From positions 682,001-746,000 of the forward strand of contig JAPMOS010000004.1 in NCBI GenBank assembly GCA_027972325.1: a stretch of 64,000 nucleotides of DNA. Direction: 5' to 3'. Numbering within the stretch: the stretch's first letter is position 1; each line of letters opens with the position of its first letter. Under the pieces are notes generated by a model. That model did no database searches and was not told the DNA's origin. It saw nothing but the letters and a program-made list of their open reading frames with translations. The DNA comes from Paratrimastix pyriformis (Eukaryota > Preaxostyla > Paratrimastigidae). Shown piece by piece: positions 1 through 64,000 of this stretch. Both the position numbers and the translations under genes were made by a program.

Positions 1-1062
1 TTCTGGCGGACGCCGAAGCGGTAGCACTTCATGGCGTGCTGCAGGGTGGGGCATTCGGTGAGGCCCAGTCCGGCAACGTGGAACCGGTCCTCGGGCCCCG
101 ACCAGCGCACCTTCAGGCCCACCGGGTAGGCGGGCCGCCCCTCGCGATCCCGGAAGGCTGCGTCAAGGGTGGCGCGGGGGACCCCAAAGCAGGGACAGAT
201 ATGAGCACTGAGAGCACAAGAGCAGCAGCCATGGGCGCGAGATGCTTCTGTGTGGTGGGAAGGGGCGGCGGGAGGCGGCAGACCCTCGACGGGTGGCGGG
301 TGGAGCAGATCGTAGATGCGGTCGTCGTGCAGCAGGGCGTACGAGCAGAAGACGCTGCAAGGGTAGTGCCGGGATCAGGACGGGGAGCACGAGACGAGGG
401 TCGGTATGCAGACCGAACGGGGATGCTCTTCGCCTTGATTTGCTTATACAGGTAGGCCAGACTTCTCGGGATCAGCCCCAGATTGTCGGGTGGCGACTGG
501 CGGACGAAATCGTGAGGAGAGGGGAGAGCGGCGGCGGGGGGATGCCGACCATGAGATCCGGGACGGGGCGGCCCCCTTCTCCGTAAGTCAGCTCGAAGCC
601 GTCCATGGTGTGGGTTTTCCCGGCGCCAGCCGGCCCATAGGCGATGATCGCGCCTGCAGGGGTGAGGGGTGCGTTGTGTGGTGGTGGATACAAACCGGAA
701 ATGCCCGTCAGGAGACTATCGACCATCTCGGGAGTCTTAGAACGAAGAAAAACCTACGAAAGATAGACTCGGATGGAAGGCCCAGATCGGCGACCTCTTC
801 CTGGTTGGCAGATTCATCCAACACGGCATCAAAAGCGTAGTCCTGAGATACGACGGGACCTGGTCCGCCCTTGGCTTGGTATCGTTGAGTTGTGAGTCTG
901 GTGTGTTTAAGAAGTCGGCGGGAACGTGTGTGAAACAAACCGGATGCTGGTATCAGTTATGCATGAAAGGTGTGGTGAACCAGTTTCCTCCTCGGCAATA
1001 AGCGGAGGGCGAATACGAAGCGAGACAGAAACTGGGGCCGATCTCAACGCCAGCGCCTTACA
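1..1062 (-). CDS. Kinesin-like motor protein, N-terminal part, runs off left edge
   Basis: Microtubule motor ATPase; only the first part of the motor domain lies in the window. From the N-terminus I read a first beta strand with SLRIRPP (near 1000-1040), then YAFDAVLDESANQEEV (near 790-850), equivalent to the kinesin FTFDxVFDExxxQxxV block. Next comes the P-loop AYGPAGAGKTHTMDG (near 600-650) and the DRIYDLL element (near 305-325) that follows alpha-3 in kinesins. Reading order is right to left, with short introns between blocks. The P-loop is AGAGKT rather than the usual QTGSGKT, but the catalytic GKT is intact. No in-frame ATG is visible just before SLRIRPP, so the start lies in a small unresolved upstream exon. 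The subfamily cannot be told because the neck and stalk lie outside. Identity as kinesin is firm. Confidence 0.85.
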
Positions 1063-1244
1063 GCCCGCGAAACAAGGCGGCTCGAAGCGGCTGGAAGAGC
1101 GAAAATTACTGAGAGGGCTATCCGACGGTGAGCAAATTTGAATTCAAGGACGGCCTCAGGTGGTGTTCGACGAACTAGCCTTTTGGCAAAATACAACCTG
1201 GAGAGAATGAATTCAATAACATTTAAATATATCTCCCAACAAAT

Positions 1245-2746
1245 TCACTCGCAAACGCTTGGAGCGGTATCGGGGGTTTCCGTGGCGCCAGTTGAAGACC
1301 AAGTGACAAGAGACGCCCAAAGGGCGGCGCAATAAAGGAGGCATCGTGGATCGACCCGAAAGGAGGGAGTGTGAGGAAAAGGTCGAGTGGAAGCCGGCGT
1401 GCCCGGATCGCCCGCACCCATGAAAATCATGGAGCCAGGGATACGTTCTAAATAGTAGGCGAAATCCTCCGACCTGAATGGAAGTCCGAACGCAAATGAA
1501 AGTAGTGCCCATTTTGGCCAGGGACAGACCATGGCCCGGTGGCCAGCTTGTCCGTGACGTGGCTCTCACCCAGCAAAGACCCAGCCACCCTGGAAGCAGA
1601 TGAAGGGTCCATGAAAATGAGGCGCTTTTGTGATGGGGTCCCGGATGTGCCGACCTGAGCAGGTGCTCCGTGCACCGGGGCTCGTTCACGCAGCTGGGGT
1701 ACCCACGATGATACGAAATGCGCGCCTCCAGCTCATGAACGGCCGCGGTCGTTTGGACAATGTGCGCAATGTTGTCCTCCAAGAGCCGTCGCGTAGTCGG
1801 TACCGTTGTCCGCACCGTACCCAAGAGAGTCCCCTGGGGCCCGAACAAAATGGAGGCAAGACAGGGGCGGTCTCATCAGACCTGCGGCGGTGTGACATTG
1901 CCTGTCGTGCCGGCGTGGATGCTGCACACATTGCAGACAGCGATCTCCCCAGGGCGCACCCGCCGAGCGACGGTGGCGTCCAAGCGCAGGACGAGCTCCG
2001 CCAGGGCAGGGATGGGGTCCACCGTCAGGTAGGGCGTGCCTCCGTGGCCCCCCTTCCCCAGCAGGGTCACCTCGAAGCTATCTGTGGCCGAGCTGATCGG
2101 ACCCACCGCCGTGCAGGCATTGCCGGGGTCTAGGGCAGTGTTGCAGTGGAACGCATAGATCTCCGAGACCCCATCGAGCGCCCCGGCCGTGATCATCCCT
2201 GCAACGACAGCAGTGGTCGAACCGGTTGGGACAGAAAATCGCGACCTTGTGCGCCGCCGTCCTTCTCTTCGGCTGGTTGAAAGAGGAGGCGGACGTGGCA
2301 AGAAAGAGCGCCCGGTGGCAATTCAGAGATCATTTTGGCGGCCCCCACGAGAGCGGCACAGTGCAGGTCGTGACCGCAAGCGTGCGAAATCCCGGGGCGC
2401 TGGTTCAGGAGAAACTCATTGGAGGTTGACGAGAAAGAATGGTGACCTCGGAGGCATATGAGAGACCGCTCTCCTCATTGACTGGAAGCGCATCCATTTC
2501 CGCTCTGATTGCAATCCGCCGAACGGGAATTCCGGGTGGAATTGCGGCCGTTGCATTATAATCGGCCACCAATCCGTACTCGAAGATCTTTCGGCGAACC
2601 TTCCACCCAGAAAGCCCGTCCAAAGTGTCGGCAATCTTTTCAGAGGTATTTTTTTCTTCGTGCGAAAGTTCCGGATGCTTGTGAAGATCTTCGAAAAATG
2701 TCAACATCCATGGGTACACTTCTTCGGCGCGTGCAAGAAAATCCAT
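1245..2746 (-). CDS. M20 family metallo-amidohydrolase (hippurate/IAA-amino-acid hydrolase type)
   Basis: Zinc/manganese-dependent hydrolase that in this family removes an acyl or auxin-like group from amino-acid conjugates, or acts as an aminoacylase. Four or more exons. The N-terminal block has PELSHEE and [10 protein letters not shown]. After an intron at about 2400-2449 (donor GTCACC) come the metal ligand motif HACGHDLH and [12 protein letters not shown] with the catalytic Glu pair. After a second intron come [16 protein letters not shown], the dimerisation-domain signature, and [15 protein letters not shown] third intron (donor GTCTGA near 1888) leads to [10 protein letters not shown], and the C-terminus carries [13 protein letters not shown] with the last metal ligand, then a block ending in SVCE. 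All family landmarks are present in order, so the gene looks functional. The start is the first ATG of the exon ([13 protein letters not shown]). The substrate cannot be inferred. Confidence 0.88.
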
Positions 2747-2887
2747 AAAAGTGACGGAAACTTCCTGCAAATTAGTCGTCGATGCGACGGGTTCTCATCG
2801 CACATGTCTTTGACAGGAAAAAAAAAAGGGACGACGAATGGTGATGTTGTGGAGGGAAGAATAAAATCGGTCCTGTATGGTACAGTC

Positions 2888-4488
2888 TCAACTCAGTGCG
2901 CAGAGCAAGGGGACACCTAACAAAAGGGAAGCCGCGAGACTTATGGTCCCAGGGATTAATTGTTTGTGAAAGGGGAGCGAGTAATCCCGGCCGGGATGGA
3001 GTGAGATTGTGCCTTCGGGGCCCATGAAGGAGCTTGGCTTGGCTAAAGTCGCCTGGGATGTGTGAAATTGAGGGAAACGGACGGAATCCGCACTGACCTT
3101 CGCCCGGACTGCGATGAAGAGATTGTTGTTGGTGCTGAGTTGGGTGGCACAGCACGAGGCAGTGCATACGTAGAGGATCAGCAAGTGCGCTCTTGACAAT
3201 GTCGGGAAAGAGCCGACGAGAGTCAAAGTCTGGAGGGCTGTGAGGAGGCCAGCAATGACAGGGGCACAGACGGTCAAAACGGTGCGCGGGGGTCCCACGA
3301 GATGACACGAAACAACGAGGTAGACCACAAAGAGACAGACAGCCCCCGCCGAGTCGAGGGAGGTCAACCCCACAGCCGACCAAAATGTCGACATGACCCC
3401 GCTGCTTGCAACGGCCCCCCACATGATCTGCCACATGGAGCCTGTGAGGATCAGCAGCCAGTCCACCTTCGAGCGAATGAAGTCGTCACCTCGGGACCAG
3501 GAGAAAAACGCGAACGGACATTGAGGAGGAAGCTGTCCGAGCGGTCGAAAAAGAAGTACAGCAGCAACCCGGCGCAGACGAAGAGGGTCCATGCCGTGTG
3601 GAGGCCCACCAGCCGGCCCAGCAGGGCAACGGCCAACAAGACCGTCGTGGCGACTTTCAGGCTTTTTGGTGTCACGATTCGCCGCCGAAGGTTCGAGGGG
3701 TTCGGCTCCTCGGGCGGCGGGGGCGGCAGACTGGAGTCTGCCGGGGAAAGGTCGGCAAGCTCTGCAAAAGTGAATTATTCGCGGGGAGACGCCAGATCCC
3801 AAAGCAAACCCATATCAGTACGGTCGCCGAGTCGCTTGCGGAATGCCAACAACATGCCCCCAACACAAGCCGCGATGAGAATGAGCGTGGCAGGGAAGAG
3901 TTTCAGAAAGTCCAGCCAGCCCAACCCGGTAGCACCGGGGGAACAGCCTCGGCATTGGAAGACGGCGCCAGCAAGCGAACCGCTGAAAGGGAAGAGAATC
4001 GAGCTCGCGTTGGCACAGAGGGTGAATGCCACGAGATACGGAGTGAGGGGAAAGTTCATCGATTGGCAGAATCGACATACAACGGGAGTCAGGAGGATGG
4101 CCGCGTAGAGTGGGGAGATGAAGGCACATACGCAAAAGGCGATTCCGCAGAACATGAGGTAGGCAACAAGCGGCCTTCGATGGAGGAAGAGCGCCCGTAT
4201 CTGCTGCACAGCCGACTCAATGATGCCGCAGGCGTCCAAAAAGGCCACAAAGATTCCCATAGCAATGACTTGAATAACAAGATCCCCATCAACCATACTC
4301 ACAGCATCTTCTGGAAGAAGAACCCCCAAGAAGATCATCAACACAGCCCCACAAAGCCCGAAGGCGGGCCGCCCATAGTTGCTGATAAATTTCATGGATG
4401 GGTAAGCGTATAGTATCATCATTCCGAAATAAATGGGAATGGACACCCATGGGGCAATTCGCCTCGGGAGCTCCCAATGGAGTGCCAT
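2888..4488 (-). CDS. Polytopic ion transporter, ArsB/NhaD/CitMHS (IT superfamily) type
   Basis: Membrane permease with about ten hydrophobic segments. The long first exon runs from MALHWELPRR through paired helices including FGLCGAVLMIFLGVLLPEDA and DLVIQVIAMGIFVAFLDACG, then LMFCGIAFCVCAFISPLYAA and TPYLVAFTLCANASSILFPF, the helix-breaking asparagine/serine re-entrant region typical of this superfamily. Later exons add a central segment (3451-3675) and the second half with WLLILTGSMWQIMWGA and GPPRTVLTVCAPVIAGLL. The last intron (donor GTCAGT near 3105) joins RAK to ATLAKPS, and the protein ends LLCALS. Family members export arsenite, exchange Na+/H+, or import citrate and dicarboxylates; sequence alone does not decide which. 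An upstream exon is possible because the frame stays open to about 4700 without a clear ATG. Confidence 0.78.
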
Positions 4489-5036
4489 CGGTGCCGGTGG
4501 ATTGATCCACCCAAAGGAGAGACCAACTGGCCGACCAGACGACGGAAAAATTGAAATGAGACTCCCTCGTGCAAGCCTCGTAGGAGGCGAACTAAATGAC
4601 AAAGAATTTTCCTTTCCTCGTCCCTGGCGACCGCCCGACAGCCTGAGCGAGCCTGCACCGGGTGCGGGCCCACTCGCACAAGCACGCGAAGAAGCCAAAC
4701 CCAACTAGAGAAGGACACGATTCTCTTTGGAGCTTCGGTTCAGCCTCCACCGAGGCTGCACTGCGCGCTTATGGTTCGGAGCTGTGGAGCCCACTTATAA
4801 AATTAGGCGTGGGACGGCACACCCCTGCTCGGCAAAAATAAAAAGTAAGAAAAACAACAAACACAAAGCCACAAAGCCACAATGACGCAAACAGCAAACA
4901 GCAAACTGACACGGACACGGACACCAGGAAGCCAGAGGCAGAGAACAGATGGGGAGCAGAAACACGCGAAGAGAAATTTCCGCAAGCCGGGAGGAGGAGG
5001 GAGGAAAAAGAGGGGAGCAGCTTTAGTGCAGCAACT
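4489..5036. other. Intergenic spacer, transporter 5' side and G-alpha/vWA gene 3' side
   Basis: No gene recognised. The right half (about 4830-4920) is A/C-rich with short repeats of CAAACAG and ACGGACAC. Just after the neighbouring stop codon a 13-base element, TTTAGTGCAACTT/TTTAGTGCAGCAA, occurs twice in near-identical form, so a second stop-like copy lies 14 bases further. The part next to 4488 may hold a transporter leader or a small first exon. Confidence 0.5.
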
Positions 5037-8000
5037 TTAGTGCAACTTGGGGGCAGCGGGCACGTCGTTGATCAGGTGCAGCAGGACGGCCTCCTCGCGC
5101 TTCAGGGAGGAGTCGTCCATGATCCACATCTCCCGCTGGAAGTGCGCCAGGAAGGCCCGGAAGAGCCTGCATCCCCCCGGAGGAGCAGGACCGAGGATGA
5201 GCCAAGAGAAACCACGAGGGGGAGGGAGAAGAGGGGGAGGGGGAAGAGAAGAGGCAGAGGAGGGCAGGCGGACCGCTGGTAGGGCTCGGAGACGAAGAGC
5301 GCGTTCTCCTCCTCCTCCCAGGGCCACGTCCAGGTGCCCCACTTGGACAGGTTCCGGATGGGGTGCCTGCGGAGCAAAGAAGAGCGGAAAAGCCCAGCCG
5401 GATGAGGACCGCGCCCCCGCGGAAATGCAATGCAGAGGCATGACAGTTGGGGGCGGGGGGCTCCGCGGCACGGACTGGAGGCCGTGCTCAAAGAGCAGCT
5501 CGGGGATGGGGCTCTGCGCGCGGGGGTCGCGCAGCCAGAGGGTCATCAGCGACATGTACTGGCACAGGACGACGGCCTTGCGCAGGGCGGGCGTGTAGGC
5601 GGGCAGGTGGTGGGCCGAGGGGTTGACGAAGGCCAGCGGGAGGCCCGAGTAGAAGGTGTGCTCCTCCGTGAACGAGTCCACCCACCGCTTGTAGCGCACC
5701 GTCAGGTGCATGCCCGGGGCGACGGCGGCCTCCTCGGGGCTGAGCCCGTCCACCCGCACCAGCTGCACCAGGGCCAGCTGCAGCAGGTCCTGCATGTTGC
5801 CCAGGTCGTAATCCTCCTCGTCGCACAGCGGGCCGCCCTCGGCGGTGGCAGTGCCGTGGGGTGGCGGGGAGCGCTTCCCGCCGTCGTGCTATCCGGAGGG
5901 AGGGAGGGGGGGACGGTGAGCTCACGGACACCACAGGGGGTGGCGAGCGGACCTTGTTGGCGGGGAGGCCGGTCGTGGGCTGCTTGGCGGCCGCCTTGGG
6001 CGGGGTCTGCTTGCTGGGGACGGGGGCGGGGGGCGTGACCGTCACGGCGATGGGCTTTGCCGGGGGCAGGGCCTCGTGGGAGCCCGTGCCGGGGATGGCC
6101 AGGGGAGGAGGCGCATCGACGGTGGACACGGCCCCCGTTGGGGTGGCTGCGGAGGCCGAGGGCGGCACGTAGGGCGGCATGTTGAAGTAGGTGGGCAGGA
6201 AGAGGGCCCGGCCCGTGACCTCGGAGGACTCCTCGTTGCCGAAGATGCGGTGGATGGCCAGCGGACCCGAGCTGCAAACCGCCGCAGATGCAAAAACACA
6301 CAAACAACCCAACCAACCCAACGGCAGGAACGTGAGCCAGTGCGCAAACGCCGTTGTCGTCGGGGGGGGGAGGGGGGAGGAGGAAGGGGCGCCACGGACA
6401 TGTTGACGAAGACCTCGAGGTGGAAGGCGACGGGGCAGAGGAGCTGGGGCAGGTGGGCGAAGCAGTGGGCCAGGTGGTGCTCGTTCTGGACGGCCAGGGC
6501 GTTGCAGCCCTCGATGCGGCCGATCTTGTTGGAGATCCGCGGGATGGACGGGCCCAGGTTGAGCATGGTCGTGTAGGTGGGCATGTGGCGGGCGTGGGCC
6601 AGCGTGGAGATCGCCCGCACCAGGGGCGGGGCCACCTCGACTGGGGGAGGAGCAGGAGAGGAGACCGAACAGTGAGCATTCCGAGCGGTTGTGTGGTGGT
6701 GGTGGTGGTGGTGGTGGTGGTGGTGGTGGTGGTGGTGGTGGTGGTGGTTCGGGGCAGGCAGACCTGCCGAGAGGGGCATCCGGTCGGTGATCAGGAGCAC
6801 CCGGTTCTGGCGCTCGGCCCCGACGTGGGTCTGGGCGAGGTCGCTCTCGACCAGCAGCTGGCGGGCCTTCTGCAGCAGCACGGGCATGATGTTGGACTTG
6901 ACTGCCGGGTGGAGGAAAAACGACAGGAAGGAAGAAGATGAGCGAGACGCGAGGGGAGGCGATGATGCACGGCACGAGGTCACGGGAGGGGGGGGGGGGG
7001 GGGGGGGGGGGGGACGGGGACGGGGACGGGGACGGGGACGGGGACGGACCGCCTTGGGGCTGGAGCTTCTCGACGGCCAGCCGGAGGCGGGCCACGTTAG
7101 GCGGGGTCATGGGGGCCAGCGGGAAGACGGTGGTCACCTCGCCCGCGAAGGTCAGCATGGCCACGTGGTCGCCCGGGTGCAGGTGCGTCACAGCGGTCAG
7201 CAGTTGCTGGGGGTGGCGTGGAAAGGAAGAGAGAGGGAAGGGGCGGGCGGTGTCAGGCGTGCCACAGGAAGGAGGGAGCCGGGGCGACCTTCTTGAGGAG
7301 GCCCAGCTTGGACTTCTCCGTGTTCAGGTGCTGCGCGCGCTGGGTCCACTCCGAGAAGGTCTGTCGCCAGGGTGGGTGGGGCGAGAATCAGAAGATGAAC
7401 GCCAGGCGAGGAGGCCGACCAAAGCAGACCTCGTTGAAACAGCCCTCCATGGTGGCGCTCGTGTCGACCACCAGCACCAGGTTGGTGTCGGTGCGCTCGG
7501 CCTCGAACCGGAAGCGCGACTGGACGCCCACAGCCATGTACCGGCGCAGGTGGCGCGTGAAGGGCTCGGGGCACAGCCCGCAGGTGAACTTGGGCACGAA
7601 GAGGGCCGCTGCAAAGCCGGGGGGCGAGGGAATCAATGAAGAACCGAAACACGCCCGACCGCGCGCCCAGAGGAGGATGGAAGGTGCGCCGACAGACGGT
7701 AGCGCATGAGGCCCTGGTCTGGGGCCTGGACGGAGGCCATCGAGGGGGCCGCCGAGACCAGCGGGGTGGTCGAAGGCTGGGCGGTGGGGGCCTTGGGCGG
7801 CTGGGCGGCCGACTGGACGGCCCCCTTGACGCTCTGCGAGAGGATGAAGGGCGGCGAGAGGGGGATCTCGCCGGCGGGCGGGGCCATCGGGCCCCGGGAA
7901 CTCGTCCGGACGATGGACGCCAGACCCGCGGCGGCCGGAACCGATGCCGGGGATTGCGATGGGGAGGGGGCCGGGGTCGTGGGGGCCGGGACCGGGACCG

Positions 8001-10400
8001 AGGTCGCCGGGACCGTCACGCTGACCGAGGGGGCCGGGGCGGCGGATGTCGTGGCTGTGGCGGGACTCGCCGCGGTGGTGGCGGCCACCCCGCTCACGGG
8101 CTGCATCGACCCGAAGATATTCTGCAGCTTGGGGTAGGCCGTGGGGGCGGGCCGGGGCGGCAGCGTGACGATGCCCGTGTAGGCGGTCAGGGCCTGCCTG
8201 AGGTGTTCCCCGTCCCGGTCGAAGGCCTGGATGGTGGCCGAGTTGGTGGCCAGGTCGCCCTTGATCTGGGTCACGCTCCGGTGCACCAGGGTGCCCCGCG
8301 GGTTCCAGACGGCGTACGTGTGGGTGGTCATGTCGGGCGCAGGCGCCGGGCTGGCGACAGGGGCCGGGGTGGCCGGGGTGGTGGCACCGGTGGTGGTCGT
8401 TGTTGTTGGGGCAGGGGCAGGGGCCGAGGTCGAGGCGGCGGAGCCCCTGCGGGAGGGCGAGGGGTGCCGGTGGGCCTGGTCGGCCATGCGGGTCGCGTGG
8501 AAGTCGGGCACCGAGCGGATGCGCAGGGGCGAGGCCAGCGAGCGGGCCGAGGGGACGAGGAAGGCCGAGGAGACGGGCGGCGCCTGGCCGTGCTCGTCCG
8601 TGGACCCTTCGACGGGCGTCGGCGACCGGGAGGGGACAACGTCGAGGGGCGGCGAGACTGACACGGCCGGGGTCTCGGTGGGCGCCTGGGAGGCGGGCGC
8701 GGTGGGAGGGGTCGACGGCGCAGGGCTTCCACGGGGGAGGCCGCAGCCCCAACCCCACCCGCCGCGAGCGACTGGCCGGCAACCCGCCGAAGAGCAGGAA
8801 CGGCGTGGGCGTCGGGGCCGGTGATGGCGGGGGCGAAGTCGAATTCGTACCCGTTGAGGACGCTGTCGTAGCTTAGCTCCTGGCGGAGTGGGAAGGCGCC
8901 CTTCATGATGGCCTCCCGGAAATCCTCGAACTCCGGCTTCTGGCCGGCGTGCTCGGCCTGCATCCTGGATGGATGGATGGATGGATGGATGGATGGATGG
9001 ATGGATGGATGGAGGATGGTTGGAGCGCGGGACGGGCAGAGGGGTGGGGCAGGGGCAGCAGGGGCAGCAGGGGCAGCAGGGGCAGCAGGGGCAGCAGGGG
9101 CAGCAGGGGCAGCAGGGGCAGCAGGGGCAGCCCAACGGACGTCTCGGAGAGCTGGTCCTGGATGGAGGAGACCATGGCCTGGAAGTGCTTCTGGACGGCG
9201 TTGGGGGTCAGCTCGCTGTTCATCTCGGCCATGACGGGCACCTCGGGCAGCAGGCTGTCGAAGCACCGCTTGATGTACTTCAGGGTGGCCTCCGCGCTCG
9301 CGCCAGCTGGCCAACAGGAGAGGAGCGGGGTGAGATCGCCCCGATGGGAGGGGCAGAGGAGACAGACAGCTAAACTCGGGGAAGCAGCCGCGCATGTCCT
9401 GAGTGGGCAGAACCCGGGCGAGCACGTCGAGCTTGGTGAAGACCAGCCCCAGGGCCATGTGCTTGCAGCGGGTGCCCTGGGTGAGGGCCTCGTACATGGA
9501 CAGGGCATCGGCCAGGCGCAGGGCCAGGGTGTGGTTCTTGGGGGCATGCTCGGCCGTCTCGGCGGTGGCATTGCCATCTGGACGAGGGGAAAAAAGTGTG
9601 ATTGAGGAGGGTGGAATACATCCCCGTGGCGGATATCCCCCCCCCCCCCCCATTCCGCCGGGCCTGCGGACCGGCCATCTGTTTGAAGATGTTGGAGCCC
9701 ATCTGGGGGATCAGCTGATCCGGGTCGGGGGCGTCGAGGGGGGCAAAGAACACGACGGCGTCCACCTCATCCAGCACCCGAGGCCACTCCCCGTGCTCGT
9801 CCAGGAAGATGTTGTCCAACAGGCTGGTCGTGCGTGTGGGTGGTGGATGAGGGGCAAGAAAACCAAGGGCCCACAGACTCGAAGAATTTCCCGCCGCAGC
9901 AAACACGAACACACCGTGGCGCATGAGGGTCGAGGTGCCGATGTGCCCCGAGTGCAAGAATATCTTGATCGGTTGGCATGTAATCGGAAGTCAAAATCCG
10001 ATGATAATTCGCCGTGAGGCTATTTTGAAAAACGGGAGTCAGTCAGAGTCAGTTGGAATCCGGACTATGCCGCAGCTCGGTCAAGGCCCTCCGCCAACTC
10101 GGGAGTGGAATGGAGCTCCGGATGCGTGTCTTCGAGTGACGCCTCAAACCGATAGAATTGGGTGACGACAGCAAGTTCGTTGAGGGAAAGATTAATCTCT
10201 GGACGAGTGTGCAAAAAGGCAAGTGTCTTTTTCAGGATGAAAGATTTCAATTCCATCAGCTCGTCCTCGCTGCGTACAGTGGGGAAAACATCGCAAATGG
10301 CTCGCACGAATTCGCTCTTTCCGGCACTCCTTGGTCCAACAAACGCAGTTTTCAGGACATGCTGAAGGGTCCGTGGCGTTCCTTCCTCAACTGAGGACAT
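5037..10400 (-). CDS. Divergent G-protein alpha subunit apparently fused to a vWA-domain protein
   Basis: The first part (10400 to about 9141) is a G-alpha: [13 protein letters not shown]-loop [12 protein letters not shown], helical-domain end YMPTDQDIL, then [20 protein letters not shown], the guanine-specificity motif VFTKLDVL (for NKKD), MRGCFPEF, and a final helix [18 protein letters not shown]. The switch I arginine and the DVGGQ motif with its glutamine are absent. A predicted intron at 8965-9140, made of GGAT and 9-base repeats, then joins in frame to [19 protein letters not shown] and a second half: a proline/alanine-rich linker, [15 protein letters not shown] (vWA MIDAS, DxSxT), [24 protein letters not shown], a beta-rich block and a helical end finishing in AAPKLH. 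There is no stop between the two halves unless the splice is skipped. The fusion is an inference; two genes with a hidden stop or start remain possible. Function unknown, signalling likely. Confidence 0.68.
6692..6748. repeat. (GGT)n trinucleotide repeat in an intron
   Basis: About nineteen GGT units lie between the exon ending DRMPLSAGL and the exon starting [10 protein letters not shown] of the vWA half. A poly-histidine reading in sense direction is therefore intronic. Confidence 0.75.
6989..7046. repeat. G homopolymer followed by (GGGGAC)n
   Basis: A run of more than 20 G followed by five GGGGAC units, directly next to the exon carrying [16 protein letters not shown]. In the sense strand of the minus-strand gene this reads as donor GTCCGTCCCCGTCCCC, then a C run. 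Confidence 0.8.
8965..9140 (-). repeat. Intron built of (GGAT)n and (GGGGCAGCA)n tandem repeats
   Basis: About twelve GGAT units (8967-9013) and about nine units of a 9-base repeat (9051-9130) fill almost the whole predicted intron between the G-alpha end and the vWA half. In sense orientation the donor reads GTCCGTTGGG and the acceptor ends CCATCCAG. The intron is 176 bases, not a multiple of three, and splicing is needed to reach the vWA reading frame. Confidence 0.7.
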
Positions 10401-10717
10401 CCGAGCAAACGAGTTTGGCCCCAACGAGAGAAGCAATGAGTGCGCGGGAGAAGCTGGCTGATTTCGATCTGGTCAGAGTCAGAGTGGTCGTTGTGGTGAA
10501 GGAGAAAAGAGAAATGGGTGGGGAATTAATTACTTGAAACCGTTGATGCTTAATGCATCATTAAACCGCAACAAAAACAATAAAATAAATGGTCCGCGAG
10601 CGCGTTCCACCTTCATTAGGCGACAGGAGTGTCAGGGAGGCTATGCGCGGAGGACTCTGAGCGATGCCTCGCAGCAAGCTGAATTTCAAAAATCTTCAGC
10701 ACCGCCTGGAGGAAGAA
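10401..10717. other. Intergenic spacer between Kv channel end and G-alpha start
   Basis: Both neighbours run leftward, so this should hold the promoter and leader of the G-alpha gene and the 3' end of the Kv gene. It is much more AT-rich than either gene body. A perfect inverted repeat TGATGC/GCATCA with a five-base loop lies at 10544-10560, close to an A-rich stretch that could serve in 3' processing. No gene seen. Confidence 0.45.
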
Positions 10718-12750
10718 TTATTCCGTGGGGGCAATGAACAAAAGACGGGCCTTGAGCGAGGCCACATGTTGCTCCAGCTGGGGCGTGGTGAGCTCGCCGG
10801 TCGGGCACTCATCGCCAAGGGTGATGGTCTGGAAGCAACCGGTCTGCTGCAGGACGGCGGGGAGCTGCGGCTGCGAGGCCGTCAGGGGGGAGGAGAAGCG
10901 GGGCAGCTCGAAGTGGGACTGCGACTGCGAGTTGGACAGGTCGAGCGGGGGCGGGACACCAGCCCCCCGGACGAAGGTTGTCCCCGACAAGTTGTGGACT
11001 GGGGCGGCGGGGCCTTCGTGGGGGCTCAACGGGGGCGAGAAGGACCCTGTGGTGAACTCGGTGGGCACCGGGCTGCCCGAGCGCATCGAGGCCAGATCCG
11101 AGGGGGTGTACGTGCTGGTGGGGACCGTCGTCCCGGCAGGGGGGGCGCTCGCCGCGGGCTCGTCATATTGCTGGGCGCGTCGCAAAGAAGCGCGGGGAAA
11201 AAGGGCAATGAGGACCGGCGAAGCGAGGAGAGGGAGATGGGGAGGGGGGGAGGGAGGGGGGAGGGGGGGGGGGGGGGGGGGATGACAGGGACCTTGGTGA
11301 ACTCGGTGGCGATGATACCCGAGGGCATAGCCACCACAAGAACACCGCACAGCATCACCATGGCCCCCAGGAAGCGGCCCGTGTCCGTGTGGGGAACCAC
11401 GTCGCCTGGAATGAGGACGGGCCGTGAGTGATGTCTGGCCGTGCCTGGTCGGGCAGGCCGGGGATGGAATGGGCGGGCGGACCGTAGCCGACGGTCGTCA
11501 GGGTCGTGATGGCCCACCAGAAGCCCTGCGGGATGCTCTGGAAGGGGCTGTGGCCCAGGGGTGGTGCAAACCCGAGGGGCTGGAATGTGGGGAAGCCAAT
11601 CCGGAATGGGTCTCAGACCTTTCGCTCCCGTCGGGCCCTATCCACTTCATGGCTTGTGCATCCCATGTTCCTACGGCCCGAAAAAAGAGTCGAGCCAGCG
11701 GCCAAGACGGGTGAGAACCACACCGGGGGGCGTCTCACCATCCCCTTCCCCTTCCCCACATGATCGATCCGGCCGGGAGGGGCGGGACGGACCGCGCTCG
11801 ATGTAGTACTCGGCACTGGAGAAGAGGATCAGGGCGATGATCAGGAAGAACACCAGTAGGGCCAGCGCGTGCATACTCTTCCGGAAGGCCCGGGCCACAT
11901 TCTGCAGGGAGGCAAAGAGAGGGTCGGGACGGGACGGGGAGCTCGCTCCATGGATTCCGAAGAAGCGGCAGACACGGAGGGCACGAGAGTAGCGGCCGAG
12001 TTTGAAGAGCCTGAAGACCCGGGCGAGTCGAACTAACCGGAGGGGATGAGGGCCGCCGGCAGCCGGGAGGGCAGGACAGACTGATCCGAACCACCCGCGC
12101 ATCCATAAACTTCTCCGAAACGAACTATGTCCATCAAGAAGTGCCCAAAATGGCGTCGCCGAATGGGTATGCGACAGACTGCCGAGATCAGGAGTTCCAC
12201 ATAGAAGGGGCCCTGCGAAGGGGGGGAGGTCGACAAAATTGGGCGGAACGAAGTGCGCAGACAATGGAAATCAAGTCAATGATATTCAAGGGCGCGAAGA
12301 CAAAGGCCTTCCAGGTTTGCCAATGGGCAACAAGTCGGGCACCGTATTCTGCCGGAGAAAGGTGCTGCAGGGCGAGGGGAAGTGAGACAGACCCACCGTA
12401 AAAACAACCATACAAAACGATTCGATCATAAACCAAATGGGAAGCTCCAACACGTATAACGCCGGGATCGTCTCGACCACGAAAGCACCAGATGAAATGA
12501 GGATCAGCGCCATAACTGACCAATGAATCAGCCGAGAAACGGGAGTTGCCTGGCTATCGAAGAGCACAAATAAAATTGCTTGAACTTGGGTAAACGAAAA
12601 CTCGTCAGAAAAAAGAGCCTCCATGAGGGTGGGTTTCCTCGAGAGATGCGTATGAGTCGTTGATGGTTGCCTGATCATCCTGCTGACGGGATCGCCATTT
12701 TCGTCCATGGCTTTTTTGAGCATCATTGTGGTGGTGACTGCTTGGAGCAT
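10718..12750 (-). CDS. Voltage-gated potassium channel, six-TM Kv type without T1 domain
   Basis: Tetrameric K+ channel subunit of the outer membrane. S1 is in the first exon (VMALILISSGAFVVETIPAL). S2 follows (WFMIESFCMVVFTV joined to EYGARLVAHWQTWKAF). S3 has FAPLNIIDLISI, and S4 has regularly spaced charges (LRLVRLARVFRLFKLGRYSR). S5 is ALALLVFFLIIALILFSSAE. The pore helix and filter are IPQGFWWAITTLTTVGYG, continued after an intron by GDVVPHTDTGRFLG, and S6 holds LVVAMPSGIIATEF with the PxG hinge. The N-terminus before S1 is only about 60 residues with no tetramerisation (T1/BTB) domain. The tail is a serine/proline-rich region ending LLFIAPTE. The pore joins without interruption, so the channel should conduct. 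A C/G homopolymer sits in the intron just after S6 (11262-11281). Confidence 0.9.
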
Positions 12751-12851
12751 GACAGCTCAGTCGAAGAAAAAAACGCCAGCGTTGGGATAGTTGAGATAAC
12801 CCTGTGTGATATTAACTAGCTGCCTGGTTTTCCTGTTTCATCACAACAGGA
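12751..12851. promoter_or_regulatory. Divergent promoter region, Kv channel / calcineurin B-like gene
   Basis: Only 101 bases separate the two start codons, which face away from each other, so both promoters must overlap here or extend into leaders. The sequence is AT-rich (TGATATTAACTAG) compared with the genes. No defined element recognised. Confidence 0.5.
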
Positions 12852-13738
12852 ATGGGCAATCGACATTCAAATTCCTTGAAACGACGTGAAATTCAAGAAC
12901 TTTTAAAACGCACGCACTTTGACGAGTTAGAATTGCAGCAACTCCGCCAACATTACAATGTCTGCCATCCCACACGGCCAGAGCTCAGTTTTATCTCGCA
13001 GACTATCTCTGAATCTATCCGACGAGATGGCGTGATCGACCGCCAAGAGTTTCAGGTGGGTTTTCCTTTTTTGATCTTTGACTTCTTCATCTCCCGCAGC
13101 AAGCGCTTGGTTTGAAGGACAACCTTTTCGCCGATCGAATTTTCCAGCTTTTTGACGAAAATGGCGACGGTATTATTTCCGTGGACGAGTTCATTTGCGG
13201 GCTCTCGGTTTTCTCGAAAAAAGGTCTCCTATCATTTCCTTTTCTGCTGAGTGCTATTGTACTTTAGGGACACTCGAGGAGAAGTTGCGCTGTCTGTGAT
13301 TTATCGACCCTCCCTTCCGCCACTCTTGTTCCCCCTTCCATTCCATCATCCCTCTCCTCCTCGCCCGCTCCTCCTCACCCGCTCCTCACCGCTCCTCCTC
13401 ACCAGTCTCCTTCAACGTGTACGATGTTGACCAAGATGGCTTCATAGACCGAAGAGAGCTCTTCGAGATCCTTCGGGCGTGCCTCTCCGAAGATCAGATG
13501 GGCCTCACCCCGGACCAGGTCGACGCTGCTGCCGTTCTTTCGGCCTCTGATTCTGACTCGTTGCTGTCGGTGCGCGTCTTCATGGTAGGCTCGAGTCATG
13601 GTGGATGCGACATTCCGCGAGGCGGACGTCAACAGAGACGGGAGAATCAGCTTCGAGGAGTACAAGGGCCTCATCATGCGGAACCCTGCCCTGCTGAAGA
13701 ACATGACACTTGAGGCAGTGGACTCATTCGTCAGTTAG
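12852..13738 (+). CDS. Calcineurin B-like EF-hand protein, predicted N-myristoylated
   Basis: Calcium-binding regulatory subunit of a calcineurin-type phosphatase or a CBL-type sensor. MGNRHS at the start fits the N-myristoylation pattern of calcineurin B. Four EF-hands are visible: a weak first one around IRRDGVIDRQEF, then FDENGDGIISVDEF, YDVDQDGFIDRREL and ADVNRDGRISFEEY; the last three keep the acidic ligands and the glycine. It ends NMTLEAVDSFVS. About four exons. The first intron uses a donor GTGGGT, unlike most of the window; the second uses GTCTCC. Exons here are less GC-rich than in the long genes. Length (about 175 residues) is normal for calcineurin B. No calcineurin A gene lies in the window. 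Confidence 0.9.
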
Positions 13739-14205
13739 CACGGTGTACTTCATGGATGTTTCTCTGTACCACCATCATTTCCCCTCTCCTCGCTGCGGTT
13801 CAATCTGCTTTTGCGTTCTTCTTGTGTATTCGCTGTTTCTGTTCTCCTTATTCTCGTTCTCTTTTTTTGCTTTCTCGGTCTCGAGAATTCCGATGCCGCG
13901 ATCTTTTTTTTCGGACTGCGACGAAGATACCCATCAACCCGTCTCCAACGCGGAACCATCGGCTTGCGACAAATCCTTGGCGGTGATCCACGAGCGCACA
14001 CCGCCATGCGCAGGTGTTCGGCCTGTTCCGCCGGGTTGTTGCTCACGCCGCTGATCTGTTCCATCACCCACGCCCGCAGGGCGGGAACGTCGGTTTCGAG
14101 CTGGGGTTCCGCCGCGCGACCGACGGGCTGACTCTGCGCCGTCGTGATATGCACACCCCCGGGAAGGGCCACTCTATTTTTGGTCGCCACTTTTCCTTTA
14201 TCACG
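13739..14205. other. Intergenic region with an isolated GC-rich, GAA-biased open stretch
   Basis: The left part (13760-13900) is pyrimidine-rich and looks like untranslated sequence. The right part (about 13930-14190) is GC-rich and, on the minus strand, stays open for about 85 codons containing QLETDVPALRAWVMEQIS. Glutamate is written GAA throughout, whereas the nearby GC-rich genes prefer GAG. It begins at GTG rather than ATG and ends without a family match. It could be a small unrecognised gene, a fragment of bacterial origin, or chance. Confidence 0.3.
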
Positions 14206-15902
14206 ATGCCGAACCTCGCTTCTTTGAAAGAAACTTATTCAAAACTTGTTATTAACAAGCACTTTAACACTGCTTTGGGGTGTCTCGGTCCGATTAAAAG
14301 TTTTTTTCGTATACGATCGTGTGTTGTTCTGTAGCTGTCGTTCTCTGGTCCACATCATTTGCTGTTTCCCGTTCTATTGCTGAAAACCTTGGTGTTTACT
14401 TCGGTGGATTTCTCCGGAATTTGCTCGGGAGTGGCATCGGGCTTGCTGTCGGTTATAAAAAGCTGTACGTCCTGAAGACCCTTTGGAAAGAAAAGAAGCC
14501 CTTTCTCTTTGTTTGCGGATCGAATTTCACCCTTTCGTACATTGCCCTGAACATGTCTGAAAAGTTGGTCTCATGATTTCATCCCTTTTTTCCCAAGTGC
14601 TGTGGGCTGGTGTATCAATCGCGAGCAAACAATTTCTATTTCTACCATTAATTGTCTGCCAATCTTTCTTTTCGGTGCCTTGTCTTGACCCCCCCCCCCC
14701 CCCCCCCCCCCCCCCAGATCTTTTGGCCAATGCTGACCATCCTCTTCTCGACATTCATTATTGGGAGTGGCGGTGGCTGGAAAAAGTGGGTCATTTTGAT
14801 TGCGGGCCTGCTGTGCGCCCTCGTTGGTCTGCTGATGCTCGCGTGCCGCCGCTCATGGGTTTGGATTCTCATCTTCCTCCCACAGGCGTTTGGATCACCT
14901 GCGTTGGTGGGAGCATGGGCGGTCTGTCGGCAACCGGGTTTGTGATATCCATCCCTTTTTCCCCCCAGTGGACCAGTTCTTCTACGAGCTCGTCAATAAC
15001 CCAGGCGCCTACTTCATGGCCGTCGTGGCCGCGGTCTGCCCGCCGCCCCGCTGCGCATGGTGGGATGACGACACGATTCCGGTCTGGGTAGGTGACGTGG
15101 CCCATCTATTCGAACTACAACCGCCGCTGGACGGGGGCCTTCCGGGGGCAGCCCGAGGTCAAGGACGCCGACATCACCGTCAGCGTCTTCCTGTTCGCCA
15201 CCGCGGTTGCCCTGGGCATCGGGTCCATCTTCGAGTTCGCGGGTGGCCTGAAGCTCGTGTGGAGCGTGCGGGTCGGCCTACGCCTCCTTTCCTGGCCCTC
15301 CCCCCACCCCGACTGGCTCCATGTCGTCTTACGATGAATCCTCCCTTCCTGCTTCGGCCCGGGCTGACCCCGTCCAGGGTGTCCTCGAGCTGCTCTACAA
15401 TGGCATCTTCCCGACGTACATCGCGTCGCTCGTCTGGGACGCGGCCATGCGCCGGGGCTCGGTGGTCTTCGTCTCGGCCTTCTCCTTCCTGGCCCCCCTG
15501 ATCGCCGCCCTGACCAGCTCGCTCTACCTCGGGGTGCCCTTCACGGTGTCCTTCTTCATCGGTGCGGTCCTGGTCATGGCTGGCGGGCTTCTCTCGCGGT
15601 TCGGCGTCAAGGAGGAGGACTCCTCCGCCAAGGCGGCGCCCGCGGCCCCCACCGGCAGTGTCGCCTTGCCCGAGGCGACCCCGCAGGAAATTCGTCCCAT
15701 CCTCCGGGCGGAGGAGGGCATGACCCCGTCCGCCAGCCCTGATGCCCTCCCAACCCCTGGGCGATATGGGACAGCCACTTCTGAGGAGGGGCTCCCGAGT
15801 GGCACCCCAGCGTACAAGGCCGTGCCCGATGTGGTCTTTCAGGATCATCCCGCCCCGGAGATGCCCTCGCCCCCACCACTCAAGATGCCAACCACAGCTT
15901 AA
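14206..15902 (+). CDS. EamA/DMT-superfamily transporter
   Basis: Ten-helix metabolite exporter of the plasma or an internal membrane. Exon 1 starts MPNLASLKETYSKL. The intron with donor GTCCGATT (14288-14334) restores the frame to LAVVLWSTSFAVSRSIAENL, the first helix typical of EamA proteins. Later blocks are GVYFGGFLRNLLGSGIGLAV, FLFVCGSNFTLSYIALNMSE, IFWPMLTILFSTFIIGSGG, YNRRWTGAFRG and ITVSVFLFATAVALGIGS. The last repeat carries FVSAFSFLAPLIAALTSSLY and ends in a hydrophilic tail rich in Ala, Pro and Ser. The helix around LWSTSFAVSR and the closing module resemble aromatic amino-acid exporters of the YddG group; the substrate is not proven. The intron before IFWPMLT ends in about 27 C followed by AG. 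Confidence 0.82.
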
Positions 15903-16219
15903 TTCGTCTGCGGTTGGTTCTCTTCTCGGCCTCTTCGGTCATCGCCTCTACGATCAGATTAAATTCTGATCTTTAATCATCCCTATATTAATTCCCATTG
16001 TGATCTTTTCTCCCTGTTCCATCTTCTTCCGCTTAATGCGTTAATACGACCTTGCTGAACCTCATTTTGGATTATTCGAACTCTTTGTCATTTGCAATGC
16101 ACTGGAGAGATGCCGACGTTCCAGATGCCGGGAAATGAGTCGCGCCTCTTCTTTCTCCGGGAGCCTGCCAAACCTACAGGGCTCCGCTGGCAAAGCTCTA
16201 ATTTAAACTCCTCACCCAA
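15903..16219. other. Intergenic spacer with a short perfect hairpin
   Basis: Tandem plus-strand genes flank this AT-rich spacer. A perfect 7-base inverted repeat, GATCAGA/TCTGATC with a six-base loop, lies at 15952-15971, about 50 bases after the transporter stop. The remainder should contain polyadenylation signals of the transporter and the CFAP58 promoter. No gene seen. Confidence 0.5.
15952..15971. repeat. Perfect 7-base inverted repeat with six-base loop
   Basis: GATCAGA and TCTGATC flank TTAAAT about 50 bases downstream of the EamA transporter stop. It could form a small hairpin in the 3' untranslated region; significance unknown. Confidence 0.5.
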
Positions 16220-26432
<10,213 letters not shown>

Positions 26433-26575
26433 TTTTTATGTGCGGCGCTGGCGGCGGCGATTGGAGCACTCGGTTCCAGCCCCCATCGAAAAAACAACCA
26501 CTGCGTGCACTGCCCTCTCCATCAGCGCGAAAGGACGGTCAATCTCTTTGGGAGGCAGGAAGGGGAATAGGGGAA

Positions 26576-28661
26576 TCACATTTTCAGTGGCGCTTCCGTT
26601 CGCCATCGTTCTGCCAGGCGAGGCAGGAGGACAACCAGAGGCTCGTTGCTCTGGAGAGCGTCTCGGTAAATCTCCTTTGCGCTGCTGATGGCTGGTGCCA
26701 CAGTTCCAGTCTGCAGTTTGGATGATGGTTGGATTTTCGGTTTTGCCGGCATGCTCGCCGCGGGGGCCTGCGGCGCTGCGGGAAGGTTGGTCAGGAGGTT
26801 ATGCAGTGCCTCCTTAAGGACGAGTCGAAGGTTGTCCTGTTGGATGGGGTGAGTTACACGGGTCTGTGGAACCGCGTCGTCAAACAGACCAGGACCAAGG
26901 AATTCACCTTCTCCATGAAGTGGGCATTCCCTTGTTGGGCCACAAGGACCGGGTGCGTGGCGAAGAGGTGCCCCAGGGCCGCGTCGAGCCAGGCCCGACA
27001 CTGCGCGAGGAGCTTCCGGGACGAGCCGCTATAACCCGGGGCAAGCGATGAGATCACACAACCACTGCCGGCAGACCAGTGGGCGAGTTCGGTGGCGAAG
27101 CGGAGCAGAAGCAACGAGGTGCGCACGTGGCAGTTGACCCAATCAAAGGGCTCCTCCTGGTGGGAGTACTCCCCCTGGGCCCGCTCGAAGTAGGACAGCG
27201 ACAGCTGCAGCAGCGATTTGACCCGTTTGGTGTAGTCCTTCTCCTGAGTCTGAAGAAGAAGAAGACCCGGCGCGCCGAGTCAGCAACTCAGTCACATTCA
27301 CGGTGGGCAGGGGGGCAGGGGGGCAGGGGGTGGGCGGGGTGGGCGGGGTGGGCAGGGGGGTACGAGGGCAGGGACGGGTGGGCGGACCAGGGCGGCGAGG
27401 GCCTGCTGGCCGAGGAGGGTCGCCAGGTAGAAGCGGGCCGTGGCGGCCATCGACCGGTTGCGCATCTGCTCATGCAGGTCGATGGCACTGACGAGCCATA
27501 CCGACGATTATGGCCGGCCGAAGGACAGAGGTGGGTGAGGAGATGTGATGGAACGGGGATGGGATGGGATGGAACGGGGATGTGATGGGATGGGTGTGTC
27601 CGGCCGACGCTGATGCCGGACCTTGTGAGGAGGTCGTGGATGCGGGTCTCCATGTCCTCCTGGGCGTGCGGGCTGGCCGCCTCGGCCATGTGGTTCTGCA
27701 GCCGAATCGCAAAGACCATCTTCGTGTTGGCCAGCAGCGTGCTCACACTCCGGTACCTGCGCGCCATTGGTCGGATCATGGTCATGGTCATGGTCATGTC
27801 ATGGTCATGGTCATGGGTGAAGAGTCGTCGGTCCGCAGAACCGAGAGATGGGGGAATGCAGACTGGGGGGAGGCAGCGAGGCCAGTGAAGTCCTTTGGGC
27901 GCTCGGCGGCCAGGTTCAGCGGAGGCACAAGGGGCACCGTGGGCTGCTCCTTGCCGGCTTGTTGTTGTTGCTGCTGCTGCAGAGCGTCCGGGGTTCTGCC
28001 GGCCGGCATGGGGACGGAGGAGAGCAAGGTCGGGGGCAGGGGCGGGGGCGGGTCCCGGAGCAGCATCAGCGGGATGCCCCGGGGGGTGGTGGGCCCGAGG
28101 GGCGGGGAACAGGGCGCGGCCGGGTGGGTCAGGTTGAGCAAGTCGGGGCCTGCGCGCAGGGGCGGGCCCGACGAGAGCACCACCAGGGCCTGCTCGTAGT
28201 AGCCGATGGCGTCCCGGAAGAAGTGCTCCCACTCCTCGGGCTCGCCGCCCTTGCCGCGGGCCGACTTGGCCTTGTCCTTGGCCGCCTCGGGGGCCGGGGC
28301 GGGCGGGGCCGGGGCGAAACTGGGTGCGTGGGGCTGCAGCCGGTCGTGCAGGTTGTGCGCCTGGATGCAGATTTGGGCCTGGTTGCACAGGGCGATGGCG
28401 TGGTTGGGCCGGTCTGCCGGTGGGGCGGTGGGGGCGGAGGGGCGGCGGCCACAGAGGGACCAGTGAGGGTGGCGCGGGGTCGGAAACGCGGGCACACGGT
28501 TGTGGAAGGCGGGGAGACTGGGGACGGACCGCCAATCTCGCGGAACTCCTCGACGGCCCGCTGGAAGCACTCCTTGGCCTTGGTGTAGCGCTGCTTCTCC
28601 AGAAGCACCTACGCACCCATCATCGGCAACAACCCAAAGTGTGCGTCAGGACAGGAAGGTG

Positions 28662-28694
<33 letters not shown>

Positions 28695-31600
28695 CGGTGG
28701 CGGCGGCGGCGGCGGCGGTTGTGGTTGTGGTCGGGAGGACCCTTGGCGGACCTTGCCGAGCTCGTTGCGTGCGTTGCCCAGGCGGCGTTTGATGAACTCG
28801 ACGGCCGAGGTGTCCCCCACGGGGGAGATCAGGAAGAGCGCCCGCAGGTAACCCTGCGCCCGCATCCCCCCACGCAGCAGCGCGTATGCCAAACCAGAGC
28901 CAGTCAGAGTCAGCCAGGGGACGATCTGATCGCCGCGCCGGGCGGGCGACGCATGGCTGATGGGGTGGTTGTGGGCAGGGCGCCGACCTCGAGGGCCATC
29001 TGGAGGAGGTCCTCGGGCTCGGCGACGAGCACCCGGGGCCCGCGCTCCCACATGGCGCGCCCATCCCCGGCCCCCGGCCGGCGGGTAGGGGTGCCATCAG
29101 CATCATCATCGTCGTCGTCGGGGGCGTCATCCTTGACCAGTGCCCGCCGCAGGACGATCTCCTTGCCCTGGGGGTCGGGCAGGGCGGCCTGGGCTGCCCC
29201 GGCGGCCGTGCGAAGGATGGGGATCGGGTCGGGCTGGGGCTCGGGGAAGCCCGGGTAGTGCAGGTGGCCCAGGGTGGGGAACTTGAGCAGCCCCGAGGAG
29301 GCCGCCAGGCTCGACGAGGCCGAGACCACGCCCTCGATGGGGCTCCGTACCAGCTGGTCCAACTCAAGCAGCTGCGGGGAGGAGGAGGAGGAGGAGGGAG
29401 GGAGGGAGGGAGGGAGGGAGGGAGGGAGGAGGGAGGAGGGGGAGGGAGGGAGGAGGGAGGGAGGGAGGGAGGGAGGGAGGGAGGGAGGGAGGAGGAGGGA
29501 GGGAGGGAGGGAGGGAGGGAGGGAGGGAGGGAGGGAGGGAGGGAGGGAGGGAGGGAGGGAGGGAGGGAGGGAGGGAGGGAGGAGGGAGGGAGGGAGGGAG
29601 GGAGGGAGGGAGGGAGGGAGGGAGGGAGGGAGGGAGGGGGAGGAGGAACCAACCAGATATGAGTGAGACCAGGCTGTTGCTGCTGTTGCTGCTGCTGCTG
29701 ATTGGATGATGGTTGATGATGATGCGGATGTGGTTGAGACCTCCGAATGGGGGCTCGTGGCGGTGTTTCTGTGGATGGTTGGATGGGGGGCTGGGGGGCG
29801 GTGTTTCTGTGGATGGTTGGATGGGGGGCTGCGGACCTGGGGCTGCGGGGGCGGCTTTGCGGGGGCGTGGGCCGCGAGCCTGGCCTGGTACTCCTGGTAG
29901 GCGGCCAGGTACTGCTGCAGCCGGACGTGCATCCGCTGGCCGAGGCCCGTGCAGCAGGTCGCGTAGATCGTCCACGTGGCCGCCAGCAGCGCTGGGTGGA
30001 TGCGGGTCGCGGGGTTCGCCTGGCGTGCGCAGGGGGGGGGGGGGGGAGGGTCGGTCGGTTGGCAGGCTGTACTCCAGAAGGGCTTGTCTATTTTTTTTTT
30101 TTCCTCTGGCCTGGAGCTGGTGCCTGTGCTGGTGTCTTGGGTTTGCGGGTTTGTTTGGGGTTGACAAGGCCAAAACAAAGCCGACCCTTGTATCATTGTC
30201 ATCAACACTGGCGAGGGCGGGCGGGGGCGGGGACGGACATCGCGCTGGGTGTCTTCGCTGCCGGGGGTCGCAGCCGCGGGTGGCTCGAGGAGGTGCAGCC
30301 CACGGGCCGCGTAGTCGAGCCATAACAAGCTTTGCCTGTGTGTGTGTGTGTGTGTGTGGGGGTGAGGTCAGCCCATGGGTGTGTGATGATGATGATGCGG
30401 CTGGATGGAGGAGCGGCGGCGGCGGCTGGGCAGCAGCGGACTCGTAGTTGCCGGCGGCGAGGGCGTCCTGGGCGAGCATGAAGTGGACCCGGGTGATGGT
30501 CTCCTCGACCTCCCGCAGGAAGTCCGCGTTGGTCGTCTCCATCGTCAGCACCTTCAGGCACTGCACAGCCGCCACACCCCACACAAACAAACAACACAGA
30601 CACACAAACAAACAACACAGACACACAAACAAACAACACAGACACACAGAGACACAGACACACAAACAAACAACACAGACACACAGAGACACAGACACAC
30701 AAACAAACAACACAGACACACAGAGACACAAACAAACAACACAGACACACAGAGACACAAACAAACAACACAGAGACACAAACAAACAACACAGACACAC
30801 AGAGACACAAACAAACAACACAGACACACAGAGACACAAACAAACAACACAGACACACAGACACACAAACAAACAACACAGACACACAGAGACGCGATCA
30901 TTCGGGATGCCGATTGATTGAAGGGGGCCGGCACGGCCGTGTTGTGAGGAGGAGGGTGATGGCAGTGGGGCGGGCCTTGGTCAGGGCGGTGAGCATGGTC
31001 ATGTAGGGCTCGCCCGGCCCCGTGGGCGCCTCATCCAGCGGGTCCGCAGCGTGGGGCTTCTCCGTGGCAGCGGCGGCCTCCCCGCCCTCGGCTGCCGCTG
31101 GTGCCGACGGGGCCGCGGGGGCGGAACGCTTCTCCTCCGCCCGCCGGCGGGCCTTCCGCCTGGCGGCAGCGCGCTGCTGCTGGGTCTGCCGGGCCCTGCC
31201 GGCGCCGCCCTGGGCCGCGGGGTCGGCCTCCTCGCCTTCGCTGGGCTCCTCGCGCAGCTCGGCCTCGGCCTGCCGGATGGCCTCCTCGTAGGCGGCCCGG
31301 TGCCAGGGCAGGGGCGGGAAGACCCACAGGGCCGTGGGCAGGTCGCCCTGCTGCTGTTGTTGTTGTTGCTGCTGCTGCTGCTGCTGGGAGCGCAGGTGGG
31401 GCGGCAGGTACATGTCGTGCTCGGCTCGCAGGGCGGCCCGCAGGTGTCCCGAACCCGAGACGAGCCGCTCGTGTGCCTCGGTCTGGGGGACCCGGACCGG
31501 GTATGCGCTCTGGCCCATGCGGAGCGAGGGCCCCGCGGCGGCGCTGTTCTGGGGGGCCAGCGAGAGGACCGTGTTGGGGGGCAGGTAGGACAGGGCGATC

Positions 31601-31933
31601 TGGAAGTGGCTCGTGGCCAGGATCTCGGCGTACCGGGTGCGGCGGTGGTGGTCCATCTTCATCATGTGCATCAGCAGCCGCAGGGCCGGGTCGTCCGGGC
31701 CGCCGCTGGCCTGGGAGGCGGGCCCCGTCAGCGAGCTGGCCAGGAAGTTGATGCACCGGTGCACAAGCCGCCGGCCCCGCCTGCGATCCTCCTGCAGCGG
31801 GGACTGCAGACAGCACCCGGGGTGCATCGGCCCCCAGTCCAAGCAGAGGCCCCGTGGGGAGTGGAGTCAGCGGATGGCAGGAGGGTGTGACCGCACGGCG
31901 GGGGTGGGTGGGGAGTATCGTGGGGAATGGAGT

Positions 31934-31967
<34 letters not shown>

Positions 31968-34709
31968 CGGGAGCGGACGCGGATGAGGCGCACCCCCAGG
32001 CGGAAGCAGAGCATGGCCACAGGGAACCGGAGCGGGCTCACGCGCCCCTTGCCCACGGGCGGGGGGTGGGCGGCCTCGTCGGGACCGCTGGCCGGGGTGG
32101 CGGTGGCAGAGTCGGCCGTGGACTCGGCCGGGGGCGGGTCGGCCTCCTCGTACAGACGGACGGTCGTCTCACCCGCGTCCTTCACGAGCCAGTAGGTCCC
32201 TGCGGTTGGGCAGCCGGAAGGCCGGGCGGGGCACAAGGCCGGGCGGGGTGGGTGGAGAGATGAATGGGCGGAAGTATGGATGGATGGAGGGATGTGGGTG
32301 GACGTGGGTGGATGGGTGGGCCTGGTGGCGGACCGGCCTCCTGGGTGCAGTTCTGCTGGAGGAAGTGGATGATGCTGTGGGCCTTCTCCAGGACGGCCTT
32401 GGGCTCGAAGGCCCGGAACTCGCTGGTCAGGTCGGGCAGCTCGTCGGTCTTGACCAGCTTGTAGCCCTGCACCACGCCCTCCTGCACCAACCATCCAAGG
32501 GTGGTGAGCGCAAACCGGATGGCGATTTGGAGGAGAAGCGGCGGGAGGGCAGGGTGGGAGGGGAGGGGAGACCTTGTGGAAGCAGATGGCGGCCTCGGGG
32601 ACGTTGCAGATGATGTTGTCCAGCCACATGTCCAGGCAGGCCAGCGATGAGACCTCCTGCGTGGCGGGGTCGGTGTTGTGGCGGGGTCGGTGTTGGTATG
32701 TTGGTATGATCGCATGTTCGTGTGCGTTCGGGGTGCGGTGAGTTTGAGGTGCGGTGCGTTCGGAGTTTGAGGTGCGTTCGGAGTTTGAGGTGCGTTCGGA
32801 GTTTGAGGTGCGTTCGGAGTTTGAGGTGCGGTGCGTTCGGAGTGCGGTGAGTTTGAGGTGCGGTGCGTTCGGAGTGCGGTGAGTTTGGGGTGGTTTGGGG
32901 TGCGGTGAGTTTGAGGTGCATCCATCTTCGTGAATGGCGATTCACCTGGCTTGTGAAAGTAGCCTGCGTGAGTACGACAGCCAACAGGCAGTAGCGATCT
33001 GAAGGCGAGGGGGGTGGGAGGCATGATGGCAAGGGCCGGACCTTGTCCAGGTCCATGAGCTGCAGGGAGACCGAATGGTGCTTGGGGCTCGAGAAGATGA
33101 GCAGGTCGCTGCCCAGCACCATGGACAGGTCCCGGAACTGCCAGTGCACTGTCCGCCGGAAGGGCATCGTCCCGGGCGGGGGCGGGGCCGTCAGGGGCTG
33201 GCTGACCATCGAGGAGCGCAGGGAGATCTGGGGCGGCCGGTCGCCGGCCGGCCGGACGACGGTTGTGGCGCTCGTGGGTTCGGCGTCCTCCTCGACCAGG
33301 GTCGGCTCCACCTGGCCCTCGAGCTGCGGGCACACCGGGTCCTCGCCCGACACGCTGTAGTAGAGGAACTTGTGGTAGAGGGCCTCGTGCAAGGCCTTCA
33401 TGTGGCGCCGCCGGTGAAGCACCCGGGGCAGCCGACGGGCGGGCGGAGGGAGCGGACGGGACGAGAAGGAGCCAGGCGGACACTCGCTGCTGGCGGGCTG
33501 CTCCATGGGGAGCGCGGCGGACTGAGGCGGGGGCGTGGGCGGGGTGGTGATGATGGGCGGGGGGATGGCGCTCGGAGGGGGCGTGGTTGCCGGGGGCGGG
33601 ATCAGGGGCGGTGAAACGGGTCGAGGTCCGCGGGTGTGTTCAACCGGAGATCGCGGCGCGGCACGGGACTGTGGAGGACTCAAGGGGCCGGTGGTCCCAT
33701 GCGGCCGGGAGAGGGCCAGGGGCGGCACCCGGGGCGGGGTCGGCGGCGGGGTCGGGGGTGGGGTCGACACGGCCGATGCCGAGGGCGCAGGTGATGTGGT
33801 CGAGGCGTCCCCGTCGCCAATGGGGATAATGAACGACACGCGGCTTGGCGGGGGGGTCAGCGGGGACGGGGGCTGGGAGAGCCCGGCAGGGGCCGCCGTG
33901 TCGGTAACGGCCGGAGCGGGGGGCGCCGTGCCCAGCGGAGCAAAACCGGGTGGGGGTGCGCGCTGCCGGAGGGGCTGTGGCACAGGGGGAAGCGTGATAT
34001 CGGCCCAGGCGGTTGGCGACTCGGAGAGATAGACTATGACCCGTTGCTTGTTTGTCAAAAGAAATAAAAGGACAGACTGTCATCAACAGCTCCATCGAGA
34101 ACCAGGGTTGGCCCGACTTTGTGAATGGCCATCGAAACGCGTGCCTAAAGAGAACCAAAAGATCGGAACGGTGCCTTCACTCCAAGGTGACGCACGGACT
34201 GTACGAAAAGGGATTTCGATGAGTTTTTTTAGATTCTCTGCTGGTGCCAGAATATGAATATCTCCAAGCCCCTCTGGAAGAGGGTAATTCTCAGCACCAC
34301 CGGAGGCCATCGAACAGGAATCCTGGCTGGTCGAGAGATGAGGGACTTTTGATTCCTGGCTCGCAAGATCAAATGTTTGTAGCACGCTCACCAAAGAACT
34401 ACTAGGGAGTTCTGACTCTGGGTCTTCCGATGGGATTAATGCCTGGGAAGCTGATTCGAGAAGCTACACAAGAATCGATGTGAGGATTTCGAGTCTTCAG
34501 TTCTAACAGACAGAAGTGTCACGATCCAACCAATTTGGCGGGGGACAGTGAAGATTCGTCTCACATTGGACCTCGTGGAATCCCAGCAATGGCGGTCCCC
34601 GTTCGGGATGCTCCGCAATGGTTGTAATCCGTCCCAACAAGTCTGTCTCGTGGTCTCCATTCGCATCCGGCTCTGTAAGAACATCTGACAGCGAACTACT
34701 TTGCCACAT
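26576..34709 (-). CDS. EDRF1: EDRF1-like protein with TPR-type helical repeats
   Basis: Large protein related to erythroid differentiation-related factor 1. The start MWQSSSLSDVLTEP is followed by an intron (donor GTCTGTTAG) to LLESASQALIPSEDPE; then NLKKLIEIPF, another intron (donor GTCCGTGC), and RVSMAIHKVGPTLVLDG. A proline-rich linker leads to the family core: VHWQFRDLSMVLGSDLLIF, CLDMWLDNIICNVPEAAICF, GYKLVKTDELPDL, FLQQNCTQEAGTYWLVKD and FPVAMLCFRLGVRLIRV. Then come RTRYAEILATSHFQIALSYL and helical repeats such as FIKRRLGNARNELGKVLLEK, AKECFQRAVEEFREIG, HAIALCNQAQICIQAHNLH and AIGYYEQALVVLSSG. It ends WRTEAPLKM. The order and wording match animal EDRF1, including the DNLICNVPE-type core. 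Poly-Q tracts occur in coding exons (13 Q at about 31348-31386, 7 Q near 27970). Introns hold large minisatellites. The molecular role of the family is poorly known. Confidence 0.88.
29389..29640. repeat. (GGGA)n tetranucleotide array, about 250 bases
   Basis: Interrupted GGGA/GGA array inside an EDRF1 intron, next to the exon ending LLELDQLVRSPIEG. In sense orientation it is CCCT-rich, a polypyrimidine stretch. All long open frames across it (Pro-Ser-Leu or Arg-Glu-Gly repeats) are repeat artefacts. Confidence 0.85.
30581..30890. repeat. Minisatellite of ACAAACAAACAACACAGAC-type units
   Basis: About a dozen units built from ACACAAACAAACAACACAG and ACACAGAG blocks in variable order, within an EDRF1 intron between the exon with LKVLTMETTNADFLREVEE and the next upstream exon near 30960. 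It is purine/A-rich on the plus strand and T/G-rich in sense. Open frames reading Cys-Val-Leu or Thr-Gln-Asn repeats are artefacts. Confidence 0.85.
32740..32910. repeat. Minisatellite of TTTGAGGTGCGTTCGGAG units
   Basis: Seven or more degenerate units of TTTGAGGTGCG with TTCGGAG or GTGCGTTCGGAG spacers, in an EDRF1 intron. The following intron border leads into the exon CLDMWLDNIICNVPE at about 32600-32650. Confidence 0.8.
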
Positions 34710-34805
34710 TGAGGAGGGCAGTCGGAGTTGCCTATTCCGAAATTCCCCGAACTAGTCACAATCCCCTATTTGTTCTAGCCACTCGTCCTCTGTCAGGAGT
34801 TTTTG
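34710..34805. promoter_or_regulatory. Divergent promoter region, EDRF1-like / dolichol kinase
   Basis: The two start codons lie 96 bases apart and face away from each other. The sequence is less GC-rich than the flanking gene bodies. No specific element is recognised. Confidence 0.5.
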
Positions 34806-36439
34806 ATGGAAGAGGCTGCGGCCCTCTTCCTTGCCCTGGCGCACTCAAGGCCGAAGGGGATCGCAATCTATGAATACGCGTTATTGTTTATGACAGGATC
34901 TTTGGCCCTGGTGGCACAAGCGCTCGCGCAGCCATCCAAACACAACAAACGGTTTCCTGTCGTTCTCTCGACTCCAAAGAGGGGAAAGCCTTTCGAAAAC
35001 GGCCTTTTGATTGGCTCATTAATTGTCCCTCTTCTTTGCGCCTCGTTCTGCTGGACCGGGGTCCCAAGGCTTCATCAGCTCTGCCTCGTTTCCATGGCCA
35101 CATGCCTTTTGGTTCTCTCGAGTTCTTGGTCGGCATCTTTTGGTGGTGTCTCCCGTTGGTTCAAACACTCTCCTTGTCCAGGATACCTGCCTGCCTCCTG
35201 CTCGTGGTCACCCTCCCCCTGGATGGGAACTACCTCCAGTCTGGGGCATTCTTCGCCTTGTACATTGGTGCCCTCTGGGTGTGTCTGGGCAAGCTCCATG
35301 GGTGCTTCACCCTTGGCGAGGCCATCACGGTTGCTTCCTTGGCCGCCTGCGCCGCGACAGACCTCCTGTGGGGCGTGGCGGCCAGGCGGATGGCCGCAAC
35401 GTTCCTCACGGGCTGCCCGTCGATGGTCGTGGTCCTTCTCACCGTCGTCTGGGGGCTGGGGACGGTGGGGGTGACGGCTCTGCTGGTTGGCATCTGTGGG
35501 AAACGGCTGACCCAACACCGCGAGGCGGCCGCCCTGACCGGGGCATGCGGCCTGCTCTTTGGGGGCTGCTCGCTGGGGTGCCGGCTCATCACCTCCCGCT
35601 GGCCGCTGGACTGGATTCTGGTCGAGCCTCTGTGGCGCTCCCACGAGCGGGGCGGATGCTGGATGCTCATGGGCTGGTGGGTGCTGGTGCTGGCCGGCGC
35701 GGTGGGCGGGGTGTCCCGGGCCGTCCGGCTGGGCTGGTCCACCACGGCCACCCGGAAGATCTACCACTTCGCCGCGGTGATGCTCTTTGTGCCGGCTCTC
35801 CTCCCCTCCGCCAGCCCCACGGTGTTCCAGTTCCTCTGCACGGCCTTGGGGGTGGCGCTGGCCCTGCTGATCCTGGTGGAGTGGGTCCAGGCCCGCCAGC
35901 TGCGCCCCCTGGGCGGGGTGGCCCTCCACCACTTCATGGCGCTGTGCGTCGACGACCGCGATGGCGGCGTCTGCCACGTGAGCCACTTCCACCTGCTTCT
36001 GGGCTGCGCCCTGCCCATCTGGCTGACGGCCTGCCTGCGGGCCATCGGCGCGCAGCCACCCGCCATGATGCCCTTCGTGGGGGTGCTGCTCCTGGGTGTG
36101 GGCGACGCGGTGGCGTCCCTGGTTGGCAAGCCCTACGGGCGCCACAAGTGGTGGGTGCCCTGGATGGACCGCCTCCGAGCGGGCGCCCCCCGAACGGCCG
36201 CCAAGTCTTTGGAGGGCTCCCTCGCAGGCATGGCGGCATGCCTACTGGCCTTGGGCGGGCTGAGGGGCCCCGCGGGGTGGTGGCGGCCAGGGTGGACGGG
36301 GCTGGCGGACGAGGCTGTCATGCTCGGGGTGGTCTTCTGGGTGGAGGCTTTCACCTCCCAGATCGACAACCTCTACCTGCCCTTGGTGGCCCTGGTGGCC
36401 CTCCCCTGGCGCGGCACCTGCCCTGCGGACGGGACTTGA
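34806..36439 (+). CDS. DOLK: Dolichol kinase
   Basis: ER membrane enzyme that phosphorylates dolichol with CTP, giving the lipid carrier for N-glycosylation. Two exons: 34806-35060, then intron 35061-35122 (donor GTCCCA, acceptor CTCGAG), then 35123-36439. It begins MEEAAALFLALAHSRPKG and is polytopic. The C-terminal catalytic part shows TTATRKIYHFAAVMLFVPAL (the RKxxH motif), VGVLLLGVGDAVASLVGKPY (the GDAxAS CTP-binding motif), GRHKW, TAAKSLEGSLAG (the KSxEG motif) and EAFTSQIDNLYLPL (the TSQxDN end motif). All are typical of SEC59/DOLK, so the enzyme looks intact. It ends GTCPADGT. It is about 520 residues, within the family range. Confidence 0.93.
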
Positions 36440-36787
36440 TCTGGCCTCGTCCGTACTGGCTTCTCTCGATGCCCTGATTCGGTGTGCGCCGAAAAGGCCC
36501 CCAGTCCGGACTGGGCAAGCGCACCCGGCCGGAAGGCACCAAAGAATGGACGCGTCTCCGCGGATCGGGACTGACCGGTGTTTTTGGGCTTGCTTTCTTC
36601 GTCCTGCTTGTCGTTTTCCTTGTTTTCGATCGATCATTTCCAAAGGGCCTTCGTCCTGCTTGTTGTTTCTTTCCTAAATTTTTTTTTTTCTTCTCCTATG
36701 AATCATTTACAAATGCCTTCGAAACAAGCTGCCGAAGTTGGGGGGAGGGGGGAGGGGGAGGAGGGGGAGGAGGAGGGGTCCCGTCGG
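36440..36787. other. Convergent spacer, dolichol kinase / degenerate GTPase
   Basis: Two genes end facing each other over about 350 bases. The middle (36570-36720) is T-rich on the plus strand with oligo-T runs, fitting 3' untranslated sequence. The right end is a G/A-rich stretch (36738-36776). No gene seen. Confidence 0.5.
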
Positions 36788-37878
36788 TCAGCAGGAGCTC
36801 TGCTCGAGCCACGGAAACCGGTCCGTGGTGGCCCCCTCGAAGGGGAGCAGGTTGGACTCGATCGTCTGGCGCTGCTGGGGGGTGGCGCCCCCGGGGCTGT
36901 CCCAGATCTTGGACCCGTAGATGATCCCGTGCCGCCGCAGCTCGAGCATGGCCGTGGGCCCCTTGCTGCTGGCCGATGTGATCACCATGTGCACCATGTG
37001 GATCAGCTTGACAAAGGGGTCGTGCAGGGCCGCATCGGGGTTGGCCAGGCTGCGCGAGAGGCGCACACCACAAGGAGAGGTGAGGAGGCGTGTGGGACCG
37101 GGGGGATACAGACTCCACCTCGAAGTAGGTCAGGTGCTGCGCATTGGCGAACTCTTCGGCCTCCTCTTGGGTGATCACGCGCCTATCGGGGGGAAACACA
37201 CAGGCTATTGAGTCTGCGGCGGGGCAGGGCGGACCTCTGCTGTTCGTCGGTCATCATCCCGATGAGGATCTTGGGGAACTTGCCCTCATCCTCGGGCTTG
37301 CCGGGGGGCAGCATCCACGAGGCCAGGTCGTGGTAGGAGTCGGAGTCGTTCACTGTGGTGCCAGAGGCGGGTGAGTGTTACGTCCGACCGTCTGGTATCT
37401 GTGTGTGTCTGTGCGTGCATGACCAGACCGTCGTAGACGTAGATGGTCCCAGCCGCTTCTTGGGCGAGCCTCATGGTCAGGGGTCGGAGTTCTTCGGTTC
37501 CTGGGAATGGGGTGTCAGAAGAGCAAACCGAAAAATAAATGTAAAGACCAGGGTAGTCCCAATAGTGAATCTCAAATACCTTACCCGGTTCGTACTTTTC
37601 CTTGTACATCATGATGCCATCATTGACGAGCTCGGGCGGGGCATGTCTTGGGTCACCTAACTCCAAAAAGGGTTTTCATACGATAATCCGGAGATCTGAC
37701 CATCATAGATATGCTGGATTAAAAGGTCAGTCTTATCGACCGTCCCAATCACGGCAATGTTGACCAAAAAATGGAATTTATCGTCATTTTCACCAAAAAC
37801 CCGATCTCCTCCTTCGGAAGCCTGCTCCTTGCCGAGTTTCTTTTCGATCTTTTTTTCGAGCTCTCGAATTTGTTGCAT
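36788..37878 (-). CDS. Degenerate Rab/Ras-like GTPase with N-terminal coiled coil
   Basis: Start MQQIRELEKKIEKKLGKEQ, a charged coiled coil before the GTPase fold. The fold is recognisable by FLVNIAVIGTVDKTDLLIQ (strand 1 and P-loop position), EELRPLTMRLAQEAAGTIY followed by VYD (strand 4, as in YYRGAAGALLVYD), NDSDSYHDLASWM, PKILIGMMTDEQQ and ITQEEAEEFANAQHLTYFEV. The nucleotide motifs have decayed: the P-loop is GTVDKT, two residues short of GxxxxGKT; the DxxG position reads YEPG; the NKxD position reads MMTD. This is probably a pseudo-GTPase. Introns: GTAAGG donor after EPG (canonical type), GTCTGG after YVYDG, GTCCGC after DEQQ. The reading frame upstream of the first Met stays open for some 20 codons. 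It ends PWLEQSSC, with no classic CaaX or CC prenylation end. Confidence 0.72.
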
Positions 37879-38058
37879 GCAAGCCGAGAGGACCCGAATC
37901 GGGTTTTGTCCACGTTCCGGAACATGAACCCCAGCACAGAGCCCAAGGTTTCGCCGCTTTAGGCCCTGACGGAGGAGGAGCGGTGAGGTGGTGGGTGGGG
38001 AAATTCCGATTTTTTTCGCGAAATCTCAAAAATGACCGGTCTTAAAGGGCAACGACCC

Positions 38059-38871
38059 TCATTCATCTGCGCCGATCTCGTCTTTCCCGTCGTCTCCAGC
38101 CGATTCATCGTTGTCATCTTCAGAAGGAGTCATCTCAGCCTCTTCCTCCTCGGTGGAATCCCGCGCCTCCTCCTCCTCCTCGGACTCATCTTTCTTGGAC
38201 TTTTTGGATTTGGCCTTCTTCGGAGCGGCTTTCTTTTTGGTCCCGGAGGCCGCGCTGGCCTTTGCAGCCCTCTGTTCGGCTCGCCTCTCCGCGCGTCGGT
38301 CACGTCGAACCACCGGCTTGATGGGTGGGGGTGGTGTCGACAGAATTTTCTCCAAGTCCGGCGGTATGGATGGGTGCATGATCAAGCCGGGAGGCATCTC
38401 AAATGCAACCAAAACCGGTGGCTCAATAGGAACGGCAGCCGTGGGGGAGTGAGCCCGAATATCAAGTCGGCATGAGGCTGATAGTTGAGGACTGTCTTGG
38501 GGCTGGAAGAATGTGGAGAAAGAGAACCCTGGAGGAATTTCACTTGTTGTCAGAGGGGGGACCAACGCAAGAGAGGTGGGTGTTGGCGGTTGCTGTAAGA
38601 GGGTGACAGTTTGAGAGGGTGCCGCAGCGGAAGGACCCGCAGTCGCAATTTGGGGATCCGGCCCTGATTCTATTGTTCTCACGGCCGGCCTTTTTTCAAG
38701 TTCGAAAACAGGTTTTGGGCTCTCGGCGCGTGCTCGCTTTTCAGGGCGGGATGTTCGGTGAGGAGATTTCGGGGTTGGCGAGCCCGGGACAGAAATTGGA
38801 GACTTTGTGGCAGAAAAGTAGGATCGAATGTCGGCACTCTTTTTTCTCGGTGAGGAGACGTCCAAACTCAT
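38059..38871 (-). CDS. Acidic disordered protein with a PIP-box-like N-terminus
   Basis: One uninterrupted frame of about 270 codons, mostly disordered. Near the N-terminus SPRKKSADIRSYFSATKSP fits the PCNA-interacting pattern Qxx(I/L/M)xx(F/Y)(F/Y) except that Gln is Ser (SADIRSYF). The middle is rich in Pro and Ser, with a FSFSTFFQPQ segment. The C-terminal third is a basic stretch (RRDRRAERRAEQRAAK, KKKAAPKKAKSKKSKK) followed by an acidic tail of Glu/Asp ending KDEIGADE, typical of nucleolar or chromatin proteins. It lies just after REV1 on the same strand, about 180 bases away. No family recognised; a role with PCNA is inference only. Confidence 0.6.
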   Translation of the reverse strand: MSLDVSSPRKKSADIRSYFSATKSPISVPGSPTPKSPHRTSRPEKRARAESPKPVFELEKRPAVRTIESGPDPQIATAGPSAAAPSQTVTLLQQPPTPTSLALVPPLTTSEIPPGFSFSTFFQPQDSPQLSASCRLDIRAHSPTAAVPIEPPVLVAFEMPPGLIMHPSIPPDLEKILSTPPPPIKPVVRRDRRAERRAEQRAAKASAASGTKKKAAPKKAKSKKSKKDESEEEEEARDSTEEEEAEMTPSEDDNDESAGDDGKDEIGADE

Positions 38872-39055
38872 CGGTCCTCGCGCGAATAAAACAGCCTCGT
38901 CCAACAGGGGGTTAAAGACATTACAAAGCGAAACCTGGACGACAGGCAGGCTCTTTCTTTCTCGTGTTAGTGCTCAATTAATTGAGAGATCAGACCTGGC
39001 AATGAACTTGCCAACCAGACAAGCGGCCATCAACAAACCAACAAAAAGGTGTGTC

Positions 39056-42000
39056 TCATGCCGGCGCTTGAATGTTCTTCACCGCAGCTTCAAAAAAGTC
39101 ACCCAGTGCCTGATAAAGCTCAATCCAACTGTTTTGCACTGGCCCAGTTTGAGTAAACCCATCAGCGGCCGATAAAATCTCATGGATACTCCTAATCCGT
39201 GATTGAGATGAATGAATGTCATCACAAAAAAAAAGAACCTGTGAATGCATCGTAAGGTCGTCCAGCAGTCTTTGTCCTTCTTTTGAAGGAGCCACTGTTG
39301 GAACTGTGCCGCGATCAATCTTGCGTGGAGAGGTGTCGCGGTGATCCGGTGCCTAAGAGGGGAAATAAGAATCCGTTCTCTCTTTCCTTTCATCCTCCAG
39401 CTACGAACCGAATGGCATCTTGGACAGCATCGCAGATTTCTCCCACTGACTCGGAGGCCAACAAGACAGCCGCCGGGGGCATATCGATCCGCTGCATCCG
39501 CATCTGGGCGTAAGCCTGCTCCAACCTCTCCTCGAGTGACGCGCCCTCCTCAGGAATGTCGGCCTTGTGGTGACCCTCCGGCTCAAGGTCGGAACGAGGA
39601 TGTGCTTCAGGAGGGGATGTCTCCTCAGGACCATCCCCCTGCTGGCAGGGGCTTGGGGAGCAAACCCGAGGGGAGGCTAATCTGGCCGCGGGGGGGATGC
39701 GATCGGGGGCTGGGCGAGGCGGAAGGCATGTCCCATAGTGCGCCCGCAACTCGTTGTAGATCTATCGGGGCAGGCAGACCGAATCTGAATCTTGAGCCCA
39801 CGACGATCCCGAGGGAGCCACCGACCTGCGAGGGAAGCGCCCCGACCACGTCCAGGTCAAGCTGGCTGGCCCGCGGCAATGGGCCGTCGTCGGGGGGCAC
39901 ATTGGCATCTTCTTCTTCATGGCCCGGGCGGGCGCGCTTCATGGGGTGGAGCGGCCGGAGGGGGCGGGCTGGTCGGATGGAGCGGGGGCGACAGAGCTGC
40001 CGCGGGGGGGCAGGTGGGTCTGGTCCTGGCGGGACCTGCGGGGGCCGGGGCCGGGGCAGGGGGCGGTGTCGGTGTTGCTGGTGCCAGGGCCGGGGCGGCG
40101 AGGGTGGAAGACTGATGAGGCTGATGCTCGCCGAAGAGGGCCGCAAACGATGAGGCCATTGAAGAACCAGCCACTGCCCGTGTGGGGCGGCCGTCCCGTT
40201 GCGGCCTTGGTGATGGTGGCTCGGCAGTGATGACCAGGCCTCCTCCATCCCCGGCGGGCTCAGCAGCCGCGCCATCATCGCCCCCATCCGAAGAACCGCC
40301 GGATTCTGCTTCGCTCCATCCAGTCTGCGGGACGACGCCCGGAGGGCCGACTCCCGGTGGGGCGGGAGGGGCGGGGTGGGTGGCCGCCGCAGGCCGCTGG
40401 GGGACGAGTCGGGTGGCCGTCAGGGTCAACCCGCGCATGTCGGGGGCCGCCACCGCGCACTCCTCGAGCAGCCATTGGCAGTGGTCCCCAAGCACCTGCA
40501 TCACCCCCGGGGATCCATGTATCGATCCTCATGTCATCTCATGACGCGCCCCCCGGTGGACTTCACGCGGGGCATGGCGGACAGGCGAACCTGGGGGTCG
40601 TTTGTGGGCACGACGATCTGCCGTGAGCGTGAGACGGTGGAGCAGGCCCCGTGGCCCATGTACTTAGCCGGCTGGCCGGCCGTCGGGTCGCGCACCATGA
40701 TCGCCAGAGTCACCGCCCGGCACAGCAGGCCGGCCTCCCGCAGCCGGGTGGCCACGACCTGGCCGGGCAGGTGGGCAGGTCAGGCGGTGCAGCAACAGCA
40801 GCACACTCACCACCCGTCCGGAACGACAGCCGCAGGGGGCGCCCGCGGACCTGGGCCAGTCTGCCAGCAAACTGCTGGGCGTCCGCCTGCTGGACGAAGC
40901 GGATGGCGTAATTGACGGCCGCCGAGACGGTCTTCCGCTGGCGTCCCGGGGGTGGCGGGGGCACCACCGGGCTGCCGCCGGGCAGCTGGGACGGCGAACC
41001 GACCAGCGGGGCGGACCGGCGGACGGGTCGGGTCGGCAGGAGGTCATCGGCCTCGCCACGAACGGGCCGCTCGTCGCATCCCTGGGCGCAGCTCTGCAGC
41101 ACCGTGGCTGCGTGGGTCGCACAAAAGATCCCGCCCCCAAGAAGAAAGGTTCACCATTGGCCAACGAGGGGTGTGCCTCTAGCCCGGGGGCAGAGCAGAC
41201 GGACCCAACTTGGGACCCAACAGGCTCCGCAGGGCGGGCAGGGGCTGCCTGCGCAGGTCGGCCACGGTCTTCAGGCCCGCCCGGGCCAGCTTGGCGCGGA
41301 TATGGTACCCCACCCCAGGCAAATCCTGCGCCGGGACCCCCCCGACGGTCGTGAGCCCAGCGAACGGGAGGGCAGAAAGTGCGCGAACACCATCAGGGAG
41401 GGACGTCGAGTGACCTCCACGGGGCACGAGTCCAGGATAGCCCTCGTCCGTGCGGGGGCCTCCCAGCCCAGCCAGCTCTGCCCGTCGGGTTTGGCGGCCC
41501 GGGTGGCCATCCGGGCCAGGAGCATATTCGGTCCCAGCCCCCCGCTGGCCGCGCAGCCGGTCGCGGCTCGGATGGCCCGGCGCAAGGCATCCACGGCCGC
41601 CCAGGCCCGGGCCAGGTGGCGCCGCTGGCGGGGCGTGGCCGAGTCGGGCTGTGGGCATACCCGGTGGGGATTCGCGGCCGTCTGGCAAGCTGCCTCGGCG
41701 GCGGACGGGGGCGGGCCCGGGAGGTCGGCGGGCAGGTCGGCCGGAAGGCAGCTGAGGTCGAGGTAGGCCTCGTCGCACGAGACCACCTGCACCCGGGCCG
41801 TCACCCGGGCGAAGAGCCCAAACAGCCGCTCCGAGGCCTGCAGCAGCCCCACCCAGACGCACGCCCCACGCGACAATGGATCATCAGGGAGGGGCGCCGA
41901 ACGGGGTGGGGCGAGGCGGACGGGGCGGGGCGCCGAGAGACCTCTTTGTATGCCTCGAAGTCGTAGGGCAGCACCACCAGGCCGGGGCAGAGGCGGCGCG

Positions 42001-43850
42001 CCTGGCCGAGCCACATCCCGTTGCGCACCCCGGCCGCGCGGGCCTCGTAGTTGCACGAGGCCAGATCCGAGGTGGATCCCTTGCCGGGTGCCCCATCGGC
42101 CCTGCCGCCCGCAGGGGGCGCCTCGCCGGGGCCGGCCGCCGAGCGGTGGTGCGAAATGGCCACGGGCTGGCCGCGCAGGTGCGGGTGCTTGGTCAGGGAG
42201 ACCGAGGCGAAAAAGCAGTCCTGGGGGTGGAGGGGTTGGAGGGGTCGGGGTGGATGATGTGTCACGAACGGGGGTTCAACCCTGGAGTTGGGCGAGCGGG
42301 GGATGCGGATGCTCGTGGCAGGGGCCGGATTGGACCATGTCGATGTGGGCCACGATGCGGTCGCCTGACCCGGGGCAGCGTCCACCCGCCAGCCAGTCGA
42401 CCGGTCCGCCCCCGAGCAGGGTCTGCAGGGGCACGGACGGCGGCCCTCGGCCCTGGAGGCCAGCCGCCCCCGAATGCCCGCTGCCATCGCCCTGGCTCTG
42501 CGAGGATTGGGGGGCGGCCGGGGTCTCCGCGGCACGGAACCAGCTGCGGATGATGGCCGCACGGGCGACGGGCCGCAGACTGAGCTTCCAGGCCGAGAGA
42601 TGGTGCAGTCGAGAGCGGCTGAAGTACTGCTCCAGAAAGCCCGCCTGCAGGGCACGCGGGGTCGCAGCAGGGTCGCGCCCCGGGTCGCCGTTGCCACCAC
42701 TCGCCTGGCCACCGCCACTCGGCCCTGCCGTGTGCGGAGCAGAGCAGAGCGGCGACATGTCTTGGCCAGGCTCTGGAGCGCAGGCCGTGGCGGCGGACAC
42801 GGATTGTGGGGAGGCGACGGGGGGCGCCGCCAAGCTCGGAAGGAGGCCCTGAAGGGACGGATTTGGCTGTGGGATTGGGACGCTCTGGTCGAGGCCGGAG
42901 CGGGGAGTTGGAGCCGCGGGAAGGTGACCCGAGGGGATAGCCACCAGGCGGAGGTGCCCCGAGAGGCGCGGTGGAGCATCCCGCGGGGTGGGAGCCACAT
43001 GGCCGGCGCAGGGCGGCACCAACGACTTCCGGGGCAGTTCGGTCGATGCCAAGGAGCCAGGGACCGGCGCAGCTGGCCCCATTGGTGGGGCGGCTGGATG
43101 GCAGCCGTCCAGGCTCAGAGGAGGGTCGGGGCTGGTGGACGGCTGGGCGGCTGGGAGACCGGGCGGAGATTGCCCTGCTTGCTGCGGAGTGGAGGTGGGT
43201 CGAAAGGCGCGACGCAGCAACTGCAGGGCAGACTGCTGTGGCGGCAGGGGCGTTGCCAGCGAGGAGCTGGGTGGTGGTGGCGGCGGCGGCGGCGGGGTTG
43301 GCGTGCCTGTGCCGCACGGCGGCCCGTCCGCACTGGGTGGCATAGCCTGAAGTTCTCGTGGTGCGGGTCTGGGTGACAGGGACGAATGAGAGGTCGCTTG
43401 AGCTGGGGTGGAGTTGGGTGGGGGCAGGTCGATTGAGGTCTCAGCGACATTGGGCGGGGTGACAGGCACCAACTCGGTGAGGGGTGTCAGCAAACTCACC
43501 AAAGGTTGTCGTTTCTTTCGTGGAGGGGGCTGGGGGGGTGACTCATGAACTTGCGGAGGAGACGAAAACAGCGATGCAAATAGAGACGGGGGAGCCACTT
43601 CGGGAGGATGCAATCCAACGGCATACCCAGAAGGATCCGGATGTTTGAGTGCGGTTGGAGGCGGAGAGGCGCCGCTCGAAAAGAGTTTTTCAAGCAGTAT
43701 CTCAGGGGCCAAGATCTGAAGGGGTGGCGAGTGTCTCCCCCCATCTTGTATTCTTGGGAAAAGATTGGAATTGTCCTCCTCTTCCTCAAGAGCAAGGTTG
43801 AGAGGGGAAATGGGCCTCCCCCCTTGCCGCGCCAGAAATGCTGTCAAAGC
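39056..43850 (-). CDS. REV1: DNA repair protein REV1 (Y-family translesion polymerase)
   Basis: Deoxycytidyl transferase that inserts dC opposite lesions and scaffolds other translesion polymerases. After a long Pro/Ser-rich N-terminus comes the REV1 signature FLEQYFSRSRLHHLSAWKL, then GDRIVAHIDM, intron (donor GTCCAATC at about 42335), DCFFASVSL with the catalytic Asp, YEARAAGVRNGMWLGQA, LPYDFEAYKE, VVSCDEAYLDLSCL (the second catalytic acid pair), GPNMLLARMATRAAKPDGQ, DLPGVGYHIRAKLARAGLKT, TVSAAVNYAIRFVQQA and PAKYMGHGACSTVSRS. Later come APDMRGLTLTATRL and a ubiquitin-binding motif ASQLDLDVVGALPSQVGG. The C-terminus, WIELYQALGDFFEAAVKNIQ, fits the polymerase-docking REV1-C domain. No BRCT domain is visible upstream. 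The start codon is unresolved: the first exon frame has no in-frame ATG, so a small 5' exon lies within 43850-43990. Confidence 0.9.
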
Positions 43851-43992
43851 GTGTTTCGCCCGGCGCAGGTCAGATCATGTGCTTTTGTTCCTCTTCCGCC
43901 TCATCATCTCATGTTCGTGCCTCGCGAAAATACTATACAAACACCACTGGTCCCGAAAAAACTATAAAGAAAGAAATCACTCATCACTCCCA

Positions 43993-45282
43993 TCATTCCG
44001 CTGGCTGGAGTGGGGGTGCGGGCACGGGGTCAACGGGATCTTCGAGGAGGGGCTCTCGCATGGCCCCTCGGGATCCCTTCTTGGCCTTTCCGGCGCCTTT
44101 GCCCCCCTGTGGTGGTATGCTCTTTTGGGAGAGTGCCACCGGGGCACTATCGGCCAGTCCCGCCCTCCGGCGTCGGTCGCCCTCTCGCGCGTTCCGTTTC
44201 CTCTGAAGTCGCTCGATGGCATTAATCACCGGGGCTACATGTGGCGTGTCGGCCTCCACGACCGGGGTGAGCAATCTGACGATCTGATCGAAGGTGGGCC
44301 GGGCGGCGGGGTCCTCCTGGAAGCAGGCGGTGATCACCTCGCGCATGATGGGCGGACACTCGGGTGGGATGGCGAGCCGGCCTCCCTGGGCCACCACCAT
44401 GATCACCCGCAGCGGGGGAATCTCCGCCCAGGGCACTTGACGGGTGACCAGCTCCCAGCAGACCACCTAACGGATCGGGCCGATCGGCGGAATGTGAGAC
44501 CCGGCCTTCCACCGATCCGGGAGCAGCCAGACCCCATACGAGAAGGCGTCCGAGGGCAGCCCGGACCGCTCGGCCCGGAGGACCTCGGGGCTCGACCAGC
44601 CTGCGGACGGACCCCAGAAGCATGAGGATATGACCCCGGACATGGGGCGAAGGGGGGGGGGGGGGGGGGGGGGGGAGCCACGGACCGGGAGTGCCGGCGG
44701 CCGTGGTGATGCCGCGGTCGTCGGTCAGCCTGGAGATACCAAAGTCGCTCACCTGCGCGGCGCCCCCCACATCCCATTCCCCCGAGAATTGCCCGCATGA
44801 ACAGGGGCCGGTCGGCAGCGTGTGGTGTACAGCATGGCGGGGCGGGGCGGACCTTGATGCGCATGTCGGCCGAGACGAGCATGTTCTGCGACTTGATGTC
44901 CCGGTGCACAATGGGCGGCACCAGGTGGTGCAGATACGAGATCCCTGCGCGCCGACAGCATCCCGGGCCGCCGAAGGGATGGTGGGTGCGTGAGGGAGGG
45001 AGAGGCGCTCTGGGTCGACGGCGGCGCGGCGCGGCGGGTGGGTGGGCGGACCTTTGGCGATATCGAGTGCCATCTGGAGGCGGAGGCTCATCGGCAGCTC
45101 GAGCTCCTCGTCGTGCAGGATGCCGAAGAGCGAACCCCGCTCCATGAAGTCTGCCCCGGCCCAGACCAAGACCCCCCGATCAGCCCCCCACACACACCCC
45201 GATCGGCCCCACCCATGACAGATACCGAGAAGACAATCGTTGGGTGGCATTGGGTTGGAGAGGGAGGGAAGGTCGCCTGGGG

Positions 45283-45313
<31 letters not shown>

Positions 45314-47664
45314 CGGACCTGTGACGATGATTCGGGGCGTGTTGAATGTGGCCCCGACGAAGCCCAACACGTGTGGGTGGCGCAGGGTCCGCATGACGGA
45401 GACCTCGTTGCGGAACTCCCGGTCCAGTTCGGGGCTCTCGCTCGTGTCGAAGAGCCGCTGCCCCGAGGGGGTTGGAGTTGGGGGTTGGGTTGGGGGATAG
45501 GGGAATGGGGATGATGAATGCATGCGGGTTGATTGGTGCCCACGGGCATGGGTGCCGATGGCCATGGTGCGAGGGATGCGACGAGGGAGTGAAGGGAGTG
45601 ACCTTGACCGCGACAATGGTCCCGTCGAGGTCGGCCTTGAATACCTCACCCGCCGCCCCATGCCCGATCTGTCCCAAAAAAAAAGCCACCCCAAGCCACC
45701 CCAAGCCACCCCAAGCCACACCACCCCCGCCCAAGAAGAAGAAGAACGAGCCGCATGGGGATGAGAAATCGGCCGCCCAAGCTGCCAGAGCAGGGGGGGG
45801 GGGGGAGGGGGGGCACTTCCCAAACGGCTCGCCGTTGTGGTGGCGCATGGTGCTGCTGCCAGGACCGAGGGGCGGACCCTGTCGAGGATCTTCAGGTTGG
45901 AGAAGTCCACCGAGGCGATCTGGGTGGCCCGCCACGACTGCAACTCAATCGCCGTGGCCTTGCGGAGGGCCTGGTACCGGTACCTGTGCCCGCGCGCGTG
46001 GGTGGGTGGGTGGTGAATGGGGTGGAGTGGGTAGAGTGGGGGTGGAGTGGAGTGGAGTGGGGGTGGAGTGGAGTGGAGTGGGGGTGGAGTGGAGTGGAGT
46101 GGAGTGGAGTGGGGGGGGGGGGGGGGGGGGGCAATAATGTGCGCATCTGCCGGGACGGGACAACCCGCGTCTGGCAGGCGTACCCTGGGTGCGCGGGCTG
46201 TGCGCGGTGGGGGCTGGCTGGCCCCGGCGGGCGGACCACTTGTAGAGGAGCATCCCCACGAAGAGCACCGCGATGAGGCCCGCGCCGACCCCCAGGCCCA
46301 GCCACAGATAGAACGGGTTCCATACGATCGCATACACGCCCGTCGCGTCGTCGTCTTTGACGGGGCCCGGGAGCGCCCACTGCTGCTTGTCCTGAGGGCC
46401 CACGGAAACCCCAGCACCAGAGGAGATGGAGGGTGAAGGAGTGATGGAGTGACGGGCCCGGGAGCGCCCACTGCTGCATGTCCTGGCGGCCCACGTGACC
46501 ATCAGCACAGGCGGAGAGGGAGGGTGAAGGAGGCAGCACAGTGCGGCGGTTGGCGTGCGATGGCAGCTGGGCGGATGCGGTGAGCGCTTCATGGGTGTCC
46601 AAGGGAAGGGCGAACGAACAGGCCCGGGTGGGCGGGTGTGGGGGAGCGGCGGGCGAAAGGGGGCGGACGTTGGACAGGCGGACGCGGAACGTGCAAACGG
46701 GCTGCACGCCGTTGTTGGCGGAGGTGTTGCGGATGATCCAGTCGGGCAGGGCGCACCCGACCACCATCCGGAACTCGCTCGTCCGGCCCGACAGGAAGAT
46801 CGTGTCTTTGGGGCTTTCCCCGTCGTATCTGCCCCAGCGGGAGGGCAGGGGGGACGAAGTGGGCATGATGACCGGATGGTGCGATGGTGATGATGTTTGG
46901 ATGAATTGGATGTGACGGGACAACGGGGAGTGGGGAGGTGCGATCCGTTGGAGCTGGGGGCACGTGAGGGGGACCGACCCACAGGCGGGCCCGAAGGGCA
47001 CCAGGGTCTCGACATTGTTCACCCAGAGATACACCATGTTGTACACGTTGGGGTAGCTCCACTCGTGCTTCAGCTCGACATCGGGCCGGGGCAGGTAGGT
47101 GTACGGGGCGGCCGGGTCGCCCGGCGGGGCCGCGTCCAGGTAGACCCACAGGCTGGTGTTGAGCGCCAGGGTGGGCTGGGCGGCCAGGGCGGCCGGTTCC
47201 AGGCCGGCCGGGTCGAAACTGGCCCCCTCCATGACCCGCACGTTGACCGGCCAGGGCCGGTTCGACCCGGGCACGGCCGTGGCGATCCCGCTGCCGACCA
47301 TGTTGCCCACCAGGCGCCCCGACAGGCGGGCCAGGTAGGCGCCGGCGCCCAGCTTGACCGCCCCGGCGCTGTTGTCCAGCATGGTCACGTCGTCCAGGGC
47401 CACCCACGAGGAGGTGTTGTAGGGGAGCAGCCGGCCCGCGTAGATGGTGCCCAGGCAGTCGGCCACCTTGGCCGAGGCCGTGAACTCGCCGTGCCGCAGG
47501 AAGGTGCTCCGGGCGATGGTCAGCCGGCCCCGGGGCAGCCCAGCAGCGACCTGGTACTCGTGCTGGGGAACGTGACCAGGGCATGCAGGAGGCGGCATGA
47601 GATGAAGAAGCGGACGAAGGACAGGCATGGGCATGGGCATGAACATGGGCATGAACATGGGCAT

Positions 47665-47704
<40 letters not shown>

Positions 47705-50700
47705 GCAGTGCCGACGGACTTGGCCTGAGGATTGGCGGCATGCGATCGAACCGATCGAACAGGAGAGGCAGCCCGACCCAGCGGGGCCCATCGGGTGAGG
47801 TGAGTGCAAGGAACGGGACAGTGAGGAGGTGGGGGTGGGCACTGGGAAGGGCGCGAAGAGGGCCGTGGGGATGGAGGCAGGGATGGAGGCAGACCCGAGA
47901 AGAAGATGGCCGAGCCGCCGAAGAGGGCCTGCGAGTCGGCGAAAAGGCAGTCGGTCACGTTCAGATCGCCGAACTGCGAGAAGACCGCCCCGCCTGCCCC
48001 AGGGCCATCAGCCAGCAACCAGGCACAAACACGGCTGTTAGATTGGAGTCTGGGTGTGCCGGAGGCTGTGCTGCGCGAGGGAGCCGACTGGGGCGGCAGA
48101 CCGTGCGAGCCGAGGGCCTTGGTGATGGTGACCCCCGCCAGTGTGCCGCTGCAGTTGTACATCGAGATGGAGCCCCCGAACTCGCTCCGGGACCCGCTGG
48201 AGACTGCCTGCCCGGCCACCGTCAGGGAGCCGCCATTCTGGGCGTAGATGTCGCCCCCCTGGGCCCCGGCGTAGTTGTCGGCAAAGCGGGTGCGGTCTGA
48301 CAGGACCAGGTCCGAGGTGATCGAGTGGATGGCCCCGCCCCAGCTGTTGGCAATCCCCTCGGTGAAGTTGCACTGGGCCAGCCGGGCCTCGCTGGAGATG
48401 ATGGTCAGGGCGGCCCCGGAGGTGGCATGGCAGCGCTCGAAGGTCGACTGGGCCAGGTCGAGGCTGCCCTCACGGCTGAACACAGCCCCGTACTGGGAGT
48501 TGCAGTTGTCCGCGACCCGGATGGCCCTGGCCCGCACGCGGGCAGAGCTGACCGCGGACAGGGCGGAACCCACCACGTACACGGCCGAGCCGGCGAAGGC
48601 ATTCAGGCGGACGAATGAACAGTTCTCAATGGACAGGTTGCTGTCAAGCCCGTAGATGCCCGCCCCGAAGAGGCCCGCCGAGCTGTCGGCGAACCGGACG
48701 CCCTCCACCTGCACGTCGGGCATCTGCTCGAGGTTGATCCCGGCCCCGCTGCCTGAGATCGTGTTCTGCAGGCGACAGGGCCGCGTGGGGGAGGGGGGGA
48801 GGGGGGGGGGGGGGGGGGGGGGGGATCATGACACGAGTGAAGGACGAGAAACCCACGAGTGCTCGGCTTCACGGCAGGGAGAAGGACGGACGTGGACGAA
48901 CTCGCAGTCCACGACCCGGGCGACGCTGCCGGGGAGATACCTCGAGAAGAAGAGCAGCCCGTCGTTGGCGACGCACTGGCTGGCGGCGATCCGCTCGACC
49001 AGGATCTCCAGTGAGTTGGCGGCCGCCAGCACCGCCCCCAGCCAGGCGCCGCACTCCGTAAAGTGCGAGTCGCGGATGATGGCGGTGGAAGCGTCGAGGA
49101 AGAGGCCGCCCCCGATGCTGGCGGTGAGGTTGTTGAAGCGGCACTGGGAGATGGTCAGCTGGGTCTCCTGCCCGAAAACCGCCAGGGCGGCGCCCTGCCT
49201 GGACAGGGCCCGATCAAAGACACAATCGTGCACGTTGAGCCGGGGAACGGATCCGGGGACATAGATGACGCCCCCGTAGCCGATGTTGCCGGCATAGCTG
49301 TCCACGAAGGTGCACCCCAGGAAATCCGCCTGGACGGCATCGAGCAGATAGACGACGCCGCCCGAGGTCTCGATCCCGGTCAGGTTGTGGCCCACGAAGG
49401 TCGAGTTGACCACTTCGAGGACCGATCCGGGCACGTCAGCCGCCAGGGCGCCCCCGTGGGCGAAGCCGCGCCCCTCGAGGTTGTTGCCCGTGAAGAAGGA
49501 ATGGGCGATGCGCACCCGGCCCCCGTCCGGGCCCATGTTGGCCGTGCACAGGTACAGGGCCCCGCCCTTGAGGAGCCTTGGCCAGCGGGTGTGGATGGTG
49601 TTGTTCCAGTACTCGTTGCCCTCCAGGGTCACCCAGCGCATGCTCTCCACGTACATGGCGCCCCCGGCCCCCTCGGTGATGTTCCAGAAGGCGTTCTCCA
49701 CGAACCGGGTCCCGCGCACGGTCAGCGAGGCGTTGTTGGGCGGCGGGGAGGAGATGTGCAGACCGGCCCCCGAGCAGACCGACCCGAGCAGGATCTGGTT
49801 GCCCGTGAAGAGGCAATCCTCCACCAGGACGTCCCCCGCCCCCTCGATCCGGGCCCCCGCGCCCCCGGGCATGATCATGCGCTGGCTCTGGTCGACCAGG
49901 TAGATGCTGTTGTTGGCGAAGGTACAGGCACGCAGGACGGGAGCGCAGAGAGAGGTCAGGTACATGCCGGCCCCCATGGCGTAGGTGGTCCCCGAGTAGA
50001 TGGCGTTCCCTTCGACCACTGTCCCGTTGTCCATCTGGAAGCCGCCCGAGAGGCCCGACACGTGCAGCCCACCACCTGCGTTGTGGAGCCGGGGCCGGGG
50101 CCGGGGCCGTGCCCGCCGTTGTCCAGTCACCCCCCCCCCCCCCCCCCCAGACGTTGAGCAGGCACGAGAGTGTGAGGCGATGGATGGGGTGCAGGTCCGA
50201 TGGAGGCGTTAGGAGATGGGGGTGGGGGGATGGAGATGGAGATGGAGATGGAGATGGAGATGGGGGAGGGGGATGGGGATGAGGATGGAGATGATGCGGG
50301 GGATGGGATGGAGATGGAGATGGAGATGGGGGTGGGGGAGGGGGAGATGGGGGAGGGAGACGGAGATGGAGATGATGTGGGGGATGCAGACCGCACGCAT
50401 CGGTGGCCCCAATGGTGATGGAATTATGCCCAAAATACGACGCGGTGATGGTGAGCGAGCGTCCGCCATGTAGCAGGAATCCGCCACCCCGGCCGTAGGG
50501 CACGGCGGCCGTCTGGGCGGTGGCATTGGTGATGCTGTTGCCCGCGAATGTCACCCGGGTGAGAGAGACATGCGCGTGCGGGGCATCCACGAAGAGAGCG
50601 CCCCCCGAGACGCCGTTCTGGGTGGTGTCCGGGGTGACTCGGTTTTGCGAAAATGTCTGGGGGGGGGGAAGGCAGTCAGGATCAGGAAGCAGAGTCGACG

Positions 50701-51266
50701 AAGGGCCAGACACAGCGGGTGATGTTGACTCGCGTGGCCGTGGACGAGGGGATGGAGATGTACGCGGCACCCCCCGAAGTGGCTGAATCACACCGCACGA
50801 AGGAACACTGAGACAGATTGACCTCCGTGAGGGGCGCCACGGGGTCAGGCTCGACACGAAGGGCCCCCCTCCCGTGGCACCCCACGAAGGAGATGCCACT
50901 CAATTCAAAGATGGTTGGGACGTTCTGGCCAGAGAGTGAGATTGCAGGAGTGGCAGGGGTGGAACACTCCAACGTCGCAGTGTCGCCCACGATTGTCACC
51001 GCAGGAGCGGTGAAGTTGAATGATATGGTGCAACTATGCGAGTAGGGGGTCTCTGAAGCAGCTACATGAATGGCAATATCTTCGAACCCAGAAACAAGGA
51101 GTTGTTGAACGTCGCAGAGGGAGCTGCATGGCGCCGAAAATGTACATTGAGAGGAATGGGTGGCGGCGTCCCGAGAGACATAAAAATCAATTCGTCCCAG
51201 GGCAAAGGGCAACAACAAACAACCCAAGAATCCGAGCCTCAAGACGTAAAGGCCTCGGCACTGCAT
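43993..51266 (-). CDS. Receptor-like TKL kinase with right-handed beta-helix ectodomain
   Basis: Start MQCRGLYVLRLGFLGCLLLP is a clear signal peptide. The ectodomain (about 51200 to 46400) is over 1000 residues of short repeats with GGA(V/I/L)(Y/F) turns and FxxN strands, e.g. GGAMYVES, GGGLFLDAST, GGVIYVPGS, GGALYLC, FADNYAGAQGGDIYAQNG. This is the pattern of pectin-lyase-fold and chlamydial polymorphic-membrane-protein repeats. A TM helix follows (YLWLGLGVGAGLIAVLFVGM), then LLYKW. The kinase: GHGAAGEVF loop, IVAVKV lysine, REFRNEVSVMRTLRHPHV with the alpha-C Glu, IVHRDIKSQNMLV, VSDFGISRL, DAFSYGVVCWELVTRQVPW, and CFQEDPAARPTFDQIV. It is tyrosine-kinase-like and catalytically complete. The tail ends PAPPLQPAE. 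Donors are mostly GTCCG (for example at 45318, 45053, 45877, 46235). Ligand unknown. Confidence 0.88.
47665..47703. repeat. 39-base G homopolymer in an ectodomain intron
   Basis: Longest homopolymer in the window. It is C in the sense strand of the receptor kinase gene, between exons carrying GGSAIFF and GRLTIARSTFLRHG. Similar G runs lie in other introns of this gene at about 44647, 45289, 45796, 46110 and 48800. One reverse case, a C run, lies at 50131-50148. Confidence 0.85.
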
Positions 51267-51545
51267 GGGTGGGAGGAGAGAGCGGGTGGCCCCGGGCAGC
51301 TGATACGCAGAAAGCTGGAAGCCCTTTTTTTCTGAATGAGGTCGACTGGGAGCGCAGCCCCTTTTCTTGAAACAAAGAACACGGCCAAATGGCCGAAACC
51401 CTCGATGAGAGGCGGAGGAAAGGAGCCGAGAAAACGCAAATCAAAAACGCACAAGCGCACATCAACTGTGCCAGAGAAAAAATGTCCCAAAGAGAGAGGG
51501 GGAGAGACTGGAGCAGCGAAACCAAATAAGCGTTGGCAAAACACG

Positions 51546-52761
51546 CTAATCCTCGGAACCTTTAATTCCGAGGGCCTCGCGGATCTGGTCCGCCTCGCTT
51601 TCGAGGGTGCAGTTGAGGAAGCCAGGGTCATCAGTGCCCGCGAAAACGTCGACGCCCATGTCCAAAAAGTGGCGCACGTAAGAAAGGTCGTGGGCACCCC
51701 CCAAGGTCAGGTTCGACGTGGGGCATACCTCGATGCCGACCCTCCTTTCGGCAAAGGTGCGAAGGGCATTGTCAGCCGCTTCGCGGAGATCTGCTGGAAC
51801 CTGGCCAAAGCAGATACCATGGCCTGCCGTGCAAAAAAAGTGAGCGCCCGGTGAGAACCAGTTGGCAGACCCAGGCGGTTGACATAAGGTGCCAGCAAAT
51901 GTCCGTCGGCAATCCGCTGGGATTGAGGGATCGTGGCGGAAAACTCACCGTGGTGGTAAAGGACGGTCCCCAAAGGATAGGCCTCGCGAACGGTCTGGAC
52001 AACTTCGATGGTCTCGGAGACAGGCCGAATAAAATTGGCGAAATCAAAAAATGGTTTCAGTTCGGTTTGGCCTTTCATGAGAGAAAGGAAGGCGGCGAGA
52101 TATTCGCGATTCTAGATTTCTCGAAGATAGCTTGGATAGCACTGGCGGATCGGCAGACCTTGTTGTTGGTGAAATACAGCCGGGGGAAGTGGATCACCAA
52201 ATTCTGGTCGGGACCAAGAGCGTGACCTTGTTCGATCATATACGCAATGGCTTTCCTGGACCATTCAAGAGGAGGGATGATCTCCTTCTTCCCGGGATAG
52301 TAAGGCAGCGACGAAGCGTCGGGAACGGTGACACGAACATCGGCCTTGGGGAAAATCGCCCGGGCAATCGCGGTGCTGTTGGCATCCACCAAGTGGCCCT
52401 CGGCGTATGCACGGAACATCGTCAGAAAAGCCTCAATGTTTTGATAGCGTGCTTGATACGCATCGAGGAAAGACCGGCCGCCACTAATCGAAGTGGATCG
52501 GAGTGAGCGAATTGTTTGTCAGTGAAACAAACCGGTAGGTGGAAAGAGCCTGTGAAACAGTAAGTTTCTTGCCGTGGTTGGGGCCAGGGAACAGGTCGGT
52601 CAGCATGCGGTCCTCTAAAAGGGGAGAGATCCAATAATGGACATGATGCTCAACAACAAAAACAAACCTGGCAGATCGCCGTCCTTGAACCATTTTTGAA
52701 CCATGTCATAGGGGATCGATCCCGAAAGATGGTTGTGATAATCTGCGTCGAGATGCAGCAT
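51546..52761 (-). CDS. Adenosine deaminase (metal-dependent, ADA family)
   Basis: Hydrolyses adenosine to inosine and ammonia in purine salvage. Start MLHLDADYHNHLSGSIP holds the first metal-binding HxH motif and the LSGS turn. Further blocks are EDRMLTDLFPGPNHGKKLT, FRAYAEGHLVDANSTAIARA, LVIHFPRLYFTNNKVCRS, VLYHHGEFS (the HxGE position), GHGICFGQVPADLREAADNA, GIEVCPTSNLTLGG and GVDVFAGTDDPGFL (the catalytic TDDP). All ADA landmarks are present in order over about six exons, so it looks active. It ends ALGIKGSED. The intron that forms GHG uses the donor GTTCTC. The DYHNHLSGS wording resembles bacterial deaminases more than animal ADA (HLDG). An upstream exon cannot be excluded. Confidence 0.88.
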
Positions 52762-53060
52762 CTCTTTTCTTCGACCTGCACTGTCGTTTCGACCCCGGTT
52801 AAACCCGAATGCCTCGTCACCAAAGTCACATTCCTCGCGTGGATGTTCACTCTGTTTAGATGGGCGACAAGCCCACAAAAATAAATAAGTATAGAAATGA
52901 TGAAGGTGCACTCAATCGCAAGACCTCGATGGTTGTTGCGGAGGAGGTGACTGGTGAATGCCGGGGAAAAGGAGGGGAGGGGGAAAACAACAGAACAACA
53001 AAACAACAAACACCACAAAGAGAACGGGCAGCCTCCTCTGTCAAGCCTTCCCGCTGCAGC
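52762..53060. other. Intergenic spacer, TmcB-like gene end to adenosine deaminase start
   Basis: Both neighbours run leftward. The spacer has AC-rich and A-rich stretches on the plus strand (52980-53030). It should hold the deaminase promoter and leader and the 3' end of the TmcB-like gene. No gene seen. Confidence 0.45.
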
Positions 53061-56000
53061 CTACGCCACAGCCGTCGCCTGGCTCACGGTGGATGCAGCA
53101 GGCCGCAGCCGAAGCGCCTGCTTCTGCTGCTTGTTGGGAGATGGGCTTGGTTCCTCGCGCGGGACGGCGGCCTGTGGGACAGGCACCGGTCAGTCGGCTA
53201 CGCACATTCTTGTGGGCAGACCTGGGTGGTGAGGAACCGGATCTGGGAGAGCCGCTTGCCGTCCCGCCGCGACCGAAGGATGACCCAAAGGCTCATCCCC
53301 ACGAAGGGCACCACAAACACGGCAATCGGCGTCACGATGCTCTGTCCGGGGTGGTCGGCGGTGTGAAGCAAAGGTGTGCCGTGTGATGATGTGCGATGTA
53401 AGGTGTGATGTAAGGTGTCGGGGGGGGGGGGGGGGGGGGGGGGGGGGACAGACGAGGGTCATGGTCCAGGCGACAGCGTTGACGATCACATTTCGGATGT
53501 AGCCCTTGATCAACAGCCCGCGGCCCTCCAAGTCAAGCCACCAGGTCTGCGTGGGGATAGGGGGGAGGGAGGGGAGGGGATGCAAGCCAGGGGGAGAAAG
53601 TGAGGACCCGCGTTCGATTGCCATATTCCGTCACGGGGCCGGGAGTCAAGGCAGGTTGGCACGGACGGTGTCGATGAATGCGAGGTCGTCGGGGTCGGGG
53701 CTCAGGGGCGCCGTGGCCGCGAGCCGGTTGGCCCGGCGAACGTACTCCTCGACGGCGAAGTTGTAGCTCTGGCTGGTCAGGTTGTCGTAGGGACCCAGCC
53801 CGCAGAGCTCCGGCACGCAGTTCAGGCAGCCCGGCGCGTAGTGGGCGTCGAAGAGGATCTGCCGCCCAAAAAACCAGACGCCCCCCCGCCGCCCGCCACG
53901 CATTTGGACGATGATTGCTGGAACCGGCCGCGGGGGCCACCCCTCAGGCGCGGAGGGCGTGAGGCCGGACCTGGTTGCCGCTGGTGAAGACGGAGTACGC
54001 GTCCATGCTGCTGCCGTAGAGGATGTCCTTGTGGGACTTGACGAGCCCCTCGGCGCTGCTGATCAGGGCGGCCTGGATGGACTGGTACAGGGCCGGGTCG
54101 GGGTGTGCCGCGTAGCGCCACTGGTGCTCCAGGAGCCGGGTCTCGACGGCCACGTCGGTCATCCGGTTGAGGCGGATCTCGCTGAGGGCGCCCACGTCGA
54201 CCAGGTCCCGGTCGGCGAAGATCTGGGTGACCATCAGCACCGGGGGCAGCACCATCAGCGATATGGCCAGCGCGTGGACGATCAGCTGGATCATCAGCTC
54301 GCCCCGGCTGCACCGGAGCAGCGAGGCGTGCCGGGCCAGGTGGTCCTCGGCCCGGTGGAGCTCGGCCAGGGCCGTGCGGGCGGCCCGGTTCGAGGCGTGG
54401 ACGCCCTTCTGGTGGTGCGCCTGATGGAGCGGCATGGCGCTACGAGGGGGGGGGGGGGTCAGTTGGGGGAATGCAGGCAAGGAGGGTCGGAAGAACGGAC
54501 GCCTGCCGCTCGGCGTCGATCACCTCGTCGTCGTCCTCCGTGCCGCCGCCCTCCTCCTGCAGGGGCGGGGCGGCCATCAGCGGGGCCCCCGAGAGCCCCG
54601 AGCGGCTCGAACCGGGATCCTGAGCCGAGCGGGCCGAGCGGGCCGACCCGGGCAGCGGGCCCCCGATGGACTGGGCCGAGCGCTGCCGGTAGCGGAGGCC
54701 ACGCCGGGAGCTCGGGGCGATGTGGGGCGTGGAGCTGCTGGCGACGGGCAGGTTATCCAGCAAGGGGCCCAGGACGGTGGTGACCCCCGGGGCCGCCACG
54801 TCGGTCTCCTCCTCCTGGTCGCTGAGGGCAGGCGGGGCCATCATCGACCCGCCCTCGTCGCCCGTCTGGCCGCTGCGGTCGTCCGTGTCGGCCGAGGCCG
54901 GGGTGGGCGGCTCCTCGCCTGGGGGGAGGGTGGTCTCGAGGGGGGCCGGCGGGGCGGGGATCAGCGTGCTCAGGTCGGCCTCGCCCTCGGGGGCCTCGGC
55001 CGCGGGGGGCAGGATGGCCGTGGCGTCGGCCCCGGGCAGCAGGGCCGTGTTGTGCGATGACGTGGCCGGGGTGGCGCCGGGGGCGCGCTGGACGGCGGGG
55101 GTCTGGGTGATCTGGGCCAGGAGGCCGCCCTCGGGGGGCATGGCCTCGCTGATGGCCATCAGGTTGTGCAGCAGGGGCGGCACCGAGCCCGGGGTGCCCT
55201 CCAGGTAGGAGGCGAAGCTCTGGTGGGGGGCCAGGGCGCTCTCGGCGGGCGAGGGCGGGTCGGCCTCGGTGGGCGAGGGCTTGTCCTCCCTGGCCTGGAT
55301 GCGGACCCGCTTCTCCTTCGCCTTCTTCTCGGCCTCCTTGGCGGCCGCCCGGGTGGCCTGGGTGACGCCCACGATGCCCACCAGGTGGACAAGGTGCCGC
55401 GTCATGTTCCTGCCCACCAAGGACAACAGTCGGGAGGGGGGGAGGGGATGGAGGGGAGGGGATGGAGGGGAGGGGATGGAGGGGAGGGAGCAGAGTGCCA
55501 GAGTGGGTGAGCAATGCTTCAAAGCGCACAGAAATGGTCACCAACTCCCCGACCGCCACCCGCCTGATGAATGGGGTGAGTGGGTCAGGGAATGGGAGTC
55601 ATGGGTCAGGGAATGGGAGTGGTGTGGTCGTCGTGGGCTGACGGACTGGGCGGCGTCTGCGCGGATGGTGCGCTCGAGCTGCAGGAAGAGCAGCCCCAGG
55701 ACGGTGATGGCCGCGAAGGCGCCCACGAAGGCCCAGCCCATGAGCTCCATCTGGCCGATGACCTGGTCGACCCAGGCCAGGTACATATCCTCGAGCATGT
55801 CGTTGACGGGCCCCACGTTGTGCATGACGGTGGCCCACTCGGGCTGCTGGTCGAGGGGCACGTCGGGCCGCTGCTGGAGCAGCATGGGCAGCCGGCGCAG
55901 GCAGAAGAGCACCGTGTCGAGGGCCTCCTTGGCGGTCATCTGGAGGAGGGTCCCGTTGTTCTGCCACATGGTCACCGGCCCTGCGCGCAGGCCAGACACA

Positions 56001-56942
56001 GAGAGTGATTGGAGAGGGTGCTGGTGCCTGCACGGCACTGCGTTGTACCGATGGGAGGGACTCCGTTGTTGCATTCATTTTTGTTTTCTGCCCACAATGA
56101 TGCTGACGATGCTGACGATGCTGACGATGCTGACGATGCTGACGATGCTGACGATGCTGACGATGCTGACGATGCTGACGATGCTGACGATGCTGACGAT
56201 GCTGACGATGCTGACGATGCTGACGATGGACGATTGGACGCTGATGGATGCCGATGCTGAGGGCCTTCCCGACGGGCTCCGGGAGGGCGGCAGGGCAAGC
56301 CCGGCGGACGGTTGGCAAAGAAGTAGTTGGGGGTCCCCTTGAAGATGACCGTCGAGGAGAGGGAGGCGTTGCTGAGGCCGGCCAGCCGCCGGTTGAGGAC
56401 GTCCGTCTGGGCGGCGTACATGGGCAGCACCTCCTCGTTCAGCTTGAAGAGCAGCACCTGGGTCGACCGGTCGTACCAGGCTAGACCACGGGATGGGGGG
56501 CGGATGGGGGACGCGAAGAGCCCGGTGAGGTGGGGTGGCGGAGGTGCGGGGTGGGGTGGGATGGCGGGATTGGCGGAGGCGCGGGGCCGGGGGGCGTACG
56601 GACGCAGGAAGGTGTCGAGGGTGTGGGTGGAGTTGCGCTCGAGGAGGTCCAGGCAGCCCACTACCGAGCCGCACGAGTACTTCCTGCGCGCGCACACCCC
56701 GGCGCCAGGACAATGGACCCGGGGCAAGGAGGGGGAGAGGGCGGCGCCGGCCTGATGAGGAGCGGGAGGTGCCGCCGGAAGAGCCGCATCACTGCTGAGG
56801 GCCGGGAATGGGAGGCGGGGCAGGGGACATAGGACAGGGACAGGGACAAGGGCAGGACAGTGGGAAGGCAGTGTTACCCAGTCTCATTTTTGAGGGAATG
56901 AGAATTGGAAGAAAGCGCGGCACGTGGGATGGAGCCGCACGA

Positions 56943-56991
<49 letters not shown>

Positions 56992-59900
56992 AGTGGCGGG
57001 CGGACCGGATGGCGCCGGCGATGTTGGACAGGAGGACCTCCGAATCGACTGTCTGGAAGAGGTACGCCGAGATGGGCGCCACGGCCACCGCCTGCACAAA
57101 CAAACACACGCACACGCACACACACGCACACACACATCACCACAGCCCACAGCCGCCGGAAGGACACAACCGCAGACAAGACACAGACGCACAGGGGAAG
57201 CGCATGAAGATACAAACAGGATGCCCCGTGAAGGGTCACCACCATCGTCATCATCAAGTCATCATCATTCTCATCTAGTCACCAGTCATCATCCAGTCCT
57301 CTCCCAGTCATCATCCAGTCATCATCAAGTCATCACCCAGTCATCACCACCCTATCGCGGGGCGGACCAGGATGACGAGGAGCAGCCCCACGAGGAGCAG
57401 GCTCCGCATGAGCCACCGCCTGGGGCCGGCCAGCTGGGTGGTCTCCACGGCCCCGTCCTCGTCCTCGCTGTCCTCGCCCCAGGCCGACCCCCGCGCCCGC
57501 TGGTCATCGGGCCCGGCTTCGCCGCCCACCTGGGCCCGGGTCGGGACCGTGGTCAGGGCATGCTCGTCCACGGCCGCCACTGCGCCCCCCTCGGTGATGC
57601 CAAGACGGGTCCGGTCCGTGGCCCGACTGGGCTCGTAGGCCACGACGGCGATGGGTTTGCTGCTGGACTCCTGCTCGAGCTCCTCGGCCAGCTCGATGTA
57701 GTCCCGGGCCTGCTCGGGCACCCGGTAGACCAGCTGCGGGCACGGAGGGGAGAGAGAAAGCGAGGAGGGGCTTCAGGTGAGTGCGGTTTCTCCCGCCTCG
57801 GGGTTGCTCGCGGCTCCGCGGATGGACGGGAGGCTCGGCTCACTTGGGGGGATTTGTATCAGCGGGATTGGATTGCTCGTTCGTGACTGATGCCGAGGGG
57901 CACGCATGAGAGGGTTTGCGTGGACGGATGGCGATGGTGGTGGGCGGTGGTTGGTGGTGGTGGGCGGGTGGCGGGACCTCGAGGAAGACGGCGTAGCTGC
58001 GGAGGACGCGCGGGGTGGCCCGCTGGAGGAGCTTGGCGTAGCGGAGGTTGGCCTGCTCGGTGTGGGCGATGATGGCGTCCAGGTGCTCGATCAGGTTGCC
58101 CTGGATCTGCACAGCCAGCCCCAGGGGATGGTCCGACGGGCGACCCGTGAGCCTTCCGGGGGGCGGGCGACGGGGCGGGGCGACGGACCTGAGGCAGCAT
58201 GCGGAGGATGTTCGAGTGGTGCACCGAGAGGGACTTGTCCTTGCCCTCGTCCCGCTCCGGCCGGCCGGCCGCGCCGCCCTGGGCGCCCGCTGCCTCGTCG
58301 GCCTTCGCGGTCCCCTTGGCGCCTGTCGGGTCGGGGAGCACCCAACGGGGTGAGGGGAGTGAGGAGACGTGCCCTGAAAGGTGTGGCGGGGGACCGTGTG
58401 TGTGGGCCGATGTGGGTGCGGACCCTCGTGCTGCTTGAGGCAGCGCCTGATGAGTTTCCAGAACTGGGTCAGCTGGGCCCGGACAATGTCCCGCGACCGC
58501 TCCGCTGGGGGCCCGGACGCAAGCGCGAGGCAAGGGAGAAGGCAAATGTCGAGGGGAAAGGCAGCCGAATGATGAGACCAGGGGCCAGAGAGGGGACGTG
58601 GACGGGAGGGGACGTGAACGGGGGGGACGTGGGCAGGTGGCAGGGGCACACGGTGGCGGACCCAGCTTGTAGTCCTGCTCGAAGGCCATCCCCTGCAGGA
58701 AGGACATGCTGTTGGTGTCCCTGCGGTGGTCGGTTGGTGGGCCATCAGCACACAGCCGCGGAGATGAGCAGAAGAAGAGATGAGATGATGACACATGACC
58801 GATCAGATCAACACATGAGCGACGAGCGAGCGATGAGGTGGGCAGTGAGGGGGCGGTATGGGCGGGCGGGGGCGGCAGACGTGGACTGGGAGCTGCGCAG
58901 GGTTGAGATGAGCCGGTTGGAGAGGGGCCGCAGGTAGAGGGGGATCTCGGTGCCGTCCAGCTGCCGGTGGGCGATCAGGGCCTCGTTGACGTTATTTTGC
59001 ACCGTCAGCAGGAAGTTGGTCCGCATCAGCACAACCAGCGGGTGCTGCACGGCATCACCGCACCGGGCCGGCCCCCACCCACGCACAGAAGAGAGCGGCA
59101 GGAACAGGGGGCGGGAGCATGAGCGTGGGAGGGATAATGATGGCTGGCTGATGATGATTGGATGATGATGGCTGGCTGATGATCAGGTCGGTGATGGCGG
59201 TGATGCTGGGTGGTGGTGGAGGCTGACCTGGGGGAAGCAGAACGTGACGTAGCTGAAGAAGTACTCGATCATCGAGTCCACGGCAGCCACCTCGACGTCG
59301 CTCGGGCTGGGCTGGTCGGTCACACTCTCGCCCGCGGCCCCCGTGCCACAGTTCACTGCACAGACCCCCCCGCCCACGCGCACACACACCGGTTGGGTGA
59401 TGAGCCGCCCAGGCCGGTCAGCTTTCCGCAGGGGACGAGGCGGCACGGGACGGGCAAGTGACCATCGAGGGGCATCGAGGGGTTGGGTGCCGCCTCGAAG
59501 CCTGGCCTGCCGCCCCCCTTGAGCTGCTGCCGGGTGACGCTGGCCAGCAGGGCCGTCCCGGCCGGGTAGCGCTTGGAGAACATGAGCACCTTGTCCCGCC
59601 GCACGAGGGCGTTGCGGTACTGGACCATGGCCCGCAGCATGATCTCCGCCTGGAAGACCCACCGCACCCGGGGGAAGGGGAACCCGGGGTCGGTGGCTCC
59701 AACCCGGGTCGGCAGGGGCGACGCGACGACGGCCGACTGGATGGCCCGATGGATGACCCCGCCAGTGGCGGGGCCCGAGAGGGAGAGCGACCCGCTGGGG
59801 CCCGGGGAGCTGGGCGGCGAGAGGCTGCCGGCGAGGCTGCCCCGGCGACCCCGGCTGGCGGCCACCTGGTCGGAGAGCTGCAGCTGGGTCACGAAGGTCG

Positions 59901-61653
59901 TGAAGTCTTGCAGGAAGAACCGCGGCCGAAGCTGGGTGAGGGCGAGGGGAAGGGGACAGGTTGTGTCAGCCCGGGTCCAAAACGGGGTGGCCTGCCTGGC
60001 GGTGGCGGGCAGGAGGAGGAGGATGAGGGCGGGGGGGCGGACCGCGAAGATGGTGTCCTGTCTGAGGCGGTAGGCCGACAGGGCCATCCCGCCCAGGAAG
60101 GCCGGCACCAGGCCCGCCAGGCAGAGGATGGTGACGGGCCCCGGGTCCATCTGGACGAACTGCAGCAGGATCGTGGACCACAGCAGGGCCGCGAAGGTCC
60201 CCGTCCAGAGCATGTTCGTCGGGCGCTGCACAGGCACAAACACGCCCCCACAGCGGCCATCGCCGAGCCCGTGGAACAAAGTCATGAGTGGACGACCGCC
60301 GGGGGGGTGGGGGGGGGGGGGGGGGGGGGGTATGGTACCCCGGGGAGAGACCGACCCGGTAGAAGGGCTGGAAGACCAGCATATTGAGCAGCATCAGGAT
60401 CGAGAGCACAAGCGCGACGATCTGCATATGCGACCAGCCGGAGTGGGAGAGAGTGGTCCGGTGAGGGCGATGATGGTGCTGGGGGCCGCGGCGCGGAAGT
60501 CGGCAATAGGTACCCATCCCACCCACCCACCCATCCCGTGGAGAGGGGGATGGAGAGGGGAATGGAGACCGTGGCCGACCTTGAGGAGGACGCGCTCCCC
60601 CGGGGCCAGCGTGAAGACCGTGACCAGGATCATCTCCAGGACCAGGTTGTACACCGACGAGCGCGAGTGCAGCCGAGTGAAGAGCCCGTCGGCCGTGTAG
60701 CTGGACTCATTCTGTGAGGACGCAGAATCGGGAGTGCGTCAGACGAAGGCGAGGACGGGGGGGCGATGGGCGCGGACCAGGGCGTAGCACATGATGATTG
60801 CGAAGCCCGCGTGGAGCACGAGGAAGAAGGCGCTCGTGGAGGCCAGACTGTACTGGAGGCCCGGCGACTGGGCGTCCGCCAGAACGGACTAGAGGAGAGG
60901 GAACACAGACAAGTCGGTTGAGGTCTGGCGGATGGTACCCGGGGAGCGACGACAGACCGGGGTCCAGAGACTGGCCAGGGTCCCGCCCAACGTCGTGAAG
61001 ATGGGAATGTTCGCAATGCTGATGATGCAGAGAACCTGCGTGTGGGTGGTGGGAGCGAGGCGGCCGTGAGCAGGGCGGTGCCCCGAGGGCGGGGAGGGGA
61101 GCGGACCATGCCCCGCAAGAAGCTCACAACCCACATTCGTTTGACAATCTCGCCCTTTTGCAGAATGTAGGCCAGCGAAGTGGTGATCAACAGCACCGTG
61201 AGGACCGCAGCGAGGACAACGCTCAAGACCACCAACCAGGAGGTGAGTGAGAGATGGAGTAACCCTCTGAAGCCCTGATGAGGTGACAGAGAGTGAGACC
61301 GCAGGGGGACAGATCATCGGAACGGACCACATAAGAAAGAAAGTATTCCTCAAATTTATAAAGATATGTATCCCACTCGAAGGCGGGATAAAAAACAAAG
61401 CTGAAAAGTTGGAGGATCTCGATGAAGGTGAACACTTGGGACACGTATTTAAAGGAAGTGTTGCCTTTCATCATCAGCGTGCCGATGTCCCAGTACCCCT
61501 GCAGAAACGTTGGATAAGGAAGGCCGGGAATGGAGGGACGACCTTTTCAAAACGCTGCAGGATAGTCGAGGCTGCGACATCGCGGCCCATCGACTTTAAC
61601 GAAGAAAGTGATCCCTCCCCGCGGATTCTACTGCCGATGGATGCACGGGACAT
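53061..61653 (-). CDS. TmcB/TmcC-like giant polytopic membrane protein
   Basis: Start MSRASIGSRIRGEGSLSSLK. After an intron (donor GTCGTCC) comes GYWDIGTLMMKGNTSFKYVS, then VFTFIEILQLFSFVFYPAFE, the first helix. Further helices are VVLSVVLAAVLTVLLITTSL, FFLVLHAGFAIIMCYAL, YNLVLEMILVTVFTLAPGER, IVALVLSILMLLNMLVFQPF and PVTILCLAGLVPAFLGGMAL. A large soluble region resembles the TPR-type region of TmcB/TmcC proteins: AEIMLRAMVQYRNALVRRD, HTEQANLRYAKLLQRATPRV, LRSYAVFLEV, VPEQARDYIELAEELEQES. A second membrane block follows with RRWLMRSLLLVGLLLVILV, GWAFVGAFAAITVLGLLFLQ and LIQLIVHALAISLMVLPPVL-like segments, a Ser/Pro-rich loop, and a last helix IAVFVVPFVGMSLWVILRSR. It ends TVSQATAVA. The family is found in amoebae, fungi and other protists. 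Function is uncertain; the TmcB assignment rests on the repeat wording and topology. Confidence 0.72.
53419..53447. repeat. G homopolymer directly after a splice donor
   Basis: In the sense strand this reads GTC followed by a long C run, immediately after the exon ending AVAWTMTLV of the TmcB-like gene. A similar arrangement occurs at about 60301-60330 and 54447-54460 in the same gene. Confidence 0.75.
56097..56228. repeat. (GATGCTGAC)n 9-base tandem array, about 14 units
   Basis: Nearly perfect units in an intron of the TmcB-like gene, between the exons ending LSSTVIFKGTPNYFFANR and starting QNNGTLLQMTAKEALD. Open through-frames reading Asp-Asp-Ala or Ser-Ile-Val repeats are artefacts. The near-perfect identity suggests recent expansion. 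Confidence 0.85.
56946..56993. repeat. (GAGGGT)n hexamer array, about 8 units
   Basis: In sense orientation (ACCCTC)n shortly after a GTCCGCCC donor in the TmcB-like gene. It resembles telomeric hexamers only by chance; it is short and internal. Confidence 0.75.
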
Positions 61654-61713
61654 CCAAAAGTTGGAAAAACGATTGACAGAAAGCCCCGGGTCCTAAGCCA
61701 CCAAGCGCAGGGC
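61654..61713. promoter_or_regulatory. Divergent promoter region, TmcB-like / NEPRO-like
   Basis: Just 60 bases separate two start codons facing away from each other, the tightest spacing in the window. Either leaders are very short or transcription starts overlap. No specific element is seen. Confidence 0.5.
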
Positions 61714-62721
61714 ATGGATTTCTCCCTCTTGATCAGGCACAGCGAGCAACTGGTGATGGAGTCGCGAATCCTGGACCGACTCCTCTACCGTAATAAAAAC
61801 CAGATGCGCCAGTCCATCCATTTCCACAAGCTGGTTGAAGTGAAACGTAAGCTGGGCCGCTTACCTTTGGGAGCCGCCATTGATTTGCTATCTCACTGGG
61901 AAGCTGTTTCCAAAGAACCACTCCAGCTCACTCAGGCGCTCACTACTCTCCGGCTCTTCCGGATTTCATTATTCCAGCTGATTTCGGCGATTGAGGGCGC
62001 CTCTCTTGCTGTTGGCCAAGCAATTGCACTCACATATCTGCTCCATTTCAGCACTCTGATGTATTCAATGTTGTCTCGGCTTCATGTTATTTGCCAGCAC
62101 GACCTTCTTCCGCAACTCAACAAGACCCTCCACACACTGGAGATCCACGCCAAGCCGCAGCCCTCTGGGCCGACTCCTTGGCTCCCTGCAGTGGGATACA
62201 TCGCCCTCCCTCTCATTCCCCCTCCCCCTCTCAGCTCATCGTCCCCTCTTTGGGAACCCCCAGCCTCCCTCTTCGCACCCCATCGGCTGCTGAAGAGGCA
62301 GCGCACGAGGCCATCCCCCGTGCAGGCTGAAGAGATGGCGGAGGCTCTGCCGTTTGTTGTCGATGCGAGCGGTGGGCACGTCTCGGAGGATGAAGAGGCC
62401 ACCCCCGTCTCATCCATCTCCCCACCGCCACAACTCCCCCCCGCTCCTGAACTTCCCGCACTCGCGCTCGCGCCCTCTCCCCAACCGGCGGATTTTGCAC
62501 TCACAGCCGGTCATCCCGAGTGTGTGCCCGCCCAAGAGGAGGAGGAGGACGAGGAGGACGAGGCTCCGCGTGGCCTCTTTTCCCGCGCCCGGGTCCTCCC
62601 CCAATCTTCTGGCGAGTCCTCACCCATCCCCCCGTGTGCGCCCCTGGCCCCCGTGCTGTCGCCCGTCCAGGAGTATGTGCATGTGGTTTATGATGAAACT
62701 GAGAGCGGTAATGTCCAATAA
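61714..62721 (+). CDS. NEPRO-like (nucleolus and neural progenitor protein) domain protein
   Basis: Single uninterrupted frame of 335 codons. The N-terminal half is helical and carries the wording of the NEPRO N-terminal domain: ESRILDRLLYRNKNQMRQSI, HFHKLVEVKRKLGRL, then LGAAIDLLSHW and QALTTLRLFRISLFQLISAI. The second half is disordered and rich in Pro, Ser and Glu with an acidic run (EEEEDEEDEA), ending DETESGNVQ. NEPRO proteins act in the nucleolus, in pre-rRNA or RNase MRP-related processing in better known species. Unlike most neighbours the gene is intronless. The match rests on the LLYRNKNQHRR-type block, so assignment is moderate. Confidence 0.68.
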   Translation: MDFSLLIRHSEQLVMESRILDRLLYRNKNQMRQSIHFHKLVEVKRKLGRLPLGAAIDLLSHWEAVSKEPLQLTQALTTLRLFRISLFQLISAIEGASLAVGQAIALTYLLHFSTLMYSMLSRLHVICQHDLLPQLNKTLHTLEIHAKPQPSGPTPWLPAVGYIALPLIPPPPLSSSSPLWEPPASLFAPHRLLKRQRTRPSPVQAEEMAEALPFVVDASGGHVSEDEEATPVSSISPPPQLPPAPELPALALAPSPQPADFALTAGHPECVPAQEEEEDEEDEAPRGLFSRARVLPQSSGESSPIPPCAPLAPVLSPVQEYVHVVYDETESGNVQ

Positions 62722-62862
62722 GAGCGCTCGTGTTGTCCCACACTGTTCGATCTCGTTCAAGTGCCGCGTGGGGCTCCTGAAATGTTGGGCAGCAATTCAG
62801 TCTAGACGAAATGACCTTGATTTGAACTGCCCCCCTCCGAAAAAAGGTCATTTGGCGAACTG

Positions 62863-64000
62863 ATGAGGGGATGGGCACGATGCGAGTTCGTTCCTGTCCG
62901 TGCCGACTGTCAAGTTGATGCTGATCCAACCTGTTGGGTGAAACTGGCTAACGTCATCAGATTCTCGGACTTTTCTGGCAGCTGACACGCTGGACCAGCT
63001 ACCATCTGAACTTGTTTTAAAGGTATTATCTTTTCTCGACCCGCATGAATTATTGCAAATCGGATGGGTCTCACATCGATTCCGGGTATTCAGCGAAGAT
63101 CCCACTTTGTGGCTCATCCACTGCGTCAACATTTGGCGGATTCCTTTATTTATGACCGATTTCACGGATTGGAAATCTCTCTACTTTTCTGTCAAGGACA
63201 ACTGGTCAACAGGAGTCCATCATCCTATCTTTTTGCAGCCGGTCTTTGAGTCGGCGCGCGGTACTGTCCCGCCCCAGTCCCCCGTCCCAGATGACACGGT
63301 CTCTTTGACTTCCTTCCGACCACCGCATTCCCACCATCTTCCTGTTGTCAGAACCTCAGTTTTGCCACGTATGCCCTGGAGATTCGGATGCCCCTCCTGT
63401 ACGTGGGCACCGATCTGGACAACACCATCCACGTGTGGGACCTGGAATCGGGGGAGTTAGTTCACGTGATGCACGAGGATGGTCATACACGCCCCGTCAT
63501 TTGCCTCGATGCCTCCCAGCGGTACCTGGCGAGCGGCAGCGAGGACAACACGGTCAAAGTCTGTCCGGCGGCTGTCCCCCGACCCCGGTTATGTTGCCTA
63601 TCTCCTGATGCCAAATTCACCTTCTTCTTGCCACAACCTGGGCGCCGGCAGGTGTGGGACCTCGAGACGCACAGCTGCCTGCGAACCCTCACGGGGCACC
63701 GGCAGAAGGTGTACCGACTCGACTGCCACGGGCCGGCCATCGCCAGTGCCTCCTGGGATAAGACCGTCAAGGCCTGCGGAGCACTTCCGCCGCGACTCGG
63801 GGAGGGGAGAGGGGGTGAGGGGGGCAGGGTCGAGGCGGCATCATCGAGTGTCTTCTCATCTCCAACGTGTCTCCCGTCGTCGGGTGGCGGGCTGGGCTGG
63901 GGTGCGCGCGGCCAGGTCTGGGACGCCACGACGGGGACCTGCCAGGCGACCTTGGAGTCGGGCAGCAACGTGCAGTCGGTCTGCTGGATGCGCACGGTCC
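62863..64000 (+). CDS. F-box and WD40-repeat protein, runs off right edge
   Basis: Substrate-recognition subunit of an SCF-type ubiquitin ligase. The F-box is clear: DTLDQLPSELVLKVLSFLDP, HELLQIGWVSHRFRVFSEDP, TLWLIHCVNIW. After an intron (donor GTCTTT near 63240) come WD repeats: LLYVGTDLDNTIHVWDLESG, YLASGSEDNTVKVWDLETHS, CLRTLTGHRQKVYRLDC, IASASWDKTVKVWDATTG (joined across introns). Introns between repeats start GTCTGTCC and, in one case, apparently GCCTGC. The start is placed at the ATG at 62863 with a donor GTGCCG inside a short first exon; this start is uncertain. The protein continues beyond the window. The repeat order resembles Fbw7/MET30-type proteins, but the target cannot be told. 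Confidence 0.82.

Follow-up and report, generated by a model that had tools for sequence, protein, structure and literature searches.

The question raised by this locus, a 64-kb window (the whole stretch of DNA analysed), is why its introns begin with GTC where GTRAGT would be expected, and whether the apparatus that recognizes donor sites has changed with them.

Donor sites in the window and in aligned genes

An initial annotation had listed examples on both strands. On the plus strand, GTC is found at the exact base in all five (14288, 16316, 16589, 19866 and 35061). The first, GTCCGATT at 14288–14295, has the motif at the stated position and is a putative donor in a gene assigned to EamA by that annotation; an exon at 15378–15725 matches PF00892 (EamA) with an E-value of 8.5e-10. 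Of the minus-strand examples, nine sites where GGCGGAC had been reported, seven have the motif within 25 bases; the other two are 5948 and 33038, where the donors of a coding model are GTCCGC and GTCCGG. This model is homology-free and has no splice motif built in. As it merges neighbours (seven predicted genes in the window), only its donors were used. It places a donor within 5 bases of seven of the nine minus-strand sites; at the remaining two, 45318 and 60033, no donor is predicted even within 25 bases. Its minus-strand donors include GTCCGCC at 23215–23221 (donor at 23221), 28745–28751, 37228–37234, 45045–45051 and 58655–58661, and GTCCGGC at 33035–33041, which adjoins an exon matching PF23788 (EDRF1_N, E 2.5e-6). 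Across the window, 100 of 134 coding-model donors are GTC.

The gene of the cilia- and flagella-associated protein 58 (CFAP58) occupies positions 16220–21838 of the plus strand, with a start codon picked by eye and a stop taken from the coding model. Its introns were placed by spliced alignment to CFAP58 of PDB entries 8glv and 8j07. The donor is GTCCGG at 16589–16639 (acceptor TTTAG; dD 32, dA 33) and 16897–17043 (dD 35, dA 35), GTCCGT at 18071–18192 (dD 24, dA 24), and GTCTGC at 20184–20318 (dD 54, dA 90). It is GTCCGC at 19461–19746 (dD 70, dA 70), at 19866–20087 (dD 28, dA 28), which the initial annotation had cited, and at 20771–20882 (dD 74, dA 80). The +5 G is missing from GTCGCC at 17109–17264 (dD 23, dA 29) and GTCCTG at 21318–21515 (dD 65, dA 54). 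Two introns start with the GC donor GCCCGC, at 18988–19309 (dD 78, dA 108), where the +3 C is retained, and at 21008–21170 (dD 80, dA 56).

Spliced alignment of dynein, kinesin and CFAP58 genes gave 195 distinct introns. The aligner scored every GT equally, penalized GC and restricted intron ends to GT/GC–AG. An intron was considered firm when at least 20 quarter-bits were lost with the donor barred and also with the acceptor barred, which applies to 111 of the 195. Among these, and with only those ends permitted, donors are GT in 106 and GC in 5, and all acceptors are AG. Position +3, the most constrained donor base after GT in terms of information content, is C in 104, T in 5, G in 2 and A in none. 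Position +4 is a pyrimidine in 99 (C 70, T 29) and +5 is G in 97. GTCYG opens 78 of the 111 firm introns and GTRAG none, in agreement with the earlier proposal that introns mostly start with GTCCG or GTC and not GTRAGT, usually with C or T at +4. The 84 joins below the firmness cut have donors GTC (36), GTG (8), GTT (6), GTA (1) and GC (33). The pattern had been called genome-wide, and the dynein and kinesin genes that display it lie on many contigs. It is noisier in 19 other loci, mostly short flanks of snRNA genes, where the coding model gives GTC in 43 and GTRAG in 1 of 76 donors.

Base composition alone could be invoked, a C-rich and GC-rich genome having drifted to GTCC with its machinery unchanged. 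Intron interiors are indeed 36% C, and donor positions +4 and +7 are likewise C-rich. However, the same loci contain 20,241 GT sites, of which GTC makes up 33.5% and GTCYG 5.3%; against this background the firm donors stand out with binomial p-values of 8e-41 and 9e-73, respectively, and the high frequency of +5 G is also at odds with composition. GC bias alone would moreover permit G at +3, where it is nearly absent. As U1 is altered at exactly the bases facing the changed donor positions (see below), this explanation is extremely unlikely.

Couplings between −2A−1G and +4 T, between +4 T and +6 T, and between +4 pyrimidine and +5 G were not significant among the 100 firm GTC donors. The 13 that lack +5 G all have A at −2 (p = 5e-4) and G at −1 (p = 0.036). 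Compensation between exon and intron bases at donors is a pattern known elsewhere, and the same appears to operate here.

Robustness of intron placement

The joins could be artefacts of alignment if the true donors were GTRAGT sites slightly displaced from those placed here, or if the segments were retained. In favour of this reading, the joins under the firmness cut are numerous, and some firm ones have a better-scoring alternative when their ends are freed. In this free-end test, applied to 38 firm dynein introns, any dinucleotide was permitted up to 9 bases from both ends. The GT–AG join was still the best in 22. Another join scored better in 16, by at most 8 quarter-bits in 11 and by more than 8 (10–22) in 5, and the dinucleotides of these better-scoring alternatives share no pattern. 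Against this reading, forcing GTC donors cost 92 of 51,488 score units, whereas forcing GTA or GTG cost 13,498. Of 29 dynein loci, this comparison used the 28 with an intron; the loci overlap and represent about a dozen genes. The best third donor base gave GTC in all 28. GTRAG occurs in none of the 195 aligned joins and in none of the 134 donors of the homology-free model. The joined CFAP58 exons also match chain LP of 8glv (868 residues) over nearly their own full length (E 2.1e-109, residues 17–842 of the 843 of the query). That nearby GTRAGT donors or retained segments underlie the pattern is a reading that verges on the impossible.

U1 snRNA genes and their predicted pairing with donors

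The unusual donors had been expected to imply an altered U1, less weight on U1 pairing, or donors selected mainly through U6/U5, and the genome displays the first of these. Eight U1 genes were found in the 56-Mb assembly, and all have the 5′ end ATACAGACCTTG, compared to the consensus ATACTTACCTG. In each, ATACAGACC replaces ATACTTACC, the two altered bases facing donor positions +4 and +3, and the donor-pairing sequence reads ACAGACC, not ACUUACC. The canonical ATACTTACC in a U1 context was found in none of 12 pattern hits in the assembly. Scoring covered 41 of 992 first-look candidates, so that a further U1 gene could be missed. The eight matches cover the RF00003 model entirely (1–166 of 166), with scores of 50.8–60.2 bits (E 4e-13 to 2e-10) that are below the Rfam gathering score of 69.5, and several consensus pairs are unpaired in the alignments of two of them. 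All eight contain GATCAC in the first loop. In copy L001, the Sm site AUAAUGUUUGG aligns with AUAAUUUgUGg. An upstream CCCATAA element is common to all 16 examined U1, U2, U5 and U6 genes. The eight are described as genes of a divergent U1-like snRNA that would act as U1, rather than as formal members of RF00003. A search of IMG/VR with a loose pattern for the U1 of a relative returned 57 matches, of which two passed a crude Sm-site filter and neither looked like U1.

In this U1, G6 is complementary to a C at +3 and A5 to a T at +4. Pairing is retained between C4 and +5 G, A7 and +2 U, C8 and +1 G, and C9 and −1 G. The order of preference at +3, C then T, is that expected opposite G6. When the 256 possible tetramers at U1 positions 3–6 were compared for their discrimination of the 111 firm donors from 3,000 GT decoys, the organism's own ACAG ranked 5th (AUC 0.898) and the canonical ACUU 75th (AUC 0.713), the full canonical end giving an AUC of 0.701. 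The mean duplex energy with the donors is −7.26 with the native AG at positions 5–6 versus −3.25 with UU. A hypothetical U1 with GG at these positions would fit the donors better than AG (AUC 0.938, −10.53). The departure from expectation lies at +4, where C outnumbers T although A5 pairs with U; this excess is left unexplained by U1 pairing.

Matches to the other major-type snRNAs in the genome number ten for U2 (nine over the cut-off), seven for U5 and four for U6. The U6 box is the standard ACAGAGA in the four copies read, the U5 loop is the standard GCCTTTTAC in the two of seven copies read, and the branch-site sequence is standard in the one U2 match of ten that was read. Inspection of the bases facing the donor, proposed in the initial annotation, thus finds U1 changed and U6 standard. 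A domain search of the genome gave no match to the U1-70K N-terminal domain. The U1-C gene was not found, as the single zf-U1 match in the genome, which we take to resemble WBP4, was not attributed to U1-C. A METTL16-like piece matches PDB 6gfk, the U6 A43 methyltransferase (E 2.7e-17); its presence led to rejection of the idea that the +4 shift stems from loss of METTL16.

Donors could also be chosen by U6 and U5, with a minor role for U1 pairing and a U1 change due to neutral drift. The loose correspondence between +4 and A5 speaks for this, as do published arguments, in excerpted form, that commitment to the site happens at U6. On the other hand, the strongest constraint after GT falls on +3, where the preference mirrors U1 base 6, and U6 and U5 are standard in the copies that were read, neither being visibly changed in a way that accounts for +3 C. 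We know of no pairing between the U6 ACAGA box and donor +3. Selection of the donors by U6 and U5 alongside a drifting U1 is therefore very unlikely.

A donor code probably rewritten with U1

The introns are very probably of U2 type, with a 5′ splice-site code that was rewritten together with U1 in a compensatory, genome-wide co-change, as judged from sequence. The rewriting appears to involve both partners, introns and U1, of a donor recognition code regarded as near-universal. In all the U1 genes found, AG would have replaced UU at positions 5–6 (AUACAGACC for AUACUUACC), whereupon G6 would pair with +3 C and A5 would be placed opposite the +4 pyrimidine. Expression and use of these U1 genes are presumed, as is selection for pairing as the driver of the co-change. 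The change may have spread stepwise through the multi-copy U1 family, mixed U1 copies coexisting during donor drift and canonical copies being lost afterwards. As a guess for +4, A5 might bar purines and m6A on U6 A43 disfavour U, leaving C.

The donor code has likely been reassigned altogether: all working U1 would read GUCYG, donors would have followed across an intron-dense genome, and GURAGU introns would be misread. If so, the surplus of C relative to T at +4 would suggest either that A5 of U1 is edited or protonated, inosine forming a pair with C and a wobble pair with U, or that A5 competes with U6 m6A43.

The 5′ end of U1 is regarded as nearly invariant, and the share of U1 versus U6 and U5 in setting the donor consensus is debated. 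An earlier study, according to another paper, reportedly could not clearly show a correlation between donor variation and complementary U1 sequence. The present genome has the appearance of a compensatory mutant that arose naturally, at whole-genome scale. As +3 tracks U1 base 6 while U6 is standard, the contributions of U1 and U6 become separable base by base. Gene finders trained on GTRAGT are expected to miss most introns here.

Comparison with known systems is limited to excerpts of the published reports. In the canonical pairing of U1 with GURAGU, as here, the U1 5′ end pairs with the exon end and the intron start, and the U6 ACAGA is kept (PMC10581693). That survey spans 227 genomes of Saccharomycotina and 9 of outgroups; within the excerpt, U1 ACUUACC is invariant and +4 shifts are unmatched by U1 changes, unlike the present case where U1 bases 5–6 changed and +3 with them (PMC10581693). 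The tunicate Fritillaria borealis also departs from the usual intron rule across its genome, 95% of its introns breaking GT/AG (PMC13326754). The 5′ ends of the two U1 versions it has are the same and are said, in the portion consulted, to stay complementary to canonical sites, and changes in U2AF and m6A are invoked; in contrast, the introns analysed here were mostly aligned as GT–AG, by an aligner restricted to GT/GC–AG ends, and U1 itself is altered (PMC13326754). The diplonemid S. specki resembles this genome in that the 5′ end of a U1 gene is altered, but its C-stretch copy is reported in the excerpt beside a standard U1 and a canonical 5′ splice-site logo, whereas in the present genome the alteration affects every U1 gene detected, with donors that follow it (PMC12621601). 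Entamoeba shares a genome-wide donor consensus other than GTRAGT, namely GUUUGUU; since its U1 snRNA is cited as absent in the available text, no matching change is demonstrable there (PMC6085484). Giardia is likewise a protist with a divergent U1, but its U1 candidate, as excerpted, keeps ACUUAC at the 5′ end (PMC3510501).

Donors of introns placed by protein alignment

Introns were placed with a purpose-written spliced protein-to-DNA aligner, which gives all GT donors the same score and penalises GC. The templates were a dynein heavy-chain long open frame of the same genome (L013), four kinesin motor domains and two CFAP58 PDB chains; they were aligned to 29 dynein loci (L014–L042), 30 kinesin loci and the CFAP58 gene present in the window. 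Merging of introns with identical donor context left 195, of which 111 were firm, meaning that the alignment lost at least 20 quarter-bits when the donor was disallowed and likewise when the acceptor was (38 of 71 in dynein, 59 of 107 in kinesin and 14 of 17 in CFAP58). The median length of firm introns is 178 bases.

The initial annotation had claimed that introns mostly start with GTC instead of GTRAGT, which is confirmed: position +3 is C in 104 of the 111 firm introns (T 5, G 2, A 0), and no GTRAG donor occurs among these or among all 195. Position +1 is always G and +2 is T in 106 and C in 5. Downstream, +4 is C in 70 (T 29, A 6, G 6), +5 is G in 97 (C 12, A 1, T 1) and +6 is C in 61 (T 33, G 11, A 6), while on the exon side −1 is G in 86 and −2 is A in 65. 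The 84 non-firm introns have GTC (36), GTG (8), GTT (6), GTA (1) or GC (33) donors. Acceptors of firm introns read GCAG/G, with C at −3 in 98, G at −4 in 62 and a weak pyrimidine tract. Thirteen of the 100 firm GTC donors lack the +5 G, and all thirteen have G at −1 (p = 0.036) and A at −2 (p = 5e-4). This is the exon/intron compensation known from other eukaryotes, as described in the consulted portions of PMC11732430 and PMC10599564. The individual examples first proposed held at all five plus-strand donors; on the minus strand, GGCGGAC was found at seven of the nine positions claimed, the other two holding close variants.

Of the 20,241 GTs present in the aligned loci, 33.5% are GTC and 5.3% GTC(C/T)G. 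The summed dynein score went from 51,488 without constraint to 51,396 with GTC forced and to 37,990 with GTA or GTG forced. GTC was the best choice at each of the 28 loci; these overlap and correspond to about a dozen genes. When any dinucleotide was permitted up to 9 bases from both intron ends, the GT-AG join was still best in 22 of the 38 firm dynein introns; another join was better by at most 8 quarter-bits in 11 and by 10 to 22 in 5, and these better-scoring alternatives have no common end pattern. Protein alignment therefore fixes most joins closely, but on its own it is not sufficient as proof of GT-AG.

A coding-potential model was also applied, permitting any GT-AG, with no splice motif and no homology at the tested genes; its codon table was trained on the dynein loci and its noncoding part on firm-intron interiors. 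In the window it placed 134 donors, 100 of them GTC, including 62 GTC(C/T)G, and none GTRAG, against a background of 34.3, 5.5 and 2.7%, respectively, among 6,363 GTs. At 19 other loci (snRNA-gene flanks, METTL16, zf-U1 and an rRNA fragment) there were 76 donors, with 43 GTC, 26 GTC(C/T)G and one GTRAG, a noisier result perhaps due to the short stretches.

U1 and the other spliceosomal RNA genes

Eight U1 genes were found with the Rfam U1 model among 41 candidates scored out of 992 from a first look. Their scores, 50.8 to 60.2 bits (E between 4e-13 and 2e-10), fall short of the 69.5-bit gathering threshold. The matches extend from end to end of the model and include the GAUCAC loop as well as an Sm site. 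All eight start with ATACAGACCTTG, having AG at positions 5 and 6; a changed U1, one of the predictions of the initial annotation, is thus borne out in the gene sequences. The inspection of donor-pairing bases that it proposed gave this alteration in 8 of 8 U1 genes and an intact ACAGAGA in all four U6 copies. A pattern leaving positions 5 and 6 free, and requiring GATCA and T at position 10, occurs at 12 places, the eight U1 genes and four without following U1 sequence; none has TT at 5 and 6.

GUAGUA is kept in the one U2 copy read (10 matches in the genome), as is the loop GCCUUUUAC in the two U5 copies read (7 matches). An element like CCCATAATTTTTCC lies about 60 bases upstream of the U1, U2, U5 and U6 genes (L001–L012 and L074–L077). 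Its CCCATAA is common to all 16 snRNA genes with upstream sequence read (8 U1, 4 U6, 2 U2 and 2 U5), so U1 seems to be under a promoter of the type found at the other snRNA genes. LUC7, a family linked to donor choice in other organisms, has matches on two contigs (G000:C474 and G000:C46).

No genome with +3 C donors, or U1 with AG at 5 and 6, was among the matches listed, as titles and abstract openings of open-licence PMC papers. In the consulted portions of PMC10581693, PMC11732430, PMC12621601, PMC6085484, PMC3510501, PMC6461891, PMC13326754 and PMC10599564, the U1 donor-binding sequence is invariant or kept wherever U1 is described, the exception being one C-stretch U1 copy in a diplonemid (PMC12621601). 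For Cyanidioschyzon and Entamoeba, excerpts of PMC6085484 and PMC11732430 state that U1 is missing.

Pairing of U1 with the donors

Donors were placed without use of the U1 sequence. In the pairing register, U1 G6 is opposite +3, A5 opposite +4 and C4 opposite +5. When the 16 choices at U1 positions 5 and 6 were paired with this fixed donor set, the four best mean duplex energies all came from G6: GG (−10.53), the organism's own AG (−7.26), CG (−6.6) and UG (−6.43); the canonical UU gives −3.25. Donors were separated from 3,000 GT decoys with an AUC of 0.898 using the own U1 end and 0.701 using the canonical end. Among the 256 tetramers at positions 3–6, the own one ranks 5th by AUC, ACUU 75th and ACGG first (0.938). 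The mechanism is most likely a co-change of U1 and donors in an otherwise standard spliceosome.

One feature does not fit U1: A5 and A3 pair with U, and C exceeds T opposite both, at +4 (70 versus 29) and +6 (61 versus 33). When +4 is compared with the base composition of introns, the enrichment is 1.75-fold for C and 1.05-fold for T, and purines are 3- to 4-fold depleted. The +4 C would fit an A+·C pair flanked on both sides by G-C pairs, inosine in place of U1 A5, or m6A on U6 A43 disfavouring U. Of these, m6A is tentatively rated highest. A METTL16-like piece with an NPPFF motif is present in the genome, and Parker et al. tied METTL16 to avoidance of +4 U, according to the part of PMC10581693 consulted. 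The contacts of U1, U6 and U5 bases with donor positions used here are described in part in PMC11732430 and PMC10581693.

Other features of the window and rRNA pieces

The window covers bases 682001–746000 of contig C332, in an assembly that comprises 56,060,509 bases in 495 contigs. Four of 20 window exon pieces have Pfam matches at E 0.01, to an EamA transporter, EDRF1_N, an IMS (Y-family polymerase) domain and a right-handed beta helix; the other 16 have none. The whole window contains 12 C runs and 12 G runs of at least 15 bases (among others 14689–14715, 18306–18325, 19180–19217 and 20067–20085), and those within CFAP58 are all intronic, with C on the coding strand. Tandem GGGGAC repeats lie at 7010–7045 and 22638–22802, the latter adjoining a minus-strand stretch near 22900–23060 that looks ubiquitin-like by eye.

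Elsewhere, an 18S rRNA piece of 185 bases (L080, G000:C20:39505-39689, minus strand), 83% identical to the yeast query, lies between apparent exons of a protein-coding gene. Other contigs carry six more 18S matches, including a full-length one at 76%. A partial 18S-ITS-28S (L079, on G000:C317) matches a 205-base yeast piece at 95%.
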